Below, in pieces: positions 1 through 64,000 of a DNA stretch of 64,000 nucleotides. Below the pieces are notes generated by a model. The model had not been told where the DNA came from. It saw only the letters and a list, made by a program, of their open reading frames with translations, and made no database searches. Positions within the stretch are counted from its first letter, which is position 1. Every line of letters begins with the position of its first letter. The position numbers and the translations under genes are program-made. The DNA comes from a virus. The stretch covers positions 1 to 64,000 of IMG/VR virus record IMGVR_UViG_3300037247_001314; one strand, written 5' to 3'.

Positions 1-389
1 TCGAGCGTCCATTGGAGGTGGGCGAGCACAAGGATTATCTCACGGGTAAACGGGTCCATGACGTCAAACTCGACGCCGCGGGCAAGCTCAGCACGCGAAA
101 TGCCGATTTGTCGACGGAGGCGAATACTGGCGAAGGTGTTAGTGAACGTGCCTTTGTAGACGCGCTGGTTAGGCTTGGCATCTGCGGGCTTTGGCCATTC
201 AAAGTTGAACGTGAACTGCCGGGACATGCGCTTTTTGGTTTCAGCGTCGAGATCGTCCTTATCGGGCTTCTTCTCCGCCTCCTCGACGCGTTCCTTGCTG
301 TCTGCTGGGCCATCGAGGTTTGCGAGGGCTTCTTTGATGTGGGCGGGCTGCTCTGCGCCGCCCATGGTTTCGAACTCGGGGTTTGCCAT
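1..389 (-). CDS. Putative tail assembly protein, C-terminus cut off by window edge
   Basis: The frame is open to the left edge, so only the first 129 or so residues are visible. The ATG is preceded by a good ribosome site (AAGGAG, 8 bases away). The N-terminal 50 residues are acidic/basic and polar, followed by a stretch containing RQFTFNFEW that looks like a folded domain. I do not recognise the sequence. It lies directly after the tail tube gene but behind a terminator. That position is where tail assembly chaperones sit in contractile-tailed phages, and this is the only basis for the suggested role. Confidence 0.5.
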   Translation of the reverse strand, partial: MANPEFETMGGAEQPAHIKEALANLDGPADSKERVEEAEKKPDKDDLDAETKKRMSRQFTFNFEWPKPADAKPNQRVYKGTFTNTFASIRLRRQIGISRAELARGVEFDVMDPFTREIILVLAHLQWTL

Positions 390-433
390 GAATAGATTCT
401 CCTTGTGTCTGGAGGGCTAGCCTAGCGCAGGCG

Positions 434-467
434 CAAAAACAAAGGGGCCACATTTGGGGCCCCTTTG
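434..467 (-). terminator. Rho-independent terminator after the tail tube gene
   Basis: A perfect 9-bp inverted repeat (AAAGGGGCC / GGCCCCTTT) with an 8-base loop is followed, on the minus strand, by TTTGTTTTTG. It lies between the tail tube stop and the next gene and would separate highly expressed sheath/tube transcripts from the downstream gene. Confidence 0.85.
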
Positions 468-493
468 CTCGCACAGTTGTCTGGACGTCTGAA

Positions 494-940
494 TCAGATC
501 TCAAACTCGTCTCTCATCCGAATGCCGACGAAGTCAACGTCGATGCCGACAATGCCCGTCGCATCAATGGAGAAGTTTCTCGACGTCACCGCCGCTTGTT
601 CCAGCGTCATGATGCCGGCGCCGGTCTGGTTGTCCTCAATCGCCACCGTCAGGAGACCCTGCGTGATGACGTTGCTGAGGTGCTCTTCGGGGTTGCTACC
701 CAGCTTGGGGAAGTAGCCGAGGCTCTTGAGCGTGGTTCTGACGACGCGCACAAAGCCCATCGAGAAGTTGACGCGATACCGAGTCGGCACGTTCTCCTCG
801 ACTTGGATGTTGTCGAGGGCCTCCACAGGCTCGTACTGAATCTGCTCGCCGCCAGAACAGTTACGCGCATAGCCGACTTTCTTGCCGGCAATAAGCAGCC
901 TGGCGCGTGCGCCAGTGAAGACCAGTCCTTTTTCTGCCAT
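494..940 (-). CDS. Tail tube protein
   Basis: The 148-residue protein has the size and composition of tube subunits of contractile tails. It begins MAEKGLVFTGARARLLIAGK and has a beta-rich pattern with alternating hydrophobics (for example TRYRVNFSMGFVRVVRTTLK). It sits immediately after the sheath gene, which is the usual sheath-tube order, and is followed by a strong terminator as expected for an abundant structural protein. A ribosome site (AGGAG, 6 bases) precedes the ATG. The call rests on size, fold-like pattern and gene order rather than on a diagnostic motif. Confidence 0.75.
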   Translation of the reverse strand: MAEKGLVFTGARARLLIAGKKVGYARNCSGGEQIQYEPVEALDNIQVEENVPTRYRVNFSMGFVRVVRTTLKSLGYFPKLGSNPEEHLSNVITQGLLTVAIEDNQTGAGIMTLEQAAVTSRNFSIDATGIVGIDVDFVGIRMRDEFEI

Positions 941-970
941 GACTCACTCCTAAAGGTGGCCTGTCTGGAC

Positions 971-3271
971 CTAGCTGGTTCGCAGCTGAGCCAGACTCAC
1001 AAGGTGTACGACGATGCGCACAAAGTTGATGGGGATCACAGGAGCCATTTCGACGCTCATATCCATGATGTCGAGGATAAGTTCCACGTCTAGGTTGCGG
1101 AAACCGACAAGAACGAACGCATCGACCAAAAGGCCCAAAGTTGAGACAGCGTTTGCACGCGCTGAAGTTTCTGTCCCCGAGAAACCATTTTTCCCGACGA
1201 TAAACTCCATGTTTGTGCGGAAGTTGAACACCGCGAAGTTAACAGCCTCGTTGACGCTAGCCTCAACGAACGCGAGATTGTTGTCCTTCAGGTGCGAAGT
1301 GACGTTGCGTACAACACGACGACCGACACCCTCGACGTCTTCGAGAAAGCAAGCGCCCCCGGTAATCATCTCCTCAGCGTCGTCAGTGGGATTCCAGGTG
1401 CTGTGCTGCCTGAATCCGGTGACGTTCATAAACTTGTGCGTGAGGCTGGTACCGACGGGCGAGCCCGCCTGCGCGCCAGCTACGATAGCCCCGAGAAAAG
1501 GCGTCTGGTACTCAGTGAGGTCCCCAGCTGGTGACGGGCGTTCGATAGCTTGGCCAAACACTCGCAAGTGTCGCGTGTTGAGGTTGACGATTGCCGCTTT
1601 GTATTCGGTCTTCGATGGCACGTCGGTGAGCCCGCTATTCAGCACACCGACAAAGCCATCACGCTCTGAGCGACCAATCCCGCCCATGAGTTCGATATGG
1701 GCATCAAGCGCAGCTGCGACAGCTGGGTCTCCAGACAGGTCAACGATGCTGTTGACGCGGACCCGCTTGAGCAGGTTGAGCGCGGTCTGGTAGTCGGCGA
1801 ACGTCGCGACGCCCTCAGAGCCTCCCGTGAGAGGAACCGGCGTGCTCGTGTTGTCTGGAACGCCAGTGGCCCCCGTCGACACGGCCGCAGTAATCAGCTG
1901 CGAGTTTTGGTTAATCCAAGTGACGATGGCGTAAAGGTCTGCGGTGTAATCAAAGTCCGCGGGGTCGAGGATTGACTGGCCCACAAGGTCGACATCAAAG
2001 TTGGCGGGGTCAAAGTTGCTCTGCCCAGTGAGCAACGTGTAGATGAAGCCCTCTGTCGTCGGTCCAGACACAATCTGCTGCTTGCTGTTGAAGTAGTCGT
2101 TGACCTTCAAGATGGTGTCCTGAACGGAGGTCAGGGCTTTCGCCGCTTCGACAGTGACGGTAACCGTCTGTGCTAGCTCGACGTCGCCGAGCACGAGCAC
2201 GTCGAAGAATGCGTAGGTGTCTGCCACAGACGGAACCGGAGTAGTGCCTATGAGTGCCACCACTTCCTTCAACGTTGCGCCAGCGACATCTCGACCAAAG
2301 ATGATGACGTCCTTGGTGGACGCGCCCGAAGACACCAGCGTCAGTGCCGCGTTGTTCACCCAGCAGTTGTCGCAGGTGATGAGGCCTTCTTCGGTGTTAA
2401 CTCCCGCAGGAAGCGTAAAGACGTCGACGCCAGCGCCACCGAGCTCGCGCACAGTAATGATGCCTACGCTCGTGCCCGTCACGCGTGCGCCCAAGAGGTC
2501 ACCCGCAGTCCAAACCACAGTGCCCGTTACCACCGTAGTGCCGTCAGACGCGTCGGTTGTCAGGAGTTCGATGGTGGGGACGCCAGCGACGAGGCCAAAG
2601 AGCTCCACAGATAGGCTTGTGTCACCTGCAGCAGCTGACAAGATTTCAGCAGCAACGGCGGTGATAGAGTTGTCGAGGTCGCCGTCTTTACCAACTGACG
2701 CGCGCGTGGCCACCACAGTCGTGTTGCCAGCAGCGTCGACAGTGGCGACAGCCGTGTCAAAGCCGTCTGGACCAGGAACGTAGCTGAGCTTGCCAAGTGT
2801 TTCGCCTCCGAGGTCGTCTTGGCTTTCGACGAGGTCCTCAAAGGTGATGGTGATGAGCTTGCCCTCAGTCGTCCCGTCCTGCAGATCCACGGTGATCTGC
2901 TCGGTGAACGCGCCGTAATCCTGCGACGTGAGGTCAATCGCGGGTCCATCGCTGTTGGGCAGCACGCCCGTTGATTGCACGGCCGGGTTGGCCTTCATCG
3001 CGACGTACTCGACGGCGCCCGCTGGGATGTCGGGGTCCTTTGCCGGCGAGAAGAGCATGTTGGCGACGTCTTTCAGCTGGCCGCTCCTGAACGCGCGGCT
3101 GGCCTTCTCGGCGCTGGTGTAGCGAGTAATGTCCTTCGCCTCGGTGATGTCCGAGACCGGTCGACCACCAACTGCTGTCCCGAGGACGGCAACGATTCCA
3201 GACGCCCCGATGGACGCAACATCCAATCCAGACGCGTCCACCTCGGAGTATGGGCCCGGAATACTGATCAC
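971..3271 (-). CDS. Contractile tail sheath protein
   Basis: The sheath subunit polymerises around the tail tube and contracts on infection. The N-terminus (VISIPGPYSEVDASGLDVAS, then GASGIVAVLGTAVGG) is the typical sheath start. The C-terminal third carries the conserved sheath domain, including the aromatic/glycine stretch GFRQHSTWNPTDDAEEMITGG and a strand-rich end. Residues about 100-480 are a long Thr/Val/Ala-rich insertion probably exposed on the tail surface. At 766 aa it is at the large end for sheaths. GTG at 3271 is the only canonical start, but the frame extends in good sheath-like sequence to an ATC at 3301 that sits 6 bases behind a GGAG ribosome site; see findings. Confidence 0.93.
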   Translation of the reverse strand: MISIPGPYSEVDASGLDVASIGASGIVAVLGTAVGGRPVSDITEAKDITRYTSAEKASRAFRSGQLKDVANMLFSPAKDPDIPAGAVEYVAMKANPAVQSTGVLPNSDGPAIDLTSQDYGAFTEQITVDLQDGTTEGKLITITFEDLVESQDDLGGETLGKLSYVPGPDGFDTAVATVDAAGNTTVVATRASVGKDGDLDNSITAVAAEILSAAAGDTSLSVELFGLVAGVPTIELLTTDASDGTTVVTGTVVWTAGDLLGARVTGTSVGIITVRELGGAGVDVFTLPAGVNTEEGLITCDNCWVNNAALTLVSSGASTKDVIIFGRDVAGATLKEVVALIGTTPVPSVADTYAFFDVLVLGDVELAQTVTVTVEAAKALTSVQDTILKVNDYFNSKQQIVSGPTTEGFIYTLLTGQSNFDPANFDVDLVGQSILDPADFDYTADLYAIVTWINQNSQLITAAVSTGATGVPDNTSTPVPLTGGSEGVATFADYQTALNLLKRVRVNSIVDLSGDPAVAAALDAHIELMGGIGRSERDGFVGVLNSGLTDVPSKTEYKAAIVNLNTRHLRVFGQAIERPSPAGDLTEYQTPFLGAIVAGAQAGSPVGTSLTHKFMNVTGFRQHSTWNPTDDAEEMITGGACFLEDVEGVGRRVVRNVTSHLKDNNLAFVEASVNEAVNFAVFNFRTNMEFIVGKNGFSGTETSARANAVSTLGLLVDAFVLVGFRNLDVELILDIMDMSVEMAPVIPINFVRIVVHLVSLAQLRTS

Positions 3272-3311
3272 GCGACCATTAAAAAAGATTGAAGTAGCGA
3301 TGACTTACTCC

Positions 3312-3740
3312 TCAGCTCTGCATCCCTACGGGGCGGGCTTGGAACTGCTCAAAGAGTTCACGCCACCGCGCCATGGTGTGCTTGGTGTGGTCGTTTTGTT
3401 TTGCCCACGACGTGAAGCCGGCCAGCTGGTCGTCTTTCTCCGCCGTGGCACGGACGAAAACCTTGAGAGGCACTTCACCGGTCGCTTGCTCGCGTCGACG
3501 CAAGCGGGGTCCGGCGAGCACTCGCCCTTGGCCGTCTGGATTTGTTTTGGGGAGAGCTTCGAGCTTCGCGTCTCCGGGAGCTCCGAGGGAGGCAGGATCG
3601 ACCACCACGGTGGAAAGCTTCTTGCGGTCCTCGGCGGTCATGGGGCGAGACGCAGTTGCATTGCCCTCAGCGTCAGCGGGAGTGACGAGGACCCCCTTGG
3701 TGGAGGTCTTGGCGGGTGTGCTGCTGCGTGTTTTAGCCAT
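3312..3740 (-). CDS. Small protein of tail module, unknown
   Basis: The 142-residue protein has a basic, Thr/Ser-rich N-terminus (MAKTRSSTPAKTSTKG), a disordered-looking middle and a helical C-terminal part (TSWAKQNDHTKHTMARWREL). I do not recognise it. It is sandwiched between a probable tail-completion gene and the sheath gene, so a virion or tail-assembly role is likely from position alone. The final codons abut the sheath ribosome site. Confidence 0.6.
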   Translation of the reverse strand: MAKTRSSTPAKTSTKGVLVTPADAEGNATASRPMTAEDRKKLSTVVVDPASLGAPGDAKLEALPKTNPDGQGRVLAGPRLRRREQATGEVPLKVFVRATAEKDDQLAGFTSWAKQNDHTKHTMARWRELFEQFQARPVGMQS

Positions 3741-3744
3741 CTGC

Positions 3745-4500
3745 TTATTCTCCCTCGGTGAGCGGGTTGACGATAGTAACGAGCGTCTTCACGCCGCCTA
3801 CAGCTTCTCCTGGCGTGCCCGGGTCATGCACGTGGATGCCCCCAACCTTCCATGCGCGGCCAAAACCGTCTGGTGTTACTTGGTTGTACTCCGTGGAGCA
3901 GTCGATAGTGAAGCGCCGCACAAAGAAGCCGGCAGGCATCCAAGCTTTGTCTGGAGCCAAATCGCTACCTGAATAGCTGAGGTGCAGCAGCCCACAGCCT
4001 TTGAGAAACTTATCCTTGGCGACAAGAAAGCTTTTGAGCAGCTGGTAATAGTAGAGCGTGATGTCAATGTGCTGCGTGATGACGAGGATGGTGTACTGGT
4101 GCTTCCAGATGGAACCTGAGATTGGCGCACCATAGTTGGCTACGCTCGGGTCGTCGAGCAGCTGCCCAGTCTCGTCGCCCATGAAGTGCGTCTCCTCATT
4201 TTCGCCCGTGAGCGTGAGGAAGAACCCCGGAAACTCCGACTCCCCGTGCGGGTAGCCGTGCTGGACGACGGGAGCACCTCGGTTGGTGAGGTCGTCGTCG
4301 TTTTCCCAGTAGGACCTCACGCGCGCGGCCTCGACCGCGCCAATGCCGAACGAAGGGTTGGGTACCTCCGCATCCGTAAACAGCCGCTCGATACTCGCTG
4401 GATCGGCGGTAACCTCGTCAATGCCGTCCTTGATGGCTTGGAAAAGAAAACGTTCAATCACTGAAAGAGGGCCCCTTGCCCATACCCGGTATTGCGACAT
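3745..4500 (-). CDS. Probable tail terminator/completion protein
   Basis: The 251-residue protein has mixed alpha/beta sequence, with a helix at residues 10-30 (LSVIERFLFQAIKDGIDEVT) and a hydrophobic strand-rich stretch (HQYTILVITQHIDITLYYYQ). Proteins of this size between the neck genes and the sheath usually cap the tail or join it to the neck. No diagnostic motif is recognised, so the function is inferred from gene order. Its start overlaps the non-translated 5' end of the divergent HNH gene. Confidence 0.55.
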   Translation of the reverse strand: MSQYRVWARGPLSVIERFLFQAIKDGIDEVTADPASIERLFTDAEVPNPSFGIGAVEAARVRSYWENDDDLTNRGAPVVQHGYPHGESEFPGFFLTLTGENEETHFMGDETGQLLDDPSVANYGAPISGSIWKHQYTILVITQHIDITLYYYQLLKSFLVAKDKFLKGCGLLHLSYSGSDLAPDKAWMPAGFFVRRFTIDCSTEYNQVTPDGFGRAWKVGGIHVHDPGTPGEAVGGVKTLVTIVNPLTEGE

Positions 4501-4508
4501 ACTCGGGT

Positions 4509-4922
4509 ATGCCTAGAACTGAAGCACAAAAGCGTTGGCGACGTGAAAACCGAGAACGTGAGCGGGAGATGGATAGAGTCGCGACATCTCGACGACGACG
4601 AAACAACTATCCCGCTTTTAAGTGGAAAGAAATCAAAGCTGGGGCTGTTCGCCGCAACCTTCTCTTCGAGTTGTCCAAGGAAGACGTCCAGACGATCTTG
4701 GCGCGGCGCTTCTGCGAGATTTGCGGCGTAGAAACCAAACAAGGTGGCTGCGAAAGTGATCGTCGCACAACACCCTCGATAGACCGCGTCGACAACGCGA
4801 GCGGTTATACAGTTCAGAACACCGCACTTCTTTGTTATCGATGTAATACCCAAAAGGGGGACATGACTCTCGCCGAGGCTGAGCGGTTGGTTGCTTGGTT
4901 GCGTGTTCGCTCTCATCATTGA
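4509..4922 (+). CDS. HNH endonuclease, opposite strand (homing-type insertion)
   Basis: This is the only convincing plus-strand gene in the window. The basic N-terminus (RRENREREREM) is followed by an HNH nuclease domain: CEIC near residue 68, the catalytic SIDRVDN near residue 90, and CYRCNTQKGDM near residue 109, with the two CxxC pairs expected to hold zinc. Such genes cut DNA and often spread as free-standing homing endonucleases. It is wedged between two minus-strand structural genes: its 5' end touches the start of one and its last 7 bases overlap the stop of the other. ATG at 4509 is preferred over an in-frame TTG at 4476 because the HNH protein then begins with its basic helix and no longer overlaps the neighbouring start. 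Confidence 0.85.
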   Translation: MPRTEAQKRWRRENREREREMDRVATSRRRRNNYPAFKWKEIKAGAVRRNLLFELSKEDVQTILARRFCEICGVETKQGGCESDRRTTPSIDRVDNASGYTVQNTALLCYRCNTQKGDMTLAEAERLVAWLRVRSHH

Positions 4923-5707
4923 CCAAATAACGCAGCGAACGCCTGCGGTGCGATTCTGTCCACGAACTTCTCAACGTCGCCCGTCAAGTTCGCAGCTTCA
5001 ATCCCGGGATGGTTCCATTTGTCTGGAACTGCCTCGGAAATCATGCGGAACGTCGTGAACGTGGATTGCGTGGCCGACTTATACGCTTTTTCTTGGCGCA
5101 CCATGCCCGCGTAGATGTCGGTGGAGTGAGCGGCTTTCAGCTTCGGTGCAATCCCCGCAGCTAGCCGGCCGCCGTAACTCACCTTCCCGCCCGGCTGTCC
5201 AGACGTTGGCGCGAGCTTCTTTGCTTGCTTGTAAACTGCGCGCCCAAGTTTACCCGCGTTCTCGACGAGGGAGTGCCCTTCGTACGCGCGTCCCATCGGG
5301 ACGCCACCACCTTGGCCAGCAGTGCCCGGGGTCTGGTGCCGGAAAGGAATCGCTCGGTAGAAATGCCCGTCGGCCGCTTTGCGCTTGCCCGCTTTGCCTG
5401 GGGACGCCAGAGGCACGTTGGGCCCGAGCAGCGTGGTGTGCATGTCGTAAGCGTCTGCCCCGAGCTCCACCATGTTGGGCAGCACGCCGACGAGTTCGAT
5501 GCTCGCAGTGAGGCCGTCGATCTCAATCTCTTGGATGCCGTTGATGTAGTCGCGACGTGTCGAGGTGAGCCGCTTGCCCGCTAACTGGATCCAGTACGCG
5601 CGAGCCCCCGCCATGATGTCGCGCAACACCATTTCCAGATGTGGCGTGTCCAGCGAGGCCAGTAAGGCGTCGTCGACGACATCAGAGATAATGACGGTGG
5701 TGATCAT
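4916..5707 (-). CDS. Neck/tail structural protein, unknown
   Basis: The 263-residue protein starts with a helical region (LEMVLRDIMAGARAYWIQLA) and has a Gly/Pro-rich middle (HQTPGTAGQGGGVPMGRAYE) and a C-terminal part containing FTTFRMISEAVPDKWNHPGI. The last motif resembles the C-terminal part of HK97-gp10-like tail-completion proteins, but I am not certain. It stands among neck genes, two bases after the preceding stop. Its 3' end overlaps the 3' end of the plus-strand HNH gene by 7 bases. Confidence 0.6.
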   Translation of the reverse strand: MITTVIISDVVDDALLASLDTPHLEMVLRDIMAGARAYWIQLAGKRLTSTRRDYINGIQEIEIDGLTASIELVGVLPNMVELGADAYDMHTTLLGPNVPLASPGKAGKRKAADGHFYRAIPFRHQTPGTAGQGGGVPMGRAYEGHSLVENAGKLGRAVYKQAKKLAPTSGQPGGKVSYGGRLAAGIAPKLKAAHSTDIYAGMVRQEKAYKSATQSTFTTFRMISEAVPDKWNHPGIEAANLTGDVEKFVDRIAPQAFAALFGQ

Positions 5708-5709
5708 GG

Positions 5710-6552
5710 TTATTCGGGGTTAAGCGGCAGATGTTCCAGACGTACCATTACTTGCTGAGGCAAATGGACGATGTCCCCTTGTGGGGTTGTCGTCCTCGAC
5801 TTCTTTTGCTTCACCAGCGTCGTGCGGTTCAGTTTGGAGTGTTCCATCACAACCCAGGCGGGTCGGCAAATATAATGCAAGGCGATGCGGGTTCCTGCTG
5901 CCGGCTCCTTTCCTGTGTTCCAGACAATCTCACCTGCGACAACGGTCAAATCATGCTCAGTATATTCCGTGGCGACACTGCGCACCAGATTCAGAGCGCA
6001 GATGGGGTAGCGTGGCTCGATGAGGCTGGTGCCATCGGCTTCGATGACTTCGCTGTAAACCATCGTGTCGTCGAGGCTAATAATCCGGTCGTAGTAGCCA
6101 AGCTTGTTACCTGGTCGCACCGTGCACGATGCAGAGCCAAAAGCCCAGCGCCCAAGAACGGTGTAGATGTCGGGCTGACTCGTGGCGCTCACCATGAGCG
6201 CTTTGATGACGACAGCTTTAGCTTTGGCGACGATAGCGCATTGCGCGGGGTCAAGAGCGCCGATGGCTTTCTCATCCGCTACGTATTCATGCGGTGTGAA
6301 ATAAAGCCACCCAACGGCGTTGCAGAGCGTGCACTCGGGGTCTGGTTGCTGCGACTGTGGGTTTGGCCCCGTGCACGGGCAGAGCGCGCCGCGCGCCCAC
6401 GCGTAGCGAGGACACTTCGTCTCAATGAGTAAATCGAACGCGGTGTCGTTGACTTTGTTGAGCGTCTTAAAGTCGACGCGCTGGCCGCCCTCCTTGACGT
6501 CGACGGGCAACCCAATCACACCCGCGCCAACGAAACCTCCGCCGCTGCTCAT
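5710..6552 (-). CDS. Neck-region structural protein with Cys cluster
   Basis: The 280-residue protein contains a four-cysteine cluster at about residues 58-78 (ALCPCTGPN, then ECTLCNAVGW) that could bind zinc. The rest is strand-rich with no recognised domain. Position between probable tail-completion and neck genes suggests a head-tail joining role. An HNH gene separates it from its upstream neighbour by insertion. Confidence 0.6.
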   Translation of the reverse strand: MSSGGGFVGAGVIGLPVDVKEGGQRVDFKTLNKVNDTAFDLLIETKCPRYAWARGALCPCTGPNPQSQQPDPECTLCNAVGWLYFTPHEYVADEKAIGALDPAQCAIVAKAKAVVIKALMVSATSQPDIYTVLGRWAFGSASCTVRPGNKLGYYDRIISLDDTMVYSEVIEADGTSLIEPRYPICALNLVRSVATEYTEHDLTVVAGEIVWNTGKEPAAGTRIALHYICRPAWVVMEHSKLNRTTLVKQKKSRTTTPQGDIVHLPQQVMVRLEHLPLNPE

Positions 6553-6566
6553 ATTAGCCCACCCCT

Positions 6567-7262
6567 CTATTTAGAGCGGTAAGCACCTTCAACTCGCTGT
6601 CGGTGACCGCGCTGGTACTCGTTCCAACCCACACCATGTCGGTACTTAGTTTGCCCCCCACAACCACATTTACAGAAGGGAGGCTCCTCGCGCTTGACGC
6701 TAACTGGCACCTTGACGTTGGCATGGCCGTGGGCAAACTTCGCCCAGCCGCGAACACGTTTCCACCTAACCGCAAGACCGCAACCACAACCACACTTAGG
6801 GGGCAGCACGCCCTCCGGAGGTAATCGCCCGCAGACATCTGGATGACTCTGATGTTCTTTCGCGTGGCATCGACGACAGAGAGGAATAAGACTCTCGTCG
6901 TCACCAGGACGTTGGTGGTGTGCATGAACATTCTCTTTTGTACCACAACGCAGACAAGGTCGGCCCACCACCAAACGTTGGCGCGCTTGTTTATACTCTG
7001 TTGTTGTGTAAACACCAGCTCCTGGTCGAGGTTCAACGTCTCGTAACCGTTTACCTGCATAACGTCGACGTGCCGCCTCACGTTGTTTTTTGCGCGTCGC
7101 TTCAGAAGTAGTCTGGCCCAGTCGAGCCCCTGGTTTATTACGAGACGCATGCCCCTTCCGGTAACGAGACCAGCCTTTACCTGGTCCCCAACGAACAGAG
7201 GCGCCGCACCCACATGCGCACGGGGGAGCGGGCTCAGCTGTGGGCGGGAGGTAGGTAGCCAT
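6567..7262 (-). CDS. HNH endonuclease with three CGCG/GH zinc-finger-like repeats
   Basis: The 231-residue protein has a central HNH domain at residues 103-137 (CLRCGTKENVHAHHQRPGDD, then CRRCHAKEH). It is flanked by three copies of a small module of the form C-x-CGCG-x(8-10)-GW-x2-[YF]-x2-GH, at about residues 15-38, 157-180 and 197-220. Each module has three Cys plus one His and is probably a zinc-bound DNA-contact unit. Related C-x-CGCG...GH motifs are known from phage HNH proteins. The gene lies between two neck genes with 15-30 bases either side, as expected for a homing gene. It reads with the host module, unlike the HNH gene at 4.5 kb. Confidence 0.85.
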   Translation of the reverse strand: MATYLPPTAEPAPPCACGCGASVRWGPGKGWSRYRKGHASRNKPGARLGQTTSEATRKKQREAARRRYAGKRLRDVEPRPGAGVYTTTEYKQARQRLVVGRPCLRCGTKENVHAHHQRPGDDESLIPLCRRCHAKEHQSHPDVCGRLPPEGVLPPKCGCGCGLAVRWKRVRGWAKFAHGHANVKVPVSVKREEPPFCKCGCGGQTKYRHGVGWNEYQRGHRQRVEGAYRSK

Positions 7263-7291
7263 TCATCCAATGTTAGCTCGATATGGTATTG

Positions 7292-8353
7292 TCACGCAAC
7301 CCGCATGCGTAACCCCTTATAAGTACGAATGAGTTCGGGGTACTGATCTTTTAATTCCTTTGTATACTGTATAATTCTGGCCCCAAACCCAGCATTTGTC
7401 GCCGAGCTCGTCGTGTTGAACGACTGACTCAGACTGTCGAGGGAGATGCTCTGGCTCGCGATGCCAGCGCCCCCGAGGAGGTCACCGCCAATGTTGAGCG
7501 GGCCGAAGCTCGCTTCCTTGCCAATGACGTCTTTGATGTTCAGCGGCAGCGGATTGTCGGCGCCGAACCCCGCGAAGTAGGTGAGGCGAAACGCATTTGG
7601 GATGAACTTCGACGAGCGCAACCCTCGTAGCGCGTTGGCCGCCTGCGTTCCTGAGAAGCTGATTCCAGATGACGAGTCCGGCACAAGGTGCAGCTGGCCA
7701 AAGTCCTCCTGGAGCTGAAGCCAAGACGCGGGAAAGGCTTGCGCCACTTGCCCAGGCAGCATGAGTTCCACAACGGGCAATGTTGTGGCGTCGTCCTCAT
7801 CGTTAAGGATGGGAAACTCATCCGTGAGGAAAAACATGAAGGTCTCGGCGTCTTCACGAAACCAATCGTGTTTCTCGACGAAGCGCTTTGGGCACACCCG
7901 GACCTGCACCTTTTGCTCAAACTTCGCGATAGCGGCTTGGATGTAATGAACGTAGACCCTGTCTGGAAGCGGGATGCCTTGGTCGTTAGAGAGCGCGTCC
8001 TCAAGGCCGTACAGGTAGATGTCCTTGAGCTCCTGCACCGTTAGGGTTTTTTCGAACGTAGCGTCGACTGCCGGCGTGATGCCGAAGCGGACATCAACCG
8101 GAGTGCCCGGCACTGCGCTGTTCTGGAGGACGGGCTCATACTCCCAACCCTTCAGCGCAAGCTCGTCGAGGAAAAAGTAGTTGTAGACACCCGCCTGAAC
8201 AGTGACGGGGTCAATCTTGGTGACCAACGCAAAATCTTCGCTGGGTTTCTTTCGACGCTCCAGACGCACCGAATCGTAGCCCGCGGTCAGCAGCGACTGC
8301 GGGTCAGGGATGAAGATAAAAATCTTCGCTGGGTACGTCTGGATTTCAGCCAT
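7292..8353 (-). CDS. Virion structural protein of neck/tail module
   Basis: The 353-residue protein opens with a strand-rich region (KIFIFIPDPQSLLTAGYDSV then RLERRKKPSEDF) that resembles the PDPQSLLxAGYD start of structural proteins in other large phages. A Gly/Ser-rich stretch (NIGGDLLGGAGIASQSISLD) precedes the C-terminus. No enzyme motif is visible. The ATG at 8353 overlaps the previous stop by 8 bases and has GGGAG upstream. Confidence 0.65.
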   Translation of the reverse strand: MAEIQTYPAKIFIFIPDPQSLLTAGYDSVRLERRKKPSEDFALVTKIDPVTVQAGVYNYFFLDELALKGWEYEPVLQNSAVPGTPVDVRFGITPAVDATFEKTLTVQELKDIYLYGLEDALSNDQGIPLPDRVYVHYIQAAIAKFEQKVQVRVCPKRFVEKHDWFREDAETFMFFLTDEFPILNDEDDATTLPVVELMLPGQVAQAFPASWLQLQEDFGQLHLVPDSSSGISFSGTQAANALRGLRSSKFIPNAFRLTYFAGFGADNPLPLNIKDVIGKEASFGPLNIGGDLLGGAGIASQSISLDSLSQSFNTTSSATNAGFGARIIQYTKELKDQYPELIRTYKGLRMRVA

Positions 8354-9068
8354 CGGTAACTCCCGTGATGAAGCGGAAGTCGCCCGAGGCTACCGTCTTG
8401 CGTCGGTTGCGTCGCACTTCGAAGGTGACATTGTTCGCGTCTATCCAGATGGTACGGCCAACCTCCATGTTGAGGTCGTCGATAATCTTCGTGATGAGCG
8501 CTGGCTTCAGCTCGTTGGCGCCAGTCCCATCAGTAAGGTTGAGGATGTCACCAACCTTCGAGAGCAAGAACTTTGTGGCCGCGCCGACGACGGTGTTCGT
8601 TCCGTTGACGACAGTAACGTCCCCTATTTGGCTTACGCCCGCCCGCTCTTCGTCCTGGATGTTGGCTTCCAGGTCCCACGCGTGCTCGGGGTCCTCGTCG
8701 CGCGCGACCGTGCTCTCGTCGGTGTCGAGGGTGTCCGCTGTGTCAATCAGAACTTCAGCTTGACCAAGCGTGTCCCCAGCTTGCGCAAGGTACCGAATAT
8801 CGGAAGAGCCTCTTTGCGCATCTTTAAACAACAGCGCGTCGACATTGTCGTCAACGCCGGGGGTTCGCTTCGAGGCGTAGCGGAGAATGATGTGTCGATC
8901 GGCTGTACCGTCCACGGATTCGTGAAGATTGATAGGGAGCCGCGGCAAGGGCACCACGTCAGGGTCGGTAAGGTCTGGCTCCGTGACCGTGACTAGAAAC
9001 TCGTCGCTGTCGCCCTTCACGAGCTCCAACAGTTGGTCGAATACGTCCACTGTGGGGTCAACGGCCAT
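8346..9068 (-). CDS. Virion structural protein, unknown
   Basis: The 240-residue acidic protein is rich in Asp/Thr/Val. It has an N-terminal helix (VDVFDQLLELVKGDSDEFLV) and a strand-rich C-terminal half (FEVRRNRRKTVASGDFRFIT). I do not recognise it. It ends in TDG-stop and overlaps the next start by 8 bases, so the two are probably translationally coupled. Confidence 0.6.
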   Translation of the reverse strand: MAVDPTVDVFDQLLELVKGDSDEFLVTVTEPDLTDPDVVPLPRLPINLHESVDGTADRHIILRYASKRTPGVDDNVDALLFKDAQRGSSDIRYLAQAGDTLGQAEVLIDTADTLDTDESTVARDEDPEHAWDLEANIQDEERAGVSQIGDVTVVNGTNTVVGAATKFLLSKVGDILNLTDGTGANELKPALITKIIDDLNMEVGRTIWIDANNVTFEVRRNRRKTVASGDFRFITGVTDG

Positions 9069-9071
9069 CGG

Positions 9072-9365
9072 TCAGTCCTTGCACTCTACGTGAGCAGCGA
9101 GAGCCTTCTGGCTCTGCACTAAAGCTTGTAACGCAGATTGCGTCTGGACAACAGCTGTGATGGTGGACTGCGGAGCTACCTCTGCCATGAACTCGGTGGG
9201 TACGCCGATGAAACCTTGAAACTCTGCCGCCGAGGCTACGAGCGCTTGGGCTTGTTGCTGCTGCGCAATAGCCGCCTGCAGCTCGTGCCCCACAATCACC
9301 TCGACAGTGAGCGGATTGGGGCCGCACCACCACCCGTACGAAATCATGGGGAGAAACTTGCTCAC
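9072..9365 (-). CDS. Small Gln/Ala-rich helical protein
   Basis: The 97-residue protein starts at a GTG that overlaps the previous stop by 4 bases (GTGA). Most of it is predicted helix rich in Gln and Ala (AAIAQQQQAQALVASAAEF and TQSALQALVQSQKALAAHV), which suggests a coiled coil. No function is recognised. Confidence 0.55.
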   Translation of the reverse strand: MSKFLPMISYGWWCGPNPLTVEVIVGHELQAAIAQQQQAQALVASAAEFQGFIGVPTEFMAEVAPQSTITAVVQTQSALQALVQSQKALAAHVECKD

Positions 9366-9877
9366 GAGAGTTTTCGGCGAATGAGGATGTCTGGAAGAGA
9401 CGGATTAAATAGCGTCTGCACAGCGATCTCGCCGGTGCGGTTGATGTCATCTGCTGCGTCGGATTCAGTGTCGTAGATGTAGATCACCGCGCCTGATGGA
9501 TCGCCACTTGGCCCGTAGCCGCTGACAATGACGCGAGAGTTTTCTCCGAGAAGCGCCAGCACCCGCTTAGCGGTTTCGTCTTGGTCTCGAGCCCAGACAC
9601 GAAACTGTGCCGGCAGCGGCTCGAAGCGGGTGCTCCGTGTCGTGTGCAGCGCGTCTTCGTAAACGACGATGTAGCCTGCGATGGCGCCGGCCTCTGACGG
9701 CGTCCAGATGGCAGTGTACTGGCCGTCGGAGCCCACTGCGGTGAAGTCGATGGGGCTTTCAGGCAAGAGCGTGTCGTCGCTTCTGCGCAGCACCATGCGG
9801 GGAAAGGAGCCCGTTTCATACCCCTCCAAGCCGATGGAGAGGTAGAGCGGAAGCCCAACCTGCGCTTCGATGCTCAC
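9362..9877 (-). CDS. Structural protein with beta-sandwich-like N-terminus
   Basis: The 171-residue protein has a strand pattern typical of an Ig-like fold in its first 100 residues (ESPIDFTAVGSDGQYTAIWT, then AGAIAGYIVVYEDA). The C-terminal half contains an RVIVSGYGPSGDPSGAVIY segment. This fits a virion component such as a neck or fibre protein, but no family is recognised. It overlaps both neighbours by 4 bases. Confidence 0.55.
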   Translation of the reverse strand: MSIEAQVGLPLYLSIGLEGYETGSFPRMVLRRSDDTLLPESPIDFTAVGSDGQYTAIWTPSEAGAIAGYIVVYEDALHTTRSTRFEPLPAQFRVWARDQDETAKRVLALLGENSRVIVSGYGPSGDPSGAVIYIYDTESDAADDINRTGEIAVQTLFNPSLPDILIRRKLS

Positions 9878-10215
9878 TCACTAGCCTCCGCCAGCTGCAG
9901 GTCTAGTGCGCGCAGGCGCCGCCGCGTCGTGGTCCGACGGGCAGCAATCTGGCAGCGGGTAATGTCCAGATGGGCCGAAACTTCGCGACCTGTGCGCAAC
10001 TTTGTCTGGACATCGAGGGCGTCCTGCAATGCTTCTTTCGTGAGCACACCATCAGCGACGAGAATGTCCCCGAGCTTGTCCTTCGTTTCATGCTGCCGAG
10101 CAAGAGCGTCGACCAGCTGACTCGCGTTGATGAGCCCCATCTCCCGAAGAACGACGCCGATGGTAGTTTTCTCCTCGTCATACTGTGGGGTTTTCTTGTC
10201 GCGTCGCCAAAACAT
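9874..10215 (-). CDS. MshEN/GspE-N-like domain protein
   Basis: Residues about 18-75 carry two successive half-repeats, TTIGVVLREMGLINASQLVD and KLGDILVADGVLTKEALQD. They match the L-G-x-[IV]-L-[IV]-x-x-G-[LV]-[IL]-[TN]-x-x-[QA]-L pattern of MshEN (GspE N-terminal) domains; in some bacterial secretion/pilus ATPases these bind cyclic di-GMP. The remaining 40 residues are Arg-rich. The protein lies in the late module next to structural genes. Binding of a nucleotide second messenger is only an inference. The ribosome site GGGAG precedes the ATG. Confidence 0.6.
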   Translation of the reverse strand: MFWRRDKKTPQYDEEKTTIGVVLREMGLINASQLVDALARQHETKDKLGDILVADGVLTKEALQDALDVQTKLRTGREVSAHLDITRCQIAARRTTTRRRLRALDLQLAEASE

Positions 10216-10229
10216 GTCGCTCCCGTGCC

Positions 10230-10517
10230 TTAAGGTTGTGGTCGTTGTTGTTGCTGTAATCGGTCAATACCTTCGCGCACCTTAGTCAACTCAGCCACCT
10301 GTTGCGTCGTGAGCGCGTTCTGCTGCGTCGAAAGTAGGTTCTGCTCCACGGTGGCCTTAACAAGCTCTGTGGTGGTGTTGACGAGGGACTCGCGCAGCTC
10401 AGCCTGAAGGTCGCTCAGGGCTTCGTCCTTTTTCCAATACATATACGCAAAAACTGCAGCGAGGCCGAAGCCTCCAGCTTTCGCAAAAATATCTGCCAGT
10501 TGCGCGACGATATCCAT
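10230..10517 (-). CDS. Small membrane-anchored coiled-coil protein, holin-like
   Basis: The 95-residue protein has a single hydrophobic helix at about residues 5-27 (ADIFAKAGGFGLAAVFAYMY) followed by KKDE. A long polar helix with Leu/Gln heptads follows, ending in a Gln/Pro tail. Small phage holins of the BhlA type and inner-membrane spanins share this layout. No peptidoglycan hydrolase is adjacent, so a lysis role is only suggested. AGGAAA precedes the ATG. Confidence 0.55.
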   Translation of the reverse strand: MDIVAQLADIFAKAGGFGLAAVFAYMYWKKDEALSDLQAELRESLVNTTTELVKATVEQNLLSTQQNALTTQQVAELTKVREGIDRLQQQQRPQP

Positions 10518-10556
10518 AGTTTCCTAAAATAGCGCCCCCACGCGTCGTTGTCAGTT

Positions 10557-11138
10557 TCAGCGAGAATCGACTACCGCATTCACCCCGGTTACATCTGCGG
10601 CGTCATTCACGGATGTTTTGAGAGTTGTGCCAGCGTCGAGTGTCGCTCGCACGGCAGCAATGGCAGCAAGCGCAAAAGCGTGCACAGCAGCTGCGTCGGC
10701 GAGCGACACCGTGCCCGTGTCGTCGATGTTGTTCCAGACAACAGGATAAGCGAACGACGCATCATTCCGCATGTCGTCAGCTGCCATAATCTTCAACTGC
10801 GCGGGAAGGGACAGGCTGAAATAGTCACCGCTTGACGCTGGGTATTCAAAGCCAACAGCGATGAGTTCGTTGGTGCGCGCGTCGACTGCCTGGTTTTTAC
10901 TAGCCTTGCTCGTCGCCAGCACGCGAGCAGTGCTGGCTGCTTTGTATGTAGCAATCGTGGTGCCCAACAGCGCTTCGTCTGGGGCGGAAAGGTCTGTCGG
11001 CGTGGTGACGACGACAGCGGTGTCCGACATGCTCACCTTAAACAGAAGCGAAGGTAGGGCGCTTTGGATTGCAGCAGCTACGCCGACGTCTATGTCCCAG
11101 CGCGTGTCGAGGGCACGTGTGAAGTTGTAGTCGGTCAT
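10557..11138 (-). CDS. Tail fibre-associated protein, DUF4376-like
   Basis: The 193-residue protein has an Ala/Asp/Val-rich sequence with a C-terminal part (PVVWNNIDDTGTVSLADAAA, then VHAFALAAIAAVRATLDAG) that recalls the DUF4376 domain found at the end of phage tail proteins. Its start overlaps the stop of the fibre gene upstream by 4 bases. A fibre or fibre-assembly function is inferred. Confidence 0.55.
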   Translation of the reverse strand: MTDYNFTRALDTRWDIDVGVAAAIQSALPSLLFKVSMSDTAVVVTTPTDLSAPDEALLGTTIATYKAASTARVLATSKASKNQAVDARTNELIAVGFEYPASSGDYFSLSLPAQLKIMAADDMRNDASFAYPVVWNNIDDTGTVSLADAAAVHAFALAAIAAVRATLDAGTTLKTSVNDAADVTGVNAVVDSR

Positions 11139-12427
11139 AAAGTGTACTCGATCAGTAGTCCGTAATAGTGGATAACACCTCCCACGCTTACCTGACTCAC
11201 AAGGACACCACCTTGGTCGCCCGCAGCAAGTACACTTAGTACAGGCGTTATATCAATCTCAACAAATTTGTCGGTTAAGCCAGTGAAGTCAAACACTGTC
11301 GTCGTGTCGACCTCGCCGTGCTGATCTATCGACTCACCAGCAGCTACGTTGCCAAACTTTGAGGAAAGGTCGATGTTTTTACCAGAGCCGGCCGATGCAG
11401 AGGTTGGCTTGGCCACCAACACGGCTTTAGTTATCGCAGCTGCGAGTATTGGTACATAGAAGTTGAATCGAGCACTACCGGTAGATGGTATGCTAAGAGA
11501 ACGTCTATCCCCGTCATTGCCGTTGTAGTCGGCTTGAGCCCAAATGCAGCCACTATTCAACGCATCTAGAGCCGTTTTGTCTGCGGCAGACATGAAACCA
11601 TTAAGAGAGTCCGTAGCCACGGCGTGAAAGGTTACGCCAGTAAGGTCCCCGTGCCCGTGCACGTGGTCGCCGCGCGAGAGTAAAGCCGACGTGCCCGTAT
11701 CCGCTGTCCCGAGAGCTGCTGGCGTAGCGTCACTGCGCAAGAGCACCTCGACGGGATTGCCGCTCGCATTGCCGACCCAAAACTTATTCTCGGCGACGTT
11801 TGGTAATGCGTTCGAGCGCAACGCGCCACCGACGTAGACAATCCCGCTAGCGTCAACCTTCAGCACGGTTGCGATTTTTTGGATCTTTGTTGTGGCTCCT
11901 GTTGGCAGAGTGCTTATTAGCTCTCCGGGTGTTTTGGATACATAAAGATTGTCGCCAACAGCAAAACTGGAAGTGTCGATACCAGACAACTCGCCGCTAA
12001 CGCGCACGTCGCCACTGGCACTATTGGTAAAGGATTGCGCAGATATCCCGAGGGCAGGCAGCAAGGCCGGTTGGTCGGCGTCAGAAAGCTCGACGAGAAT
12101 CGTCGAATCACCGGCGTCGTACCCATCGATGAAGACGGTTTTACCTAGGGCAATAGTGCCCGCAGTTTTCTTCTTGCATTTGACCGTCGTGCTGTCGGTG
12201 GTGACCGACGACACTTGGCCCCACGTCGGTGCGGTGGTCAGAAGTATCCATATGCTGTTGTCGTCAGCCTGACGCGCAAACTTGTAGACGTCGTCAGCAG
12301 TAAGGGCGTCAGTGGGACCATCGCTGGGGGTATGGCTCCCGCGCGCGGAGGCGTCCGCGTACACCCAAGAGATGGGGCAGTGGATGCCGTCACTTGGTCG
12401 TTGGTCCTCGTGCCCCCCGCCACTCAT
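11135..12427 (-). CDS. Tail fibre/spike protein
   Basis: The 430-residue protein is rich in Thr, Ser, Gly and Asp. It carries a fibre-like segment around residues 255-285 (LLSRGDHVHGHGDLTGVTFH, then NGFMSAADKTALDAL) of a type common in phage tail fibres, where HxH clusters can bind metal along the trimer axis. The C-terminus is strand-rich and ends in an aromatic YYGLLIEYTL, suggestive of a receptor-binding tip. Base composition around 11.4-12.2 kb is visibly less GC-rich than the neighbours, as often seen for recently exchanged fibre genes. No TCCAGAC motif occurs in this gene. Confidence 0.7.
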   Translation of the reverse strand: MSGGGHEDQRPSDGIHCPISWVYADASARGSHTPSDGPTDALTADDVYKFARQADDNSIWILLTTAPTWGQVSSVTTDSTTVKCKKKTAGTIALGKTVFIDGYDAGDSTILVELSDADQPALLPALGISAQSFTNSASGDVRVSGELSGIDTSSFAVGDNLYVSKTPGELISTLPTGATTKIQKIATVLKVDASGIVYVGGALRSNALPNVAENKFWVGNASGNPVEVLLRSDATPAALGTADTGTSALLSRGDHVHGHGDLTGVTFHAVATDSLNGFMSAADKTALDALNSGCIWAQADYNGNDGDRRSLSIPSTGSARFNFYVPILAAAITKAVLVAKPTSASAGSGKNIDLSSKFGNVAAGESIDQHGEVDTTTVFDFTGLTDKFVEIDITPVLSVLAAGDQGGVLVSQVSVGGVIHYYGLLIEYTL

Positions 12428-12981
12428 GTTCGTGTCCCGTAAAGCAGTTCGCCTCGTCGATTAGTTAGCCACCCGCGACGTCCGACGATTGGTTGCGTCA
12501 GTTCAAATGATGAACCATCTCTGGAAAATAGAACCTGCCCGACCTCAGTCGGCACTGGTAGTGAAATAGTGATGGCCGCTCCGAGTTCTTCAAGTGCAGT
12601 CTGAAGGTTTGTTGCCGCGACGTTAGGAACAGACGAGGGATCGATGCCGACCTTGAGCGCGCCGCAGGGGTGTTTGAACTCGACGCTGCCGCCTGTGGAA
12701 TCGGGGAGCGCGGGCGTAGCCGTTAGCGTGTCGTTGCTTGGGACCGTGTCGACGACGTAGGTGCCGTCGCCCGCCGAGGCACCAGTGAGGACAAAAATAT
12801 CACCAGGCTCGACGGTCTCGTCGCCAATAGACAGGCCAAAATATGGCGCCGAGAGATTCATGGTCATCAGGCCAGACACAACATCTGTCACCGACGTGGT
12901 TTTGAACGAAACAGTGCCATCCGACGCCAGCTCAATGGCGTCGACGATTGCACCGTCCTCAATGTCCGTCTTATCAACCAC
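12424..12981 (-). CDS. Tail fibre N-terminal-type/attachment protein
   Basis: The 185-residue protein starts at GTG (AAGAGG upstream) and is strand-rich with Thr/Ser/Asp. Near the middle it has VPNVAATNLQTALEELGAAI. The pattern VxAxNLQxALEEL is common at fibre collar or attachment regions, and the end resembles the start of a fibre shaft. It overlaps the following fibre gene by 4 bases, so the two probably form one fibre system. Confidence 0.6.
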   Translation of the reverse strand: MVDKTDIEDGAIVDAIELASDGTVSFKTTSVTDVVSGLMTMNLSAPYFGLSIGDETVEPGDIFVLTGASAGDGTYVVDTVPSNDTLTATPALPDSTGGSVEFKHPCGALKVGIDPSSVPNVAATNLQTALEELGAAITISLPVPTEVGQVLFSRDGSSFELTQPIVGRRGWLTNRRGELLYGTRT

Positions 12982-12984
12982 GAA

Positions 12985-13383
12985 CTACCTCTTAGTCTTG
13001 CTCGCCTTCTTCTTGGACGCCTTCTTCTTGGCGGCGGCTTCCTTTTTCTCTTCGGCTTTGTTCTCAGCCAGTTCTTTTTTCTTTTTGGCCTCTTTCTCGA
13101 TTTCTTGCTGCTCACGGATGAGCTGAGTGTTGATGGCGTTGAAGACTGTGGTGTGTAGGGACCTGAAGGCGCGAGCTTTGGCCTCGCTAGCGGCGGCTTG
13201 CTCCCGCATTGTGGCCGCAGCCGCTTCTTCTGCTTGTGCTTTAGATTCAAACTCGTTGAGCATCGTCATACCCAGCACATGAACCCTGCCACTGTTCTCG
13301 TCAAGCTTGAGGAGTTCGTTCGATACCCGTCGCACATTTACAACGGCTTCGGCGTGGTTCATTTCAGGTGTTGGATCGCTCAT
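12985..13383 (-). CDS. Coiled-coil protein with lysine-rich histone-like tail
   Basis: The 132-residue protein begins MSDPTPEMNHAEAVV at an ATG overlapping the previous stop by 4 bases; an upstream in-frame extension is therefore not used. The middle is a long Ala/Glu/Gln helix (AQAEEAAAATMREQAAASEA). The last 35 residues are Lys/Ala-rich (KEAAAKKKASKKKASKTKR), like histone H1 tails, and could bind DNA or an acidic partner. Function is unknown; its position is within the fibre cluster. Confidence 0.6.
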   Translation of the reverse strand: MSDPTPEMNHAEAVVNVRRVSNELLKLDENSGRVHVLGMTMLNEFESKAQAEEAAAATMREQAAASEAKARAFRSLHTTVFNAINTQLIREQQEIEKEAKKKKELAENKAEEKKEAAAKKKASKKKASKTKR

Positions 13384-13631
13384 GGAGTAAGTCCGTTCGC
13401 AAGAGCAAAAGCCTGCCACTTTTCCGGCTGCTCTTTTTTTAGCTTCTTGGCGTGATTGGCAACGCGCATGCACGCTTCGCAGTAGACTTTGCCTTTACCC
13501 TCCTTTTCAGTAACGAGAAACCACCTCATGACCTTCTTGCCAATCATCAGCGGTGCGTGATGCCCGGAGGCGCAGAGGCGCCCTGGCGGCGCCTCTACGT
13601 TCTTCAGAGTCAGGTCAGCTGGAGCCTGCAT
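13380..13631 (-). CDS. Small zinc-ribbon-like protein
   Basis: The 83-residue basic protein has CASGHHAP near residue 20 and YCEACMRVANH near residue 50, a Cys/His set able to hold one zinc. The C-terminal helix is Lys-rich (HAKKLKKEQPEKW). It starts one base after the stop of the large structural gene and overlaps the next gene by 4 bases. No family is recognised. Confidence 0.6.
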   Translation of the reverse strand: MQAPADLTLKNVEAPPGRLCASGHHAPLMIGKKVMRWFLVTEKEGKGKVYCEACMRVANHAKKLKKEQPEKWQAFALANGLTP

Positions 13632-15488
13632 TTACGCGTAGACAAGCCACTCAGCGATGTCGCCGACCTTGACTTTGTTGTAGACGGTGACTGTCGTTGA
13701 CGAGGTCTCGTCGTAATCATGGCCACCTTCGGTTCCATCACCCGGCGTGCGGAGTTCTTTGCGCCAAAAGAGGATGAGGTTCTGGCCGCTGTTGCTGTCA
13801 GGCGTGTACGTGCCGCTTGGGATCGTGAGAACGGCACCGACAGCCACCGCCACAGTCAGCACCTGGATGACGCGTGTGAAGTTCGAGCCGGCAACAGCGT
13901 CGGACAGCGCCTGTAGCGACGCCGTAATCGTCTCGCCATCGGTGAGGATGGCGCCAGTGTAATCCCGGTTTCCGATTTCGGTGTTGAGGACGTTGAGCGC
14001 TTCTACGACGTCGGGAGTAGCATCGGGGAGATCCGACCACGCAAAGAAGTTGGTCGTGGGTGTGAGGAGACCGCCAAGGTGTGTGACCCCGTCGGCAAGA
14101 AGGTCGCTGAGAACATCCTGTAGGTCGTTGATGCGCTGACTGAGACCAGCGTCGCCGACAAGGCCGTTAGCGAGACGGCGTCGAAGAGCAACATCACTCA
14201 TCGAGTCCATGCGCTCACGAAAACCGTAGACCATGTTCACCGACGTGGGCTGGTCACGTTCCCAAGTATACACGTTGGACACGGACAAAGCGGCGCCTGG
14301 CGCGACATGGAAGAACTGGACTTCGACCTCGTTGGGCTCGGTAGCGGACCCGGCAAAGGTGATGCCGTAGACGCGGTCGCCATAGTCAGCGTCGCCGCCA
14401 GCGAAATCGGAAACCAAGAAGCCGGCGTTGGCCACAGTTTCAGTGGCAACGGCTCCGGCTTGAACACCGGGGTTTGCGTGGGTGAAGTTGACCGTCGCAG
14501 CGCCGCCGCTAACGGCAGTCACCAGCAAGCTCGGAGCGGCAAGGATGGCTGCCACCAGAGCGTCGCGAATAAAGTCGGCGGTCTCCGTTCCCGTGTGGTC
14601 AACAGAACGAGAGAACTCTGTTTCCGCATGCGATCCGTCATCGTCAAAAACGAAGACGGTGGGCGTGTTGACCCCGTCGTCAATGGTAACGAAGTCGGTG
14701 TCGGCGCCGACTGCGAGTAGCGATGCAGCAACGGTGGTGAAGTCGCCGACTTCGCTGCCGAGCAACGTTAACGGCTGGCCAGTGGCGGGGTCGTAAATCT
14801 CGACGTAGCTGGCCTCAAAGACGCCAGCATCTGCGCCGTCCTGAATGGGGACACCCGTGCGATCGACAGCATCGGCGTGCGTTAAGTTGCCTGCATCGGA
14901 AAGCGTGACGAGGGTATCTCCCTCAGCCACGGCTTCACCTAGCGCCTCGCGGTCCGTGACCAGGGCTTTGGAGTCGAGGGAGATGAGGTTGGTCAGGCTC
15001 TTGTCGACGTTTGAACCGATAGCAGTCGGTCGCACGTACGTCGGGATGGCTGCATCAAACGCTACGCCCTTGATGTTGGCGCGGTCGCTGAGCGTGTAGT
15101 TAACGTTGTCTTCAAGCGAGTATCCCTGCCGCTCGGTCCAAGTGATGGAGCCGTTGTTGGCGTCGGGCGCCACAGCCGAGGCGTTAACCACGTCGACAGT
15201 GTTCGCGTCGATGTGGTTAACGATCAGGAACTCGCCGTTGTTGCCGCCGCTGGCTGCACCTGAAAGGCGCAAGAACTTATGGAGAGATTCGGCGGTCATA
15301 CCCGTGAGGCCGCTGATCCGTGCCTGGCCAGCAGGGGCGCCTGCGATGACGTTGGCAGCTACGCCTGTTTGACCAGTGATTGCAGCGCCGAGGAACAAGC
15401 TCTCTTCGCCATAAGGGAGGGCGCCACTCTGATTGAGGGACCCAGCGATATCGATCTGTTGGTCCAGAAGACCGGCAAGTGCACTCAT
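13632..15488 (-). CDS. Large virion structural protein (fibre/baseplate-type)
   Basis: The 618-residue protein is acidic and rich in Ala, Val, Thr, Asp and Gly, with many short strand-like segments (FVFDDDGSHAETEFSRSVDH, TETADFIRDALVAAI). A helical stretch (MSDVALRRRLANGLVGDAG) lies in the second half. The composition is that of a surface or fibre protein. It is preceded by an excellent ribosome site (AGGAGA) and begins a cluster of fibre genes. No TCCAGAC/GTCTGGA motif occurs in the gene. Confidence 0.65.
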   Translation of the reverse strand: MSALAGLLDQQIDIAGSLNQSGALPYGEESLFLGAAITGQTGVAANVIAGAPAGQARISGLTGMTAESLHKFLRLSGAASGGNNGEFLIVNHIDANTVDVVNASAVAPDANNGSITWTERQGYSLEDNVNYTLSDRANIKGVAFDAAIPTYVRPTAIGSNVDKSLTNLISLDSKALVTDREALGEAVAEGDTLVTLSDAGNLTHADAVDRTGVPIQDGADAGVFEASYVEIYDPATGQPLTLLGSEVGDFTTVAASLLAVGADTDFVTIDDGVNTPTVFVFDDDGSHAETEFSRSVDHTGTETADFIRDALVAAILAAPSLLVTAVSGGAATVNFTHANPGVQAGAVATETVANAGFLVSDFAGGDADYGDRVYGITFAGSATEPNEVEVQFFHVAPGAALSVSNVYTWERDQPTSVNMVYGFRERMDSMSDVALRRRLANGLVGDAGLSQRINDLQDVLSDLLADGVTHLGGLLTPTTNFFAWSDLPDATPDVVEALNVLNTEIGNRDYTGAILTDGETITASLQALSDAVAGSNFTRVIQVLTVAVAVGAVLTIPSGTYTPDSNSGQNLILFWRKELRTPGDGTEGGHDYDETSSTTVTVYNKVKVGDIAEWLVYA

Positions 15489-15505
15489 TTTCTATCTCCT
15501 GGCCA

Positions 15506-15802
15506 TCAGGCCGCGTAATACGTGGCTCTCAAAACAGACCGCGCGTTCGGTGTGAACGAAAGTAGGGTCACCGTATCAAACCCACCCCCAGAATCCGAGA
15601 CGATGAAATCCCCAGGAGGCTGATTCGCCACAATGCCTTGGTCAAGGAGTCGACCGTTGTGGGACAAGGCGAGAGTGATTCCACCTGGAGTATGAAGAAA
15701 GGCCTCTGCTGTCTGGAAAATACGGGGGTCCCCCGTGGCTACCAGCGCTACACCAATGCGGAATGCGCTCGGGGGGATAGCACGACGCCGGACGAGCAGC
15801 AT
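15506..15802 (-). CDS. Small virion-module protein, unknown
   Basis: The 98-residue protein has a beta-rich pattern (AFRIGVALVATGDPRIFQTA, then ITLALSHNGRLLDQGIV) and no recognised motif. It sits three bases after the preceding gene, with AAGGGG upstream of the ATG. A head or fibre accessory role is inferred from position only. Confidence 0.55.
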   Translation of the reverse strand: MLLVRRRAIPPSAFRIGVALVATGDPRIFQTAEAFLHTPGGITLALSHNGRLLDQGIVANQPPGDFIVSDSGGGFDTVTLLSFTPNARSVLRATYYAA

Positions 15803-15805
15803 GGC

Positions 15806-16093
15806 TTACCCCTTGCGGTGCAACACCATGACGGTCACAGACGCAGTGCCTCCAACGCCCTTAAGCCAAACCTGGCTGTCCTCGATGGCCTCGGAGAAAT
15901 CTTCAGACGTCCCAATCTCCCAAAAGTTGGTGCCGGCGTCAAAATCGGCCTCGGTAAAGAAAAGGCGTACCGGGAAGGTAGCAGCGCGAATCTTTAGCCG
16001 CATCGAGAGCGCTTGAAACTTCCAGATGCGCCCCGTTGTGTCGATGTCGTCGGTAACTACGCGGGCAATGCCCCCACGAGACTGAAAACCCAT
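15806..16093 (-). CDS. Small virion-module protein, unknown
   Basis: The 95-residue protein is strand-rich (RIWKFQALSMRLKIRAATFP, then SQVWLKGVGGTASVTVMVLH). A GAGGAG ribosome site supports the ATG. The sequence could be a beta-sandwich decoration or stabilisation protein but matches no family I can name. Confidence 0.55.
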   Translation of the reverse strand: MGFQSRGGIARVVTDDIDTTGRIWKFQALSMRLKIRAATFPVRLFFTEADFDAGTNFWEIGTSEDFSEAIEDSQVWLKGVGGTASVTVMVLHRKG

Positions 16094-16161
16094 GTGCGCT
16101 CTCCTCTAAGGCTTTGAACTCGGGGCTGCTAATCCCGAGCTCTGTGTCCAGACAGCGAAGC

Positions 16162-16509
16162 CTACTCCGCTGGCGCCTGGTCGATGAAGCGGCCAACAAC
16201 CAAAAGGTTGTGGACGTCGGTGTCCGCACCGACCAGCACATTGAAGCCGCTCTGGGTCTTGGTGCTCTCGTCGACGGTGCAGGCTTTGCCCTCCACCTGC
16301 GAAATGACGACGTAGTCGGTGTCCGCCATCTTTTTGAGGCCGAGAGCCTCAAGGTCGACGACGAGCGGAGCGGCACCGCTTTGAGTCACGAGCTTCGCCT
16401 GCATCCCCTGTCCGCCAACAGGGGAAGCCGTGACGTGGTCAATGCCCTGGTCAGCCATGACCGGGATGTGGGTGCTCATTTTCTTTGGTGATGCATCTGC
16501 TCCGGACAT
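16162..16509 (-). CDS. Small head-module protein, possible capsid decoration
   Basis: The 115-residue protein begins MSGADASPKKMSTHIPVMAD, supported by AGGAGC upstream; the internal Met is a second choice. It has strand-rich segments (ADTDYVVISQVEGKACTVDE, FNVLVGADTDVHNLLVVG). Small beta proteins immediately after the capsid genes are often decoration or head-stabilising proteins, which is the inference made here. Confidence 0.55.
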   Translation of the reverse strand: MSGADASPKKMSTHIPVMADQGIDHVTASPVGGQGMQAKLVTQSGAAPLVVDLEALGLKKMADTDYVVISQVEGKACTVDESTKTQSGFNVLVGADTDVHNLLVVGRFIDQAPAE

Positions 16510-16549
16510 ATCTTGCTCCTACGCCGTCTGGACGTTGTTGGTTGGTGGC

Positions 16550-17569
16550 CTAGTCCCCGTCGGGATACATCGCCTGCGCGATGCGTTCAACAAGGGTGGC
16601 CGCTCCGATGTTGGAAGCGTACTTCACCTCGTAGCCGTCGGCCATTTTCTTCAAAAACTCGATGGGCATGTCTGCATTGGGCTCGGGCCAGTTTCCAGAC
16701 GTCTCGAAGGTCTCCGTGGCAAATCCAGATTCGGCGAGCGTTGCCATGAGTTCCGTCTTGGCCGCCTCAGCTTCTTCCGCTTCCTTTGCAGCAGCAGCTT
16801 CTTCCGCTTCCTTGGCCGCCTGTGCCGCAACTTCAGCCACCGACTTCGGTGCGGGCTTGCCGTCACCAGTCGGGACGGGCGGAACGGCCCCGAGAGGGAG
16901 CAAGCCTGCGTCGGCGACACCCGCCATGAAGTCCGCAACGCCATGGTGCCCCTTGGGCTCCTCGCGCTCTTTGTCGAGGTTGTAGGCTGCCATGAGCAGG
17001 TCAGCTTCGGTAAGACCGAGTTCTTTCGCGAGGTCCTTGAGTACCTTCTTCGAGTAGCTGCCGAAGGGGCTGCTCATCTCGTCTTTGGTCTTGGGCTCTG
17101 GTTCCTTCTGCGGAACGGTGGCCTCGACGGCAGCCACCTCGCGGGCGAGCTGGGAGTGCTGGGGAGTTCCACCGCCAGGCTTGATGTCGGCGTTGCGGGC
17201 GATGTGCGCCGCACGCGCTTGGTTGAGGTGGTCTTGATTGAAGTTGTAGCCGTTCGCATGGCCCACCGACTTCAAAAGCTCAGAGAACGTTTGGCAGCCT
17301 TCGCACTGCTCCTGGATGGCGGGCTGAGCAGCCACGAGCGCTACGAACTCTTTGGCGCTGTTTAGCGAAGGTCTCGGGATGGTGGGGCGACCGCGCTTGT
17401 TTTGGTTTTTCGTCTGGAGGATCTGGTCAGTCCAGCCCGTGTTCAGGGCCTTGTTGAGGTTGGCCTCATCCTCGACCTCAATGCAGAGATTGTTGTCCAC
17501 GTCGTAATGCGTGTCGTTGATGAGGATGGACTTGCCCTTCATGTGAGCGGAGCGCGTCTGAAGCATCAT
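16550..17569 (-). CDS. Head-module protein with alanine-rich helical middle
   Basis: The 339-residue protein starts at the second in-frame Met cluster (MMLQTRSAHMKGKSILIND), which has AAGGGA upstream; the longer frame has no ribosome site and would cross the terminator. The first 60 residues form a small strand-rich domain, followed by a helical region. At about residues 235-285 lies an extreme Ala/Glu/Lys repeat (EAEEAAAAKEAEEAEAAK) that is probably a long single helix. It follows the major capsid gene after a terminator. Possible roles are a head fibre or inner-head protein. Confidence 0.6.
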   Translation of the reverse strand: MMLQTRSAHMKGKSILINDTHYDVDNNLCIEVEDEANLNKALNTGWTDQILQTKNQNKRGRPTIPRPSLNSAKEFVALVAAQPAIQEQCEGCQTFSELLKSVGHANGYNFNQDHLNQARAAHIARNADIKPGGGTPQHSQLAREVAAVEATVPQKEPEPKTKDEMSSPFGSYSKKVLKDLAKELGLTEADLLMAAYNLDKEREEPKGHHGVADFMAGVADAGLLPLGAVPPVPTGDGKPAPKSVAEVAAQAAKEAEEAAAAKEAEEAEAAKTELMATLAESGFATETFETSGNWPEPNADMPIEFLKKMADGYEVKYASNIGAATLVERIAQAMYPDGD

Positions 17570-17603
17570 GATGTTTTCCCTTGTGAGTTTGAGGCTAGCC
17601 CCA

Positions 17604-17645
17604 AAGCAAAGGGGCGCGCGACCAAGCATAGGCCGTGCGCCCCTT
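17604..17645 (-). terminator. Terminator after the major capsid gene
   Basis: On the minus strand AAGGGGCGCACGGCC pairs with GGTCGCGCGCCCCTT across an 8-base loop, with one mismatch, and is followed by TGCTTTGG. The U-tract is short. The position directly behind the capsid gene supports the call. Confidence 0.7.
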
Positions 17646-17682
17646 CTATTCCAGACGCCGCTTCCCTGCTAGGGGTTAGGCG

Positions 17683-19122
17683 TTAGGGCTGCCCCTTGAA
17701 GTTGGGGGCTCGACCGATGTTCCGGATGAGTACGGCCTTGCCCGGGGCATAGAGCACCGGAACTCCGTATACTAATTGCATCCAACGGATTGACGTCGAC
17801 ACGGTGGCCAGCGGCACCTTGAGGAATGGCGCCAACTGTTTCCAGCTGAGGCACTCAAGGTTCTGTTGCCAAAGGATGGCGATCGAGGTGAACGGCAAAC
17901 GATCGTTGACATCGTCGAAGGTGAACTCGCCCGCGCCAGCGGTGTTCGGGGTGCGAGCGATCTGCCGTTGTTTGCCAACAGCTCCGCCCTTTTTGGTGCG
18001 GTAGAGTTCGTACCACTTCACGCCGACGGCAGACCCGGGGGTCACACCGAACGTCATCTTGTCGCCTTCAGCAACGGCAATAGCACTGCCGTCGACAGCA
18101 ACGGCAACGCTACGGCCGAAGTCATTGTGCGCGGACACGCTGTAGAAGTAGGAACCTGCGTCTTCAGCGTCAAAGAGCGAGCCAGCGTCGGCCGGGGTTG
18201 TTGCGCCAGTCGAAATCGTTGGTGTCGCAGGACGCTGTGCGGCGTCGCCGGCCGCGGTAGCTTTCGGCGAACCGCCATCATTCACGAAAACATTCGGCTC
18301 AAAAAGCACATCGCCGGCCGGGCTGGTGAAGCCCTTGATATCGAGCCCAACCATCCCGTCCTTGCGCTTGTCCAGAAGGTCGTAGCGCCCCTTCGGGAAG
18401 AAGCTCTTGACGAGGTCAGCCTTAATCTTCGGATTGAGATGCAGGTGGGTCGGAATCCCGAAGTTCGGGTCGTCGCTGATGGTGAGCGCAGCGTCAATGA
18501 GGATGTCCTCGTCGAGCGGCTTACCACGCTGGTCGATGATGTTGTCAGCCGGCGCGTTGTCGGTGATGAGCTTCTCGTAGCCGTCAAACTGAATAGTCGA
18601 CAGCGAAGAGTCAGCGTAGAACAACGCACGCTCGACGATGCGCAAAAGCCACATCGTCCCCGCCACCGTTTCGTTTGCGATGACGTTGCCATGCGCCGGA
18701 CGAATCAAGCTCATCACGTGACTGACTGACCTGGTCGTGCCCAGGAACTTCACGGCCGCGTAGCGTCGAGCGAACGTAGAATCGTCCTCGGGAGGCAGCG
18801 CGCCCTCCGCGATGAAGCCCTCGATTCCTTCGCCGTAGCTCGAAATCTCGTTGTGCTCCTCGACGGTGTTGTACGCCGCGAGCTTGGGAATGGCCTTGAA
18901 CAGCCGGATGTGTTCCATCCGGTAGGTGACGTTCTTCAACGTCTGCTCGAGCGACTCAACGCGCAGAGGGAACCCCTGCCCCGGAGCAGCGCCCGGGTTG
19001 TTGATGTCGTTGCCCGCCGTGAGGGCCTTGTTCAGGTGGTCGAGGTCAGATTCCGAGAACGGATTTCCCGGCCCGAACCCGTCCACCCCGTCGTAGTCCT
19101 TCCAGGACACTTGGTCGATCAT
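17683..19122 (-). CDS. Major capsid protein with an Ig/FnIII-like insertion
   Basis: The 479-residue protein is the shell subunit. It follows the prohead protease and scaffold-like genes and has a strong ribosome site (AAGGAG, 8 bases). The N-arm includes KNVTYRMEHIRLFKAIPK at residues 63-80. Residues about 120-290 contain HK97-fold-like segments (VKFLGTTRSVSHVMSLIRPA, PTHLHLNPKIKADLVKSFFP). Residues about 300-410 form an inserted sandwich domain (GSYFYSVSAHNDFGRSVAVA, VKWYELYRTKKGG) of FnIII/Ig type, as found on the surface of several phage capsids. The C-terminus returns to the capsid fold (WQQNLECLSWKQLAPFLKVP). The gene contains none of the dispersed TCCAGAC motifs. Confidence 0.9.
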   Translation of the reverse strand: MIDQVSWKDYDGVDGFGPGNPFSESDLDHLNKALTAGNDINNPGAAPGQGFPLRVESLEQTLKNVTYRMEHIRLFKAIPKLAAYNTVEEHNEISSYGEGIEGFIAEGALPPEDDSTFARRYAAVKFLGTTRSVSHVMSLIRPAHGNVIANETVAGTMWLLRIVERALFYADSSLSTIQFDGYEKLITDNAPADNIIDQRGKPLDEDILIDAALTISDDPNFGIPTHLHLNPKIKADLVKSFFPKGRYDLLDKRKDGMVGLDIKGFTSPAGDVLFEPNVFVNDGGSPKATAAGDAAQRPATPTISTGATTPADAGSLFDAEDAGSYFYSVSAHNDFGRSVAVAVDGSAIAVAEGDKMTFGVTPGSAVGVKWYELYRTKKGGAVGKQRQIARTPNTAGAGEFTFDDVNDRLPFTSIAILWQQNLECLSWKQLAPFLKVPLATVSTSIRWMQLVYGVPVLYAPGKAVLIRNIGRAPNFKGQP

Positions 19123-19145
19123 GATGGTCTCTCCTTAAAGAGGGT

Positions 19146-19192
19146 TGTCTGGACGATTGTCTGGACGATGCGAGCTCGCTGTCACCGAGCTC
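19146..19192 (-). promoter_or_regulatory. Capsid-gene leader: tandem GTCTGGACGAT and hairpin
   Basis: Two direct copies of GTCTGGACGAT (19146 and 19158) are followed by a perfect 7-bp inverted repeat GAGCTCG/CGAGCTC with a 7-base loop (19172-19192). There is no U-tract on the minus strand, so this is not a terminator. It may be an mRNA 5'-stabilising or processing element that raises capsid expression relative to the upstream genes. Confidence 0.5.
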
Positions 19193-19209
19193 AAGGGTGA
19201 AGCAGTTGG

Positions 19210-19887
19210 CTAGGCCGCCTGCGGGGAACGTTGAGCTTTAGCGACCGCCATGACCTCTTGGGCAAGGCCCTTGGAGAGTTCAGTGGCAATCTCGTACTTC
19301 GCGATGGCGGTGGACATGTTTTCGCCACCCTTCGAGAACCCGCCGTTCTCCTGAGAAATCGTCTGCATGACGTCCAGGACTTCGCTCTTCGAGAGCTTGT
19401 TGGCCGCGGGAGGTTGGCCAGCGATTGGCCGCTCGACGGGAGCAGCAGGCCCGAGCCCTTTGCTGAGGACAGGACCCGCGGGTTGACCCGAGAGGGCCGC
19501 CACTTGGTCGGAAAGGCTCTTCACCATTTCGCCCATCTGGACGACGCTGGTGGCGAGAGCACAGCGGAACTGGTGCTCGCTGCCTTCGCCCTTTTCGATG
19601 CGATCGGCGAGAACAGTGAGGGCGTCGACGACACCAGCGTGCTGCTCCTTGATATAGGGGCTCACGTCGACGCTCTTCACCAAGGCCTCCGTCTGGAGCG
19701 GGGCGGTAGCTGCCGCTGCGAGTGTGCCCGAGCCGCCAAGGCTCTTGAGAAGCTCTTCGCGCTCCTCGGGAGTAGCAGTGCCGGCGTTGGCCTTTTCAAA
19801 AAGGGCCTTCGATCGAGCAGCCGGGTTGCTCGCCTCAGCCGCAGCGGTGAGGGCATCCAAGCCCGTCTGGAGTTGTGTTTGGTCCAT
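19210..19887 (-). CDS. Probable scaffold protein
   Basis: The 225-residue protein starts MDQTQLQTGLDALTAAAEAS, with AGGAG 11 bases upstream; the longer open frame upstream overlaps the protease gene and is not used. It is a mostly helical, Ala/Glu/Ser-rich, cysteine-poor protein with a central CALATSVVQMGEMVKSLSDQ helix. Its place between the prohead protease and the major capsid gene is that of a scaffold. A Pro-rich linker (GLGPAAPVERPIAGQPPAA) precedes a C-terminal helix that would be the capsid-contact segment. Confidence 0.65.
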   Translation of the reverse strand: MDQTQLQTGLDALTAAAEASNPAARSKALFEKANAGTATPEEREELLKSLGGSGTLAAAATAPLQTEALVKSVDVSPYIKEQHAGVVDALTVLADRIEKGEGSEHQFRCALATSVVQMGEMVKSLSDQVAALSGQPAGPVLSKGLGPAAPVERPIAGQPPAANKLSKSEVLDVMQTISQENGGFSKGGENMSTAIAKYEIATELSKGLAQEVMAVAKAQRSPQAA

Positions 19888-19901
19888 TTGTTGGGGTCTC
19901 C

Positions 19902-20744
19902 TCAGAGCCTTCCGTGCTCTGCCAGGGTTTCGAGCGTGCAATATGCGCGCTCTGCGAAAACGTGGTCGGCTCCGGGGAACCGAGTCAAAATGAGGGCGAG
20001 AGCCTCGCTCTTGCTGATGCGCTCGTCTTGCTGCGCCGCAAGGTCTTTCTCGTCGCTCTCCAAAGATTGGGGGGACAAGATGCGACCGGCACCTTCGCCA
20101 GTGGTCGAGCCTTGGGTACTTGGGTGCTCGCCAGCGGGGGCCGCGTTGCCAGTCGTCGCCGTCATAGCCTTGATGGCTTGCTGCGCAGCTTCTTCGTCGC
20201 CCTCTTCGATAGCCACCATGCTCTTCGCCAAACACTCCAGACGAGTACCAAAGCCTATGGGGCAGTTGGTAATAGCGGTGTGCTTTACGATCGCTTCAGC
20301 GACGGTCTTGCGGTTAGGGCCTGTGCGCCGGACGACATCACCCTCGATGGAAAAACCGAGGCGGCGTTCATTGCCCGCTTTTGCGAGAGCACGGCCAAGG
20401 TCCCAAATACGGTTAGCGCGCGGAGTGTCGACCATCCAGCCTTCAGCCCACGTGCCGTTCGCGTCGGCGGTTTGGCCGTCCGGCAGCAACTCGCCTTTTT
20501 GGAAACGACGCACACCCGTGGGATAGCCGAGGGGTGAGTCGGTGTCCTTGCTGTGGTTGTCGTTGAACCAACCACTCTCCAAAAACGGCTTAAAGTTGAG
20601 CCCCTTCTGGACGACGATTTCACCTTGCTTGTCGAGGATGTCTGTCGAAATAATACCAGCGATGCGCCTTCGCATTCCACGCGGACCGCTAGCCTTCTCA
20701 AAGAAGGACAGCGGAGCGAAGAACTTGAAAGGGTCAGCACCCAT
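19902..20744 (-). CDS. Prohead maturation protease (HK97 U35/S78-type)
   Basis: The 280-residue protein cleaves scaffold and capsid delta domains during head maturation. The N-terminal 150 residues show the family pattern: RRRIAGIISTDILDKQGEI, the catalytic His in WFNDNHSKD (His64), W-x-EGWMVDTPRA, and the catalytic Ser in RLGFSIEGDV (Ser132). Residues 180-280 are a helical, Gln/Ala-rich extension that may itself act as scaffold. The gene follows a terminator and precedes the scaffold-like and capsid genes. GGAG lies 8 bases before the ATG. Confidence 0.9.
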   Translation of the reverse strand: MGADPFKFFAPLSFFEKASGPRGMRRRIAGIISTDILDKQGEIVVQKGLNFKPFLESGWFNDNHSKDTDSPLGYPTGVRRFQKGELLPDGQTADANGTWAEGWMVDTPRANRIWDLGRALAKAGNERRLGFSIEGDVVRRTGPNRKTVAEAIVKHTAITNCPIGFGTRLECLAKSMVAIEEGDEEAAQQAIKAMTATTGNAAPAGEHPSTQGSTTGEGAGRILSPQSLESDEKDLAAQQDERISKSEALALILTRFPGADHVFAERAYCTLETLAEHGRL

Positions 20745-20763
20745 TGCTCATCTCCAAAAACAG

Positions 20764-20816
20764 AAAAAGGCGAAGTCCAGACAGAGCATCAAAGCTCCCT
20801 CTGCGACTTCGCCCCT
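20764..20816 (-). terminator. Rho-independent terminator before the protease-capsid operon
   Basis: A perfect 9-bp arm pair GGCGAAGTC (20769-20777) and GACTTCGCC (20805-20813) encloses a second stem (CAGAG/CTCTG). It is followed on the minus strand by CCTTTTTCTGTTTTTG. It ends transcripts coming from the internal-protein genes, implying a separate late promoter for the protease, scaffold and capsid genes. Confidence 0.85.
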
Positions 20817-20871
20817 ACTCGAACCCTCAATCGGTTCCTAATCGGGCCCACGCGCGTGCGTTAGGTTGTCC

Positions 20872-21108
20872 TTAAGATGTATCTGTACGTCCAGATGGAG
20901 TCAAGCTTCCGCTAGGGACGACATAGCGCTCTGGCGCCAAATCCAAACCATCGTCCAGACGAATAGGCAGCTCCACAGATTGCTTGCACCAATGACATTG
21001 TGCTCGCGCGACGCCCTTGTCGTCGAAGCGAACTATCCCCTGAATGCGCAGACGCGTCTCGTCGCCCGCCTTCTGGAGCAGTCTGTTTTTGCAATGCGGG
21101 CACCTCAC
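20872..21108 (-). CDS. Zinc-ribbon protein, Com-like
   Basis: The 78-residue protein has two CxxC knuckles, MRCPHCKNRLL at the start and QCHWCKQSV near residue 38, the layout of small Com-type zinc ribbons. The GTG start overlaps the preceding TAG. Such proteins bind RNA or DNA, but the role here is unknown. It is the last gene before the terminator. Confidence 0.65.
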   Translation of the reverse strand: MRCPHCKNRLLQKAGDETRLRIQGIVRFDDKGVARAQCHWCKQSVELPIRLDDGLDLAPERYVVPSGSLTPSGRTDTS

Positions 21109-21455
21109 TACAAAAACTCCTTGAACCGTTCCTCGAGCCTCGTTTGAGCCTCAGCCTCATTTGCCGCTGTTGGCCAATCCTCATCGGGGAACTGCGTGCC
21201 GAGTTCGGCGTAACGCTGCACCGTCGGCCAGAGCAGAAGGATAATGCCCTCAGCTGTTGGCACACGCAGGATACCGTCCTCGGGGTCATCAAGGAAGTCA
21301 GGGTGCTCGTCCAGAAAGGGGAGCCACAACTTCCCATTGCCCGGAGTGTTTGATAGCTGGAGTCGACCCGCAGACATGCTCACCTTCACGGCAGCTGTGA
21401 GCGGTTGGCGGGGGGAAACGCGCAAGTCGCGCACGATGTAAATGCCGGCTTTCAT
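21108..21455 (-). CDS. Unknown protein after the giant virion protein
   Basis: The 115-residue protein starts MKAGIYIVRDLRVSPRQPL at an ATG overlapping the previous stop by 4 bases; an upstream in-frame Met is inside the giant gene and is rejected. It has a strand-rich first half and a helical acidic end (NEAEAQTRLEERFKEFL). No family is recognised. Confidence 0.55.
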   Translation of the reverse strand: MKAGIYIVRDLRVSPRQPLTAAVKVSMSAGRLQLSNTPGNGKLWLPFLDEHPDFLDDPEDGILRVPTAEGIILLLWPTVQRYAELGTQFPDEDWPTAANEAEAQTRLEERFKEFL

Positions 21456-24400
21456 GCGCCCACCTTCAGACCTTTGCACGCGTCCTTAAGTGCTGTGTCG
21501 GTCTGAGTACCCGTGAAGAAAAAGTCGTCGACGGGGACACCATTGATTTTGGTCTTGCCGGCAGTCTTCATCGTGTTGATGAGTTCGCTGCGGATGGACA
21601 ACGAGCGGCACCACACCCCGGCGATGTCCTCATGAGCGACGCCGTTTTCGAACATCACCTCGTGATTGCTACTCGTGAGCTTCAATACCTCTTCTTCAGG
21701 CTTGCCTGTGTTCTTCGTGTCGGACTGGATTTGCGAGCCGTAACGATCGTGATGATGCGCCCAATAGTCTGCGCGCTTGAGGACACGCGGATGGTAGATG
21801 TAGCGGACCTGCGTATCGCTGTCGTCGTAACCGTGCACTGAACTTGCACCAGGGCCGCCCTTGCGCGCGACGCGCACCATCGTGCCCGCAGCGCCGCCCG
21901 TGTTGATGTCGTCGCTAGCTTGCGAACTCTTTGGCGCGGTGCCGTTTGTGTAGCCTTGTTTCCTCGATGGGATGCCTGTCTCGCTGAGCAAGATTGACGC
22001 TGCAGCTCCCGGGGAAGCCCCGCCTGTGTGCGCGAAGTAGACGTCCTTGAGTTCCTCCTTGCTGAAGCGGTCAAACCAGACAGTGTGCGCTCCGCCAGCG
22101 CCAACACGAATCTCAGCGGTGTCGACGTACTTCGCGTAGTCCATTTTCTTCAGCTGGCCATCCAGCCAAGCCTCGTCAGCATACTTGCGCCTGTCGAGGT
22201 CGTTACCGTCGATGTCGTAGAGCCAGTGCCCGCGCGTGCCTAAGCCACACTTCACGATTTGACTCTTGATGAAGAGCCGCTCTGCATCAGCGTCGTGGGT
22301 GCTAGCCGCGAGCTCGGGGGAGACGCCTGCCATCTGGAGTACGTGTTGCAGCTCTGTCTGGACATCTTTCGAGACGGGAATGCGCGCGACGAGACGCCCA
22401 CGCATCGCTACCCCTGCGGCTTGCTTTGGATCGTCTGTCTGGACGTATTTACCAGCTTGGTACATCGTGCCGTTTTGGTGACAAACGCCGACGTAAGAAC
22501 CCCCATCGGTCTTGCCGTCGTAGCCACCCCAGCCGCCTTCGATAGGCGTGTTGCCTTTCTTGTGCAGCCCCGTGTCCTCGTCGTAGATGTCGAAGCTTGG
22601 TGCTCCCTTCTTGTCGACCGGATGGTAGTATTTGACAACGCCCTTCGAGAGCTTTGAAGCGTCAGGCTCAAAATGCAGAAGGTCGCCGGTGAGCTCGTAA
22701 TAATCTTCGCCGTCTGGGTTGTCGACGCGGCGCACACTCACTTGGTGGTTTTGCCAAAGCCCTGCAGCGCCGTGCCTGATGGAATGGCCCCAGTGCCCCA
22801 TCTTGAACGAGTCGAGCGCAGCGAGGTCCCCTTCGTTATTCACCGCGAGCCCGCCCTGCTTTTGTGGGCCGAGTGCGAATGGCACGGGTGCTTGCACAAA
22901 CGCTGGCGGAAGCTCGGGGAGTATCGGGGTGACTTCCTTTGACGTTTCAAAGGCAGCGTCGAGGTCGGCCTTCGACACCGTGAAGACGGTACTGACGGAT
23001 ACCTGCGGTTCCCCGTGAGCAGTGATACCCTTTGCCGCTAAATACGCTGCAGCGTCTTCCTTTACCTTCGCAGAGACGCCGTTGAACTTGATGACAAGTT
23101 TGTCGGGCTCGCTGTCGTGCGCCTTAATCTTTTTCGGTTTCCCGGGCTCGATAGCCGTGAGGTCCGCGAGTACAACATCCCGCACCGTTTTGGTGACAAT
23201 CTCGTTAACCTCAAAGGTGGTGCCTTTCGGGTAAGTCAGACCATCGTGCGCAGCCTTGAGATACTTAGCGTCTGGAAAACGTTTCGCGAGCGCGCTCTTC
23301 TTGACGACGAGCATCGTTCCAAGGGGCGAATCGGAATCCGTCGAGGGTGGCATTCCCTCCCAGTTCTCCACAGACGTGTGGAACGCATTCGCGTCTTTGC
23401 CGGCGAGCAAATAGTTACCCTTGCCGTCCTCATGAACGTGCAGGCCTGCAGTGTAGCCTCCGTCTGCTAGCTGCTTCTGGAAGTGTGCGAGTACAAGCAA
23501 GTCCTCCGCGTCGGTCGGCTTCAGATTGTCTTTCGCCCACGCAGTCCAAGCTTGCGCTTTCTTGATTTGCTCCGAGTTGACGGGAACCTTGGGCTTCACC
23601 ACCTGGAGCGTGACGGGAGTCTTTTTCTTTTTGACCTTGTCACCAGGCCACTGAACAGACGCCCCACCTGCGTCTTTCACTAGGCTCGCTATTTGGTGCG
23701 AGGCGTAGACGCCAATGCCTTCACCCATCTTGTCGACACCGGTGAACTTCGAGTACGGCTTCCCACCGTCGGCCGTGAAGATGTCGCCCCACTTCGTGTG
23801 GAGCTTCACGTTCGCAGGGAGTTCTTTGATTTTGTCGTTGATGGTCGTCGACTTGAGATGGCCGCCGAGTGCCTTGACTTTCTTCACGCCCGACGGGTGC
23901 GAGGGCGTCTTCACCGTCAACGGGTCGACGACGACAGAATGCGTAGCGACTGATGTGTTGCCGTAGAGGTTGCCGTCGTTACCCTTCCAATAGGTCACGT
24001 TCTCTTTGACGAGTTGAATGCCAAACTTGTGGTCGGAATGCAGGACCGTCCCCACAGGGAGAGCCTTGAGTTCTGCCGGCGTCATCGAAGAAAAGTTACC
24101 CAGCGCGGGATCGAAACCGGCGTAGCCTGAATCGCTCTCCAACGTGAAGTCGGCCACGAGACTCGACGGGATGCCTTCCGACATCGGCTCGCCATCGTCA
24201 CCGATACCGGCCCAGTTACCGTTGGCGAGCTTGACGAGCTTGTCTCCAGACTTCACATGCACGCTGGCCCCAACGGGAGCCGCCTCGAGCGTGTCGACTG
24301 AGTTCACCGGCGATGTGCCGGGCCAGTCGTAGTTTGGCGCCGGAGTAATTGTTGGCGGGGTGGACGCAGCCTCGATGGCAGTCGTCTCAACAGCAAACTC

Positions 24401-27400
24401 TTTTACTGTTGCGCCGTGGTCCCCGAGCAGGCACCACGCGTTTAGGGCTCCTATGTGGGCCTGTGCCGGCTTGAGCGGAGCGAGGTTGTGGTCGTCGATA
24501 AACGTTTGAAGTACACCAGCGGCTGAGAGGCTTGCTCCCGCATTTGGATAGAAACGGAGAACATGTTCGCCACCGTGTGGGCTCACGGTGAACTTGCCGC
24601 CGTACTTCTGCTGCACCGACTCTTGCTGGATGTAGTCGCCGAGCACCATCTTCGTGACGACGGCTTTCGTCTTTTGCTCGGGGGGAATGTCTTGTGGATG
24701 GGCGCCGATGGCGGAGTCAGCCGTTATTAGCGCAGCATGGGTCGCGAAAGTGTCGTCTTGAGCGAACGCAGCAGTGTCGAGGTGGAATGCTTCTTCCATC
24801 GCTTCGTAACTGCCAGTTTTGCCGAGCGCGCTCCCGAGCGCGTAGAGCGCCGTCTGATTAGCGTCCCCGTGCGTGACGGCGCCATCCTCATTAACCGCTA
24901 CAAACTTTACTTGCCAAGGCGCACTACCATCGGTGTTGTACCCACTTGCTGTCGTCGTAATCCAAGTTTTTTTGCCCTTCCATTCGCCTTGTAGCCAAAC
25001 GCCCGTAGGCGGAACCCATGGATCCCAATGCGGACTTTTCATGCCGTAGGTTTTGTCAGGCTTACCTGGAACCGGAGCACCGGCGAGCTTCTGCGCGTTT
25101 GTCCAGACGGCTTCCTTCTCAGCAAAATCGGGTAGCGATTCCTTCGTCGTCACGACTACCGGCCCTGGGTCGCCAGAGATAGACGGGGTGGCCGGGGACC
25201 AACCAGAGAGTAATAGCTCAAGCGGAGTAAGCTCTTTTGGTTCAGGCTGCACAGTGCTTACAGGGTCGTGGGGCATCTGGACGAGCCATTCGAACGACTC
25301 GGGCTGAAAGTCCTTTGGGCTGAATGCGAACTCATCGCCAAGTTTTTTGCTGTACCACTTGCTGTCGTTGTGCTTGGTGTAGGTGTCCTTATCGTGCGTC
25401 ACCGACGAGCCCGGAGCCATCGCGGTAAGTTCGGCTACCGTCAACGGCTTGGCCCCGGAGCCACCAGCTGCGCCTGGCTGATGGATGATTTTGAGGTCGC
25501 TAGCTGCCATCTCCGTTGCAGAGAAGTTTGACCCGATGGTGTTGACGTAGCCGTCAGCAACTTTTTTATACGTGTAGCCCGCTGAGTCCTTGAGCACAGA
25601 GTTGAGAGGAAGTTTTGAAAGCTCGACAAGAGACGGAAGTTTCGCGCCTTTCCAAAGAAGTTTGCTCTCAACGTCTGGAACTGGCCCCGGGAGCACCTTC
25701 CATGTTGTGGAACTCAACGGGAGAAAGTCCGGGTGCGTAACGATGTTGGTGCCAACTGCGACCCATTGCTCGTCAGACTCTTTGATGAACGCCTTCTCAC
25801 CGTTGTTGATCATTGAGCCGAGCGGCATGGCCGCGAGCTCGGCCAACGTGAGTTCTTTTGCGCCAAATAGCGCGGGCAGCACGCCTAGGGGCAGCGGCGA
25901 CTGCGCTGCAGGGGCGTCGGGGGCGAGGACCTTCATGCCGCCATACCCAGACGATGCGTCTCCGGCGATATCGGAACTCAGCTGCTCGTCGGATAACGCA
26001 GGAATATCGGTGATGCCTAATGGCTTCCATCCAGACGCAGTCTTAACCCAACCATCCTCGCCAGGAAGGGTCTCTGGGCCCGGCTTGGATCCCGGCTCGC
26101 CATAGACGAGCATGGTGCCTTCAGGAAGTGCAGCGAGTTCGTCGCCACTCGGAAGTTTCCAATCGTCCCAGCCCGGCTCTCCGGGCGCGCTCGGGGTGAG
26201 CGGCGTAGCGAACGTCATGAGTTCGCCGCTCTTTGGTTTCACGCCAAAAAACTCCCAACCACCTCCAGACGCAACCTTCGTCTTGCCGGTTTGCTTCTTA
26301 TAATCCGCTTTGTCCTCGTAACCCTTCTGGCGGAGCCAGACCCAATCACTTGCTGCCGACAGGCTTTTGAAGGTTTGCTCTGCATCCGCTGCAGCACCGG
26401 GGACACCAGCGATAGAAACCTTGAAGCCTTCTTCCAACACTTCAAGGTCGACCGCTACCTCGTACTCTTTTGTTCCAACGCCAGTGGGCGTCGGTAACAC
26501 AAATGGCTTGAGCATCGTGTGCTTGTGCCCAACAGGAAGCGGACCGCCCTTCTTTGGGTAGACGGGGTTCGCGAGGATGGTGTCCTGGACAACAAAGTCA
26601 GAAATCACCTCAGCCTTAGGCGCGAGCCCGACGACGGGCTTGGGGGGAGGGGGCGGCTTGGGCTTTTTGAGCTGCTGGGTCGCCTTCGCTGCTGCGGAAA
26701 CAGACGGGAGCAATAGCACGGGTTTGAGCCCCGGGCTGGAGGCAGAGAACGCGCCGTACTCTGTCGCTGCACCATTCGACGCTACAGAATAGTATTTGAA
26801 AAGAGGGGCGCCGTCTGGAGATTGGTGAGCGACATAAATGTCAAACGATCCACCTCCGTCGAGAGCTTTGATGACGCTGCCGGGGAGCGGAAGGTTGGCG
26901 GGCCAATCATGTGGCACCGTCGCCTTCGCGTGCTTGGCTGCAAACAACTTCGCAGCATTTGGGATGAGTGCGGAGTCAGCGATGATGCCGTCCTCGACGG
27001 TGGCCAGCATCTCGTGCAGCGTGAGCGCCTTCTGCTCAGGCGTGACCTTCTTTTCAGCGACGAGTTCTTCGTACGTCTTGCTCGCAATGGTAGCTGCGCC
27101 TTGCAGCCCCGCAGCCTTGAGGTCCTCTGCAAACTGTTCCAACTCAAAGAGCTTCGTCGCGCTGAGCGCGATGCCGTTCTTCTTCTTATCCGACGAGTTC
27201 ATGTCTAGCGGAAGATTCTTGTTGAACAGCTGAGTGCCGTCAGCTGCTGCCGCTGGCGACGGGTAGAGTATGAACTTGCCGTCTGGAAACTGCGCCTGCA
27301 CCTCCATCTTGCCCGAAAACGGATTCAGCTCAAAGGCAAACGCAAACGTGTTGCCCGCGACCTTCACAGACGCGTAGTAGCCCGGGCCCGGATAGTTGCT

Positions 27401-28849
27401 TGGCCATCCAGAGGGGTGCGGACCACCTGGATGCATAACGGTCACCTTGCCCTTTGTCATGGGCCAGCCAGGCACTTGGGCGACGTCGACGGGCTTGGCT
27501 GCTTTATCCTCGACAGGAGCCGCCGCGGGCGGACCTTCGTCTGCGCCGGGAATCGTGACGCTCTCACCCGTCATCTCCGATAGAAACGTTTCCCAGTTAC
27601 TGCGCAAGTCTTTGAACCGCTGCTCGATGAGTGCCCATTTTTTCTTAGGCGTGAACCCGTCAAGACCAGCGCCAGCTTCTTCGAGATAGGGCGCGACGAT
27701 GCTGTGGTACTGCTCCAGCGACAGGTTCTTCTCGATGCTGTTGAGCACCTCAGCTGCAGCCTTCACCGGATCGCCTTTGATGTCGCCCTGCTGAAAGAGC
27801 TTCCACATCGCGTTGTAGGCCGGCGAGCTCGGGTTGAGCTTGTAGCTGTCGCTAAGCTTGTCAGCGCCGATGGCCTTGAACGCTTGTCCCTTGTCGAGAG
27901 CAGCGATGTCGCCGTCCATCGTGTGGACGAAGTTGGCGCCGTGGCTGTCGTGGTTGCTCATCATCCAGTCGAGCACTTGGTGCTGAACAAGACGTTCAAA
28001 GTGCTTCTGAAGGACAGACGTCTGGACGCCGTGGTCGCCGCTCACCTCATTGCCGATGTTACCCTTGCTATCGATCCACGACAGGAGCACGCCTTTGTCG
28101 CCCTCGTGCGTGACCATCTCTGCGTCTGGATAGAGCTCGGGCTCGGGGAAGACGAGCTTGGCCACGCGGTTGAACACTTCTTCAGCGCGGGACACCCAAG
28201 TCTGGCCGTTGTTAGTTTTCCAAGCGTATTGATTCCCTTTGTCGTCAACGACAATCTTGCCACCGTGGGTTCCGCCTAGCGCGCCTTTGAGCTTAAGTGT
28301 CGCGAGCATCGTGTCGGAGAACGGAGGGTCCTCGTCAGCGCCGGAAGCGCCCTTCGCTGCCCACGCGACCAACTCGTCTGCATGCGGAATGAGAGGCTCG
28401 CCGACGTGGTCCCACAGCGACGAGGTCTTCACTTTCACCATGCCGCCAGTAGGCACGGTCTTAAGGTCGGGGAAAGAATCCGTGAGTTTCTTAGCGTCGG
28501 CAGCAGACACCACGAACACGCCCGCGTAGCCGTGCCCTTTTGCTGTGACGCCTAGCTCGTCGAGCCAGGCTTCTATTTGCTTGGCGTGGTCGCTATCTGC
28601 GGGGTGCTGCGCCGGGGGCGCCTTTAGAGTCTTTGCCGCGGTCTTCTGCGCTTTGAGTTTCTTCGCAGCCGCTGACCCGCCGTAGACAGGCTTGCCGTTC
28701 TTCCAGCCAACAATCTTTCCACCTTTGGGGCCGATGGCGATTACGGCCATGCCATCCGCGTAGCCAAGCTTCGGCTTCGGGGCCTTGCTTAAGCCGCCAT
28801 GGGCCTTGGCAAAGACAGTGGGCTCAATCGCTAGTGCTGTCTGGAACAT
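21452..28849 (-). CDS. Giant (2465 aa) internal virion protein: kinase-like plus ART-like domains
   Basis: This is the largest gene in the window. After a GPKGGKIVGWKNGKPVYGG motif (residues about 40-60) there is a kinase-like domain (about 180-430). Its core LDWMMSNHDSHGANF (near 298) and DKGQAF (near 319) fit the D-x-x-x-x-N ... D-x-G catalytic pattern of HipA/PI3K/actin-fragmin-type kinases. The middle holds at least six copies of a module around [EL]-L-x-[AL]-[LAM]-P-x-[GN]-[ST] near residues 903, 1003, 1073, 1138, 1518 and 1590. A basic KKKKTPVTLQVV stretch lies near 1738. The C-terminal 200 residues contain YFAHTGGASPGAA (near 2273) and NHEVMFENGVAHEDI (near 2396), which fit the first His/Arg strand and the terminal Glu strand of ADP-ribosyltransferases found at the end of phage head proteins. 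Multidomain proteins of this kind are thought to be packaged and ejected with the DNA. Confidence 0.75.
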   Translation of the reverse strand: MFQTALAIEPTVFAKAHGGLSKAPKPKLGYADGMAVIAIGPKGGKIVGWKNGKPVYGGSAAAKKLKAQKTAAKTLKAPPAQHPADSDHAKQIEAWLDELGVTAKGHGYAGVFVVSAADAKKLTDSFPDLKTVPTGGMVKVKTSSLWDHVGEPLIPHADELVAWAAKGASGADEDPPFSDTMLATLKLKGALGGTHGGKIVVDDKGNQYAWKTNNGQTWVSRAEEVFNRVAKLVFPEPELYPDAEMVTHEGDKGVLLSWIDSKGNIGNEVSGDHGVQTSVLQKHFERLVQHQVLDWMMSNHDSHGANFVHTMDGDIAALDKGQAFKAIGADKLSDSYKLNPSSPAYNAMWKLFQQGDIKGDPVKAAAEVLNSIEKNLSLEQYHSIVAPYLEEAGAGLDGFTPKKKWALIEQRFKDLRSNWETFLSEMTGESVTIPGADEGPPAAAPVEDKAAKPVDVAQVPGWPMTKGKVTVMHPGGPHPSGWPSNYPGPGYYASVKVAGNTFAFAFELNPFSGKMEVQAQFPDGKFILYPSPAAAADGTQLFNKNLPLDMNSSDKKKNGIALSATKLFELEQFAEDLKAAGLQGAATIASKTYEELVAEKKVTPEQKALTLHEMLATVEDGIIADSALIPNAAKLFAAKHAKATVPHDWPANLPLPGSVIKALDGGGSFDIYVAHQSPDGAPLFKYYSVASNGAATEYGAFSASSPGLKPVLLLPSVSAAAKATQQLKKPKPPPPPKPVVGLAPKAEVISDFVVQDTILANPVYPKKGGPLPVGHKHTMLKPFVLPTPTGVGTKEYEVAVDLEVLEEGFKVSIAGVPGAAADAEQTFKSLSAASDWVWLRQKGYEDKADYKKQTGKTKVASGGGWEFFGVKPKSGELMTFATPLTPSAPGEPGWDDWKLPSGDELAALPEGTMLVYGEPGSKPGPETLPGEDGWVKTASGWKPLGITDIPALSDEQLSSDIAGDASSGYGGMKVLAPDAPAAQSPLPLGVLPALFGAKELTLAELAAMPLGSMINNGEKAFIKESDEQWVAVGTNIVTHPDFLPLSSTTWKVLPGPVPDVESKLLWKGAKLPSLVELSKLPLNSVLKDSAGYTYKKVADGYVNTIGSNFSATEMAASDLKIIHQPGAAGGSGAKPLTVAELTAMAPGSSVTHDKDTYTKHNDSKWYSKKLGDEFAFSPKDFQPESFEWLVQMPHDPVSTVQPEPKELTPLELLLSGWSPATPSISGDPGPVVVTTKESLPDFAEKEAVWTNAQKLAGAPVPGKPDKTYGMKSPHWDPWVPPTGVWLQGEWKGKKTWITTTASGYNTDGSAPWQVKFVAVNEDGAVTHGDANQTALYALGSALGKTGSYEAMEEAFHLDTAAFAQDDTFATHAALITADSAIGAHPQDIPPEQKTKAVVTKMVLGDYIQQESVQQKYGGKFTVSPHGGEHVLRFYPNAGASLSAAGVLQTFIDDHNLAPLKPAQAHIGALNAWCLLGDHGATVKEFAVETTAIEAASTPPTITPAPNYDWPGTSPVNSVDTLEAAPVGASVHVKSGDKLVKLANGNWAGIGDDGEPMSEGIPSSLVADFTLESDSGYAGFDPALGNFSSMTPAELKALPVGTVLHSDHKFGIQLVKENVTYWKGNDGNLYGNTSVATHSVVVDPLTVKTPSHPSGVKKVKALGGHLKSTTINDKIKELPANVKLHTKWGDIFTADGGKPYSKFTGVDKMGEGIGVYASHQIASLVKDAGGASVQWPGDKVKKKKTPVTLQVVKPKVPVNSEQIKKAQAWTAWAKDNLKPTDAEDLLVLAHFQKQLADGGYTAGLHVHEDGKGNYLLAGKDANAFHTSVENWEGMPPSTDSDSPLGTMLVVKKSALAKRFPDAKYLKAAHDGLTYPKGTTFEVNEIVTKTVRDVVLADLTAIEPGKPKKIKAHDSEPDKLVIKFNGVSAKVKEDAAAYLAAKGITAHGEPQVSVSTVFTVSKADLDAAFETSKEVTPILPELPPAFVQAPVPFALGPQKQGGLAVNNEGDLAALDSFKMGHWGHSIRHGAAGLWQNHQVSVRRVDNPDGEDYYELTGDLLHFEPDASKLSKGVVKYYHPVDKKGAPSFDIYDEDTGLHKKGNTPIEGGWGGYDGKTDGGSYVGVCHQNGTMYQAGKYVQTDDPKQAAGVAMRGRLVARIPVSKDVQTELQHVLQMAGVSPELAASTHDADAERLFIKSQIVKCGLGTRGHWLYDIDGNDLDRRKYADEAWLDGQLKKMDYAKYVDTAEIRVGAGGAHTVWFDRFSKEELKDVYFAHTGGASPGAAASILLSETGIPSRKQGYTNGTAPKSSQASDDINTGGAAGTMVRVARKGGPGASSVHGYDDSDTQVRYIYHPRVLKRADYWAHHHDRYGSQIQSDTKNTGKPEEEVLKLTSSNHEVMFENGVAHEDIAGVWCRSLSIRSELINTMKTAGKTKINGVPVDDFFFTGTQTDTALKDACKGLKVGA

Positions 28850-28881
28850 GGCACCACCCTACTCGGGATGCGGAGAGGGGG

Positions 28882-29193
28882 CTACTGAGGAACGACGAAG
28901 GTGACTGCCTTCTTCTTTTTCTTTTTGGGAAAGCTTTTGCTGAGTGCAACCTCCAAGTCGACGTCGTCTGGCAGCGCGTGCTGTTGTGCGAGTTCGCCAT
29001 CAATGCGGATGTCGTAAAAGGTGCCGGCGAGTTCAGGATTCGCCCCTTCAATGAGCAAATCGCGCTTGCCCGCTACCCACGCACGCGCGTAGTCGCCAAG
29101 CACCTTCATGCCCTGCGGCGTGAAAGAGCCGTCGTCGTTCTCCGTCGCTAGCGCTTTCGAAAGCTCGACCGTTATCTGGATGTGCTCAACCAT
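28882..29193 (-). CDS. Small protein ending in a basic-AVTF tail
   Basis: The 103-residue protein begins MVEHIQITVELSKALATEND and appears to be a small alpha/beta domain. It ends in SFPKKKKKKAVTFVVPQ, a tail found in related form at the C-termini of several other proteins of this phage. The start overlaps the stop of the Mu-F-like gene by 8 bases (AATGGTTGA). Function is unknown; the position among internal head proteins suggests packaging into the virion. Confidence 0.6.
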   Translation of the reverse strand: MVEHIQITVELSKALATENDDGSFTPQGMKVLGDYARAWVAGKRDLLIEGANPELAGTFYDIRIDGELAQQHALPDDVDLEVALSKSFPKKKKKKAVTFVVPQ

Positions 29194-31687
29194 TGCTCGC
29201 CTTCTTTCTAGCGCGGGCTCGTTGCTGGATGAGTTCGTACGCTTTCTCCTGCGTCTTCTGCGCGTTCTTGGTGCGTGTTTCAGCGACGGGGATGTGTGGA
29301 TTGTCCTCGCGGAAGTTCGCTACCAACGTCGTGCCGATGTCTTGGCGCCGATGTTTCTTTGCGACAACGAGGTTGGTACCGTCGTACTTCGCGATGGGCT
29401 TGCCCTCATGTGTCACCACGTAGTTGGCGCGGGTCGCATCGTCGTTGTGCCCACGATGCACTTCGAACTTGCTGCTGTGCCCTTCAACCTTAAACTCCTC
29501 GGGCTTCACGTGCTCAGTAAGCTTGCTGTGCTTGGGCACGAGGTCGCTCGCGTGGCCGGCTTTAGTCCGTTTGGGTTTACCGAGAAACTCTTCGCGGGAC
29601 ATCTCGTGCGCGTGTTTGTCGGCGTAGATGGGCTTTCCAGCCGCAGTGTGCCCCACCACCTTGCCCCCGCGCGAACCTTCTCCAGCCTTGTTCACGAGGT
29701 CAATAGGTTTGCGCTCCCCGTCGCCCTCGATGATGCGCGCGTCGTCGGTCTGCTCGGGGTAGCGCGGTCGGCCTTCCAGTTGCACAGGATGCCACTGACC
29801 CTCTGGCTGCCGTGTTGCTCCGCGGTTGGTCGGCACATCGCGCATCTGGAAGCTCAGGCGCTCCACCTCGCGTTTGTGCTCTTCGGCGCGGTTCTCCGTC
29901 TCATCCGGCGTGATGATGTTCTTCGTGTTCCCGTGTGCGTCGGCGATCGGGTAGATCTGATTGTCGACTCCGCCCCCGAACACATAAATCTCGGGGTCTC
30001 GACGCACGATGACGTCAGCGCGGTGCTGTGCGTCTTGAAGGTACGCAACTACGCCAGCTACGTCGTGTGGGTTGTGGGGTTTGTCTGGAAGGTCGGCTTG
30101 GATGTTCACCCCGCCGCCGCTGCCCTCCTTGAGGATGAACTGTCCGCCGCCAACAGCAAACGCAGCACCGCTCACCCCCTCGACGTGGGGCAACGCTTTG
30201 AAGAGGGTAACTGCTCTCCGGCGAAGTTTTCGGCGCACCGTGAACCGCGCTTCAGGCTCCAGCGGCGCAGGCGGTGGTGCTACAGGCGCAACGTAGTTTG
30301 GGTTGGGGATAATAAACTCAGGTTCCGCTTTCACAAGCTTGCGCGGTTTGTCGCGCGTGGTCGCGAGTTCCGTTTTGAGCTTGTTCATCGACATCGTCGT
30401 CATGCTGCCGAAGAACCCTTTGTCATCGTAGTTGCCAATGTACGCAGCCTTTGCTTCTGCCGCCGACGAGAAGCCCAGCATAATCTTGTCCTCGTCGTAG
30501 CCCTCAAACTTGCCCTCCAACGTCCGCTTGCGCTGATGCACAATGTACGCGCTTGGCGCGAGCGGGTTTGGGCCGACGAAGCAGTCGACGTGGTCTCCGT
30601 CGACGCCAAGCGTGCGCCGGATGTAGCCGTACGGCCAAAGCATGACGGTTGCGCCATCGGTCTTGTTCTTGTGGTCTTTCCAAAACCGGAGGCCTCCCGC
30701 CCCATTCTCAATAGCCACATCAAGCCCCTGGAACTGCAGCTCTCCGTCCAGACGGTACGCCTTCACCAACGCATCCATATGGAGCGCTTCCAGACGCATA
30801 GCCTTCTCAACGTCCTCAGAGTCCCCTTCGTACTCAACGCCAAACTCGCCGGCAGGAATCATCGTGCCGTCCTCGTCGTAACCCCAGCCCGCAGGAACGC
30901 GCACGATTTGGCATTGGCAGTTTGGGTGAATGGCGCCGATGCAGGCCACCCAGTCAGCAGCTTTCTTGCCTACGTTCGCGCCCGGTGGGGCCAACTGCGA
31001 GAGCTTGAAAATGATGGGAGCGCCATCTGGACCGAGGTGGAGGCGCTTGCAATGTTTGCACGCATCCGGCATCGGAATGAGCGAGACGCGCGCTTCGGGG
31101 CCGTACTGTTTACGGAAGCCATCGCCGACACCCTCCTGCATGACGTTGTGGTTTTCGGTGATGGCAATGCGGTCGAGATCCCGCGTCCAATCCTGCATCG
31201 AATGCCCGAGCCTACTTTTGAGAGTCCCTACTGTTTTCCGGGAGGCAATCTTCTCAGCCGTCTCTGTCCGGATTTTACCCTGCAGCTCTCTGCGCTGTGC
31301 GCGGTCTGCCTCGACAAGGACCTGCCCTGTCTGGAGATCGATGGTATTGCCAAGTCCCACGACGTACTGCGCAGCATTTAGCTTTGCTGTCTGGACAGCC
31401 TGCACTTCCACCGCCGACAGTGGGATGGGGTTCTTTGTGAGTTCAGCTTTCACCTTGGCAAGGTCCCACGTCGGCATGTTGGGGTCCTGGAGCTTGGCCA
31501 CCAGCTGGCCGTAGTTGTACGCCGTCTCGAACAGGTCCTCGTGGCCTTCCAAAAGGCCAGCGTCCTGCAGCTCTTTCACCATCTCCGGTGGTATAGCGGC
31601 AGGGCCGAACACGTCGACGACAAAAGCCGCGTTGTGCTTCTGGATGATGTCCTTCACCACGCGCAGGAGCTCGGGAGTGAGTTTCAC
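29186..31687 (-). CDS. Minor head protein: Mu gpF-like, pyrophosphatase-like and GNAT-like domains
   Basis: The 833-residue protein is a multidomain minor head protein. Residues about 150-265 match the Mu gpF/SPP1 gp7-type head morphogenesis domain, with DLDRIAITENHNVMQEG, CKHCKRLH (near 211) and HPNCQCQI (near 253). Residues about 340-440 match the phage 'inorganic pyrophosphatase-like' polyvalent domain, with GYIRRTLGVDGDHVDCFVGP and DKIMLGFSSAAEAKAAYIG. A basic stretch RRKLRRRAVTLF lies near 485. A C-terminal segment with LVVAKKHRRQDIGTTL (near 780) resembles the acetyl-CoA loop of GNAT acetyltransferases. The GTG start overlaps the upstream stop by 4 bases. It lies after the portal region, as minor head proteins do. 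Confidence 0.8.
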   Translation of the reverse strand: MKLTPELLRVVKDIIQKHNAAFVVDVFGPAAIPPEMVKELQDAGLLEGHEDLFETAYNYGQLVAKLQDPNMPTWDLAKVKAELTKNPIPLSAVEVQAVQTAKLNAAQYVVGLGNTIDLQTGQVLVEADRAQRRELQGKIRTETAEKIASRKTVGTLKSRLGHSMQDWTRDLDRIAITENHNVMQEGVGDGFRKQYGPEARVSLIPMPDACKHCKRLHLGPDGAPIIFKLSQLAPPGANVGKKAADWVACIGAIHPNCQCQIVRVPAGWGYDEDGTMIPAGEFGVEYEGDSEDVEKAMRLEALHMDALVKAYRLDGELQFQGLDVAIENGAGGLRFWKDHKNKTDGATVMLWPYGYIRRTLGVDGDHVDCFVGPNPLAPSAYIVHQRKRTLEGKFEGYDEDKIMLGFSSAAEAKAAYIGNYDDKGFFGSMTTMSMNKLKTELATTRDKPRKLVKAEPEFIIPNPNYVAPVAPPPAPLEPEARFTVRRKLRRRAVTLFKALPHVEGVSGAAFAVGGGQFILKEGSGGGVNIQADLPDKPHNPHDVAGVVAYLQDAQHRADVIVRRDPEIYVFGGGVDNQIYPIADAHGNTKNIITPDETENRAEEHKREVERLSFQMRDVPTNRGATRQPEGQWHPVQLEGRPRYPEQTDDARIIEGDGERKPIDLVNKAGEGSRGGKVVGHTAAGKPIYADKHAHEMSREEFLGKPKRTKAGHASDLVPKHSKLTEHVKPEEFKVEGHSSKFEVHRGHNDDATRANYVVTHEGKPIAKYDGTNLVVAKKHRRQDIGTTLVANFREDNPHIPVAETRTKNAQKTQEKAYELIQQRARARKKASNG

Positions 31688-32070
31688 CCGAGACGCTCGT
31701 AGCGCGGGTTACCGGGGCCCCATCCCGGTACGACACGAACGGCACGCGCCCTACGCGCCTTTGGCTTGAAAATACGGCGCCACCACGGCACGCGACCAAC
31801 GCGCACGATCTTGTCTACGACGTTGTACGCGGCTGTCTTCGGGATGTCCTTCCAGTACGCAATGTGTTCCACACTAAAAGTGACGTTCTTCGGTGCCGAA
31901 AATCTCAGGCGGGGATCGGGTGTAAAAAACGCGATGGTGCGGCCGTCGTTTACGAACGGCTCAGGAAGCTTAGGCGCGGGCTTCTGTCCAAGCTCAAGGT
32001 TCGCTGTGAGCATTGCTGCGGCGAGGCCAACACCGAGCTTTGCCAAAAATCCTCGTCGTGTGTCGCTCAT
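31684..32070 (-). CDS. Tat-type signal peptide fused to a capsid N-arm-like segment
   Basis: The 128-residue protein starts MSDTRRGFLAKLGVGLAAAM, a textbook twin-arginine signal (TRRGFLAK plus a hydrophobic h-region of about 15 residues); the ATG overlaps the previous stop by 4 bases. Residues 61-85 (KNVTFSVEHIAYWKDIPK and on) align without gaps to residues 63-87 of the major capsid protein (KNVTYRMEHIRLFKAIPK and on), sharing K-N-V-T, E-H-I, K, I-P-K, A-A-Y-N and V. The C-terminus is basic (FKPKARRARAVRVVPGWG). No enzymatic motif is seen. It may be a membrane- or periplasm-directed protein that binds head components, or a captured capsid fragment. Confidence 0.65.
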   Translation of the reverse strand: MSDTRRGFLAKLGVGLAAAMLTANLELGQKPAPKLPEPFVNDGRTIAFFTPDPRLRFSAPKNVTFSVEHIAYWKDIPKTAAYNVVDKIVRVGRVPWWRRIFKPKARRARAVRVVPGWGPGNPRYERLG

Positions 32071-32522
32071 GTTGCGTTCCCATCTTTCACGAGCGCAGAT
32101 TTCAACAAGCCGCAAAGCTCGTTGACGCTCATACCGTAAAGCGGGCCGTCTTCCTCGAAGTCTTCGTCGGTGTGCCCTTGCGCAATGAGCGCCGCCTTCA
32201 TCTTAGCAAATGCAGCTTCCTCAATGGCCACTACTTTTGCGGTGTAGTCGGGGCTCTCGCTTTTGATGGTGTGGTCGTCGACCGCTTGGAGAATCTCCGC
32301 CACCATGCGGTCGTACCCTCTGGTCGCGCGTGAGCGCATGCTCCCGTGAAGTTCACGGAGCGCTTGGTGCTTGAGCACGGGTTCGTGCGCGTGCAGGGAA
32401 GCCTTCTGGAGCGCGTTGGCGAGCTCGGGCGCATCGACTGCAAGCGCCTTCGCGAGTTCGTCGAGAAGGTCAGAGCCGCGCTCTGCGAGTTCCCCTTTGG
32501 TGGCGTCCAGACGTAGCCTCAT
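32067..32522 (-). CDS. Helical protein of head module, unknown
   Basis: The 151-residue protein begins MRLRLDATKGELAERGSDLL at an ATG overlapping the upstream stop by 4 bases. It is almost entirely helical and charged (LLDELAKALAVDAPELANAL, KMKAALIAQGHTDEDFEED) with no recognised motif. It is part of a tightly coupled run between portal-adjacent and Tat-type genes. Confidence 0.6.
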   Translation of the reverse strand: MRLRLDATKGELAERGSDLLDELAKALAVDAPELANALQKASLHAHEPVLKHQALRELHGSMRSRATRGYDRMVAEILQAVDDHTIKSESPDYTAKVVAIEEAAFAKMKAALIAQGHTDEDFEEDGPLYGMSVNELCGLLKSALVKDGNAT

Positions 32523-32926
32523 GGCGTTATGGGATCTCCCCACACCGCCCAAAGGAGTCGCAGGTCTGCAAGCGGAGTGACCTTCAGCGACGTGACGATA
32601 GCCTCCATGAACACTTTCGCGTCTGGAGCTTTAGGCGCGGTGGCTACGTCGGTCTGTCCTCGACGCACCTGGATGACTTGCCCGCTGTTGTTGATTTCTA
32701 GGTCGAAGTCGTTATCGGCTCGCAAGAAAAAACCGTAGATGGTGGTGGGGCCACCGAGGGGGACATCAAACTCGCCGGCAGCAAGAGTGATGTCCCTGGT
32801 GTCGTTGCCCTGGCTAGCGAAGCCGTCGAGGATGGTCTCCGCTAGGACGTCGCTCAGTCCGAGCAAGATGGAGGTGCCATCTTTGTCCTCAGTGAAACGT
32901 GGGTTGACGGTGTGTCGAATGCGCAT
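32519..32926 (-). CDS. Head/neck-module protein, unknown
   Basis: The 135-residue protein has a strong ribosome site (GGGAGG) and a beta-rich sequence (EFDVPLGGPTTIYGFFLRAD, FDLEINNSGQVIQVRRG) that looks like a jelly-roll or Ig-type subunit. It lies directly after the portal gene and may be a head decoration or connector component. The family is not recognised. Confidence 0.6.
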   Translation of the reverse strand: MRIRHTVNPRFTEDKDGTSILLGLSDVLAETILDGFASQGNDTRDITLAAGEFDVPLGGPTTIYGFFLRADNDFDLEINNSGQVIQVRRGQTDVATAPKAPDAKVFMEAIVTSLKVTPLADLRLLWAVWGDPITP

Positions 32927-32935
32927 AGCGCCTCC

Positions 32936-34852
32936 CTACAGGTCGAGGTCAATGTGCAAAACTGCGGCTCGGCGCTCGGCCTTCTTCAGTTTCGTAGCAA
33001 GGTGTGCGCGCTGGCCATCATACTGATCGGCGAGGGCGGACTCTCGCGCTGCGTGCGCCTTGTACTGCACAGCTAGGGCGCGAGCTTGGTCCCGCTCCAC
33101 TTTCAAATCGTGAATGGGCTGCCCCTTGCGTAGCGCCGCATCCGCGCGCATGGCCTCGGTAGGTGAGTGCGTCCAGAGACCGTCGGCGCTCTGAAGCCAA
33201 CCATCCATCCATCCCATCGACTTCGCAGCCGCATCAGGCTTAGCAGGCTTGCCGGGAGGACCACCCTCAACGTTGTTGCTTGCGCCTTCGTCGTCAGCCG
33301 CGTTCTCATTCTGGATGCCATCGAGTTCGCCGCCGAAGCCGTCGTCTTCCTCGCCAGGCTCGGGGGGAGGGGCGAAGTCGCCGACCTCCATGTCCTGCTG
33401 AGCGGCCATCGTCTTGTTCTGCATCCAGACAGGGTTGAGGATGACCTCGCCTTCGCCGTCTGGAAGCGGTGGCAAGTCTTCTTCGGCACGCACTTCGTCC
33501 ACGGTCTTGTACGACGACACGAGCTTGGTGTTGAGGTCTGCGAGCTCCTCGGGCGACGCAGCGTCGAGCCCCACGAAAGCAAACTCGAAGTCCTCGTCGA
33601 TGCGGTGGACGAGGTACGACGACAACCGGTGCGCGATGAACCGAAGCAGCGGTTGCAGCCCTTTGTCTTTCGAGTTCGCGAGCTTCTGTTTGTTGTTGCT
33701 CTCAAACATCGACGATGCGCCGCCGCTGTCGCCGTACTTGAAGTTGATTTCAAGCGGGTCCATCCCATAAATGGCGCACGCAACCTTGATGAGGAAATCG
33801 AACCACGCGCTAAACTCCATGTCTTTGTTGGACTCTTGGAGCTTGATGTATTCCAGACCTTCGGCGTTGGTGATGGGAGTTTTGAACGCGTTCTCGATGC
33901 CGGCGACCATCGAGTACCAGTGTCGACGGAAAGCGCGCAGCTGGCGCTCAGGCACCGCACCCTTGAAGTTGATGATGCCCTTGGAGCTTGTGCCTTGACT
34001 GAAAAACTTTTGGTTGTAGTCCCATGACCAAAGCAGCGACGTCACCGTCGTGATGAGCATCTCCGTCTCAGCAACGCCGTAGCCTTGGTTGCGAATGTCG
34101 GTGACGGGGTTGCGGATGCCGAAGCACAGTTGGTCCGCGCCATACTCCGCGGTGACGAGGCCATCATAAATCTGGACGTAGCGCGTCTCGTCTGGGTTCC
34201 CTTGGTAGTGGAGCTTGGTGGTGTCTGCGATGCGCAACGTAGCGCCGTCGACGGCGTAGAAGTCGAAGGGTTTGTGCCCGCGGTCTTCGCGCACCTCAAA
34301 ACCCATCTGGTCGTAGGTGAGCGCGTCGCGAGTGATTTTGCGAAGGAACGTCTCAAAGTTGTCACGGGCGTTCGGGGTAGCCTCGTCAGCCACCTTGCCC
34401 GTCGTCATCATCCAGTTGGTGATTTCTTTGCTCATCTTCTCGCTGGCACGAGAGGGGGCTGCCTTGCGGTCGCGCAGCTGAATGCGGAAACCTGTCTGGA
34501 ACTTATCCTCTTGCGGCATCGAGAACGACGCCAGCTGGTCGGTGCGAGTTTTGATTATCGCCTGGAGGATGGGCATGCGAAAGACCATCGCCTGCAGCGT
34601 CGAATAGCTGATGGAGCTCGGGCGCTCTTTATACCCGAGCGCGTCGATGACGCTGAACGGGTCCCAAAAAAGTGCCTTAGGCTCCGCCGTGGGGTCGCCA
34701 ATCTCCGACGGGTGCATTGCAGCGGTCGCAGGTGTGTTCTCCGACGGCTGTGCACCATCGTCGTCCTCGTCACCCTGAGCTTTGGCGAGGACGTCGAGGG
34801 CAGCTACCGAAGCAGCGCCCGCGGCGTCTCGCATGGTATCGAACAACCCCAA
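32936..34852 (-). CDS. Portal protein
   Basis: The 638-residue protein forms the dodecameric portal at the head vertex. It has the portal family pattern: an N-terminal helix (MGLFDTMRDAAGAASVAAL), the early MPILQAIIKTRTDQLASFS helix, the YDQMGFEVREDRGHKPFDFY wing, and FSAWFDFLIKVACAIYGMDP with the following GGASSMFESNN crown region. An acidic, disordered linker (residues about 480-560) and a coiled-coil end (KLKKAERRAAVLHIDLDL) form an extension. The start is TTG, supported by AGAGG 5 bases upstream and by the conserved GLFD N-terminus. Confidence 0.92.
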   Translation of the reverse strand: MGLFDTMRDAAGAASVAALDVLAKAQGDEDDDGAQPSENTPATAAMHPSEIGDPTAEPKALFWDPFSVIDALGYKERPSSISYSTLQAMVFRMPILQAIIKTRTDQLASFSMPQEDKFQTGFRIQLRDRKAAPSRASEKMSKEITNWMMTTGKVADEATPNARDNFETFLRKITRDALTYDQMGFEVREDRGHKPFDFYAVDGATLRIADTTKLHYQGNPDETRYVQIYDGLVTAEYGADQLCFGIRNPVTDIRNQGYGVAETEMLITTVTSLLWSWDYNQKFFSQGTSSKGIINFKGAVPERQLRAFRRHWYSMVAGIENAFKTPITNAEGLEYIKLQESNKDMEFSAWFDFLIKVACAIYGMDPLEINFKYGDSGGASSMFESNNKQKLANSKDKGLQPLLRFIAHRLSSYLVHRIDEDFEFAFVGLDAASPEELADLNTKLVSSYKTVDEVRAEEDLPPLPDGEGEVILNPVWMQNKTMAAQQDMEVGDFAPPPEPGEEDDGFGGELDGIQNENAADDEGASNNVEGGPPGKPAKPDAAAKSMGWMDGWLQSADGLWTHSPTEAMRADAALRKGQPIHDLKVERDQARALAVQYKAHAARESALADQYDGQRAHLATKLKKAERRAAVLHIDLDL

Positions 34853-34860
34853 GGGAACCT

Positions 34861-37371
34861 CTAGTCGTCGAAGGAAAGCCCATCTGGAGCGTAGACGTCA
34901 CGGCCGGGAACCGGCCGGCGAAGGCCAGGACCCTTGCTGTGGGTCTGCGGCACTCCAGACGCGGGTGCTGGCGACATGCTCTTTTGCATCGTTCCAGACA
35001 GTCGGTCAACCCCACACTCGGGGCACTTGGTCAGCGCCTTCATCACCTGCGTGTTGCAAGCGGGGCACGCTTGGCTCTTGGTAAGGTCGTTGCCCAAGTC
35101 AAAGCCGGGCTGCCGACCGTGGTAGCCGAACGAATCTTTGTCGCTGTTGAGCAGCTCCATACAATCTTGGTCGCTGATATCCGTCATGATGATGCCGCCC
35201 TTCATCATGACCTTTATCTGACGACCATTTTGCAGCGGGGCCTCTTGGCTGGGGCCCACCCCGAGACCCAACTGAACGTCGGCTTCGCCCTTGCGCATCG
35301 CTTGGACAGCAGCGGCACGACGCTGTTGCTCGGCGATGACCTCAACGTCGGCGTGCAGAGGCATGCCGGTCTGCGCGTCGAGGCCGCTCTTGGAGAAAAG
35401 CTTTGAGGAGCTTTCGTTCTGGTGCAGGCCTGGCGAGCCAACTTGGGGGTTGCTTCCAGACGGAGCGCCGGGGCTCATTCCAGACGCACCGCCATGGACG
35501 TCGTGCGTCTTAGCTCGCAACGAGCTTTGGTTGCCGGTATGATTCGGGCCGTAAGCGGGCCCCCCTTGGCTGCGCTTTTCCCCAAGACCAGCGGCGCCGG
35601 TCTGTGGGCTCGACGCTGAGGCTGCGGCCGAGCTTGGGTGGCCTGGCATCGGAGCAGTCGCATCACCGTAGGCGTTGCCTCCCTGGCTGGCTGCTGAGCG
35701 CTGCGCGCCCTGTGCGCCGTACGCGCTCGCGGGAGCTCCAGGGATGATAATCATCCCGTGCTCGTCCTTCATCTTGTCGGTGTCGTTGGGGTCGTCGGGT
35801 GTGAACTGATCGGTCGTTCCCGTCTTTCCAGACACAAGGCTGTTTTGTGGCACGTCAGGCCCTCCTTGATTAGCGCCGTAAGCGTCGCCGGCAGCGCTGT
35901 TCACTTCATTGATTCCAGACGCGCCAGTGCGAACTGCCGGTCCTCCGCCGATGCCCCCATGAGCTCCGACGCCATCGAGCCTACCACCTTCCTCGGTGCG
36001 GCTCACTTCGACGTTACCGGCGTAGCCATTGCGCTCGTCGAGGCCTTGCCGCACACCCTTTGGTAGGGGCTTACCGGTCTTGCCCATTCCGTAGTCCCCG
36101 GTGCCCGGCCCGAGATTACCTTTTCGAAGCCAATCGACAAGGCCGCCGTTGTCGCTCGCAAAACTCTTCTTGGTGTCGTCGGGCACAAGAATGCCCCCCA
36201 CTTTCTTCATCCCATACTTAGCAGCGGAGAGGCCTTGTCGCACAACTGCGCCATCCCCTGAGACGGCATCCTTGCCCGTGTGCTTCTTATGCAAATGATG
36301 GTCGTGGTCACCAGCTTTGGCTTCGTCGTGAAAATCGTCCGCCATGCGCTTAGCTGCGGCAGCACGGGTAGCGGGGTCAAACGCATGGGAGCCACCACCT
36401 CCTGCGCCGCCCATGTCCTTCTTGTATTTCTGTGAAGCGCTCGCAAGTAGGTGCCCGTAGAGCTTCGTTGCTTGAGCGTGATCGTATTTTCCAGACGCCA
36501 TTTTATTGACGAGGTTTTTTCGAATCGGCTCGTGCTGTTGGCGGTGCAGATCGCCGTCGTTCTCCGTGAACATCTGGAGTTCGCGGCTTCCTTCCGCGTC
36601 GTGGTGCTTTGCTGTTGGCGCTGACTTGCCCGAGTGTTTCTTGTCACTCCAAGGGATCTTGTGTGCGGGGTCCGCCCACTTGCCGCCGCGGGCTCCTATG
36701 TACGGGCCCGCTTTGCTGAGGCTATCGCCCTCCTCGACGAGGCCAGCGTAGCTCTTGGAGAACGTGTCTTCAGCAGCGACATCAAGCGCATCGGCTTCAC
36801 CGGCATCGCTGAGCCAAGCGTTGAGCCCCTTATTCATCTCAGAGTAGTCGCCGCCCTTGGCCGCCATTGGTGGGGGGCCTTCGTTGCTCTCGGCGCCTTC
36901 TTCTTTCGCAGCTTCGGCTTCCGCTTCGTCTGGAGCGTTCGCATCCACACCGTCGTCGTCACCATCGGCTTCCGTGCCACCTTCAACGTTTTTCTGCTCA
37001 GCCGGTTTGTCGCTACCGGTCCCACCTTTGAGAAGGTAGTCGAAGCCACTGGAGTCCATTGCGCGTGCTGCGGGCGCGGGAGCGACTGGGGCGGGTGCTC
37101 GAGCGGGCGCTGCAGTTTCCCCACCCTTTTCCAGACGCTCGCTTTTGGCAATGTGCCACTCGTAGCGCTGTTGATGGGCGGTGGTTTGCTCATCGTCGAC
37201 AAGACCGAGCACGACTTCGTCAGGTGCGTCTTGGCTCTTATGCAGGGCACGGGAGGCGTCGCGTGCGAGCGCATGCGCATCGGCGGCACTCTTATGGAGA
37301 GCAAGCGTGTCGTGCTGGACCGCTTGAGCGGTGGCTTCTTGGGCCTTATCGGCGAGGTCGGCGTATTTCAT
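34861..37371 (-). CDS. Large low-complexity head protein with zinc ribbon
   Basis: The 836-residue protein follows the portal in the map and is rich in Gly, Ala, Ser, Asp, Pro and Gln. An N-terminal helix (residues 1-75) leads into a disordered acidic region, then a short GPYIGARGGKWADPAHKIPW motif common in phage internal head proteins. A long Gly/Ser region carries repeated A-Y-G units (GDAYGANQGGP, GPAYGPNHTGN). Near the C-terminus a zinc ribbon is clear: CPACNTQVMKALTKCPECG. It probably resides in the head and may be ejected. The dispersed TCCAGAC motif is frequent in this gene. Confidence 0.65.
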   Translation of the reverse strand: MKYADLADKAQEATAQAVQHDTLALHKSAADAHALARDASRALHKSQDAPDEVVLGLVDDEQTTAHQQRYEWHIAKSERLEKGGETAAPARAPAPVAPAPAARAMDSSGFDYLLKGGTGSDKPAEQKNVEGGTEADGDDDGVDANAPDEAEAEAAKEEGAESNEGPPPMAAKGGDYSEMNKGLNAWLSDAGEADALDVAAEDTFSKSYAGLVEEGDSLSKAGPYIGARGGKWADPAHKIPWSDKKHSGKSAPTAKHHDAEGSRELQMFTENDGDLHRQQHEPIRKNLVNKMASGKYDHAQATKLYGHLLASASQKYKKDMGGAGGGGSHAFDPATRAAAAKRMADDFHDEAKAGDHDHHLHKKHTGKDAVSGDGAVVRQGLSAAKYGMKKVGGILVPDDTKKSFASDNGGLVDWLRKGNLGPGTGDYGMGKTGKPLPKGVRQGLDERNGYAGNVEVSRTEEGGRLDGVGAHGGIGGGPAVRTGASGINEVNSAAGDAYGANQGGPDVPQNSLVSGKTGTTDQFTPDDPNDTDKMKDEHGMIIIPGAPASAYGAQGAQRSAASQGGNAYGDATAPMPGHPSSAAASASSPQTGAAGLGEKRSQGGPAYGPNHTGNQSSLRAKTHDVHGGASGMSPGAPSGSNPQVGSPGLHQNESSSKLFSKSGLDAQTGMPLHADVEVIAEQQRRAAAVQAMRKGEADVQLGLGVGPSQEAPLQNGRQIKVMMKGGIIMTDISDQDCMELLNSDKDSFGYHGRQPGFDLGNDLTKSQACPACNTQVMKALTKCPECGVDRLSGTMQKSMSPAPASGVPQTHSKGPGLRRPVPGRDVYAPDGLSFDD

Positions 37372-37406
37372 GTCAGAACCTTAGCTGAAAGAGACGTTGA
37401 GGTCTT

Positions 37407-38513
37407 TTACCCCTTGGAGCCCGCTGCGCCCAGCTTCTTCACGGCAGCAGGTTTGAGATTTCCGCCCGCGTGCGAAAGTTCGCCAGCGCGGACAGAATCC
37501 CGGATAGCATCTTTGATGAGCTCGTCGTCGTAACCGCCGTAGCCCTTGAGGTCGTCAAGGGAGCAGCCCTTGCCTATGCGCTTGACAAGACCAGCCCGGC
37601 ATTTCTTCTTGAGCACGTCGCGTCCAGACACATGTGCGCCGTCTTGTTTCGCGTAGTCGTCCTCGTTGTAGAAGTAACGGTGCTTGCCCGTTTCCTTATT
37701 CGTCACACGACGGTGGTAGCTACCCCCTCGGGGGTCAGCCTTCCGCATCGACTCATCAAAGTCAGGATGCGAATCGTCGCCGGTGTCGTCATAAATCTGC
37801 TTTGCGAGTTCACGACCAGCTGCGTCCATCGCGAGGCAGTAGCGTTCGCCCGCGCTGAGTTCGCTTTTTCGCAAACCTTGCAACCGCCGCTGTAGACGCT
37901 GCGTCTCGTTGTGGTTGTCGCCATGGTCTCGGTAGTAGCGCGAAGCCCTGACAGTGACAGCTTTGCGCTGCACGGGATCTAGCTGCATGTACTGCAGCTG
38001 GTGGTTGAGCGACGTGCGAAAGTTGACCTCGGGATGTCCTATGTTGTCCCGCACCTGCGTCTGGATTTGCTGCTCTTGCGCAAGAGAGAGCGCAAGCCCG
38101 CGCGTTACGCCGGCTGGGCTGTGCACGGGCTCGTTGAAGCTCAAGAGCTTTGCAGCCGTCCGACCCCCACGAGGCATCGCCGTCAACGCGCTCGGGATGG
38201 TCATGCGAGGGATTTGTCCAGACACGATGCCTGTTGCCTTACTCAGCCCGCCGTTTGCTTCAGTCATCGTGTCGAGGTCGTACTGAACGCCAGTGCCGTA
38301 GAGCCCACTATCATCGACGCTACCAAGCATCGGCTGGTTGTCGGTGACGAGGACATGGAAGCATTCGCCGCTCTTCTCCGTCTTGCTTGTGAACGTGCCG
38401 CCCATCGCTTGATAAACGCCTGAGACGTAGGCGTAGTTTTCGCCTTGGCCTTGCTCTGCTGCCTTTTTTTCCGCGCGCTTCCACTTGTCGTGGTCGGTGA
38501 CATTTGCCGGCAT
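37407..38513 (-). CDS. Head-module protein with YAYVxGVY N-terminal motif
   Basis: The 368-residue protein begins with the helix DKWKRAEKKAAEQGQGENY-AYVSGVYQAMGG, a short motif (K-W-x-x-A-x(2-8)-Y-A-Y-V-x-G-[VI]-[YF]) found in many phage internal/structural proteins. The rest is basic and helical, including LQRRLQGLRKSELSAGERYC and a repeated KETGKHRYFYNEDDYAKQ-type region. An enzyme function is not visible. It lies between terminase and the low-complexity head gene and is probably packaged. Confidence 0.6.
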   Translation of the reverse strand: MPANVTDHDKWKRAEKKAAEQGQGENYAYVSGVYQAMGGTFTSKTEKSGECFHVLVTDNQPMLGSVDDSGLYGTGVQYDLDTMTEANGGLSKATGIVSGQIPRMTIPSALTAMPRGGRTAAKLLSFNEPVHSPAGVTRGLALSLAQEQQIQTQVRDNIGHPEVNFRTSLNHQLQYMQLDPVQRKAVTVRASRYYRDHGDNHNETQRLQRRLQGLRKSELSAGERYCLAMDAAGRELAKQIYDDTGDDSHPDFDESMRKADPRGGSYHRRVTNKETGKHRYFYNEDDYAKQDGAHVSGRDVLKKKCRAGLVKRIGKGCSLDDLKGYGGYDDELIKDAIRDSVRAGELSHAGGNLKPAAVKKLGAAGSKG

Positions 38514-38566
38514 TCAGACTCCGAGCTGTAGTGTGGCCTGTTAGGCCCGGTGCTGTCGATTTCTGT

Positions 38567-40501
38567 CTACCATTCAAAATCCTTATTGCCGAGTCCTGGC
38601 AAATGGCGCCAGGCGAGTTCATCTGGATGCAGCTGGTCGTCTGGCACGAGGGAGGCCTCCTGCGCTGACCGTGTTGCTCGCGGGCCCACAAGATTCTCGA
38701 CGGTGAGGTGCTGAGCGATAAAGTCTTTGATGGCGTCCTTAGGCGCGTCCTCGATTTCGACGTCGCCGCCCCACTCCTGCAGCAAGTCGCCCACAGGGTC
38801 GTCCCCCCACTGTGCTGCGTCCGGCTCGACCATCTGTTGGTCCAGGAGTTGGTCAAGGCTGAGGTCGTCGTCGCCCTCCTCACCAAAGGAGAAGCCAAAG
38901 GCCCCTGCCCTGACCGCGCAGTTAGCGATCCAGAAAGCCATCACCGTGTCGTCGTGAGAGCCGACGCCTTGGAGCTTGCCCTCCAGCCACGTGAAGTGCC
39001 GCATTTCCTTTATCCAGATGTCGCTCTTCTCGACGCTCTCTTGGTCGCCGCGGGGAATGCGCACCTTCGCGTTTTCCAGCAACACGCGCAGCTGGGGCAC
39101 GCCGCCTTCGAGGGTGTTTTTGTTCATCGTGTGCGTGTTGCCTGAAGGTTGCGCCGAGTTTGACTTCTTGGTTCCAGACGTCACGAACTTGTAGATGGGC
39201 AGGTCAGTCTCGCGGATGAGGTCATCAGCAAAGATGCGTTGCATTTGATTCGATTCCAGATAGATGAGGTCAGCGTCGTACTTTCGCCCGAGTGCGTTGA
39301 TGAGTCCCAGTTGTTGTTTGTATTCCAGACCGTGGTGGCGTTGGATGTCGATGATCCATCTGTTGCGTGCTTGGTCCAGACCGAGGACGAAGCCGACGGT
39401 GTAGTCCGCCCCCGTCGACGTCGAGATGGCGAAGTCGAAACCAATGTAGAAGCTCGTGATGCCGAGCTCCTCGTAGTACGCACGCGTCTGCCCCATCTTC
39501 ACGCCCAGCTGCTCGGTAGGCGACCCTCGGAAGAGTCGGCCGGGGAACAAGCTCATCTCGTCGCTGATGGGCTCGCACATGAACTCGCGCGTGAAGCGCA
39601 CGCTCTTGATTTCGAGTTCGCGCTCTTCGAGAGACTCGACGACAATGCCTTGTTCCAAGTAGCGAAGCCGTTCGGCCTTCGTCGCGCAGAATCGCTCGGG
39701 CCACAGCGCCTCACCTGCCAGATTGCGTGCTGCGTATTTGCGGTAGCAGTAGCGTTTGTTCTCAGCGAGGTCAGCGTAGAGGTCGGCCGCGTGGAACGGT
39801 GTGCCCACGACGATGACCTGGCCGCCAGGGTTCACCATGTTTGTGATGGCCGTGTAGAAGTAGTCTATGTGCTTGTTGCGAACGAGTTCGCTATACGCGT
39901 CCTCGTCGTTGAGCCCGTCGTCGACGACGATCCAGTCAGGGTGGGCTCCGCGGATCTTGGTGCCGAAACCGCGCGCGTAGATTTTATGGCCGTTGGCCAA
40001 AGTGATCTGAGTCTTGCTCCAGTTGCGCGCTTTGTTCTTCGGGTTGAGGAACGCAAGCTTGGGGTTGCTCTCAATCTCCTCTTTGATGTCTTCGAGGATT
40101 CGAACAGCCTGCTCTTGCGTCGCCGAGAAGATGTAACCTCGACCACCAGGCATGAACGCCGCTTTCCAAATAGGAAAAGCGAAGTCGAAGAAAAATGTTT
40201 TTCCGTGATTTCTCGGGGCCAACACGCAGATGCGGTCTTCTTTGGCGACGAGTTCGTCCCACTCCATGTGGTGTTCGGCGACGATGAAATGGCTGTTGTA
40301 GGGAGCCTGCACTGGCCCAGACAGACACTCGCTCGCGAAGAAAGCGCATGACTCCCGCATCATCTCGATGGTGAGCGCGTCCCAGTCGTCGTCGCCACCT
40401 TCGACCGCAGCGTGGGCACGACGTTCTACAGCGTCGTCGTCCCACTCGGGAACGCCGCTACTAAAGAGCTCACCAAATCCGTTAGCCGGCATTGCCATCA
40501 T
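38567..40501 (-). CDS. terL: Terminase large subunit
   Basis: The 644-residue ATPase-nuclease drives DNA packaging. The Walker A variant APRNHGKT is at residues 95-102, Walker B DWIVVDD at 189-195, and the coupling segment IVVGTPFHAADLY near 235. The RNase H-fold nuclease shows its three acidic positions: FYIGFDFAIS (Asp356), DLIYLES (Glu416) and GSHDDTVMAFW (Asp517/518). An acidic C-terminal extension of about 110 residues (DDDLSLDQLLDQQMVEPDAA) goes beyond the usual length and may contact the portal. It follows two small genes that could include the small subunit. Confidence 0.95.
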   Translation of the reverse strand: MMAMPANGFGELFSSGVPEWDDDAVERRAHAAVEGGDDDWDALTIEMMRESCAFFASECLSGPVQAPYNSHFIVAEHHMEWDELVAKEDRICVLAPRNHGKTFFFDFAFPIWKAAFMPGGRGYIFSATQEQAVRILEDIKEEIESNPKLAFLNPKNKARNWSKTQITLANGHKIYARGFGTKIRGAHPDWIVVDDGLNDEDAYSELVRNKHIDYFYTAITNMVNPGGQVIVVGTPFHAADLYADLAENKRYCYRKYAARNLAGEALWPERFCATKAERLRYLEQGIVVESLEERELEIKSVRFTREFMCEPISDEMSLFPGRLFRGSPTEQLGVKMGQTRAYYEELGITSFYIGFDFAISTSTGADYTVGFVLGLDQARNRWIIDIQRHHGLEYKQQLGLINALGRKYDADLIYLESNQMQRIFADDLIRETDLPIYKFVTSGTKKSNSAQPSGNTHTMNKNTLEGGVPQLRVLLENAKVRIPRGDQESVEKSDIWIKEMRHFTWLEGKLQGVGSHDDTVMAFWIANCAVRAGAFGFSFGEEGDDDLSLDQLLDQQMVEPDAAQWGDDPVGDLLQEWGGDVEIEDAPKDAIKDFIAQHLTVENLVGPRATRSAQEASLVPDDQLHPDELAWRHLPGLGNKDFEW

Positions 40502-40541
40502 CGACTAGGTTGCCGTGGTCCAGACAAAATGTCCAGACGAG

Positions 40542-40820
40542 TCAATGCACAGGGTTGAGCAGTCCCACTTTTTGCATTGACGAATAGATACGATCGGCGA
40601 GCGTTAGCGCCTGCCCCTGGATGAGGAGCAAGTTGTCTTCGTCGAGGCCACCTTGCTGCGCGGCAAGACGCCAAAAAGCAGCGTTAGCTTCAGCCGCGAG
40701 CAGTTGCGCCTGGACATTGGGCTGCACGCCTTGTTCGTTCTCGTATTCAGAGGTCAGCTTGACGAGTTCGAGGCCGAGTCCTGCACCTACGCCTTGTTGA
40801 ATGAAGCCACTGCGGGGCAA
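40542..40820 (-). CDS. Small helical protein next to terminase, possible small terminase subunit
   Basis: The 92-residue protein starts at TTG directly after the preceding TAG. It is helical (NVQAQLLAAEANAAFWRLAA, LIQGQALTLADRIYSSMQKV) without a helix-turn-helix I can defend. Gene order fits a small terminase subunit, but the size is short and the call is tentative. Two TCCAGAC motifs lie in the gap to terL. Confidence 0.5.
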   Translation of the reverse strand: MPRSGFIQQGVGAGLGLELVKLTSEYENEQGVQPNVQAQLLAAEANAAFWRLAAQQGGLDEDNLLLIQGQALTLADRIYSSMQKVGLLNPVH

Positions 40821-40823
40821 TGC

Positions 40824-41036
40824 CTAATCGACCAAAGCAAACAGATGCTGGGACAAATGTGGAGCTGTAACGATCGCCAGAGTTTCCCAACCACCTTCAC
40901 CGTCCGCGATAAGAGGTGGATCGATGACGTCAGCCGCTATCACGTTTCCCCGTCTTGGTGGGCCCTTTCGCGGTCGATGCCACGCGTAACGTTTCTTGGC
41001 TTTGCCGCGAATGATGGTGCCCGCTTCAATCTGCAT
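40824..41036 (-). CDS. Small basic protein, first gene of terminase operon
   Basis: The 70-residue protein begins MQIEAGTIIRGKAKKRYAWH, with GGGGAG 11 bases upstream and a terminator just beyond. A longer frame reaching into the terminator is rejected. The N-terminal half is basic (KAKKRYAWHRPRKGPPRRG), suggesting nucleic-acid contact. No family is recognised. Confidence 0.55.
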   Translation of the reverse strand: MQIEAGTIIRGKAKKRYAWHRPRKGPPRRGNVIAADVIDPPLIADGEGGWETLAIVTAPHLSQHLFALVD

Positions 41037-41051
41037 GCTGCAGCATACTCC

Positions 41052-41084
41052 CCAACGAAAAAAGGCCGCAACCGTTGCCGGTGC
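41052..41084 (-). terminator. Rho-independent terminator upstream of the terminase operon
   Basis: On the minus strand GGTCGCACC and GGTTGCGGCC pair imperfectly around GGCAAC and are followed directly by TTTTTTCG. It would stop transcription arriving from the early/accessory region, isolating the packaging-head operon that begins at 41036. Confidence 0.75.
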
Positions 41085-41107
41085 GACCCCTTCCTCATAA
41101 CCGGGTT

Positions 41108-41240
41108 TATCGTGCAAGCACGAGGCACCCCGGTGGCCCCCAGTTACGGGAGTGCGCGGTTTCGGCTTTTAAGGGCCGTTCCATACACCCTCGGGGCATG
41201 CCCCCGAGCGCTCTGCGATGTATCCGCTCCCGTAACTTGC
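41108..41240 (-). ncRNA. Large nested stem-loop element in the 41.0-41.5 kb gap
   Basis: The 477-base interval 41037-41513 has no convincing gene. Its best feature is an 11-bp perfect inverted repeat, AGTTACGGGAG (about 41142-41152) and CTCCCGTAACT (about 41227-41237). This encloses a CTCGGGG/CCCCGAG hairpin, an ATACA/TGTAT helix around it and a CGGC/GCCG hairpin, together resembling a three-way junction. A short CGTG-CTTG-CACG hairpin (near 41111) and the terminator follow. It may be a structured RNA, a replication or packaging site, or a leader of the terminase operon. No known RNA family is recognised. Confidence 0.45.
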
Positions 41241-41513
41241 GCCACGCTCACGTCACACCATCGGCCGTGTTTCAAGCAGAGCTCATCGTTACCGACTCAC
41301 CCCTCAACACGACTGACCCTTCGCTGGTGGATAACGACGTCACCGCCAAAACCCGCGTCTGCTGTCTCCAGGTAGAAGAAACACCTCCAAGGAGGATGCC
41401 CCGCTTTGCCCGCTTGTTCCCCCGAAAGGAAACGCGCTTCGCTGCGCCAACGGGACGTGTTGTCTCAAACGTCTGGGCGACCGTCAAGAACTTTTTTCAC
41501 ATCCGTCGCTTTT

Positions 41514-41954
41514 TTAGATGTGGATGTCAGCCGCTACGGCCACATCGATATCCGCGCCGGCAGTCGGCGCCGTATCAATGTCGAAGCTCAGCACATCGCC
41601 GGGCGCGAGTACCTGGTTGGCCGGGTCCAGATCGGTGGTGCTCACCGCAGTACCGTCCGAGTCGGTGTTGGCCACCGTAAGATCGGTGACTCCGCCCGCG
41701 GCAAGCGCCGTGACGCCGTTGATGTTCACGTCTGGAACCGTGCTGCCACCCGAACCAGTCGTGCCCACCTTCATGCGCACTCGACGAAGGGTCATGTGGC
41801 GCTCGGCGATGAAGCTGAGCTTTTTGCCCGTTGTAACGGTCCCAGCAACGAAGCCGCTGAGCGGCACCTGTCGCGCAAGTTGCGCGAGGATGCCGGGGGA
41901 TTGATGGGCGAGGTCAGCAGGGTTTAAGTCGAGAGGGTTGCGGTAGGTTTCCAT
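41514..41954 (-). CDS. Putative virion surface protein, unknown
   Basis: The 146-residue protein starts METYRNPLDLNPADLAHQSP. Its C-terminal two-thirds are strand-rich and acidic (TVPDVNINGVTALAAGGVTD, VLSFDIDTAPTAGADIDVAV), like small capsid decoration proteins. It lies outside the main structural block, upstream of the gap and terminator. No family is recognised. Confidence 0.6.
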   Translation of the reverse strand: METYRNPLDLNPADLAHQSPGILAQLARQVPLSGFVAGTVTTGKKLSFIAERHMTLRRVRMKVGTTGSGGSTVPDVNINGVTALAAGGVTDLTVANTDSDGTAVSTTDLDPANQVLAPGDVLSFDIDTAPTAGADIDVAVAADIHI

Positions 41955-41999
41955 GGTCGGCTCCTTATGGGGGCGTCCACTGTACTTGCCGCAAACTCG

Positions 42000-42464
42000 T
42001 TACGCTACAGGCGGTGGCTCCTGGCTTTCGCCCGCATGCGTGAACACGACGTGCCAAGGTTTCTTAGCTTTACCGAACTGGCCGAATGCGGCCGGATTGA
42101 GCACGTCCATCTCGACGTGACCCCGACGTGGTCCTCGCTTGTCGTAGTTGTCGACGTCTGGACCAAAGCCAAACGTCGCACACTGCTGTGTTTCGCCGTA
42201 GTCGATAACCTTGTCCAAACGCCAGTCCGTTTCCTCGTCGGCCGGTGTCATGTCGATGTAATAATAATCGCCGACGGTAAACTGCTGCTCGTCGTCAACG
42301 TGAGCCTTGAAATGCATCTCCGCCTTTCCAGACGGCGTTGCCTCCCAGAACTGTTTATTCTCGGGCGCGCCCTCGTCGGCGCTGACGGGAAGGAACTCGT
42401 AGCTCCGATAATGGTCCCAAGTGTTGGTGCTGCTCATGCAGCGAAACTTTGCGCGAATAGACAT
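42000..42464 (-). CDS. Unknown protein
   Basis: The 155-residue protein begins MSIRAKFRCMSSTNTWDHYR, with GGAG 8 bases upstream. A long N-terminal frame extension over the preceding gene is rejected. It contains a strand-rich middle (AEMHFKAHVDDEQQFTVGDY-YYIDMTPADEE) that looks like a small compact domain. The start with FRC and the later region resemble uncharacterised phage proteins of about this size, but no function can be given. Confidence 0.6.
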   Translation of the reverse strand: MSIRAKFRCMSSTNTWDHYRSYEFLPVSADEGAPENKQFWEATPSGKAEMHFKAHVDDEQQFTVGDYYYIDMTPADEETDWRLDKVIDYGETQQCATFGFGPDVDNYDKRGPRRGHVEMDVLNPAAFGQFGKAKKPWHVVFTHAGESQEPPPVA

Positions 42465-42540
42465 TGGCGTCTCCGGTGTTGGTTCAGTTGTGAGACGCCG
42501 CGCGGTTGGCCCAGGTCGTGGCACCCTGGTTGAGTTCAGT

Positions 42541-42768
42541 CTACCAAGTGTCCTCGGGCAATGCACCTTCAGCTGGCGAACCGTCTGCGTACGTATGGAA
42601 CACGCGGAGACCCGTGACGGGGTCGCGAGTAGTGCGCGCTTCACGCTCCTCTAAATAGCGCCGCTCGGATTCTAGGCGCAGGTGCTTTTCGGCACCGTGC
42701 ATGAAACTGACGATCCCGATAACCCCACCAAACAACACCGAGCCCACAATAATAGCAACAGTAAACAT
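42541..42768 (-). CDS. Small single-span membrane protein A
   Basis: The 75-residue protein has one transmembrane helix (residues about 3-23, VAIIVGSVLFGGVIGIVSFM) and a charged tail with ERRYLEEREARTT. Its ATG overlaps the stop of the neighbouring membrane gene by one base, with AAGGAGG upstream. The tail resembles that of the neighbour, suggesting that the two are tandem duplicates. A holin- or spanin-like role is possible but unproven. Confidence 0.65.
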   Translation of the reverse strand: MFTVAIIVGSVLFGGVIGIVSFMHGAEKHLRLESERRYLEEREARTTRDPVTGLRVFHTYADGSPAEGALPEDTW

Positions 42769-42941
42769 CAGCGCACCTCCTTAGTTGTGTTCGTTCTCTC
42801 TTCCAAATAGTAACGCTCTTCGCGCTCCCATTTGCGTTGCAGGATGCGGTCGACAAGCCGCGGATTTCTCTGCACCCCTAGCGTGTACCCCGCGAAGAAC
42901 CCGAACATTGCGCCGACAGTCACGAATAACCAGTCAAGCAT
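42768..42941 (-). CDS. Small single-span membrane protein B
   Basis: The 57-residue protein begins MLDWLFVTVGAMFGFFAGYT, a transmembrane helix, and ends with EREERYYLEERTNTTKEVR, closely matching the tail of the next gene. The ATG overlaps the stop of the preceding regulator-like gene by 8 bases. A much longer open frame upstream in the same phase is not coding, as it overlaps the HTH gene. Confidence 0.6.
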   Translation of the reverse strand: MLDWLFVTVGAMFGFFAGYTLGVQRNPRLVDRILQRKWEREERYYLEERTNTTKEVR

Positions 42942-43530
42942 TGGCGTCCAGACGCGCAGCTTTCCATCGAGACTGATTCCAACAGCGCTTGCAAGTGACC
43001 TCGTCCCAATCGTCGGTAAGCCGGCATCCGTACTGCGCCGCACACGACGCGAGCTTCTTGTTATACGGATCGCGCATATGAATCTTCCACCTCGGAGGGT
43101 TCGCGCTATCGACGAAAGACTTTTCTTCCAGACGGGCGGGCTGCGTATGACAAAGCGCCTTAAGTCGCCCCAACTCTTCCAAGAGTTCGGGGTCACTACC
43201 CGCTGGCCACCACATCGTGCCGTGCTCATCAGTCCAGCCGCCCTCAACATTGAGCGACTCGCCGGCAGCCTTCTCTTCTTTCGGGGCGGGTTGGTCTTCG
43301 ATGACTCCCTGCTTCCGCAGCCGAGCGTTTGTTTCCTCGATACGCGTATCGGTCGCCGTAATGGCAGCGCCCCACTTCTCCACCGCCGCAGAGGTAACAC
43401 CGTACTGCTCAGCGACGTCGTCAACTCGGGCACCGTTCCGCACAGCGCGGGCAGCCATCGACCTATCCCTGTTTGTGAGCATTGCCATCTGAAAGTCCAG
43501 ACGCGCACCAGGCACGAGCAGCGTGCTCAT
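42934..43530 (-). CDS. HTH-containing protein with C-terminal Cys cluster
   Basis: The roughly 198-residue protein has a helix-turn-helix near the N-terminus (ARAVRNGARVDDVAEQYGVT-SAAVEKW), of the kind found in phage DNA-binding proteins and small terminases. A helical linker follows, then a C-terminal part with CAAQYGCRLTDDWDEVTCKR and a CxxC (CKRC). ATG at 43530 is used; an ATG at 43488 (MAMLTNRDRSMAARA) would shorten the overlap with the upstream gene and is an equally good choice. Its role is probably regulatory. Confidence 0.6.
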   Translation of the reverse strand: MSTLLVPGARLDFQMAMLTNRDRSMAARAVRNGARVDDVAEQYGVTSAAVEKWGAAITATDTRIEETNARLRKQGVIEDQPAPKEEKAAGESLNVEGGWTDEHGTMWWPAGSDPELLEELGRLKALCHTQPARLEEKSFVDSANPPRWKIHMRDPYNKKLASCAAQYGCRLTDDWDEVTCKRCWNQSRWKAARLDANA

Positions 43531-43702
43531 GCAGTTCCGGTGAGCTTGCATCAGTGTACGCCCGGATCTTGTCGTTCAGATCGTAAAGTGTCCAGACACT
43601 TTTCCCATTCCGAAACGCCCAGCCTGCTGGCCCACCCAGCTGCCTGCCTCCTGGGAGCGTTTCCTGTTCAACGACGAGGTCAATACCAGCTGGATGATTC
43701 AC
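43463..43702 (-). CDS. Small unknown protein
   Basis: The 79-residue protein is read from GTG at 43702 (GGGGAG 6 bases upstream), giving MNHPAGIDLVVEQETLPGGR and a compact alpha/beta sequence (WAFRNGKSVWTLYDLNDKIR). An upstream ATG at 43723 would overlap the previous gene further. Function is unknown. Confidence 0.5.
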   Translation of the reverse strand: MNHPAGIDLVVEQETLPGGRQLGGPAGWAFRNGKSVWTLYDLNDKIRAYTDASSPELHEHAARAWCASGLSDGNAHKQG

Positions 43703-43877
43703 GAGCTTTCTCCCCTTCTGCATGTTCAATGAGATCGGTGGACTGCGCGAGCAGTTCTGCCTTCGCCGCAGCGTCGAAGGTGTCCGGTTCTTCTGCAAGC
43801 TTCTTGAGTCGCCGAGTGACGCGCAGCATCTCCCATCGCCAATCGGTTTGCACCTTGGTGTCGTCGTCTTCTCCCAT
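43680..43877 (-). CDS. Small acidic helical protein
   Basis: The 65-residue protein begins MGEDDDTKVQTDWRWEMLRV, with AAGGAGG upstream, and is one continuous charged helix (RRLKKLAEEPDTFDAAAKAE). No family is recognised. Confidence 0.55.
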   Translation of the reverse strand: MGEDDDTKVQTDWRWEMLRVTRRLKKLAEEPDTFDAAAKAELLAQSTDLIEHAEGEKARESSSWY

Positions 43878-43887
43878 GTAGTCCTCC

Positions 43888-44493
43888 TTAGACTTCCTCG
43901 GGCTCTCCCGTCCAACTGCCGCTGAGTGCTCTTGTGGTCATTGAACCGAACGCGCGGCCCAAAGCTTGGCGGGTCGCAACAGGTGCGCTCACGGGCGAGG
44001 TGGGGGCTTCTGTCGACGCGTCTAGACTATTGGTATTATCCCTGTGGGCCAGAGCCGCGCTTGGAATATCTCCGCTGTGGTTCAGCATGTACCTCGCAAT
44101 ACCTTTGGAGCATTCGGTGGCCTCTACTTGAATCGCTACTGCTTCCTCGCGCGGGAGTTTGCTGGCCGCGGCAAATCGTCTCCAGACAGAAGCCAACTGC
44201 TCAACCCCAGCAAGCACCGTAGTCATTGGGACCTTCGCGTCGCCGCCGTTGGCGCCAACGAACTTGTCTACACATTTGAGCAGCTCAGTGCTGAGCGCGT
44301 GCGCGCATTCGTGGGCTCGGTCCTGTCGTTGTGCAAAATGGCGAAAACACTTCTCGTGCGACGTGAAGACCGTTTCCTGCACCGCAATGGAATGCCCCGG
44401 CACTATCGGCTTGCGACAAAAAGGACAGATGCCCAACGGCTGCGTGGCCAGCCCCAGCATTACCTTCTCGAAGTCGAGCCCTTTGATGAACAT
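43888..44493 (-). CDS. Unknown protein with zinc-binding N-terminus
   Basis: The 201-residue protein starts MFIKGLDFEKVMLGLATQPL at the ATG overlapping the previous TGA. It has a probable zinc site, CPFCRKPIVPGHSI with a later HEKCFRHF. The middle is helical, and the last 50 residues are Ser/Thr/Ala-rich and disordered. It follows the DUF6011-like gene, which also has a CxxC knuckle. Confidence 0.6.
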   Translation of the reverse strand: MFIKGLDFEKVMLGLATQPLGICPFCRKPIVPGHSIAVQETVFTSHEKCFRHFAQRQDRAHECAHALSTELLKCVDKFVGANGGDAKVPMTTVLAGVEQLASVWRRFAAASKLPREEAVAIQVEATECSKGIARYMLNHSGDIPSAALAHRDNTNSLDASTEAPTSPVSAPVATRQALGRAFGSMTTRALSGSWTGEPEEV

Positions 44494-45089
44494 CAAAAAT
44501 CTCCCGCGATGGTGAACACACCTTTGGGGCCGATCGCTTCCTCACCGGGAAAGCAGGCCTCTAACGCTTTCAGGATCCGCCGCTTGAGCTCCGGAGAACA
44601 CTTCACGGCCCAACCCTTCCAGACAGGCTTCTTAGCCTTCTTAGGCGCAGGCGCCCAGAGGGCTTTGCGGTTTGTCCAATCAATATTTTGCTTGATCAAC
44701 CCATTAAACTTCTTCGACACATACGGCGTCTGGACAATCAACACAGGGCAGAGCTCGGCCTGGAACATGGACTCGCCACGGGTGAGGGTAATGACTTTCT
44801 TGATGAATCGCTTGCGCACGATTTCACCAAAGTGAGGGAAACCCAACGCAGCTACTTGGTCGGCCAGATGCATCTTCTGCGCATTTGACGTTGTTGCCAG
44901 CGCTGCGAGAAACACCAGCTTGTTAGCCTCTTGCCGCTGCTCGTCGGTGGCGCAGTCGCTCACCATGTACTTGCTGCGGCAGATGGGGCCGATGCCCGTC
45001 TCTACCGACACCGCGTCTAGCAGCGGCTTGCCACAACAGACGCAGTTGATAGCGGTGAGCAGCGTAGCTTTTGCGTTCAAGTAACCCAT
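44493..45089 (-). CDS. DUF6011-like Cys-knuckle protein, first gene behind promoter 1
   Basis: The 198-residue protein carries CVCCGKPLLDAVSVETGIGP-x-CRSKY at residues 16-39, the signature of DUF6011-type zinc knuckles found in phage and plasmid proteins. A Lys/Pro-rich linker (APAPKKAKKPVWKGW) precedes a C-terminal helix. Its ATG coincides with the predicted transcription start of the promoter, so the mRNA would be leaderless. Confidence 0.7.
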   Translation of the reverse strand: MGYLNAKATLLTAINCVCCGKPLLDAVSVETGIGPICRSKYMVSDCATDEQRQEANKLVFLAALATTSNAQKMHLADQVAALGFPHFGEIVRKRFIKKVITLTRGESMFQAELCPVLIVQTPYVSKKFNGLIKQNIDWTNRKALWAPAPKKAKKPVWKGWAVKCSPELKRRILKALEACFPGEEAIGPKGVFTIAGDF

Positions 45090-45095
45090 AAACCC

Positions 45096-45135
45096 ATCAT
45101 AGCAGCGGGCATACTGCTGTCAAGACATTTGTCGA
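45096..45135 (-). promoter_or_regulatory. Sigma70-like early promoter 1 with operator-like repeat
   Basis: The minus strand reads TTGACA, a 16-base spacer containing GCCCGCTG, and TATGAT. Directly upstream is CGACAAATGTCT, a near copy of the AGACA-AA-TGTCT inverted repeat of the three sister promoters. The operator overlaps the 3' end of the upstream gene. Confidence 0.85.
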
Positions 45136-45476
45136 TAAAGTGCGACCGCGCGTCGCTTTTTCTTTGGCCCCAGTACGGCTCTCGCACGCCAATCAAACTC
45201 CTCTGCTGTCCCGCGGAGAACAGTAGCCAGTCGGCCAGCCCGATCCCGAGCCTTACCTAGGGAGCGGTAAGGCGCATCGTGGTCGCAACGGGCGGTGGTC
45301 TCCTGGTGCTGGGCATGAACGGTGTACGTTTTGAACTGCGGCTGGTGTTCGATCCATACGTCCCAAGTTCCATGATCGAACTTCGGTTCCCAGCGTAGTC
45401 CGGGCCCAAAGTTGGTCCCGCTGCCCTCCTCAGGAACGGCGCAGCTCTCTAAAATCTGAGCAGTGAGTCCAAACAT
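45120..45476 (-). CDS. Unknown protein with basic-AVAL tail
   Basis: The 118-residue protein is taken from ATG 45476 (MFGLTAQILESCAVPEEGSG), six bases after the previous stop; an in-frame upstream ATG lies inside that gene. It ends PKKKRRAVALYRQMS, one of the shared basic tails. The middle is strand-rich (TWDVWIEHQPQFKTYTVHAQ). Its last codons form part of promoter 1. Confidence 0.6.
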   Translation of the reverse strand: MFGLTAQILESCAVPEEGSGTNFGPGLRWEPKFDHGTWDVWIEHQPQFKTYTVHAQHQETTARCDHDAPYRSLGKARDRAGRLATVLRGTAEEFDWRARAVLGPKKKRRAVALYRQMS

Positions 45477-45481
45477 GCAAA

Positions 45482-45859
45482 TCACCAAATCCAAGAGAGC
45501 GTGACCGGCCGCCGTTTCTTCTTTGGCGCCGAAGTAGGGAGAAACTCCCAATCGTAAAGCGTCGCGTCCTCGTTAGTTTTAGCAGGATCTAGCACCGCCG
45601 AACCGAACTGGCTGTTACTGCCGAAGAACTGCTGTTGCGCTGATGGCCGATACTTCCGACGAGCAATGAGTCCTAAGCGCTCCGCCGCCATCAGCGTCTG
45701 GCGCATGCGGTCGACGTTGTCCGAAACACCGAGTTCACCCGCCATCATCACGAGCTTCTCGCCGTGGATTATGAATCCGGTCCAGCTCGACGCCACCAGA
45801 GCCTCCCAAGCCTTGCCCCCGTGGAGTTCCAAAATCTGTGCGTCAGTGAGTCCAGACAT
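45482..45859 (-). CDS. Small protein with winged-helix-like segment and basic-PVTL tail
   Basis: The 125-residue protein has a probable recognition-helix region (VDRMRQTLMAAERLGLIARR) followed by an Arg/Gln wing, suggesting a winged helix. It ends APKKKRRPVTLSWIW, another copy of the shared tail. It overlaps the stop of the upstream gene by one base. Confidence 0.6.
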   Translation of the reverse strand: MSGLTDAQILELHGGKAWEALVASSWTGFIIHGEKLVMMAGELGVSDNVDRMRQTLMAAERLGLIARRKYRPSAQQQFFGSNSQFGSAVLDPAKTNEDATLYDWEFLPTSAPKKKRRPVTLSWIW

Positions 45860-46377
45860 CAGCAGTACCCCGGCGTGCGCTTGAGCCTGCGAAACTGTGC
45901 AGCCGGATCCAGCACCACGTACTCCTTGCGCTCAGTGCGCCTACCGTCGACGAGGTATCTGGACACCCTCCACGCCACCACAGGCGCCTCAAGGCGGGCG
46001 AGGTCCATGAGCAACGACATATCCCGGCCGTGAAGGCTAGCCCCCTTCCTGTCCAGACGCTTGCGTAGGACGTCAGCCGTCACCGTCTTGGGCCTGACGT
46101 AGAAGCAGTCCGGGGTTTTGGCGTAGCGGTAGGGCGTGTCTGGAACCATCTGGTCTGCCCGCACCAGCGGGGTGGGTTTGTCCTGTGGTGGGTTGATACG
46201 GCCCACTCTGCCAGCAGCGAGCGCCTTCACGTTGGCGATAACGATGTCCCCCGCGGATATCAAGATGGTTTCCCGCGGGGTTTGTTGGGCGAAAGGCAAA
46301 TCTTGCTGTGCGGTCGGCACCTGCAACGTCACGCCGCGCTTCTTTTTCTTGCGAATCTTTTTCTTCTTGGGGAACAT
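45859..46377 (-). CDS. Unknown protein with N-terminal basic-GVTL tag
   Basis: The 172-residue protein starts MFPKKKKIRKKKKRGVTLQV, so here the shared basic/strand motif is at the N-terminus. The rest is alpha/beta with no recognised domain (GDIVIANVKALAAGRVGRIN, LRKRLDRKGASLHGRDMSLL). A longer frame upstream overlaps the preceding gene and is rejected. Confidence 0.6.
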   Translation of the reverse strand: MFPKKKKIRKKKKRGVTLQVPTAQQDLPFAQQTPRETILISAGDIVIANVKALAAGRVGRINPPQDKPTPLVRADQMVPDTPYRYAKTPDCFYVRPKTVTADVLRKRLDRKGASLHGRDMSLLMDLARLEAPVVAWRVSRYLVDGRRTERKEYVVLDPAAQFRRLKRTPGYC

Positions 46378-46379
46378 AC

Positions 46380-46565
46380 TCAGTCCCCCACGAGGGTAAA
46401 GGTCTGCGCGTCGGTAGTCTTGGTGACGAGAAAGGTGAACCCGTTTATGCGCACCCAACCGGCCAAGTCCTCCAGTTGTCCAGCAAGCACTTCGCGTTCC
46501 TCGTCGTCAAGGTCGGCGCGATTGAAGGCAAGTAAAATATCTTCCAGGCAGCGATGCGGATCCAT
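46380..46565 (-). CDS. Small unknown protein
   Basis: The 61-residue protein begins MDPHRCLEDILLAFNRADLD at the ATG overlapping the previous stop (TAATG). It is acidic, with a helical first half and a strand-rich end (GWVRINGFTFLVTKTTDAQT). No family is recognised. Confidence 0.5.
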   Translation of the reverse strand: MDPHRCLEDILLAFNRADLDDEEREVLAGQLEDLAGWVRINGFTFLVTKTTDAQTFTLVGD

Positions 46566-47125
46566 TAGTCTTTCCCCTCTTTTTCCAGACGCCGACACTG
46601 TTCATTGTAGAGCGCGGGCGCCATCTGCCCCTTCTCTGTGATTTGGTAATGGCCTTGCTTGATACGCACGACCAAGCCGAGTTGCTTGGCGCGTACGAGT
46701 CGCGTGTGAGTCGCGTTGCTCGCTAGGTCTAACCGCTTCTGCACTTCTGCAGCGCGCAGCGTCGCATTGGGAGGGAACACCATCAGCAACTCCAAAATGT
46801 TTCGAGCGATGCGCCTACCAGCCACCGGTGTTTTAGGCGCACCAGACGAAGGCTTTAGGGCTGGGGCGGATGTGAGCACTGCGTAGGCGTCAAGGAGACT
46901 GAATAACGGCGACACGTACCGCGCGTCTACGGGGAGGCCGAGGCGCCGCACATGGTCTTCGGCGAGACGCTTTACTCGCACCTCATTACGAAGATACTCA
47001 AGCTCTACTTCTGCAGCCTGAAGTTTTCGCTCACTGTGCACCACCACGAGAGCATGGGTTTTTCCGAGGCCCTTGCTCACCCAATAATCCCGGCGCTTTT
47101 CCGCATGCTCGTCGGAGAACGTCAC
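46565..47125 (-). CDS. Winged-helix DNA-binding protein
   Basis: The 186-residue protein has an N-terminal coiled coil (HSERKLQAAEVELEYLRNEV) and a C-terminal winged helix: NILELLMVFPPNATLRAAEV-QKRLDLASNATHTRLVRAKQ-LGLVVRIKQGHYQIT, where the last strand pair is the wing. It probably regulates phage or host transcription. It overlaps the upstream gene by 4 bases. Confidence 0.65.
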   Translation of the reverse strand: MTFSDEHAEKRRDYWVSKGLGKTHALVVVHSERKLQAAEVELEYLRNEVRVKRLAEDHVRRLGLPVDARYVSPLFSLLDAYAVLTSAPALKPSSGAPKTPVAGRRIARNILELLMVFPPNATLRAAEVQKRLDLASNATHTRLVRAKQLGLVVRIKQGHYQITEKGQMAPALYNEQCRRLEKEGKD

Positions 47126-47634
47126 GAAGACCTCGCAGTCTCGCCAGCGCGAGCCTCGCAGACTTCCTCAATATCCTCAAACTCGTCCCAGTCAAAGTTG
47201 GCCTCCACGAGCTCGTCATAGAGCTCGACGCTGAGCGTCTTCTCCAAGTCGTGGCGAATCTTCACACAGGCTTGGTACATAGCCTCTATTTTGCGGCTGT
47301 CGTAGTCGAGGTCACTGGCCCAATCCTCAAAGCTTTGGTCGGTTCCAGACGCGTCCGTGACGAAGTGCCCCCTGCCCTGCGAAAAGACCACCGTGGCGCT
47401 GCGACGCCCTTGGTGTTGCAGGCACACCACCCAATGCGAGCAGCCTGTCTTGTAGTTCGTGCGGCGCTCTTCAGGCACCTCCGCGTCGGTCGCGGGTCGC
47501 ACAATGGCAACCACCTTCTCGCTGTCGTCGACAGCGTCAGCTTTCGGCAGCCTGCGATAGACCTGCTGCCGGTTCTGTTCGTTCTGCTCGAAGTCGTGGA
47601 TGGTGCGTGGGTTGCTTGTTGTCTGGAATGGCAT
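47122..47634 (-). CDS. Phage protein of uncharacterised 'SxGxGH...D..DsRKae' type
   Basis: The 170-residue protein has a strand pair with ATVVFSQGRGHF, followed by FEDWASDLDYDSRKIEAMYQ-AC, a pattern I associate with a widespread uncharacterised phage family. It is the first gene behind promoter 2, with an AAGGAG ribosome site at the very 5' end of the short leader. It is expected to be expressed early. Confidence 0.6.
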   Translation of the reverse strand: MPFQTTSNPRTIHDFEQNEQNRQQVYRRLPKADAVDDSEKVVAIVRPATDAEVPEERRTNYKTGCSHWVVCLQHQGRRSATVVFSQGRGHFVTDASGTDQSFEDWASDLDYDSRKIEAMYQACVKIRHDLEKTLSVELYDELVEANFDWDEFEDIEEVCEARAGETARSS

Positions 47635-47652
47635 GTGGTGCTCCTTGCATCT

Positions 47653-47692
47653 AGATTACCAGCGGGCATATTGCCTGTCAAGACATTTGTCT
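47653..47692 (-). promoter_or_regulatory. Sigma70-like early promoter 2 with operator-like repeat
   Basis: The minus strand reads AGACAAATGTCT (inverted repeat AGACA/TGTCT), then TTGACA sharing its first T, a 17-base spacer with GGCATATTGCCCGCTG, and TAATCT. The leader to the ATG at 47634 is about 12 bases. Confidence 0.85.
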
Positions 47693-47700
47693 AAGTTTAG

Positions 47701-48909
47701 TTAGATCTGAATAGTGACAGCGCGCTTCACTGGGCGGCGTTCCAGATAAGCGCTTATGAACGCCTGCGCTTGCGGAGCGACGATAGCGTTTCCGTAGGCG
47801 CACAATCGCCCCACGCGGTTGGCAACCCCATGAGCCAACGGGAATGTGCCGGGTTCAACTGGCCGGGCTTTTCCGTCGGTGCAGGGGATCCAGTCAGCGT
47901 CTCCCCAATAGCTCTCTCCGCGTCCAAGGCTAGACAAGCGCAACCGTGCTTCGTCCCGTGCTTGGCCTTCTGCGTTCGGCTGCGTCCTCTGGCGTCGTGC
48001 GCTTGCGGTGTCGTCCAGTGCGCGGCGTGCAACGCTGCCGCCTTCAGAGCCACCCCTCCTTGCCGTCCCGGGGGTATCTGTGGCCCCGTGCCGTCGTTCG
48101 CTCGGGGTGTGGGCCAATGGGCCCGCGTCGCTCTCGTCGGCAGATCGTCGTGTGTCGCTGACCGCTCTTTCCCAACTGACCTCGTCGATGCTCCCTTGTG
48201 GTCGGTGGCGTTCGGCGTCGGCCAAGTTGCCAGCTGCGCTTGTAGGTTGAGGCTGGTCAGCGACACACCCAGCTTGAATCCCTTCGCTATCGCCGCTCTT
48301 TTTCTCGCCAGGAACTGCTCCGGCGTGCCTCCCGCTTCGCGCGCTGCAGGCGTTGCCCATGGAGCCGCTTCTTCGACCGATAGGTTGATGTTGCCGTTTG
48401 CCACGCTCGTCGTGGGCAGACCAATAGAGTCGTTTCCTTTGGTGCGGGGCACCGAAACCACAAGCCGCGGTAACTGCCGCCCCGACGGTGTATCCGCCAC
48501 TTTCCAGGTCTGTCGATACAAGGTCGAGCCAAGTTTCGCCTGGCTTACCCGCAACCTGTTCGCCAAAGATGTTGTGAGGAGCGCACTGCTCAATGAGCCA
48601 GAACCAGGAGGGCCAGAGGTGCCGCTCGTCAGCAAACCCCGCTCCTTTGCCTGCCGCGCTGAAAGGTTGGCAAGGACAACTTCCAGTCCAGACGGGACGG
48701 TCATCGGGCCAACCCGCGTTTCTGAGCGCCAAGCTCCAGACACCTATTCCCGCGAAGAAGTGACATTGTGTGTATCCTTTCAGCTCCGATGGAGTGACAT
48801 CCTCAATGCTCCGCTCATCGACGTCACCAGGTGCGATATGTCCTGCAGCAATAAGATTGCGGAGCCATTGCGCAGCGTAAAGGTCAATCTCGTTGTAGTA
48901 CGCGACCAC
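47701..48909 (-). CDS. C5-cytosine DNA methyltransferase
   Basis: The 402-residue enzyme has the cytosine-C5 motifs in order. Motif I is FFAGIG (51-56), motif IV is the catalytic [14 protein letters not shown] (Cys80), GEQVAG near 117 stands in place of the usual ENV, and motif VIII is QRKRLYW (157-163). The late motif is [18 protein letters not shown] near the C-terminus. The N-terminal [17 protein letters not shown] is typical of phage versions. The region between motifs VIII and IX (about 165-335) is Arg/Ser/Gly-rich and overlaps a second long open frame. The protein ends [12 protein letters not shown], one of the shared tails. GTG start with GAGGTGA upstream. It may protect phage DNA from host restriction. 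Confidence 0.9.
47754..48743 (-). CDS. Alternative-frame ORF inside the methyltransferase gene
   Basis: A 329-codon open frame runs in another phase of the same strand. It encodes a non-random protein with [20 protein letters not shown] and repeated W-[AP]-T-P-x-A-x(0-3)-D units ([32 protein letters not shown]). I recall the same GSTLYxxTWKxxxTPSGR and WxTPxAxD pattern from proteins annotated next to or within such methyltransferase genes in other phages and bacteria. It may be a genuine overlapping gene, or a remnant of the frame the methyltransferase region evolved from. There is no strong ribosome site at the ATG. Confidence 0.4.
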
Positions 48910-48926
48910 AGGGTCACCTCAACCGT

Positions 48927-48966
48927 AAACTAGCAGCGGGCAATATGCCTGTCAAGACATTTGTCT
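48927..48966 (-). promoter_or_regulatory. Sigma70-like early promoter 3 with operator-like repeat
   Basis: The minus strand reads AGACAAATGTCT, TTGACA, a 17-base spacer with GGCATATTGCCCGCTG, and TAGTTT as the -10. It drives the methyltransferase with a leader of about 11 bases. Confidence 0.8.
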
Positions 48967-49153
48967 AAGTTTCTTCAGTCGCGGTCTCGAGGCTCTTTGC
49001 GATCATCTCCTCAATGGCAGCCGAGGGGATCGGCCATTTCTTCGCGCGCTCACGAAAAGCATCAGGGTCTTTAGCTATCGTCACTCTATCTGCGTCAGGA
49101 ATGCCCGTCGTAGCGTGCTCCCATGAGTCAAAAGCTGCGGCCCCATCAGTCAT
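48965..49153 (-). CDS. Small acidic protein
   Basis: The 62-residue protein begins MTDGAAAFDSWEHATTGIPD; the ATG at 49153 has GGGAG 6 bases upstream and gives the 8-base overlap seen at many junctions here. It ends in a helix (AAIEEMIAKSLETATEET). Function is unknown; its stop overlaps the operator of promoter 3. Confidence 0.55.
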   Translation of the reverse strand: MTDGAAAFDSWEHATTGIPDADRVTIAKDPDAFRERAKKWPIPSAAIEEMIAKSLETATEET

Positions 49154-50360
49154 CGCCATCTCCCAGTTTATGCGCCGTCACTTCCGCCTTAGGCGCCTCA
49201 CTGGAGCCACGCCAGAACGGAGCGCGAAACTTCCAGACGCGTTCTGTGCGCCCCTTGCCCGAGGCGAAGCGTTGCCAATGTCCAGACACCAACGTGCGCA
49301 CCTTGAGTTCTGACCGACTAGCTGCAGACACCTCGTCGACAGCTGTGGGCATGGTGCGGTTGAGCTTGACGCTGCGACCGAGGACAATGCGAGGTTGCTT
49401 GGGGAGCTTCTTGTGCTCGACGACAAGCTTTGCGCGCTTCTTATTTCGTGCGCTGGGCATCTTCTGGATGCGCTGCCACAACTTTCGCGCTGCCGGATTA
49501 GCTTCGATGTGCTCGCGCTCCGCGACGGGCGACGTCGTGTAGAACAGCAGGTTCATCACCCACCGAAAGCAGTCGACCCACATATGGGCTTCGCGTTCCA
49601 TCCCCTCGTCGTCTTGAGGGAGGTTGCGCTCTGCGCGTTGGTCTTTGGGTATCTGGACGCTGGTGAACACATCGGCCAACGTCTTGGCTATTGGCTCGTC
49701 ATCGAAGAGCGGCATGAAGAAATGCGAAAGCGCGTCGTCGTGCACATCGTCAGTTATCCCGCGAGCAGTGAGTAGCAAGCGCAGACCTCGCATACCCTCG
49801 TGCTCATCAGCAGCGACATAGGCGCCGGTGACAGGGTGCCAACCTGTCTGGATGCTAATGGTCTTGAAACCAAGCTGCTCAGGCACTTCCAGATAGACTG
49901 TTGGGAACGGTAGCTGCAGGTCCCGCCCCTTGATGCCGCGGAGCTCTGTCAAAAGCAGCTGCTGCGCTAACCCTGGCGATGGTGAGAACGTGTGCCGGCC
50001 GCTCAGCCGAAAGCGCGCTGTCTGCCACGCCATCATCGCTTGCGTGAGCGCTTCGCCCGTCGCTGCTGCTGCGCTGTAGCCAGCCTCTGCCCCAAGCATT
50101 CTACTCGTGCGATAGATTTCTAGGCCGTGGACGGTGGTGGTGTACCAGTCGTCGAAGGAAACGTCTGGACGCTCAGTCAGCGAGCGCTCAGCCCAGACAC
50201 TTTGCAGCGCTAGCATGCCCATACCTTTATCCCGCTCAACGAGGTCCAGGAGCACACGCGTGAGCGGTGCGTCCCCCCACTTGCCCGCCTGAGCGCGGGC
50301 GCTAGCGAGGTGTGGGTCGATAATGCGCTCGTAGTGGTGTTGGTTTTGCTGCTCAGTCAC
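49146..50360 (-). CDS. AcrVA2-like protein (tentative)
   Basis: The 404-residue protein resembles, from memory, the AcrVA2 family, whose founder inhibits Cas12a production. Shared features are a central LPFPTVYLEVPEQLGFKTIS strand pair, a FRWVMNLLFYTTSPVAERE helix, a later RIVLGRSVKLNRT segment, and a C-terminal VSGHWQRFASGKGRTERVW-KFRAPFWRG that matches the R-x-GHW...G-x-G...W-x-P pattern at the AcrVA2 C-terminus. The N-terminal 120 residues are helical. The start is GTG overlapping the previous stop. The similarity may reflect only the domain family, which is much wider than tested anti-CRISPRs. Confidence 0.5.
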   Translation of the reverse strand: MTEQQNQHHYERIIDPHLASARAQAGKWGDAPLTRVLLDLVERDKGMGMLALQSVWAERSLTERPDVSFDDWYTTTVHGLEIYRTSRMLGAEAGYSAAAATGEALTQAMMAWQTARFRLSGRHTFSPSPGLAQQLLLTELRGIKGRDLQLPFPTVYLEVPEQLGFKTISIQTGWHPVTGAYVAADEHEGMRGLRLLLTARGITDDVHDDALSHFFMPLFDDEPIAKTLADVFTSVQIPKDQRAERNLPQDDEGMEREAHMWVDCFRWVMNLLFYTTSPVAEREHIEANPAARKLWQRIQKMPSARNKKRAKLVVEHKKLPKQPRIVLGRSVKLNRTMPTAVDEVSAASRSELKVRTLVSGHWQRFASGKGRTERVWKFRAPFWRGSSEAPKAEVTAHKLGDGDD

Positions 50361-51148
50361 TTGGCTGCTCCTCGAAGCAACATGCGAATCGTAAAAAGAG
50401 CCTCGTCGGCGGCCAGCGTCGTGTCCTCCGCTATACGGGACAGCGTCTGAAGCAGTACCGGGGTCGGCTCTGGCGTGGGCATCGGAGGTAGGATCTCGAC
50501 CTCAGGCCCAATAGCAGTCTGCTCAAAAACGTGGGCCGGAGCATCAGCTGCGTCGAAAACATAAAGGACGCCGTCAGCAGACTTGCGCAGTGTTCCGTTG
50601 CGGAGCAACTCGCCTACACAACCGTAGCTGCTACTGCGCTTAGCGTAGAGCACCCTCGCGAGTTCGGCTTTAGTCTTAGGCCGCGCTGCGAGGGACCCCA
50701 AGATTTCAGCGCGAAGTTCCACGTAGGTATCGTTCTGATTGTTGTTCCAAGGGTAACCCTGTCCTCGCTGTGGCCCAAGCGCAATAGGTGCAGACACTGT
50801 GCGCTCCAAAGGCTCAACCGAAATAAGAGGAGCAAACAGCGGTGGTGTTCTCCGGGAAGCGTCCCGAGGGCGAATGTGTTGTACGCCGACGGGAGCGGCA
50901 AACTGTTTAGGTCCGTAATATTTGCGGCTACGAACCCCACCCAGGCGCTTTCCCTCCACAACATCGACCCAACACGCAGAAATACGATCAGCTGCGTTCA
51001 GCAGACAAAGCGCCGCGCGAACTGTCGAGTCACTGTAGCGTTTGGACACGTCTTGGGCGGCGCGGATGTCGTCAGCCGGCGAGAACTCAGTTAAGGACTC
51101 GACGATACTAAGAACGTGCTGCTGCGCTTCTTTTGACGCTGACTTCAT
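50357..51148 (-). CDS. Protein with two winged-helix-like segments
   Basis: The 263-residue protein contains two likely DNA-binding segments: VSKRYSDSTVRAALCLLNAA-DRI near residue 35, and ILGSLAARPKTKAELARVLY-AKRSSSYGCVGELLRNGTLR near residue 150-190, each followed by a wing-like strand pair. A Pro-rich linker and a C-terminal helix follow. It is the first gene behind promoter 4 and may regulate the early genes. A TTTTCCAGACG motif occurs in its leader. Confidence 0.6.
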   Translation of the reverse strand: MKSASKEAQQHVLSIVESLTEFSPADDIRAAQDVSKRYSDSTVRAALCLLNAADRISACWVDVVEGKRLGGVRSRKYYGPKQFAAPVGVQHIRPRDASRRTPPLFAPLISVEPLERTVSAPIALGPQRGQGYPWNNNQNDTYVELRAEILGSLAARPKTKAELARVLYAKRSSSYGCVGELLRNGTLRKSADGVLYVFDAADAPAHVFEQTAIGPEVEILPPMPTPEPTPVLLQTLSRIAEDTTLAADEALFTIRMLLRGAAK

Positions 51149-51177
51149 CTTATTTTCCAGACGTTGGGGGTTGCCCC

Positions 51178-51217
51178 ACGATACACAGCGGGCAATGTGC
51201 CGTCAAGACATTTGTCT
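51178..51217 (-). promoter_or_regulatory. Sigma70-like early promoter 4 with operator-like repeat
   Basis: The minus strand reads AGACAAATGTCT, TTGACG (one mismatch to consensus), a 17-base spacer with CATTGCCCGCTG, and TATCGT. The leader to the gene at 51148 is about 23 bases. A terminator lies immediately upstream. Confidence 0.8.
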
Positions 51218-51250
51218 GAAAAAGAAACGGCGAGACACATGGCCCCGCCG
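51217..51250 (-). terminator. Rho-independent terminator before promoter 4
   Basis: On the minus strand CGGCG and CGCCG flank a 13-base loop and are followed by TTTCTTTTTC. It would end transcripts from the HU-like gene and upstream genes. The remaining bases up to 51375 hold two more hairpins without U-tracts and no gene. Confidence 0.7.
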
Positions 51251-51375
51251 CTCCAATCCGCTGTTCTTATGGCCCTTGGTGAAAGTCCCTCCCCAAAGCG
51301 GGGTAACCGCCCGCGGCCTCGCTACTCCCCCTCGACGGTGGGCGACCTTTCGGCCTTTCCCACCCACAGTGATTT

Positions 51376-51669
51376 CTATTTGCGTTTGCCCAAAAGGTCC
51401 TTGAAGACCTCCGTCGGCTTGAAACCGACCGTGTTGTGCGCGGCCTTCTTCCACGTCTCGCCCGTGGTTGTGCCCGGCACCTTGCCCGAGCTCGCTTTCT
51501 TGTGGCGCTTCTTAAAGGCGCCAAAGCCGCTCAACGAAAAGCGGCCTTCCGTCTTGACGCTGTCCATCGCCTGCTGCTGGAAACTCTCCAGCGCCTTGGT
51601 AGCTTCGCTCTTGGAAATGCCGGCGTCGGTCGCGATGCCCTCGATGAGGGCGGCCTTGGTGATGCTCAT
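51376..51669 (-). CDS. HU/IHF-family DNA-binding protein
   Basis: The 97-residue protein is a phage-encoded nucleoid protein. It has the HU layout: helices MSITKAALIEGIATDAGISK-SEATKALESF, then the strand GRFSLSGFGAFKKRHKKAS (the GFGxF signature), the DNA-gripping arm (GKVPGTTTGETWKK), and the conserved end TVGFKPTEVFKDLLGKRK. GGAGC lies upstream of the ATG. It probably bends or compacts phage DNA, or assists replication or transposition-like events. Confidence 0.92.
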   Translation of the reverse strand: MSITKAALIEGIATDAGISKSEATKALESFQQQAMDSVKTEGRFSLSGFGAFKKRHKKASSGKVPGTTTGETWKKAAHNTVGFKPTEVFKDLLGKRK

Positions 51670-51753
51670 ATGCTCTGCTCCTGGGTGCCCAGTGTGGGCG
51701 AGGTTTGCGCCTTGTGTACCTGTCTGGACGCGGTGTCAAGGGCTCTGTCGCAT

Positions 51754-52323
51754 TTAGTCCGGCTCGATAAGCTTCTGACCATCCGGCACGGTCGCCTGTG
51801 CCCACCACGCGGGAAGCCGCATGCGCAGCGGGCTCACGGTGCGCGGCTGCCAAGGTCTGGACCACGAGCGTGGATCCACCTCGGTGTTGGTCCACCAAAT
51901 AGGTTGTCCTGGCGCGCAGCCGACGAGATAGCTGTGCCCCATGGGCCCGATGATGTTGAGGTGGCCTACGACGGCAGTGCCATGCTTCCGCAGAGCTTTG
52001 ACCATTGCTATCCCGCCCGACCCATGCATCGTCGAGCAGCAGCGCAACCAGAGCAGCCTGACGTGCTTCCAGCGCTTGTCACTGCGAGGCAAGACCTGTT
52101 TGCCGATGAACGCTTGGCCCGGCGAGCCATGCCCCCAGAAATGGAGCTCAACGTCGCTGCCGATCTCGCGACATTTGTTGAGGACGTCGTACCAGGACGT
52201 CGCTGCTACGACGTGGTCAAAGCGCCAACCAAAGAGAGCTGCGCCAATAATCCAAGTGCGCGCAACGCTGAAGAATGGTGCGGGGGTTGCGTCGTAGGCG
52301 AGGATGCGAACGGGTTTGGACAT
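51754..52323 (-). CDS. Caspase/CHAT-like cysteine-peptidase-fold protein
   Basis: The 189-residue protein shows the layout of clan CD cysteine peptidases and the related DUF4347/CHAT domains. A hydrophobic strand ends in the catalytic-type His (VELHFWGHGSPG, His65), and a second strand ends in Cys (VRLLWLRCCSTMHG, Cys95/96). A small-residue helix (GIAMVKALRKHG) and strand (TAVVGHLNIIGPMG) follow. Peptidase activity has not been shown. Its ribosome site GGAGG is inside an 8-bp stem, suggesting controlled translation. It could cleave a host or phage protein or be an inactive fold. Confidence 0.55.
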   Translation of the reverse strand: MSKPVRILAYDATPAPFFSVARTWIIGAALFGWRFDHVVAATSWYDVLNKCREIGSDVELHFWGHGSPGQAFIGKQVLPRSDKRWKHVRLLWLRCCSTMHGSGGIAMVKALRKHGTAVVGHLNIIGPMGHSYLVGCAPGQPIWWTNTEVDPRSWSRPWQPRTVSPLRMRLPAWWAQATVPDGQKLIEPD

Positions 52324-52327
52324 GTGG

Positions 52328-52361
52328 AGGCCTCCGCGAAGTGCTTACCCCGAGGAGGCCT
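52328..52361 (-). promoter_or_regulatory. Hairpin sequestering the ribosome site of the caspase-like gene
   Basis: AGGCCTCC (52361-52354) pairs perfectly with GGAGGCCT (52335-52328) on the minus-strand transcript. GGAGG in the second arm is the ribosome site for the ATG at 52323. There is no U-tract, so a terminator is less likely than a translational control element. Confidence 0.6.
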
Positions 52362-52372
52362 TCACGTCATCG

Positions 52373-52606
52373 TCAGGCTGCCAGCTTTTGCATAGCGCAT
52401 CGAATGTGATGGGGTAGGTGCGCGAGGGGTCGGCGGACGTCAAAGCCCGAGGCCACAGCGATATCGCGCAGGAGCGCCCCCATCGAGACTGCGTCCCGCT
52501 CAGCGTGATTCTTGTCCGCTTTGCTGTTGCTGGCCTCTGCCTGCGCTGAAGTGCAATGTGACCGCGCGCTTGCGAGGTCGGTCTTTAGCTTTTCGATTTG
52601 AGTCAT
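52373..52606 (-). CDS. Small coiled-coil protein overlapping its upstream neighbour
   Basis: The 77-residue protein begins MTQIEKLKTDLASARSHCTS, a heptad-rich helix, and ends with a second helix (HLPHHIRCAMQKLAA). AGAAGGGGG precedes the ATG. Its first 107 bases also code, in another frame, for the C-terminus of the upstream gene. Confidence 0.55.
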   Translation of the reverse strand: MTQIEKLKTDLASARSHCTSAQAEASNSKADKNHAERDAVSMGALLRDIAVASGFDVRRPLAHLPHHIRCAMQKLAA

Positions 52607-53000
52607 GGCTTGCCCCCTTCTCTGCGGTTAGATGTCCAGACGAGTATATCGGTTCGGTCAACATCGTGCGGGCAACGCGAGACATGTCTCCCATTTCAAA
52701 CGCCGCAACGCGCACGCTGTTAGACACCGGCGCACCTTCCAGACAGTTTTCGATTCGTTTCGCTTGGTCGCAAAGTGCATCGAGCACGACGCCAAGACGC
52801 TTTAGTCGCACCGCTGGGTCTTCGGGGAAATGCTGCGGGCCGTCCTCGAGCTTGGTCTCGTAGCCCATGCACGTGCCGCAACCTGGCTCAAAACAATACA
52901 GAGTATGGTGGACGATACGGTAGAGTTCTTTCTCCCGCTTCGACAGCTGCGTTGGTGTCCGGCCCTGCTTCTTCTTTGCCATCCCAACAACCGTAGGCAT
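52500..53000 (-). CDS. Unknown protein with Cys pair and basic-AVTL tail
   Basis: The 166-residue protein begins MPTVVGMAKKKQGRTPTQLS with GGAGAT upstream. It has CFEPGCGTCMGY near residue 36, a possible metal site, and a helical middle (LKRLGVVLDALCDQAKRIEN). Its end, KDRPRKRAVTLHFSAGRG, is another copy of the shared basic/strand motif and lies wholly within the overlap with the next gene. Confidence 0.6.
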   Translation of the reverse strand: MPTVVGMAKKKQGRTPTQLSKREKELYRIVHHTLYCFEPGCGTCMGYETKLEDGPQHFPEDPAVRLKRLGVVLDALCDQAKRIENCLEGAPVSNSVRVAAFEMGDMSRVARTMLTEPIYSSGHLTAEKGASHDSNRKAKDRPRKRAVTLHFSAGRGQQQQSGQESR

Positions 53001-53030
53001 ATCTCCAGACAGACGTCCAGACCGGCCAGG

Positions 53031-53384
53031 CTATTCGGTAGGGATTTCGCCGTCTTCGTCCGGTCGATCGAGGCAGTTGAACGTCTTGTCGGAGAGCACA
53101 CCGTTCTCGCTGGCAATGGGATTGTGGGCTTGCGCCGTCGCCGCTTTGCGCTTCTTTGGGCGCGGCTTGGGGGATGGGGCTTCGGGCGCATCGAGTTCTT
53201 CCAGACGTTTTTCCAGATGGTCGCCCACCTCGCTGATGAGCCCGATAGTTCGTTCTAGCGCGTGCTTGGTGCCCTTCCCGCCACGGATGAAAAGCTCAAC
53301 ACCAACCTTGCCCCCAACGATGAGCCCGTCGAAAAGCTTGTCCACTAGCGGATGTTCTTCGGTCTTTTTGTCGTCGTCAATCAT
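53031..53384 (-). CDS. Unknown small protein
   Basis: The 117-residue protein begins MIDDDKKTEEHPLVDKLFDG at an ATG overlapping the previous stop by 8 bases (GATGATTGA). It has a hydrophobic/Gly-rich segment (GLIVGGKVGVELFIRGGKG), a helix (RTIGLISEVGDHLEKRLEEL) and a basic Pro/Lys linker (PKPRPKKRKAATAQ). No family is recognised. Confidence 0.55.
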   Translation of the reverse strand: MIDDDKKTEEHPLVDKLFDGLIVGGKVGVELFIRGGKGTKHALERTIGLISEVGDHLEKRLEELDAPEAPSPKPRPKKRKAATAQAHNPIASENGVLSDKTFNCLDRPDEDGEIPTE

Positions 53385-53565
53385 CACTATCAAGTGTCCC
53401 TTCAATGTTTTGGGCCTCCTCCCAAGTGTCGGCGAGCCCCCTGAGAGTTTTAGGGAGGGAGGCCATGTCACACTCAACGGCGGGCAGAAGCCCGCTAGAC
53501 GTGGTCAACTGAATCGTCACCGGTCGTGGGTCTCTTGCGAGTTTGACTTCCTCGTCACTCGGCAT
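53377..53565 (-). CDS. Small unknown protein
   Basis: The 62-residue protein is read from ATG 53565 (MPSDEEVKLARDPRPVTIQL); an upstream GTG is possible. The RPVTIQL stretch is a weaker match to the shared motif. It ends DSDD-stop and overlaps the next start by 8 bases. Confidence 0.5.
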   Translation of the reverse strand: MPSDEEVKLARDPRPVTIQLTTSSGLLPAVECDMASLPKTLRGLADTWEEAQNIEGTLDSDD

Positions 53566-54058
53566 CGTCACCGCCGCTCAGTTCAGCGCTCACCATGCCG
53601 CCAAAGGTTATTTTCTTTCCGCTCGCGTCATACGCATGCTCAATGATGCGCTTACCGGGGATGGCCACAAGACCGCCGCGCTTCGCTGCACCTTCGTACT
53701 GGGGAGCGGCCTCGTGTCCCGTGACGAGAGGGCCACCGTTGGCTAGCTGCGTAAGCTTATCATCCGTCACCGCCACCCCAGTGACGGGCGTAGCCTCGTC
53801 GCACTCCTCTTTGGTGAGCACGCGGTTGAGGTATTCCTCTGCGATGCCGATGTGGCTCACCTCCATACCGAAAGATTCACCGTCTGGACGAATGCCGAGC
53901 TCCTCAACGCGCTCCTCAGCTTGGCGCACGTTGCCGGCCTGCACGATGACCACGCCGCGGAATACGTCGTTGTCCATGTAGCTCAGCCACCACAGCTGTG
54001 CGCCGGTGACGTAGCCCGCTGCCGGTTTGTCGCTACCAACGTCGATCGTTTTAGCCAT
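53555..54058 (-). CDS. Unknown protein
   Basis: The 167-residue protein begins MAKTIDVGSDKPAAGYVTGA. It has a strand-helix segment typical of small ferredoxin-like folds (LWWLSYMDNDVFRGVVIVQA-GNVRQAEERVEELGI). The C-terminal third is Gly-rich. The upstream frame extension overlaps the DUF1653 gene and is rejected because the ATG shows the 8-base coupling overlap. Confidence 0.55.
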   Translation of the reverse strand: MAKTIDVGSDKPAAGYVTGAQLWWLSYMDNDVFRGVVIVQAGNVRQAEERVEELGIRPDGESFGMEVSHIGIAEEYLNRVLTKEECDEATPVTGVAVTDDKLTQLANGGPLVTGHEAAPQYEGAAKRGGLVAIPGKRIIEHAYDASGKKITFGGMVSAELSGGDDAE

Positions 54059-54611
54059 CGCTGATAACCTTATTGGCGTCTGGAAGTTGTTCGCCTGCGA
54101 TGCCCACCACTGACTCCAACTCGTCAACAGGGATCTCAGCCCCCTGGCGGTGGTGGTCCGCATCGAACCACTGGACGGCGACAATGGGCGAGTCATACTT
54201 CAACCAGACAATCGTCATCAGCTGTGCGCTGGTTTTGCGTTTCACGGTCGTGCCGATACGAAATCGATTACCAAAGGTTGTAAAGCTGTCAGCGTGCATG
54301 TCCCGGCGTTCGCGCGCGCGGTTGAGTTCGATGCTCGCCTCCGTGACCACTTTGTCGCTGAGGAACTTGAATCGAGGAACTTCAGTGCCGTCATCCAACA
54401 CAACCAGCTCGTTAAACTCTTCCTCGCTGCGCACCCACCACCGACCTTGCTCGTACAAACGCCCCTCTGCGGTTTGCTGACTTTCTTCCACAGCCAAATA
54501 AATAATGACGGGGGTTCCCTCCCGCCCATTGGTAGCGTCGTCGGCACCCGCCAGCACTCGATACTGTCCGCCTTTGTAGTGTTCGTATAGACCGGCTTTC
54601 GTTTTAACCAT
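54051..54611 (-). CDS. DUF1653-like plus DUF2158/YodC-like fusion
   Basis: The 186-residue protein joins two small known domains. Residues 1-75 (GLYEHYKGGQYRVLAGADDA, then RWWVRSEEEFNELV and VPRFKFL) match DUF1653. Residues about 120-175 (FRIGTTVKRKTSAQLMTIVW, then IVAVQWFDADHHRQGAEIPV) match the DUF2158/YodC pattern of F-x-x-G-x-x-V-x-x-K...M-T-[IV]...QWFD. Both families are uncharacterised small barrel-like domains. ATG 54611 shows the 8-base overlap with the upstream stop. Confidence 0.7.
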   Translation of the reverse strand: MVKTKAGLYEHYKGGQYRVLAGADDATNGREGTPVIIYLAVEESQQTAEGRLYEQGRWWVRSEEEFNELVVLDDGTEVPRFKFLSDKVVTEASIELNRARERRDMHADSFTTFGNRFRIGTTVKRKTSAQLMTIVWLKYDSPIVAVQWFDADHHRQGAEIPVDELESVVGIAGEQLPDANKVISDG

Positions 54612-55101
54612 CGCTGCCAACTCCGCTGCGATGTGGGCCCGGGAGGCGGCTGTAATAGCAACCCCCGTCGTGGTCCTTCGCAAGTCGACAACGAAGCTCA
54701 GGCGCGTCTGGATAATGTTTTGAGCAGAGGACCTTTGTTGGAGCGGGCGGCTCAATCTTAGACTTAGCGTCGATGAGGCTGGGGGTCGTAAGGTCGATGG
54801 TCCCGTCTGTGTGTCTCACGCCTTTAAGCGCAAGGGCTAGGCCCGCGAGTGTGTTGGCTGCTGCATTTGCTCTCGGCGTATCGAAAAATGAAAACTCGAC
54901 TACAGCCGCATCGCCCTCCATCTCGACAGCGTGAACGTAGCCGACGATGTCTTCGACTTTCTGGCTGAAGTCCAACGTCACGTAGAGCCTATCCACGTTG
55001 GCGCGCTCCACCATCGAAGCAATAGCCTCACGAGTGAAAACGTCCTGCCCGTCGTCACCGGCACGAATGAGTTCCATGCGATGTTTCACTCTCTCAGCCA
55101 T
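54604..55101 (-). CDS. Unknown protein
   Basis: The 165-residue protein begins MAERVKHRMELIRAGDDGQD. It has alternating strands and helices (YVTLDFSQKVEDIVGYVHAV, GDAAVVEFSFFDTPRANAAA), reminiscent of small virion-associated proteins, and a Cys/His-containing C-terminus (CSKHYPDAPELRCRLAKDHD-GGC). That terminal set could bind zinc. It is coupled to both neighbours by 8-base overlaps. Confidence 0.55.
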   Translation of the reverse strand: MAERVKHRMELIRAGDDGQDVFTREAIASMVERANVDRLYVTLDFSQKVEDIVGYVHAVEMEGDAAVVEFSFFDTPRANAAANTLAGLALALKGVRHTDGTIDLTTPSLIDAKSKIEPPAPTKVLCSKHYPDAPELRCRLAKDHDGGCYYSRLPGPHRSGVGSDG

Positions 55102-55486
55102 CACTTTTCTCCTCGTCGGTGTCTGGAAGTTTTCGGAGGGCAATAGCTGCGTTGCGGCTATGCGAAGCGGACACCGGTAGCCCGCCAGCTGTAACAGCAT
55201 CTGCGTGGTTGTCTAACCACCTCGCGCAGCGCTCCCGTTCGCCCGCCCTAATCGCTGCGCCGTCGTCAAACGCTCGCTGCACCTTTGCAGCGTTGAGCGT
55301 CTTCGTCTTTTCGCCCAGTCGCCTGAGTGTATCGTCTCGACTGGTGTTCGCATCAGCAAGGTCAGCGCGCGCTTTCGCGAGTCGCGTGAGAAGTTCTCGA
55401 GCGAAATCAGTTGAGGCGCCAGGCAAAAGGCTTTGTAGCCGCATGCGCGCTGCCTTTATCACCGCGTCCTCGTAGTCAGCTGGCAT
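55094..55486 (-). CDS. Helical protein
   Basis: The 130-residue protein begins MPADYEDAVIKAARMRLQSL and is helical and charged (ARELLTRLAKARADLADANT, then TLRRLGEKTKTLNAAKVQRA). A region with GERERCARWLDNHADAV follows, a pattern seen in many small phage proteins. Function is unknown. Confidence 0.55.
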   Translation of the reverse strand: MPADYEDAVIKAARMRLQSLLPGASTDFARELLTRLAKARADLADANTSRDDTLRRLGEKTKTLNAAKVQRAFDDGAAIRAGERERCARWLDNHADAVTAGGLPVSASHSRNAAIALRKLPDTDEEKSDG

Positions 55487-56012
55487 CAGACTTCTCTTCG
55501 TGCTTCGCGATAGCCCATATCTCGTCGATGAGCGCATGCAGTTTAGCGGTTGCTGGGTGCCCCTCGGGGAACACCGCTTGGCGCAATAGCTGGATGCCGT
55601 CAACGATAGCACCGTGCGGCTTGCCGTTGCGCCCCTTGTCCCTCGTGTCTTCCAGGCTACTCAACGGGGTGCCGTGCTCGTCGACGTCGCTGTAGCAACC
55701 GACGCGGATGCCCTTGACCAGCTCGGCAAAGCACTTTGGGCAGAAGTCCCACTCCCACTCGCCGAAGGCTTGAAAGAGCAGCGGGTTCTCGGGGTCATCG
55801 CGGTTGATGGCCGAAAGCCCGCTGCGTTGCCGCACTGTTGTTGTCTGGAAGCCGACACCAGGGCGGACCTTGCCTTCCTCGTCATCGTCGGGGACGGACC
55901 AGCTCTGCCCGTGCCTTGGGACGTCACGCCCGCCTCGGTCCTCCGTCCTACACTTGTCGCAGACAAGCCCGATGGTGGGGCATTGCGGGTGTTCGCGATT
56001 GAGGAGTTTCAC
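55476..56012 (-). CDS. Unknown protein with two CxxC pairs
   Basis: The 178-residue protein has LVCDKCRTEDRG near residue 18 and DFCPKCFAELVKG near residue 90, which together could form a zinc site. A helical C-terminus (ALIDEIWAIAKHEEKSDAS) follows. The GTG start overlaps the upstream stop by 4 bases. No family is recognised. Confidence 0.6.
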   Translation of the reverse strand: MKLLNREHPQCPTIGLVCDKCRTEDRGGRDVPRHGQSWSVPDDDEEGKVRPGVGFQTTTVRQRSGLSAINRDDPENPLLFQAFGEWEWDFCPKCFAELVKGIRVGCYSDVDEHGTPLSSLEDTRDKGRNGKPHGAIVDGIQLLRQAVFPEGHPATAKLHALIDEIWAIAKHEEKSDAS

Positions 56013-56233
56013 GCGGAAGCTTTCTCAAGCTGTCTTACGAAGGCACGGAAGGGGGCCGGGTCATGCCCCTTGAAGTTTGGCGACGTCTCCATCGTGTGCA
56101 GCAGCTCCTTAGCTGCCTTGAGGAAGGCACCCTTGTACGGATGACGTCGGAGCAAGTTGCGGACGGTCATCGGATAGGTCGAGGGTGCGGGGACACCGAA
56201 GGCTTCGGTGGGTAGTTCGGACGCGTGAACCAT
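56009..56233 (-). CDS. Small unknown protein
   Basis: The 74-residue protein contains a basic helical part (MTVRNLLRRHPYKGAFLKAA-KELLHTMET) and ends in VRQLEKASA. It starts three bases after the preceding gene. No function can be given. Confidence 0.5.
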   Translation of the reverse strand: MVHASELPTEAFGVPAPSTYPMTVRNLLRRHPYKGAFLKAAKELLHTMETSPNFKGHDPAPFRAFVRQLEKASA

Positions 56234-56236
56234 GTC

Positions 56237-56740
56237 TCAGCCCCCAAACACACGACGGCTAAGAAGATTGCGAACGGTGGAGAGCGCGTGTGCACCTTCC
56301 GACCCCTCAGGAAAACGGCCGCCGTTCGCCACAGCATCGAGTTCAGCAAACACGTCTTTCTCGACGGTAGCGAGCTTCTCCTTAAGCTCTTTTATCCGGG
56401 CAACAGCGGCGAGCGCTGGGTCTTCGAGGTTCTCTCCCCGACAACCCACTAAAAACAGGTCAGCGTTGGCGAGCTTGACTGCTGTGACCTGGCGATCGAG
56501 AGCATCCCGCTCTTCGCTGGCCTCGTCTGGACGCTTCAAAACCACAGTATTGTCTGGAAACGATTTTTCGCAAAGAGCGTCTTGCTCAGCCCGGTGCGCG
56601 TTAGTCGCCGTCTGCACTTCGCCGGGGAGATCGTCAGTGCCCCAACAGTTGGGCAGCACTTTCGTCCAACAAATGCCCTTTTTCGAGACGAGCGTGGCGC
56701 CGACAGGGGCAGCTTCGAGTTCTTCGACGGAGTAGCTCAT
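56237..56740 (-). CDS. Protein with one LPVG-type module also found in the giant virion protein
   Basis: The 167-residue protein begins MSYSVEELEAAPVGATLVSK, then GICWTKVLPNCW. This matches the module repeated in the 2465-aa virion protein (compare DTLEAAPVGASVHVKSGDKL). The remainder is helical (RIKELKEKLATVEKDVFAEL). The start overlaps the previous stop by 4 bases. Confidence 0.6.
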   Translation of the reverse strand: MSYSVEELEAAPVGATLVSKKGICWTKVLPNCWGTDDLPGEVQTATNAHRAEQDALCEKSFPDNTVVLKRPDEASEERDALDRQVTAVKLANADLFLVGCRGENLEDPALAAVARIKELKEKLATVEKDVFAELDAVANGGRFPEGSEGAHALSTVRNLLSRRVFGG

Positions 56741-57174
56741 GACGGCTTTCCCTTGCGTTCCAGACGGAGCTTATCATTGGAATCCCGCAGCAGGGCGTTG
56801 GACTCCTGTATGTCGTCAATCTTGGCCTGCAGGTTTCCGTTGGCCTCGCGAAGTTTATCCTTGTCGGCGCATACGCTCCGCAGGCTCTCCTCAGTACGAT
56901 CGTGATTCGCTTGGAGCGCGGCTTGTGCCTCGAAAAGCTCGTTGTACGCTTTTTGCAAATGAGAGGCTTCAGCCTCGGCGGCCCTGTCCTCGGGAGGCAA
57001 CACACCGGCTTGCTCCAGCAATGCCCCAATGTCCAGACGCTGCACCTCGTCGGCCATGCGGTCTTTGCCTAGCCGTCGGAGCTCGTCAGCTATGACGTCA
57101 CGGTACCGGTCCGCCAGCTGCTTCAGTTCGGACACCATCACGCGGGCGAGTCGTTCATTCATCTTTTCGGTCAT
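56737..57174 (-). CDS. Coiled-coil protein
   Basis: The 145-residue protein is a long coiled coil (LFEAQAALQANHDRTEESLR, then DKDKLREANGNLQAKIDDIQ) preceded by a helical head (RYRDVIADELRRLGKDRMAD). AAGGAG supports the ATG at 57174, which overlaps the previous gene by 20 bases. Function is unknown. Confidence 0.6.
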   Translation of the reverse strand: MTEKMNERLARVMVSELKQLADRYRDVIADELRRLGKDRMADEVQRLDIGALLEQAGVLPPEDRAAEAEASHLQKAYNELFEAQAALQANHDRTEESLRSVCADKDKLREANGNLQAKIDDIQESNALLRDSNDKLRLERKGKPS

Positions 57175-57832
57175 CGGATTCTCCTTGGTTGGGTGTCGCT
57201 GCTTCTACATCTTCCAGAGCTGCTTCGGCAGCTTCCAGATAGGCAGAACCCTCGTGAACCACGCCGGATACGCTCGGGGCAGCAGGTTCGGCCTCAGCCT
57301 TAGCACTCACCCGACTCGCGGCTTTCTCCCACAACAAACGGCTGACATTGTGCCGTCGCTGACGAGAAGCCCCCGAATCTTTCTCGATAGCGTGCAAAGC
57401 CTGCTCCACCATTGCAGACTGTTCCAGACAAATCGCGAGATCGGTAGCTGCACGCTCAGGATTACGTTCAGCGTCATCGGACCGCAACACTGCGTCGACG
57501 CGGGTCACAGCTTCCGCGACTGCACCAACGAGGCCACGCTGGTTGTAGGTCATGCCCTTCAGCATATCTTCGACGTCAGCATGGGGGTGCCCAGGGCGAA
57601 CGGGCACTTGCTCCGTGATGTTGCCACCAAACGTAGTCACTTGCGCGCCGTCCTCGACGAGCGAAGTCATCTGCATGCGGATAGTGCTGGCCGCGTCCGC
57701 AAAATCGTCGGCGTGCTCTCTCTCGTACGCTGATGGGTCTGGATTCATAACTAAGCATCGCGCAAGTGAGTTAGCTAGGTATTCCAGATACTCAGCGACT
57801 TCGGCCAAAGTTTCGCGGCTTGGTTTTTTCAT
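57155..57832 (-). CDS. Helical protein, unknown
   Basis: The 225-residue acidic protein is almost entirely helical (TLAEVAEYLEYLANSLARCL, ERAATDLAICLEQSAMVEQA) and ends with an Ala/Glu-rich, disordered tail. It overlaps the upstream gene by 4 bases. No motif is recognised. Confidence 0.55.
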   Translation of the reverse strand: MKKPSRETLAEVAEYLEYLANSLARCLVMNPDPSAYEREHADDFADAASTIRMQMTSLVEDGAQVTTFGGNITEQVPVRPGHPHADVEDMLKGMTYNQRGLVGAVAEAVTRVDAVLRSDDAERNPERAATDLAICLEQSAMVEQALHAIEKDSGASRQRRHNVSRLLWEKAASRVSAKAEAEPAAPSVSGVVHEGSAYLEAAEAALEDVEAATPNQGESDDRKDE

Positions 57833-58476
57833 TCGGGCTGTCCTTTGAGGTCTGCGAGATAGCCGGCCAAGCGGCGCCTCTCAACGTTTCCTAGTTCCAG
57901 ACGTTGCACATCCGGCTTCGGTGGGGAAGGGGGCAATGTGCCTCCTGCCATAATAGGAACGAAGGCCCGGCCATGGCGCTTACTCAGCTCTCGAATAGCA
58001 GCCTCAACTGTCTGGAAAGCTATCTGCCCGCAAAGCATCGTCTGCCACAGCTGCCATTGCTCCTCGATGCCTTTGTTATTGCGTAGCACCACGGGCAGGC
58101 AGTCGCCCAACATCTTGAGCTCGCCCTTGTTCGGGTTGCGGCTCCATATCTCGAAGCGGCCGGGGATGCGCTCCGAGGTCTTCATGAGCGCGGTGCTGCC
58201 CTTGAACTCACGGCGCATCGCTGCGTCTGGAAAACGAAAGCCGAGCTCCAGCTTGCCATGCCTCCAGAGGACGTAGCGAAGCCGGCTCTGGCGCTGCATG
58301 TCTGGAGGTCGTGGGCGGAGGTAGATGTCCTCGTCGCCTACCGCATCGTCATACACTTGCTCTGCGACTGTCTCGCCTGCAGGGCCGTAGATTTCGTCAG
58401 CCTCGACCACGTTGCGTCTGGAATGCCACTGGCCGTGGCTCATGACGAGAATGAGTTCTTTGCCGTCGTCAGCCAT
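57829..58476 (-). CDS. Unknown protein
   Basis: The 215-residue protein begins MADDGKELILVMSHGQWHSR at the ATG with the 8-base overlap; a long upstream extension over the next gene is rejected. It is alpha/beta (DIYLRPRPPDMQRQSRLRYV, KLELGFRFPDAAMRREFKG). No domain is recognised. Confidence 0.55.
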   Translation of the reverse strand: MADDGKELILVMSHGQWHSRRNVVEADEIYGPAGETVAEQVYDDAVGDEDIYLRPRPPDMQRQSRLRYVLWRHGKLELGFRFPDAAMRREFKGSTALMKTSERIPGRFEIWSRNPNKGELKMLGDCLPVVLRNNKGIEEQWQLWQTMLCGQIAFQTVEAAIRELSKRHGRAFVPIMAGGTLPPSPPKPDVQRLELGNVERRRLAGYLADLKGQPE

Positions 58477-58951
58477 CAAAGCCCCTTCGTCTACCCCACT
58501 CGTCGCGTGGGTCGCGCATCTCTTCCAGTTGTCGGGCAAAATCATCTGCGCGAGCTCGCTGCTCGTCGTGCTTTCTAACCAAGCTAATGACGGCAGCGCG
58601 CCTGCGCTCGCTGATAGGCCATTCGCCCACATCGCGAACGGTAGAGGCCACGACAGCCTCCGACACAGGACTGAGCCGTGCGATGCAGGTTTCCAGTCGC
58701 CGACGTTCACGCGTAGCCCAGTTCAGCTGCGCTTTAACAGCTTTGCGCTCCTCATCGGCTTGAGTGTAGAGCGCGCGGTGAACGAGCGCAGTTTTCTCGC
58801 TCAGGTGACTGTCCTTCAACTCGTCGCGCTCTTTGCATACATTCTTGTAGAGCTGCTCCATCTCCGCTGCGTCTTCGCGTATCTGAGCGGCCTCCTCTTT
58901 CGATATTGAAGAATCGCATGTCGGGCAACAGCCTTGGTCGTCGTCAGTCAT
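58469..58951 (-). CDS. Coiled-coil protein with N-terminal CxxC
   Basis: The 160-residue protein begins MTDDDQGCCPTCDSSISKEE, a half zinc knuckle. A long charged coiled coil follows (AAEMEQLYKNVCKERDELKD, DEERKAVKAQLNWATRERRR). It shows 8-base overlaps at both ends. Function is unknown. Confidence 0.55.
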   Translation of the reverse strand: MTDDDQGCCPTCDSSISKEEAAQIREDAAEMEQLYKNVCKERDELKDSHLSEKTALVHRALYTQADEERKAVKAQLNWATRERRRLETCIARLSPVSEAVVASTVRDVGEWPISERRRAAVISLVRKHDEQRARADDFARQLEEMRDPRDEWGRRRGFDG

Positions 58952-59189
58952 CCGTAAAGTTCTTCTCGCTGAGCTTTTTCCAATCGTCCTCGTTGCCGTG
59001 AGCGAGGAGAAAGTTGTGCTTCATGGTTTCCAGTTGCTGGCGATAATCAGGCAAACCAACAGGCGGGTCGGCCACGGACAAACGAAAGCCCCCAGTGGTC
59101 ACAGCGGACGCACCGATTTCAGCCATGTGTTCACCAGCGGCGACGATCTTTGCCTCTAGTTCTGGATGTTGTTTCGTATAGTCAACCAT
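58944..59189 (-). CDS. Small unknown protein
   Basis: The 81-residue protein begins MVDYTKQHPELEAKIVAAGE and ends KKLSEKNFTDD. It is alpha/beta with no recognised motif and has 8-base coupling overlaps at both ends. Confidence 0.5.
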   Translation of the reverse strand: MVDYTKQHPELEAKIVAAGEHMAEIGASAVTTGGFRLSVADPPVGLPDYRQQLETMKHNFLLAHGNEDDWKKLSEKNFTDD

Positions 59190-59385
59190 TGCTCTCCCTA
59201 GCGGTCACCTGTCGGTTCCCATCACGTCTGCGGTTGTATCGACGTCGTCGCAGCGAGGTGGCTACGAGGTCAGCGTTAAATCGCCCGCTGTGGATGCCTA
59301 GCAGCAACACACAGGCAGCATCCCATTGCGTGTCGTCGAGGTCGACGAGCTTGGTATCGGTGGTGGTTCGTATCTGCGCCTTCAT
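59182..59385 (-). CDS. Small unknown protein
   Basis: The 67-residue protein starts MKAQIRTTTDTKLVDLDDTQ and ends with an Arg-rich stretch (ATSLRRRRYNRRRDGNRQVT). The ATG overlaps the upstream stop by 4 bases. It may bind nucleic acid through the basic end. Confidence 0.5.
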   Translation of the reverse strand: MKAQIRTTTDTKLVDLDDTQWDAACVLLLGIHSGRFNADLVATSLRRRRYNRRRDGNRQVTARESNG

Positions 59386-59567
59386 GTCGTCTCGTCGTCA
59401 TCCTCTGTAAAGGCAAACTCAATGCGGCGCAGACTCGATTGGTTCTCCTTGTTGACCAACCCAAGTAACCGGTCGACGAGTTCTGGCGGAACATCTCCGT
59501 GGGCGAGAGGAGCTAGCGGAAGATATTTATTTGCTTGTTGGCGGTACAGAGTCGCTCGACATTTCAC
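59382..59567 (-). CDS. Small unknown protein
   Basis: The 61-residue protein starts at GTG (GTGA overlap) and has a basic start (MKCRATLYRQQANKYLPLAP) and an acidic end (FAFTEDDDETT). No family is recognised. Confidence 0.45.
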   Translation of the reverse strand: MKCRATLYRQQANKYLPLAPLAHGDVPPELVDRLLGLVNKENQSSLRRIEFAFTEDDDETT

Positions 59568-59944
59568 AGCGCACCTCGCTCGACCAGGAGCTCGCGCACC
59601 TTCACCCAGTCGACGTAGGGCCGCGGAGCATCGTGCTTCAACGGACAGCCAAGTGCTGCATCGTCGATGTAAATCTGCGCATAGGCTTTAGGTGACGTCG
59701 TCCAATCCTGCGCAGGGTTCCGCTGAACGCCGTAGAGCGGGATGTCGTTTGCTGCGTACCAGTTGACTGCGTCTTGTAGCTTCTCATCGCAGCGCATTGT
59801 CCACAGAATGAGCCCGTGCCCAGCGGCGACGAGTTCTTTCTGCACCTCAACAGCACCGGGGAGTGTGCCACCGACGTTGGGATACTCGTGATAAACGCAG
59901 GTGCCGTCAAAGTCGACGCAGATGTTGAGGGACATTGCTTTCAT
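59564..59944 (-). CDS. HAD-superfamily phosphatase-like protein
   Basis: The 126-residue protein carries HAD motif I CVDFDGTCVYHEYP (nucleophile Asp11, second Asp13) and motif II near LILWTMRCDEKLQDAVNW. It resembles the BT_0820-type hypothetical HAD proteins with VDFDGT...P.vG...PGA. The late acidic motif (YIDDAALGCP) is also present. The substrate is unknown; with ThyX nearby, a nucleotide phosphatase is one possibility. It starts directly after the previous stop (TAAATG). Confidence 0.75.
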   Translation of the reverse strand: MKAMSLNICVDFDGTCVYHEYPNVGGTLPGAVEVQKELVAAGHGLILWTMRCDEKLQDAVNWYAANDIPLYGVQRNPAQDWTTSPKAYAQIYIDDAALGCPLKHDAPRPYVDWVKVRELLVERGAL

Positions 59945-60151
59945 TTAGTTTTTCTCGACGCGAAGGTTAAAAGGTTCGCCGCAATCAATCTCACCGGAAT
60001 GACACCACTCCTCGTCTGGCTTCCCATCGTTGCCCTCAAGCCCCTGTAGGGGCCGGTCCTCTGCGAGCTCGATCGCTTTCGCTTTTGTGGGCGCCTCGAC
60101 GTGGGTGTGCAGCGAGATTGTACCGAGTGCGGCCACTACAAACTTAGGCAT
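59945..60151 (-). CDS. Small unknown protein
   Basis: The 68-residue protein begins MPKFVVAALGTISLHTHVEA, a strand-helix pattern with TKAKAIELAED. This resembles small domains of phage proteins that carry a V-x-A-x-[ST]-x-x-[EK]-A motif. Function is unknown. Confidence 0.5.
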   Translation of the reverse strand: MPKFVVAALGTISLHTHVEAPTKAKAIELAEDRPLQGLEGNDGKPDEEWCHSGEIDCGEPFNLRVEKN

Positions 60152-60776
60152 TCGTCAGCTCGCCGACGTCGTCAAACACAACGGGGATACGACTCCGAAA
60201 CTCGGCCAGCATAGGGCGCGTTATTTCGCGAAGCTGTGGGTGAGCTGTGTCGGGTGTGCGCATCTTGAAAAAGTGCCGCCACTCGCGCAAGTTCGCGGTC
60301 ATCACGATTTCGGTCTTGAGGCTGTTGGGCAAGACCGAACGAGCCATCTGTGGGCTGGCACCTGCATCGAGCATCTGGAAGTAAATCGACTCCGCAAACA
60401 ACACCCCCGCCCGCCAGGCCTCAAATGTCACCTCGTCCACATGTGGTCGCGGATCGATGACGGTGATTTCCCGACCGAACTTGTTCTTGGTGTAGTTGCA
60501 GTAGCGCGTCGACTCCTGCGAGTAGGACGCAAGACGATGACGCACAATCTCGTGAGAGATGCCGCGGTCGCAGATGATCCGCACGCTCGCGGACTCATGT
60601 TCGATGACCGTCTCGTGGCCGCGCTTGAGCACCATGGCCACAAACTTCTGCGAACTGTCATCCGTGATTTTGTCCTCGGACTTGTAACAAGTTCGCCCAG
60701 CCAGCTCGATGCGACGCAGCATCTCGTAGCCGTTGATAAGTGACACAATCTCGTAGGATGACTTAACGATTTTCAT
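60144..60776 (-). CDS. thyX: Flavin-dependent thymidylate synthase
   Basis: The 210-residue enzyme makes dTMP from dUMP using FAD and methylene-tetrahydrofolate. It has the diagnostic ThyX motif RHRLASYSQESTRY (residues 79-92), preceded by HESASVRIICDRGISHEIVR. The C-terminal NLREWRHFFKMR segment belongs to the active site. MKIVKSSYEI at 60776 overlaps the previous stop by 4 bases; a longer frame is not needed. Phages carry ThyX to supply thymidine for their own replication. Confidence 0.95.
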   Translation of the reverse strand: MKIVKSSYEIVSLINGYEMLRRIELAGRTCYKSEDKITDDSSQKFVAMVLKRGHETVIEHESASVRIICDRGISHEIVRHRLASYSQESTRYCNYTKNKFGREITVIDPRPHVDEVTFEAWRAGVLFAESIYFQMLDAGASPQMARSVLPNSLKTEIVMTANLREWRHFFKMRTPDTAHPQLREITRPMLAEFRSRIPVVFDDVGELTNA

Positions 60777-61369
60777 GATTCTGGTTCCTTGTCGTCGAGG
60801 ACGTACGCAACAGCTGCAAGACGCGTAGCAGTGGTTGTGCCCTCGGGGTTGCAATGAGCGAGCGTGCTCAAGACGATAGCCTCGTCATGTTTGCGCGCAA
60901 GGCCATCGGTGCTCGCTTCCTCTATTTTCGCCACGATCGCGTCAATCTTTTCGCGACACTCATCTGCGTCCCTCCAACAGGCTCGTACACGAGAGTGGTG
61001 GCTGTAGCCTTCGCGGGCCAGCGATCTCAGTTTTGGAAGCAGCTCTCGAACGCGAGCCAGTTGAGCAGCGAGCTCAGCGTGCGCGTCACCAAGAGCAGAG
61101 ACAAGGTTCGCAGGATCGCGAGCCTGGTCGTCGAAAGGAACGCCGAGGTGTTCCTCCACGCTCTGCCGAAGTGCCAGCACCACCTCGTCCTCTTGGGGCA
61201 CATCACCCCACTCTGTGCGACGCGTGAAGCTCGGCTGTGAATGGATTTCGTCGTCTAGAGCATATTGCGCCATTGTCACCAAAGCGCACGCTGCACAGAA
61301 CTCAGTAGCGTCTCCACACCAAACGACTGTAACTTTCGCTTCGTCTGGACAATCTTCACATTTAGCCAT
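60773..61369 (-). CDS. Unknown protein with N-terminal Cys cluster
   Basis: The 198-residue protein begins MAKCEDCPDEAKVTVVWCGD, then EFCAACALV, a four-Cys treble-clef-like zinc site. The rest is helical (HAELAAQLARVRELLPKLRS). It lies 3 bases after the preceding gene. No family is recognised. Confidence 0.55.
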   Translation of the reverse strand: MAKCEDCPDEAKVTVVWCGDATEFCAACALVTMAQYALDDEIHSQPSFTRRTEWGDVPQEDEVVLALRQSVEEHLGVPFDDQARDPANLVSALGDAHAELAAQLARVRELLPKLRSLAREGYSHHSRVRACWRDADECREKIDAIVAKIEEASTDGLARKHDEAIVLSTLAHCNPEGTTTATRLAAVAYVLDDKEPES

Positions 61370-61371
61370 CG

Positions 61372-61719
61372 TTATTTCCTTTCAGGCCCAACGTGGAAGT
61401 CGCAATCGCCAGCTTCGTCTGGACAGTCTTCCCCCGAAGTGCATTTGGATTTGTAGCCGGACGTGCAGCCCGGATCGATTTCGTCGCAAGGCGCGAGGTC
61501 GGAAAGCAGACAAGCGCACTCCCCGTCCCTGTAGAGGCCGTCGAAGCCGTTAGCCTTGAGGTACGCGCCAGCCATCCCAACGACAGTTAGCGCTTTCGGT
61601 TTCTTGTCACCGTTGGCTGGCGCGTACTTGGCCAACTTCTTCGCCAGGTTCACGGATATCTTCCGCTGAGCGTCGAGGTCAGCGAGAGCCTGCGTCAGTC
61701 GCTCTAGGGTGGTGCTCAC
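61372..61719 (-). CDS. Unknown protein with Cys-rich C-terminus
   Basis: The 115-residue protein has an N-terminal coiled coil (LERLTQALADLDAQRKISVN). Its C-terminal half has about ten cysteines (ECACLLSDLAPCDEIDPGC, then CTSGEDCPDEAGDCDFH) that could bind metals or form disulfides. The start overlaps the upstream stop by 4 bases. Confidence 0.55.
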   Translation of the reverse strand: MSTTLERLTQALADLDAQRKISVNLAKKLAKYAPANGDKKPKALTVVGMAGAYLKANGFDGLYRDGECACLLSDLAPCDEIDPGCTSGYKSKCTSGEDCPDEAGDCDFHVGPERK

Positions 61720-62075
61720 GTCTCCCCCTTGGGCTTGTCGACGTCAGCTCTGAGGTCGACATTGACCGACGCCGTGGGGGTGGGCACCCTGAGCGTGACC
61801 TTGCCTCGCAGCTCCTTGCCCGGCATCCAAAAAACGCCTTGAAAACCGTCAATCTCACCTTGCGAAACCAAAAGGGCGAGACTTTTGAGCCACTCGGCGA
61901 CTTGACCGCGCTCGAGGTGAGCGCGGTCAAAGGTGGTGCCGGGGGGTACGTCAATATTAGGCACCCACGTCTGGGGCTTGCCCTGTACTTCTCGCGAAAC
62001 ACGGCAAGCCTCAGTCATCGCCATGCGCAGCGAGCTATCGATGTGGGAAATGGATTCTTCGTTGTCGTCGGTCAT
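61716..62075 (-). CDS. Unknown protein
   Basis: The 119-residue protein begins MTDDNEESISHIDSSLRMAM and has a helical first half. Its strand-rich end (GKVTLRVPTPTASVNVDLRA) precedes a polar tail. No family is recognised; 4-base overlaps are present at both ends. Confidence 0.5.
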   Translation of the reverse strand: MTDDNEESISHIDSSLRMAMTEACRVSREVQGKPQTWVPNIDVPPGTTFDRAHLERGQVAEWLKSLALLVSQGEIDGFQGVFWMPGKELRGKVTLRVPTPTASVNVDLRADVDKPKGET

Positions 62076-62572
62076 ACTTTTTCTTTCTTAGCCTTCTTGG
62101 TCTCAGCGCCAAATGGCCTACGCACGATGCGCTCTTTAGCGTTGAAATGTTTGCAGCCCTCGTAGGGGCAGGTGGACTGACTGTTAGGAAACGACGAGCA
62201 CATCCGCGGTCGGTCCTCGTAGTCCAGACAGTTGCGTGTCTCGCCATCGAAATACTTGCAGGTGAAGAAGTTCACGCGAATGTCGTCGCGGTCATCCTGG
62301 CGCTGCGGGTGTATTGGGTTCCGCTTGTGCTTACCAAGGGGGATGAGCATGTCGGCAGCCTTCTGGACGTCGCGCCAACGCTCGTGCGCTCTCTCCCACG
62401 TTCCATCGCAGGGGTAGTCGTTCCACGTCGGCTCTACTTCCTCGCGCGCCATTTTCTTGAGGGTAGTCAGCGAGAACGCCGCGCAACAATAGCCTTTGCA
62501 GCTGTTGGTCTTCGCCACCGTTTTGGGTGCAGACAGCTTTGGCAGCGAGTTCAGATTTGAAACTTTAACCAT
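62072..62572 (-). CDS. YkgJ-like cysteine-cluster protein
   Basis: The 166-residue protein has cysteines arranged as in YkgJ-type proteins: CKGYCCAAFSL near residue 25, then FTCKYFDGETRNCLDYEDRP-RMCSSFP and CPYEGCKHF. The family pattern is C-x(2-6)-C-C ... C-x-x(8)-C-x-x-Y-x-x-RP-x-x-C, thought to bind iron or zinc. Its role in phage is unknown. The C-terminus is Lys-rich. The start shows the 8-base overlap (AATGGTTAA). Confidence 0.65.
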   Translation of the reverse strand: MVKVSNLNSLPKLSAPKTVAKTNSCKGYCCAAFSLTTLKKMAREEVEPTWNDYPCDGTWERAHERWRDVQKAADMLIPLGKHKRNPIHPQRQDDRDDIRVNFFTCKYFDGETRNCLDYEDRPRMCSSFPNSQSTCPYEGCKHFNAKERIVRRPFGAETKKAKKEKV

Positions 62573-62810
62573 TGAGGTGCTCCCGTGCGCGAGCTAGCCA
62601 CTCAGTGGTGTTGACCGACCGCTGTGTGAATGCGCTGGTTACGCGGTCACCTGCTTTGTGTTCCAGGAGGAACACAGCGTCGTCGACGATAGATCGACTG
62701 GTCGTGTCTTTTGCGCGCAAGCTCTTGACGTACTCGCGCACCGCGTTCTCCTTGCAGCCGTCGACCTTTTCGAGCGCAGCGAGCCACTCGTCGAATCTGT
62801 CGTCAGTCAT
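62565..62810 (-). CDS. Small unknown protein
   Basis: The 81-residue protein begins MTDDRFDEWLAALEKVDGCK at the ATG overlapping the previous stop by 4 bases. It is helical, ends EWLARAREHLNG and contains no recognised motif. Confidence 0.5.
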   Translation of the reverse strand: MTDDRFDEWLAALEKVDGCKENAVREYVKSLRAKDTTSRSIVDDAVFLLEHKAGDRVTSAFTQRSVNTTEWLARAREHLNG

Positions 62811-63199
62811 CGGGGGCATAGTCCGCGAGCCTCCGCGAGTAGCTGTTCAAGCACGCACTCGCGTTGTAGTGATTCCAGAATCGCTTTGGCGTCTTTGCGC
62901 CGCAGTGGGAAGCCGTCGCCGTTGTCCCAACCGGCTTTCGCGACGCCGCCAATGAACTCGACGAGAGTGTTGACGGCGACGTGGGTAGACTCATACCCCT
63001 GCAGCGCGAAAGCTCGTCGATTGAAATCGCATTTCTTCCACGTCGACGGGGTAGCCCATTCTTCAATGCGGAGGGTCTTGATGGTGTCCGCCTGTCTATC
63101 GATGCCGACGACGCGGCATTGCTGAGCCCAACGGTCAATGAGCAGCTGCCCAATGCGAGCAACTTTGAAGGTGAGGATGTCGCCGATGTGTAAGCTCAC
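62807..63199 (-). CDS. Unknown protein
   Basis: The 130-residue protein begins MSLHIGDILTFKVARIGQLL, a beta-barrel-like start with a Trp-rich middle (EEWATPSTWKKCDFNRRAFA). Its C-terminal helix is LESLQRECVLEQLLAEARG. The GTG start overlaps the previous stop by 4 bases. Confidence 0.5.
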   Translation of the reverse strand: MSLHIGDILTFKVARIGQLLIDRWAQQCRVVGIDRQADTIKTLRIEEWATPSTWKKCDFNRRAFALQGYESTHVAVNTLVEFIGGVAKAGWDNGDGFPLRRKDAKAILESLQRECVLEQLLAEARGLCPR

Positions 63200-63363
63200 A
63201 CACGTCTCCGCTCGTCGTAGTCGTTGCGTTTGCGGAACTCGCGCACGGCCGTGTCAGCTTCGCACGCCGCCTGCGCGCACCCGGAACAGGTAACCACCTC
63301 AGCATAGACGCGCGTCCACAGCTGGCGCTCGTGGTCGTTCTTAAACTCTTCCAGTTGGTGCAT
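63196..63363 (-). CDS. Short Cys-containing protein (55 aa)
   Basis: The 55-residue protein begins MHQLEEFKNDHERQLWTRVY and contains VTCSGCAQAACEAD, three cysteines in a short span. It ends REFRKRNDYDERRRV. It fills the gap between the winged-helix gene and the next, and its stop overlaps the following GTG (GTGA), which supports it as a gene. AGGAGG lies upstream. Confidence 0.6.
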   Translation of the reverse strand: MHQLEEFKNDHERQLWTRVYAEVVTCSGCAQAACEADTAVREFRKRNDYDERRRV

Positions 63364-63377
63364 CTGGACCTCCTACC

Positions 63378-63854
63378 CTAGACAACACTGGAGGTGTCTG
63401 GAGTGCAACCTCTTTTCTTTCGTCGGCGTGACATTTCTCGATGACCCCGCGGAGACAGGCTCACCCACGTGTGCCCTTCCTTGCGCACCACCGTTAGCCG
63501 CCCCGCTTCCTCAGCGCTCTTCACGTGGGCTGAAGCTGTCGACTGGGGCATGTCTAGGCCGTCGCGAATGTCCTGCAGCCTGAGCGTGCTCGCGCCCACG
63601 TAGAGCATGAGAACGAAGTGCCTGATGGGGATGAGGTCAGAGCGCGATGTGGGCATCGTCTGGAAGATGCTGCGGGCGAGCTCGCGGTCAGCGCGTCGCG
63701 GGCGGCACGCTGGGATGTGTCGGCGTTTGCGGGCCGCGTAGATCGCCTGCACCGAGACGTCCAGACGGGTGGCCAGCACCTGGTCCGGCACTTCCCCTAG
63801 AGGTTGCTCGTCCCACGCGACGCCACGAGGGGCAGATGTGCCACTTTTAGCCAT
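63378..63854 (-). CDS. Winged-helix transcriptional regulator
   Basis: The 158-residue protein begins MAKSGTSAPRGVAWDEQPLG, with GGAGG 6 bases before the ATG. Residues about 25-55 contain a helix-turn-helix (DQVLATRLDVSVQAIYAARK). Residues about 80-140 form a MarR/ArsR-like winged helix (LRLQDIRDGLDMPQSTASAH-VKSAEEAGRLTVVRKEGHTW-VSLSPRG). The C-terminus is basic. It may act on the operator-bearing early promoters. Confidence 0.7.
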   Translation of the reverse strand: MAKSGTSAPRGVAWDEQPLGEVPDQVLATRLDVSVQAIYAARKRRHIPACRPRRADRELARSIFQTMPTSRSDLIPIRHFVLMLYVGASTLRLQDIRDGLDMPQSTASAHVKSAEEAGRLTVVRKEGHTWVSLSPRGHREMSRRRKKRGCTPDTSSVV

Positions 63855-63952
63855 GCTGCCTCCGCACTCCCCCACCCCCGAAAGGCCCCATAAATGCCAG
63901 CAGATCACCCTAAGTCGGATACTCCTCTAGCTTTTTTCGCTTTTTGAGGGGA

Positions 63953-64000
63953 TTAGCCGATCACCTTGAGCCGTGCCCGCCGCTCATTGCGAATGCGCAC
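63953..64000 (-). CDS. C-terminal end of a gene cut by the window edge
   Basis: Sixteen codons at the right edge read VRIRNERRARLKVIG and stop (TAA). The basic sequence and a following non-coding gap of about 100 bases to the next gene suggest the end of a real gene, but the rest is outside the window. Confidence 0.35.
   Translation of the reverse strand: MRIRNERRARLKVIG

Follow-up and report, generated by a model that had tools for sequence, protein, structure and literature searches.

The genome of an uncultivated, distantly SPO1-like phage is iterated throughout with a short DNA word, TCCAGAC and its complement GTCTGGA, which is kept in place at the DNA level and has a sharp six-base core with graded flanks. 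The word varies by lineage and is present in some members of this phage group and absent from others. We tentatively propose that this lineage may carry a genome-wide, evolving dialect code whose mechanism is unlike that of Chi, DNA uptake sequences or HIP1. Its short word, present in hundreds of copies and switched between relatives, would have as its reader a factor that the phage encodes or that co-evolves with it. The density of the word, its dialects and their turnover appear to be new in degree.

The study phage (G000) is a 106,804-base IMG/VR virus record, and the window analyzed here is the stretch from base 1 to base 64,000 (64 kb) of that record. Relatives are labeled from G001 upward, and L-numbers denote loci or pieces. 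The genomes are metagenomic contigs throughout, and G000 apparently is without several kilobases of shared end genes (the 17.6–28.3 kb region of G001). The capsid and portal (portal gene, SPO1-like, 32,936–34,846, minus strand) are distantly related to those of Bacillus phage SPO1, with about 37–43% identity.

Abundance, constraint and distribution of the word

The window contains 67 copies of TCCAGAC and 62 of GTCTGGA, the first at position 407 and the last at 63,760–63,766. For these 129 copies, base composition predicts 8.4 and an order-2 Markov model 9.3, in good agreement with the original prediction of about 125 copies versus about 8. Against the Markov background, TCCAGAC is the most over-represented 7-mer in the window (z 37) and TCCAGA the most over-represented 6-mer (181 copies of TCCAGA/TCTGGA on both strands versus 29.7 expected). 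The whole record holds 204 copies (103 and 101 by strand), with 20 expected under an order-3 Markov model and 15 copies of a reversed control word. The excess is lost with almost any substitution within TCCAGA, while the outer positions are graded, as TCCAGAT and TCCAGAA are enriched too and TCCAGAG is not; the full consensus is (T/G)TCCAGA(C>T>A)(G/A). The TCCAGA core and the common one-base variant TCCAGAT of the 7-mer, both anticipated, were recovered.

The signal had been attributed to the DNA and not to a protein repeat, with copies in both orientations, every codon phase and intergenic DNA, and each of these points held. A synonymous codon shuffle, in which proteins and codon usage were fixed, gave 27.4 ± 4.3 copies in genes versus 156 observed, and hence the excess stays after correction for codon usage. 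Intergenic DNA harbors 41 copies at a density of 3.0 per kb compared to 1.75 per kb in coding DNA, as would be expected if the word itself is favored and coding merely interferes. All codon phases are used (on the coding strand, 14/35/28 for GTCTGGA and 2/39/45 for TCCAGAC). Although the predicted genes, which come from a simple caller and are approximate, lie almost all on one strand, the word is equally frequent on both.

The sites are also conserved in related phages. Of the 100 sites that can be aligned between G000 and G001, 48 are the same in both, while the divergence of their flanks predicts 11.2, and between G008 and G024, 75 of 123 aligned sites are conserved versus 14.2 expected. 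Thus, sites are kept far above expectation and the remainder turn over.

The mean spacing in G000, which had been put at roughly 500 bases, is 524 bases and Poisson-like (CV 1.08), and spacings are exponential-like in eight phages (CV 0.96–1.11). Neither a preferred pair distance nor orientation runs were found in G000 and G001, and in seven genomes aligned at terL the orientation of the word showed no consistent skew with position from that gene. This random spacing and orientation neutrality argue for sites that act singly and in either direction. Paired or regularly spaced operators were rejected given the Poisson spacing and the absence of a favored pair distance, and strand-polar signals linked to the direction of replication or transcription were rejected given the absence of a consistent skew on the terL-aligned genomes. 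A primase or nickase site had also been suggested. However, a strand-specific nickase, which expects its site on one strand only, or a unidirectional primase predicts strand asymmetry, and the 103 versus 101 copies and the absence of strand domains show none.

The motif had been described as missing from the fiber cluster and the capsid gene, which is broadly right. The longest stretch without an exact 7-mer, 10,739–15,711, lies in a tail-fiber-like gene cluster, and the SPO1-like major capsid protein gene (37% identity; 17,683–19,122, minus strand) contains no copy versus 2.7 expected. Most of the fiber-cluster genes of G000 have no G001 homolog, and the fiber interval between the flanking genes holds 5 copies versus 14.9 expected (p 0.003) in G000 and 10 versus 18.5 in G001. 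The absence is therefore consistent with the recent acquisition that had been proposed, as far as G000 and G001 are concerned, but this is no general rule, as four other relatives show no significant depletion. Summed over seven phages, the major capsid gene has 7 copies versus about 22 expected; its poverty in the motif across relatives possibly reflects codon optimization or protein constraint.

Dialects of the word among related phages

Searches with the terminase (large subunit gene, 38,567–40,501, minus strand), capsid and DnaB proteins identified more than 100 related contigs, several near-complete ones among them, with the DnaB set extending far outside the group. G001 (110 kb), the nearest relative recovered, is collinear with G000 and circularly permuted; its terminase is 83–86% identical and its aligned DNA about 63–81% identical. 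The top word of each phage is given here as observed copies over the order-3 Markov expectation. It is TCCAGAC in G001 (197/22), TCCAGAA in G008 (198/31) and G024 (207/41), in both within TTCCAGAAA, and again TCCAGAA in G147 (336/59). The other top words are TTCCAGA in G002 (79/5), TCCAGACT in G003 (33/0.9), TCCAGAAA in G149 (46/4) and in G017 (87/14), the latter with TCCAGCAA (52/8) in addition, TCCAGCAA in G011 (50/9), TCCGGA in G014 (319/58), TTCCGGAA in G015 (155/9), TTCCGCA in G148 (168/29), AGTCTGGA in G155 (29/1.2), CTGACAAT in G151 (39/2) and CGACAATT in G153 (68/5). In relative terms, the strongest excess observed is that of GAGACAAA in the more distant G150 (56/0.6; L172/L173, 50 kb, 68% GC). 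The dialects of the relatives are often related words, among them TTCCAGAA(A), TTCCGGA(A), TTCCGCA and TTTCCAGACT, and more distant relatives use GGAGACAA, CTGACAAT and CAATTGTCG.

The codon-shuffle null was exceeded by 18 phages, G000 and 17 relatives (the weaker G156 included), with z values of 8 to 72. In G013, G019, G023, G025 and G006, k-mer counts revealed no comparable word. Motif-bearing and motif-less phages are interspersed on the capsid tree, where the two TCCGGAA phages, G014 and G015, are non-sisters; no core protein is markedly alike between these two. At some loci other words lead, for example CTCGAG or GAGCTC, in rankings uncorrected for codon bias.

Unrelated phages do not share the excess. 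The maximum 7-mer z was 7.7 in 22 control loci of about 14–21 kb compared to 15–22 here (20 kb), and 50-kb stretches of SPO1, X1 and Phrappuccino gave 7-mer z values of at most 9.4 compared to 31 (50 kb) here. A scan for two close copies of the TTCCAGAAA word was also used to look for unrelated phages, and the sole iterating contig among the matches listed was a member of the family.

The extreme iteration, DNA-level constraint and lineage dialects form a natural experiment in virus genomes, in which the word can be read directly from the sequence of uncultivated phages, so that covariation offers a way to its reader protein, be it a host nuclease, a primase or another, and biochemical assays a way to test it. 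If the reader is host-encoded, the word would be a signature by which hosts are assigned to uncultivated phages; if phage-encoded, it would reveal a genome-marking system of which no description was found among the open-access papers searched.

Candidate readers of the word

The original prediction likened the motif to Chi sites, DNA-uptake sequences and HIP1-type motifs, and the statistics of the word do resemble these. The best fit, which we favor with caution, is that the word may be a host-encoded, Chi-like recombination or nuclease-control site. It would be the recognition site of a host-encoded DNA-processing enzyme, most likely an end-resecting nuclease of the RecBCD/AddAB/AdnAB-like type, for which the word would behave like Chi. 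At each copy, in either orientation, the enzyme would switch from degrading broken or linear phage DNA to promoting its recombinational repair and the formation of concatemers. The dialects would track the host's enzyme, new genes would gain copies gradually, and motif-less relatives would have hosts without such an enzyme or would inhibit it.

Several features point in this direction. The primase, the DUF2924 protein (below) and DnaB are present in motif-less relatives, which points to a factor outside the phage core; together with the patchiness of the motif and the presence of TCCGGAA in two non-sisters, this tilts the balance toward a host-encoded reader. Among host readers, a Chi-like regulator best fits words that are sharp, dispersed, single and orientation-neutral. 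The strand balance and the Poisson spacing fit a site of which each copy works alone, whichever end it is approached from, and a 6–8-base word with single-base sharpness, over-represented and dispersed, has the size of known Chi sites, which range from 5-mers to 8-mers (PMC5959072). Phages over-represent host Chi, virulent T5 included, with observed/expected ratios of about 2.5–3.1 and ~0.2 sites per kb, and the excess is also seen in recombinase-encoding phages without RecBCD inhibitors (PMC3784561). Chi, for which selection in phage genomes is thus documented (PMC3784561; for P. syringae Chi, PMC5959072), is likewise a short, sharp, dispersed word, independent of codon phase, with species-specific versions.

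The phage words differ from Chi, however, in their near-palindromic dialects and in an excess of about 10-fold at 1.9 per kb, far above the density of Chi in phages. The phage-encoded RecA and SbcCD-like proteins would reduce the need for host recombination, and related words at only about 35–40% mean protein identity could equally mean an inherited, phage-encoded reader. We know of no Chi sequence that matches these words.

The sole hint to the host is one related contig binned in a Gemmatimonadota MAG. Enrichment of the word in candidate hosts, another proposed check, was not seen in 121 Gemmatimonadota genomes, in which TTCCRGAA occurs at ~0.1 per kb, far below the phages; Gemmatimonadota were rejected as word-enriched hosts on this basis. 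The nearest isolate matches of capsid and portal, about 37–43% identical, are SPO1-like phages of Firmicutes and too distant to assign a host.

A less likely reading is that replication primes at the words through the DnaG/T7-type primase that the phage itself encodes (record 91,582–92,643; L002:7582–8643), the zinc-binding part of which would read the word on the single-stranded template, with copies on both strands starting Okazaki fragments every 0.5–1 kb per strand at any fork direction. The primase is found in all complete relatives and, having been proposed before the test, showed the strongest covariation with dialect among 36 protein families once genome-wide divergence was corrected for (partial r 0.35–0.37, permutation p 0.028, in 12–13 phages only). 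A 70-column primase window just after the zinc-binding region beat all 243 windows of the other families in a post hoc comparison. A parallel is the phage primase-polymerase NrS-1, a replication enzyme that reads the 8-base word TTTGGTTA, as described in the part of PMC8718748 drawn on here; NrS-1 belongs to the archaeo-eukaryotic primase family, and that part reports no genome-wide enrichment of its word. Against priming, motif-less G013 and G023 carry the same primase, and the primases of G014 and G015, which share TCCGGAA, resemble each other no more than would be expected. Dialect is not followed by the zinc knuckle on its own (p 0.28), and strand domains are absent. In addition, known TOPRIM primases recognize about three bases.

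We doubt a HIP1-like origin, whereby the word is modified by a host or phage methyltransferase and its copies arise and persist through repair or protection that depends on methylation. In cyanobacteria, HIP1 and alternate HIPs iterate comparably, with extreme iteration of about one per kb and alternate words in relatives, and are linked to cognate methyltransferases (PMC4390886). But HIP1 is palindromic and found in host chromosomes, whereas the words here occur in phages and are mostly non-palindromic (TCCAGAC is asymmetric and only the TCCGGA dialects are palindromic), and among the families tried no phage methyltransferase is shared by all motif phages or accompanies the word wherever it iterates. 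The C5-cytosine DNA methyltransferase (47,701–48,909, minus strand) had been named as a possible agent. This was not borne out, as its family occurs in 2 of 15 records tested, G000 and G001 only, and relatives such as G008, G024 and G147 iterate equally or more strongly, although the methyltransferase families searched for in each of them gave no match. A common phage methyltransferase was likewise rejected: PF00145, PF01555, phrog_799, phrog_116 and phrog_67 are scattered and absent from several strong-motif phages, with none of the five in G008, G011, G017 and G024 and none of the three tried in G147. In favor of methylation, G000 and G001 share two other methyltransferases, and a small phrog_799 methyltransferase is common to the TCCGGAA phages G014 (L061:7428–8078) and G015 (L069:13042–13680) alone, the 19 further records tested being without it; this enzyme may protect CCGG-containing sites and thereby permit the TCCGGA dialect. 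One-base neighbors, C-to-T included, show no clear depletion, which a strong conversion drive should produce, and a C-to-T repair drive was rejected for this reason.

A similarly poor candidate is a phage-encoded DNA-binding protein that would organize or mark phage DNA by binding the word. The protein in question, of 385 residues, adjoins PolA (record 89,472–90,629; L002:5472–6629) and combines a histone-H1/HC2-like lysine-rich tract with a C-terminal DUF2924 domain. Of the complete motif genomes examined, all but G148 (no profile match) encode it. It covaries with dialect about as the primase does (partial r 0.33), and orientation-neutral binding to double-stranded DNA would suit the strand balance and palindromic dialects. 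However, the protein also occurs in motif-less G013, G023 and G025, and nucleoid proteins seldom recognize a core with the sharpness of a restriction site. As a marker of motif phages it failed when a profile search found it in G023 and G013. Other genes considered as exclusive to motif phages encode a membrane/lysis protein, tail proteins and metabolic enzymes; each of these is missing from at least one motif phage.

Two further systems share features with the phage words. The DNA uptake sequence of Neisseriaceae is an iterated word with lineage-specific dialects, according to the sections of PMC3630211 used here, but is a cellular competence signal of 10–12 bases read by ComP (PMC3868556, in part), whereas the word here has 6–8 bases and belongs to a phage lineage. 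The localized nick sites of phages tf, T5 and phiKMV-like phages are also short repeated consensus sequences that vary among relatives; unlike the present words, which lie on both strands, they are few (14 in tf) and on one strand only (PMC3517423). The rest of the probability goes to other readers. Finally, an artefact of base composition, codon usage or assembly has nothing in its favor except that these genomes are generally biased in GC content and codons, and can be dismissed almost entirely, refuted as it is by the codon-shuffle null, the intergenic excess, the site conservation and the independent relatives.

Other features of the phage genomes

The record encodes PolA, DnaB, the DnaG-like primase, RecA, SbcC/SbcD-like proteins, thymidylate synthase, D12 N6-adenine and C5 methyltransferases, a PHP-domain protein and an ADP-ribosylglycohydrolase (L001:9707–10765); no tRNA genes were found in it. 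The same phage has a 2465-residue protein (window 21,452–28,849) in which a stretch of 106 residues resembles the ADP-ribosyltransferase portion of minor capsid fusions from mycobacteriophages. An 833-residue protein (window 29,186–31,687) that adjoins the portal gene region contains an inorganic-pyrophosphatase-like domain, PF18823, and has homologs in all relatives tested. A DNA helicase (L002:11602–12528; record 95,602–96,528) gives a weak intein-splicing match (E 0.006) and has 308 residues here versus 515 in another member of the family; an intein possibly interrupts the gene.

Avoidance of restriction-type words varies among the relatives. In the window, AATT occurs 10 times versus about 151 expected and GATC 224 times versus about 508; both avoidances are much weaker in L004 of G001, and L008 is without GATC. 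TCCGGA is scarce in G000, G001, G002 and G011 and iterated in G014 and G015. In L351 (contig 3300049198_000021, 176 kb), a locus without protein similarity to the study phage group, GTTAACC is found 28 times within 11 kb. Many of these copies form inverted pairs a short distance apart, a pattern suggestive of promoter or operator dyads that are repeated.

Follow-up and report, generated by a model that had tools for sequence, protein, structure and literature searches.

A partial paralogue of an SPO1-type major capsid protein behind a twin-arginine-like start in a phage head operon

Phage heads are built from capsid proteins, which are also frequent alarm signals for bacterial immunity. In the window (the whole 64,000-nt stretch of viral DNA analyzed here) a small gene places a segment of the phage's capsid protein behind what resembles an export signal. 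The preliminary description of the locus reported a protein of 128 residues that joins a twin-arginine (Tat-type) start to a copied segment of the major capsid protein (MCP). Translation of the window ORFs bears out its position and length (table 1), and a canonical twin-arginine signal-like start (MSDTRRGFLAKLGVGLAAAMLTANL / MSDTRRGFLAKLGVGLAAAMLTANLELG) and a true MCP copy do lie in one ORF. The Tat signal model is the only known family that the protein matches, with no matches in Pfam or PHROG.

Table 1. Locations of the small gene, its parts, and related features (window positions unless a contig is named)
Feature	Location	Strand	Basis or remark
128-aa protein: twin-arginine signal/anchor-like start, MCP N-arm copy, and basic tail; pI 11.3	31684..32070	-	
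Residues 1-31, RR signal/anchor-like segment, best-conserved part	31978..32070	-	74% identity with orthologue; TIGR01409
Residues 61-87, copy of MCP 63-89	31810..31890	-	16/27 identical; MCP-only profile E 1e-7
Residues 90-128, basic, poorly conserved tail, net charge about +10	31687..31803	-	
161-aa ORF (p161), upstream neighbor; stop overlaps start of 128-aa gene (ATGA)	32067..32552	-	
MuF-like minor head protein, 833 aa, pyrophosphatase-like domain; GTG start overlaps stop of 128-aa gene (GTGA)	29186..31687	-	
Portal protein	32936..34852	-	Pfam PF04860 E 1.7e-25
Major capsid protein, SPO1/Herelleviridae type, 479 aa	17683..19122	-	PHROG 752; SPO1 gp6.1 9vel
MCP residues 63-89, parental segment	18856..18936	-	
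Orthologue on a 110-kb viral contig	L003:9998-10426		Only other member found

Relationship of the small protein to the major capsid protein

The MCP of the window matches PHROG 752 "major head protein" (E 2e-83) and SPO1 gp6.1, whose structure is known (PDB 9vel; E 1e-80), and has relatives in 632 phage records, mostly Herelleviridae-type phages of Staphylococcus, Bacillus, Enterococcus, and Listeria. A match of the A3 profile to SPO1 gp6.1 was left out of the evidence because that profile includes MCP rows. The stretch copied into the small protein belongs to a highly conserved part of the MCP. Residues 61-87 of the small protein (KNVTFSVEHIAYWKDIPKTAAYNVVDK) and residues 63-89 of the MCP (KNVTYRMEHIRLFKAIPKLAAYNTVEE) form a gapless alignment with 16 of 27 positions identical (tblastn within the window, E 2e-6; E 1.6e-5 in a search of the whole record), and the 16 identities in 25 positions that had been counted earlier between residues 61-85 and MCP 63-87 are exact.

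The score of this alignment was reached by none of 1,000 shuffles. We also built a profile from 15 MCP N-terminal regions (MCP 40-110), leaving out the small protein, and searched 12,608 ORFs from eight related genomes; it matched eight MCPs, the orthologue of the small protein (E 2.9e-11), and the window protein itself (E 9.8e-8), with no further match below E 0.13. The orthologue, used alone as a query, finds the MCPs of 14 related contigs (E 3e-9 to 4e-12), and chance similarity is rejected by these matches together with the MCP-only profile and the shuffles. Judged by these alignments, the capsid-like segment is homologous to the MCP and the homology is secure.

At the DNA level 55 of 81 positions of the copied stretch are identical to the MCP gene, including 15 of 27 third positions, which rules out recent gene conversion; a match at the protein rather than the DNA level points to an old duplication. 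The MCP-like part of the orthologue is longer (49 ungapped residues, 20 of them identical to the MCP), and judged from it the copied stretch corresponds to about MCP 47-95, which, following the general layout of the HK97 fold, we take to be the N-arm plus the strand that runs into the E-loop. This N-arm stretch is all that the small protein and the MCP have in common, and the 128-aa protein is thus not a complete HK97-fold capsid protein. Separately, VPGWGPGNP in its tail (31705-31731) resembles VDGFGPGNP at the start of the MCP (19060-19086), a score reached by 1 of 1,000 shuffles; we dropped it as a second copied motif because the comparison is post hoc, the DNA identity is 16/27, the orthologue lacks it, and it may be chance.

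Distribution, divergence, and genomic context

The only known orthologue shares its start (MSDTRRGFFKKLGIGIAGAMLAANLDLG) with the window protein and keeps both the RR motif and the MCP-like segment, so that the refuting outcome named in the preliminary description, orthologues lacking either part, did not occur. No further member was found in bacterial genomes, and viral contigs searched with the protein and its orthologue, singly and as a pair, as well as with the neighboring MuF and p161 proteins, returned the orthologue only. A search of 50,697 phage genomes gave the MCP itself but no small paralogue. No second MCP copy was seen in 47 other MCP-family records, many of which are fragments, so that absence is unproven record by record. 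A widespread family is rejected, since viral contigs, bacterial genomes, phage genomes, and 34 more MCP-family records yielded one orthologue only; with its occurrence limited to the window phage and one relative, the small protein is not essential to this head type.

In a tree of N-arm segments the two small-protein copies group together (support 0.69 on a short alignment). They share an Asp where 80 of 80 MCPs have Glu or Ala, and both keep a Trp that is present in 66 of 80 MCPs and is Phe in the window's own MCP. The evidence suggests a single partial duplication of the MCP that would predate the separation of the two phages. The small protein, known from two genomes, is a partial paralogue, specific to this lineage, of the SPO1-type MCP that the phage itself encodes.

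The small protein diverges far faster than the products of neighboring genes: it is 38% identical between the window and L003, compared with 90% for the MCP, 82% for MuF (first 440 aa), 64% for p161, and 59% for p135. By part, identity is 74% for residues 1-31, 17% for 32-58, 34% for 59-90, and 24% for 91-128. Gene order in both genomes is terminase, two ORFs, portal, p135, p161, small gene, and MuF-like protein, and the small gene overlaps each neighbor by four bases (in the window ATGA upstream and GTGA downstream, in the L003 relative ATGA on both sides), suggesting that its translation is coupled with that of the head genes. Different ORFs directly precede MuF in six other relatives.

Several other features of these head regions were observed. 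Where the window has the short p161 behind the portal, G003, G007, G010, G011, G013, and G014 have ORFs of about 1500-2600 aa, and p161 likeness is found at the start of those in G003, G007, and G014. Downstream of MuF lies a 2465-aa ORF (21452-28849), of which G001, G003, and G007 have diverged relatives. The terminase (78-2396) and portal (6091-9132) of L003 carry intein-like insertions that are not in the window phage, with portals of 1013 versus 638 aa. The MCP genes of two relatives are split at different codons by small ORF-less group I introns (L111:1736-1984, inside the N-arm codons after AYNTV, and L153:11348-11618) that match Rfam RF00028 at 81 and 69 bits, respectively. The L153 locus (CP070677.1, 1759145-1780856) has a related MCP (63% identity) and adjoining head genes in a Latescibacterota MAG chromosome and is possibly a prophage and a hint to the host of this phage group; no copy of the small protein was found in that chromosome.

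The twin-arginine start and possible roles

In both proteins the RR motif (RRGFL and RRGFF) is followed by 14 uncharged residues. The pattern that we tested, RR and then an h-region with at least 13 uncharged residues, is present in both proteins and in only 0.2% of shuffled starts. The NCBIfam model TIGR01409, with a cut-off of 16.7 bits, scores the window protein at 17.4 bits and the orthologue at 12.8 bits, so that the orthologue falls below it. The N-terminal helix is short and moderately hydrophobic, and by eye no clear AxA cleavage site was seen. This speaks for an uncleaved anchor, as does the RR start being the most constrained part of the protein, unlike a disposable cleaved signal (dN/dS about 0.1, a rough value, as are all those obtained here, with synonymous sites near saturation). 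From its sequence features, an uncleaved anchor or a non-exported helix would be as likely as Tat export. The "secreted mimic" is a less likely reading because Tat export would place a capsid mimic across the membrane from the assembling heads; a role at the membrane surface or in the virion suits the operon position better.

We tentatively favor, at somewhat short of an even chance, an accessory head-morphogenesis factor that docks on the MCP through its N-arm copy, with an uncleaved RR helix at the membrane or portal side. The N-arm homology in both genomes argues for this, as do the conserved gene order and the four-base overlaps with head-operon neighbors. The small protein would be made together with the portal, minor head protein, and capsid; its N-arm copy would fill the site on an MCP subunit that normally takes a neighbor's N-arm; and the hydrophobic RR helix, remaining uncleaved, would hold it at the cytoplasmic membrane or a portal-side position, resulting in docking, nucleation, or restraint of the MCP rather than in a secreted protein. 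T4 offers precedents for the separate steps: its capsid N-arms touch neighboring subunits, and its prohead assembly begins, with the small chaperone gp40, at the inner membrane (PMC9958956). Against docking, the gene is missing from all relatives except one, the N-arm copy lacks several residues that are invariant in MCPs and has diverged fast, the RR motif should direct the C-terminal part to the other side of the membrane, and the AF2 models (mean pLDDT 52 for the 128-aa protein and 42 for the MCP) are too poor to use. If the protein is exported by Tat, the docking model fails.

It is doubtful, but conceivable, that the own-capsid piece acts as a membrane-anchored mimic that organizes prohead assembly or decoys capsid-sensing immunity; we know of neither in tailed phages. 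An N-arm copy that stands alone after a membrane-type signal would lend itself naturally to docking, to dominant-negative action, or to use as a decoy, and would help to show where SPO1-like heads assemble and how their N-arm contacts are controlled.

The alternative that survives best, although unlikely, is a minor virion or internal head protein in which the N-arm copy serves as a capsid-targeting tag, the basic tail makes contact with DNA, and the RR helix is Tat-like in appearance only. The location between portal-side genes and MuF, the pI of 11.3 in the window protein and 10.1 in the orthologue, and the orthologue's score under the Tat cut-off are consistent with such a protein, but both proteins keep the RR motif and uncharged h-region while most else has diverged. 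That the MCP-like stretch is a recombination relic, decaying without a role while the N-terminal part alone is used, is improbable: the middle and tail are 17-34% identical and other relatives have no copy, yet frame and overlaps are intact in both genomes despite near-saturated synonymous sites in neighboring genes, and the Asp shared by the two copies occurs in 0 of 80 MCPs. Ranked lower again is a decoy or modulator of capsid-sensing host defenses, in which a membrane-held N-arm piece would draw off or block a sensor. Capsid proteins set off CapRel, Lit (Gol peptide), and Thoeris (PMC9712102, PMC11312562), and fast evolution and lineage-specific occurrence would suit this role; however, no sensor is known for the host, a capsid fragment could equally trigger a sensor, and late rather than early expression is expected from the head-operon position. 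Least probable is a real Tat-exported or periplasm-facing protein (e.g., for superinfection exclusion) that reuses the capsid stretch as a plain folding element, for although the RR motif is canonical, the window protein exceeds the TIGR01409 cut-off, and the orthologue retains motif and h-region, there is no clear cleavage site, the gene is in the head operon, and both copies retain residual MCP likeness.

Comparison with known systems

Compared with the SPO1/Herelleviridae-type MCP (PHROG 752; gp6.1, 9vel), the small protein is homologous over about 27-49 residues of the N-arm region but is without the remaining HK97 fold and has its own new N-terminus and tail. Like Tat signal peptides (TIGR01409), it has a motif of the TRRGFLxK type and an uncharged hydrophobic stretch of 14 residues; it differs from them in that the orthologue is under the cut-off, a clear AxA is lacking, the sequence is unusually conserved, and the cargo is a capsid piece. 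The T4 head chaperone gp40 is also a small phage protein, and a membrane role in head assembly is proposed here by analogy only; gp40 is not a capsid fragment, and it has no known sequence relation to the small protein. In Ty1, p22/p18 is a self-encoded piece of capsid protein that as a separate product controls assembly (PMC4599808). The resemblance to this restriction factor is in the manner of working only, whereas the Ty1 protein is the C-terminal half of a retrotransposon Gag made from an internal start and is unrelated. The window protein and its orthologue are a real, unusual fusion known from two genomes only, of the capsid-derived accessory protein kind.
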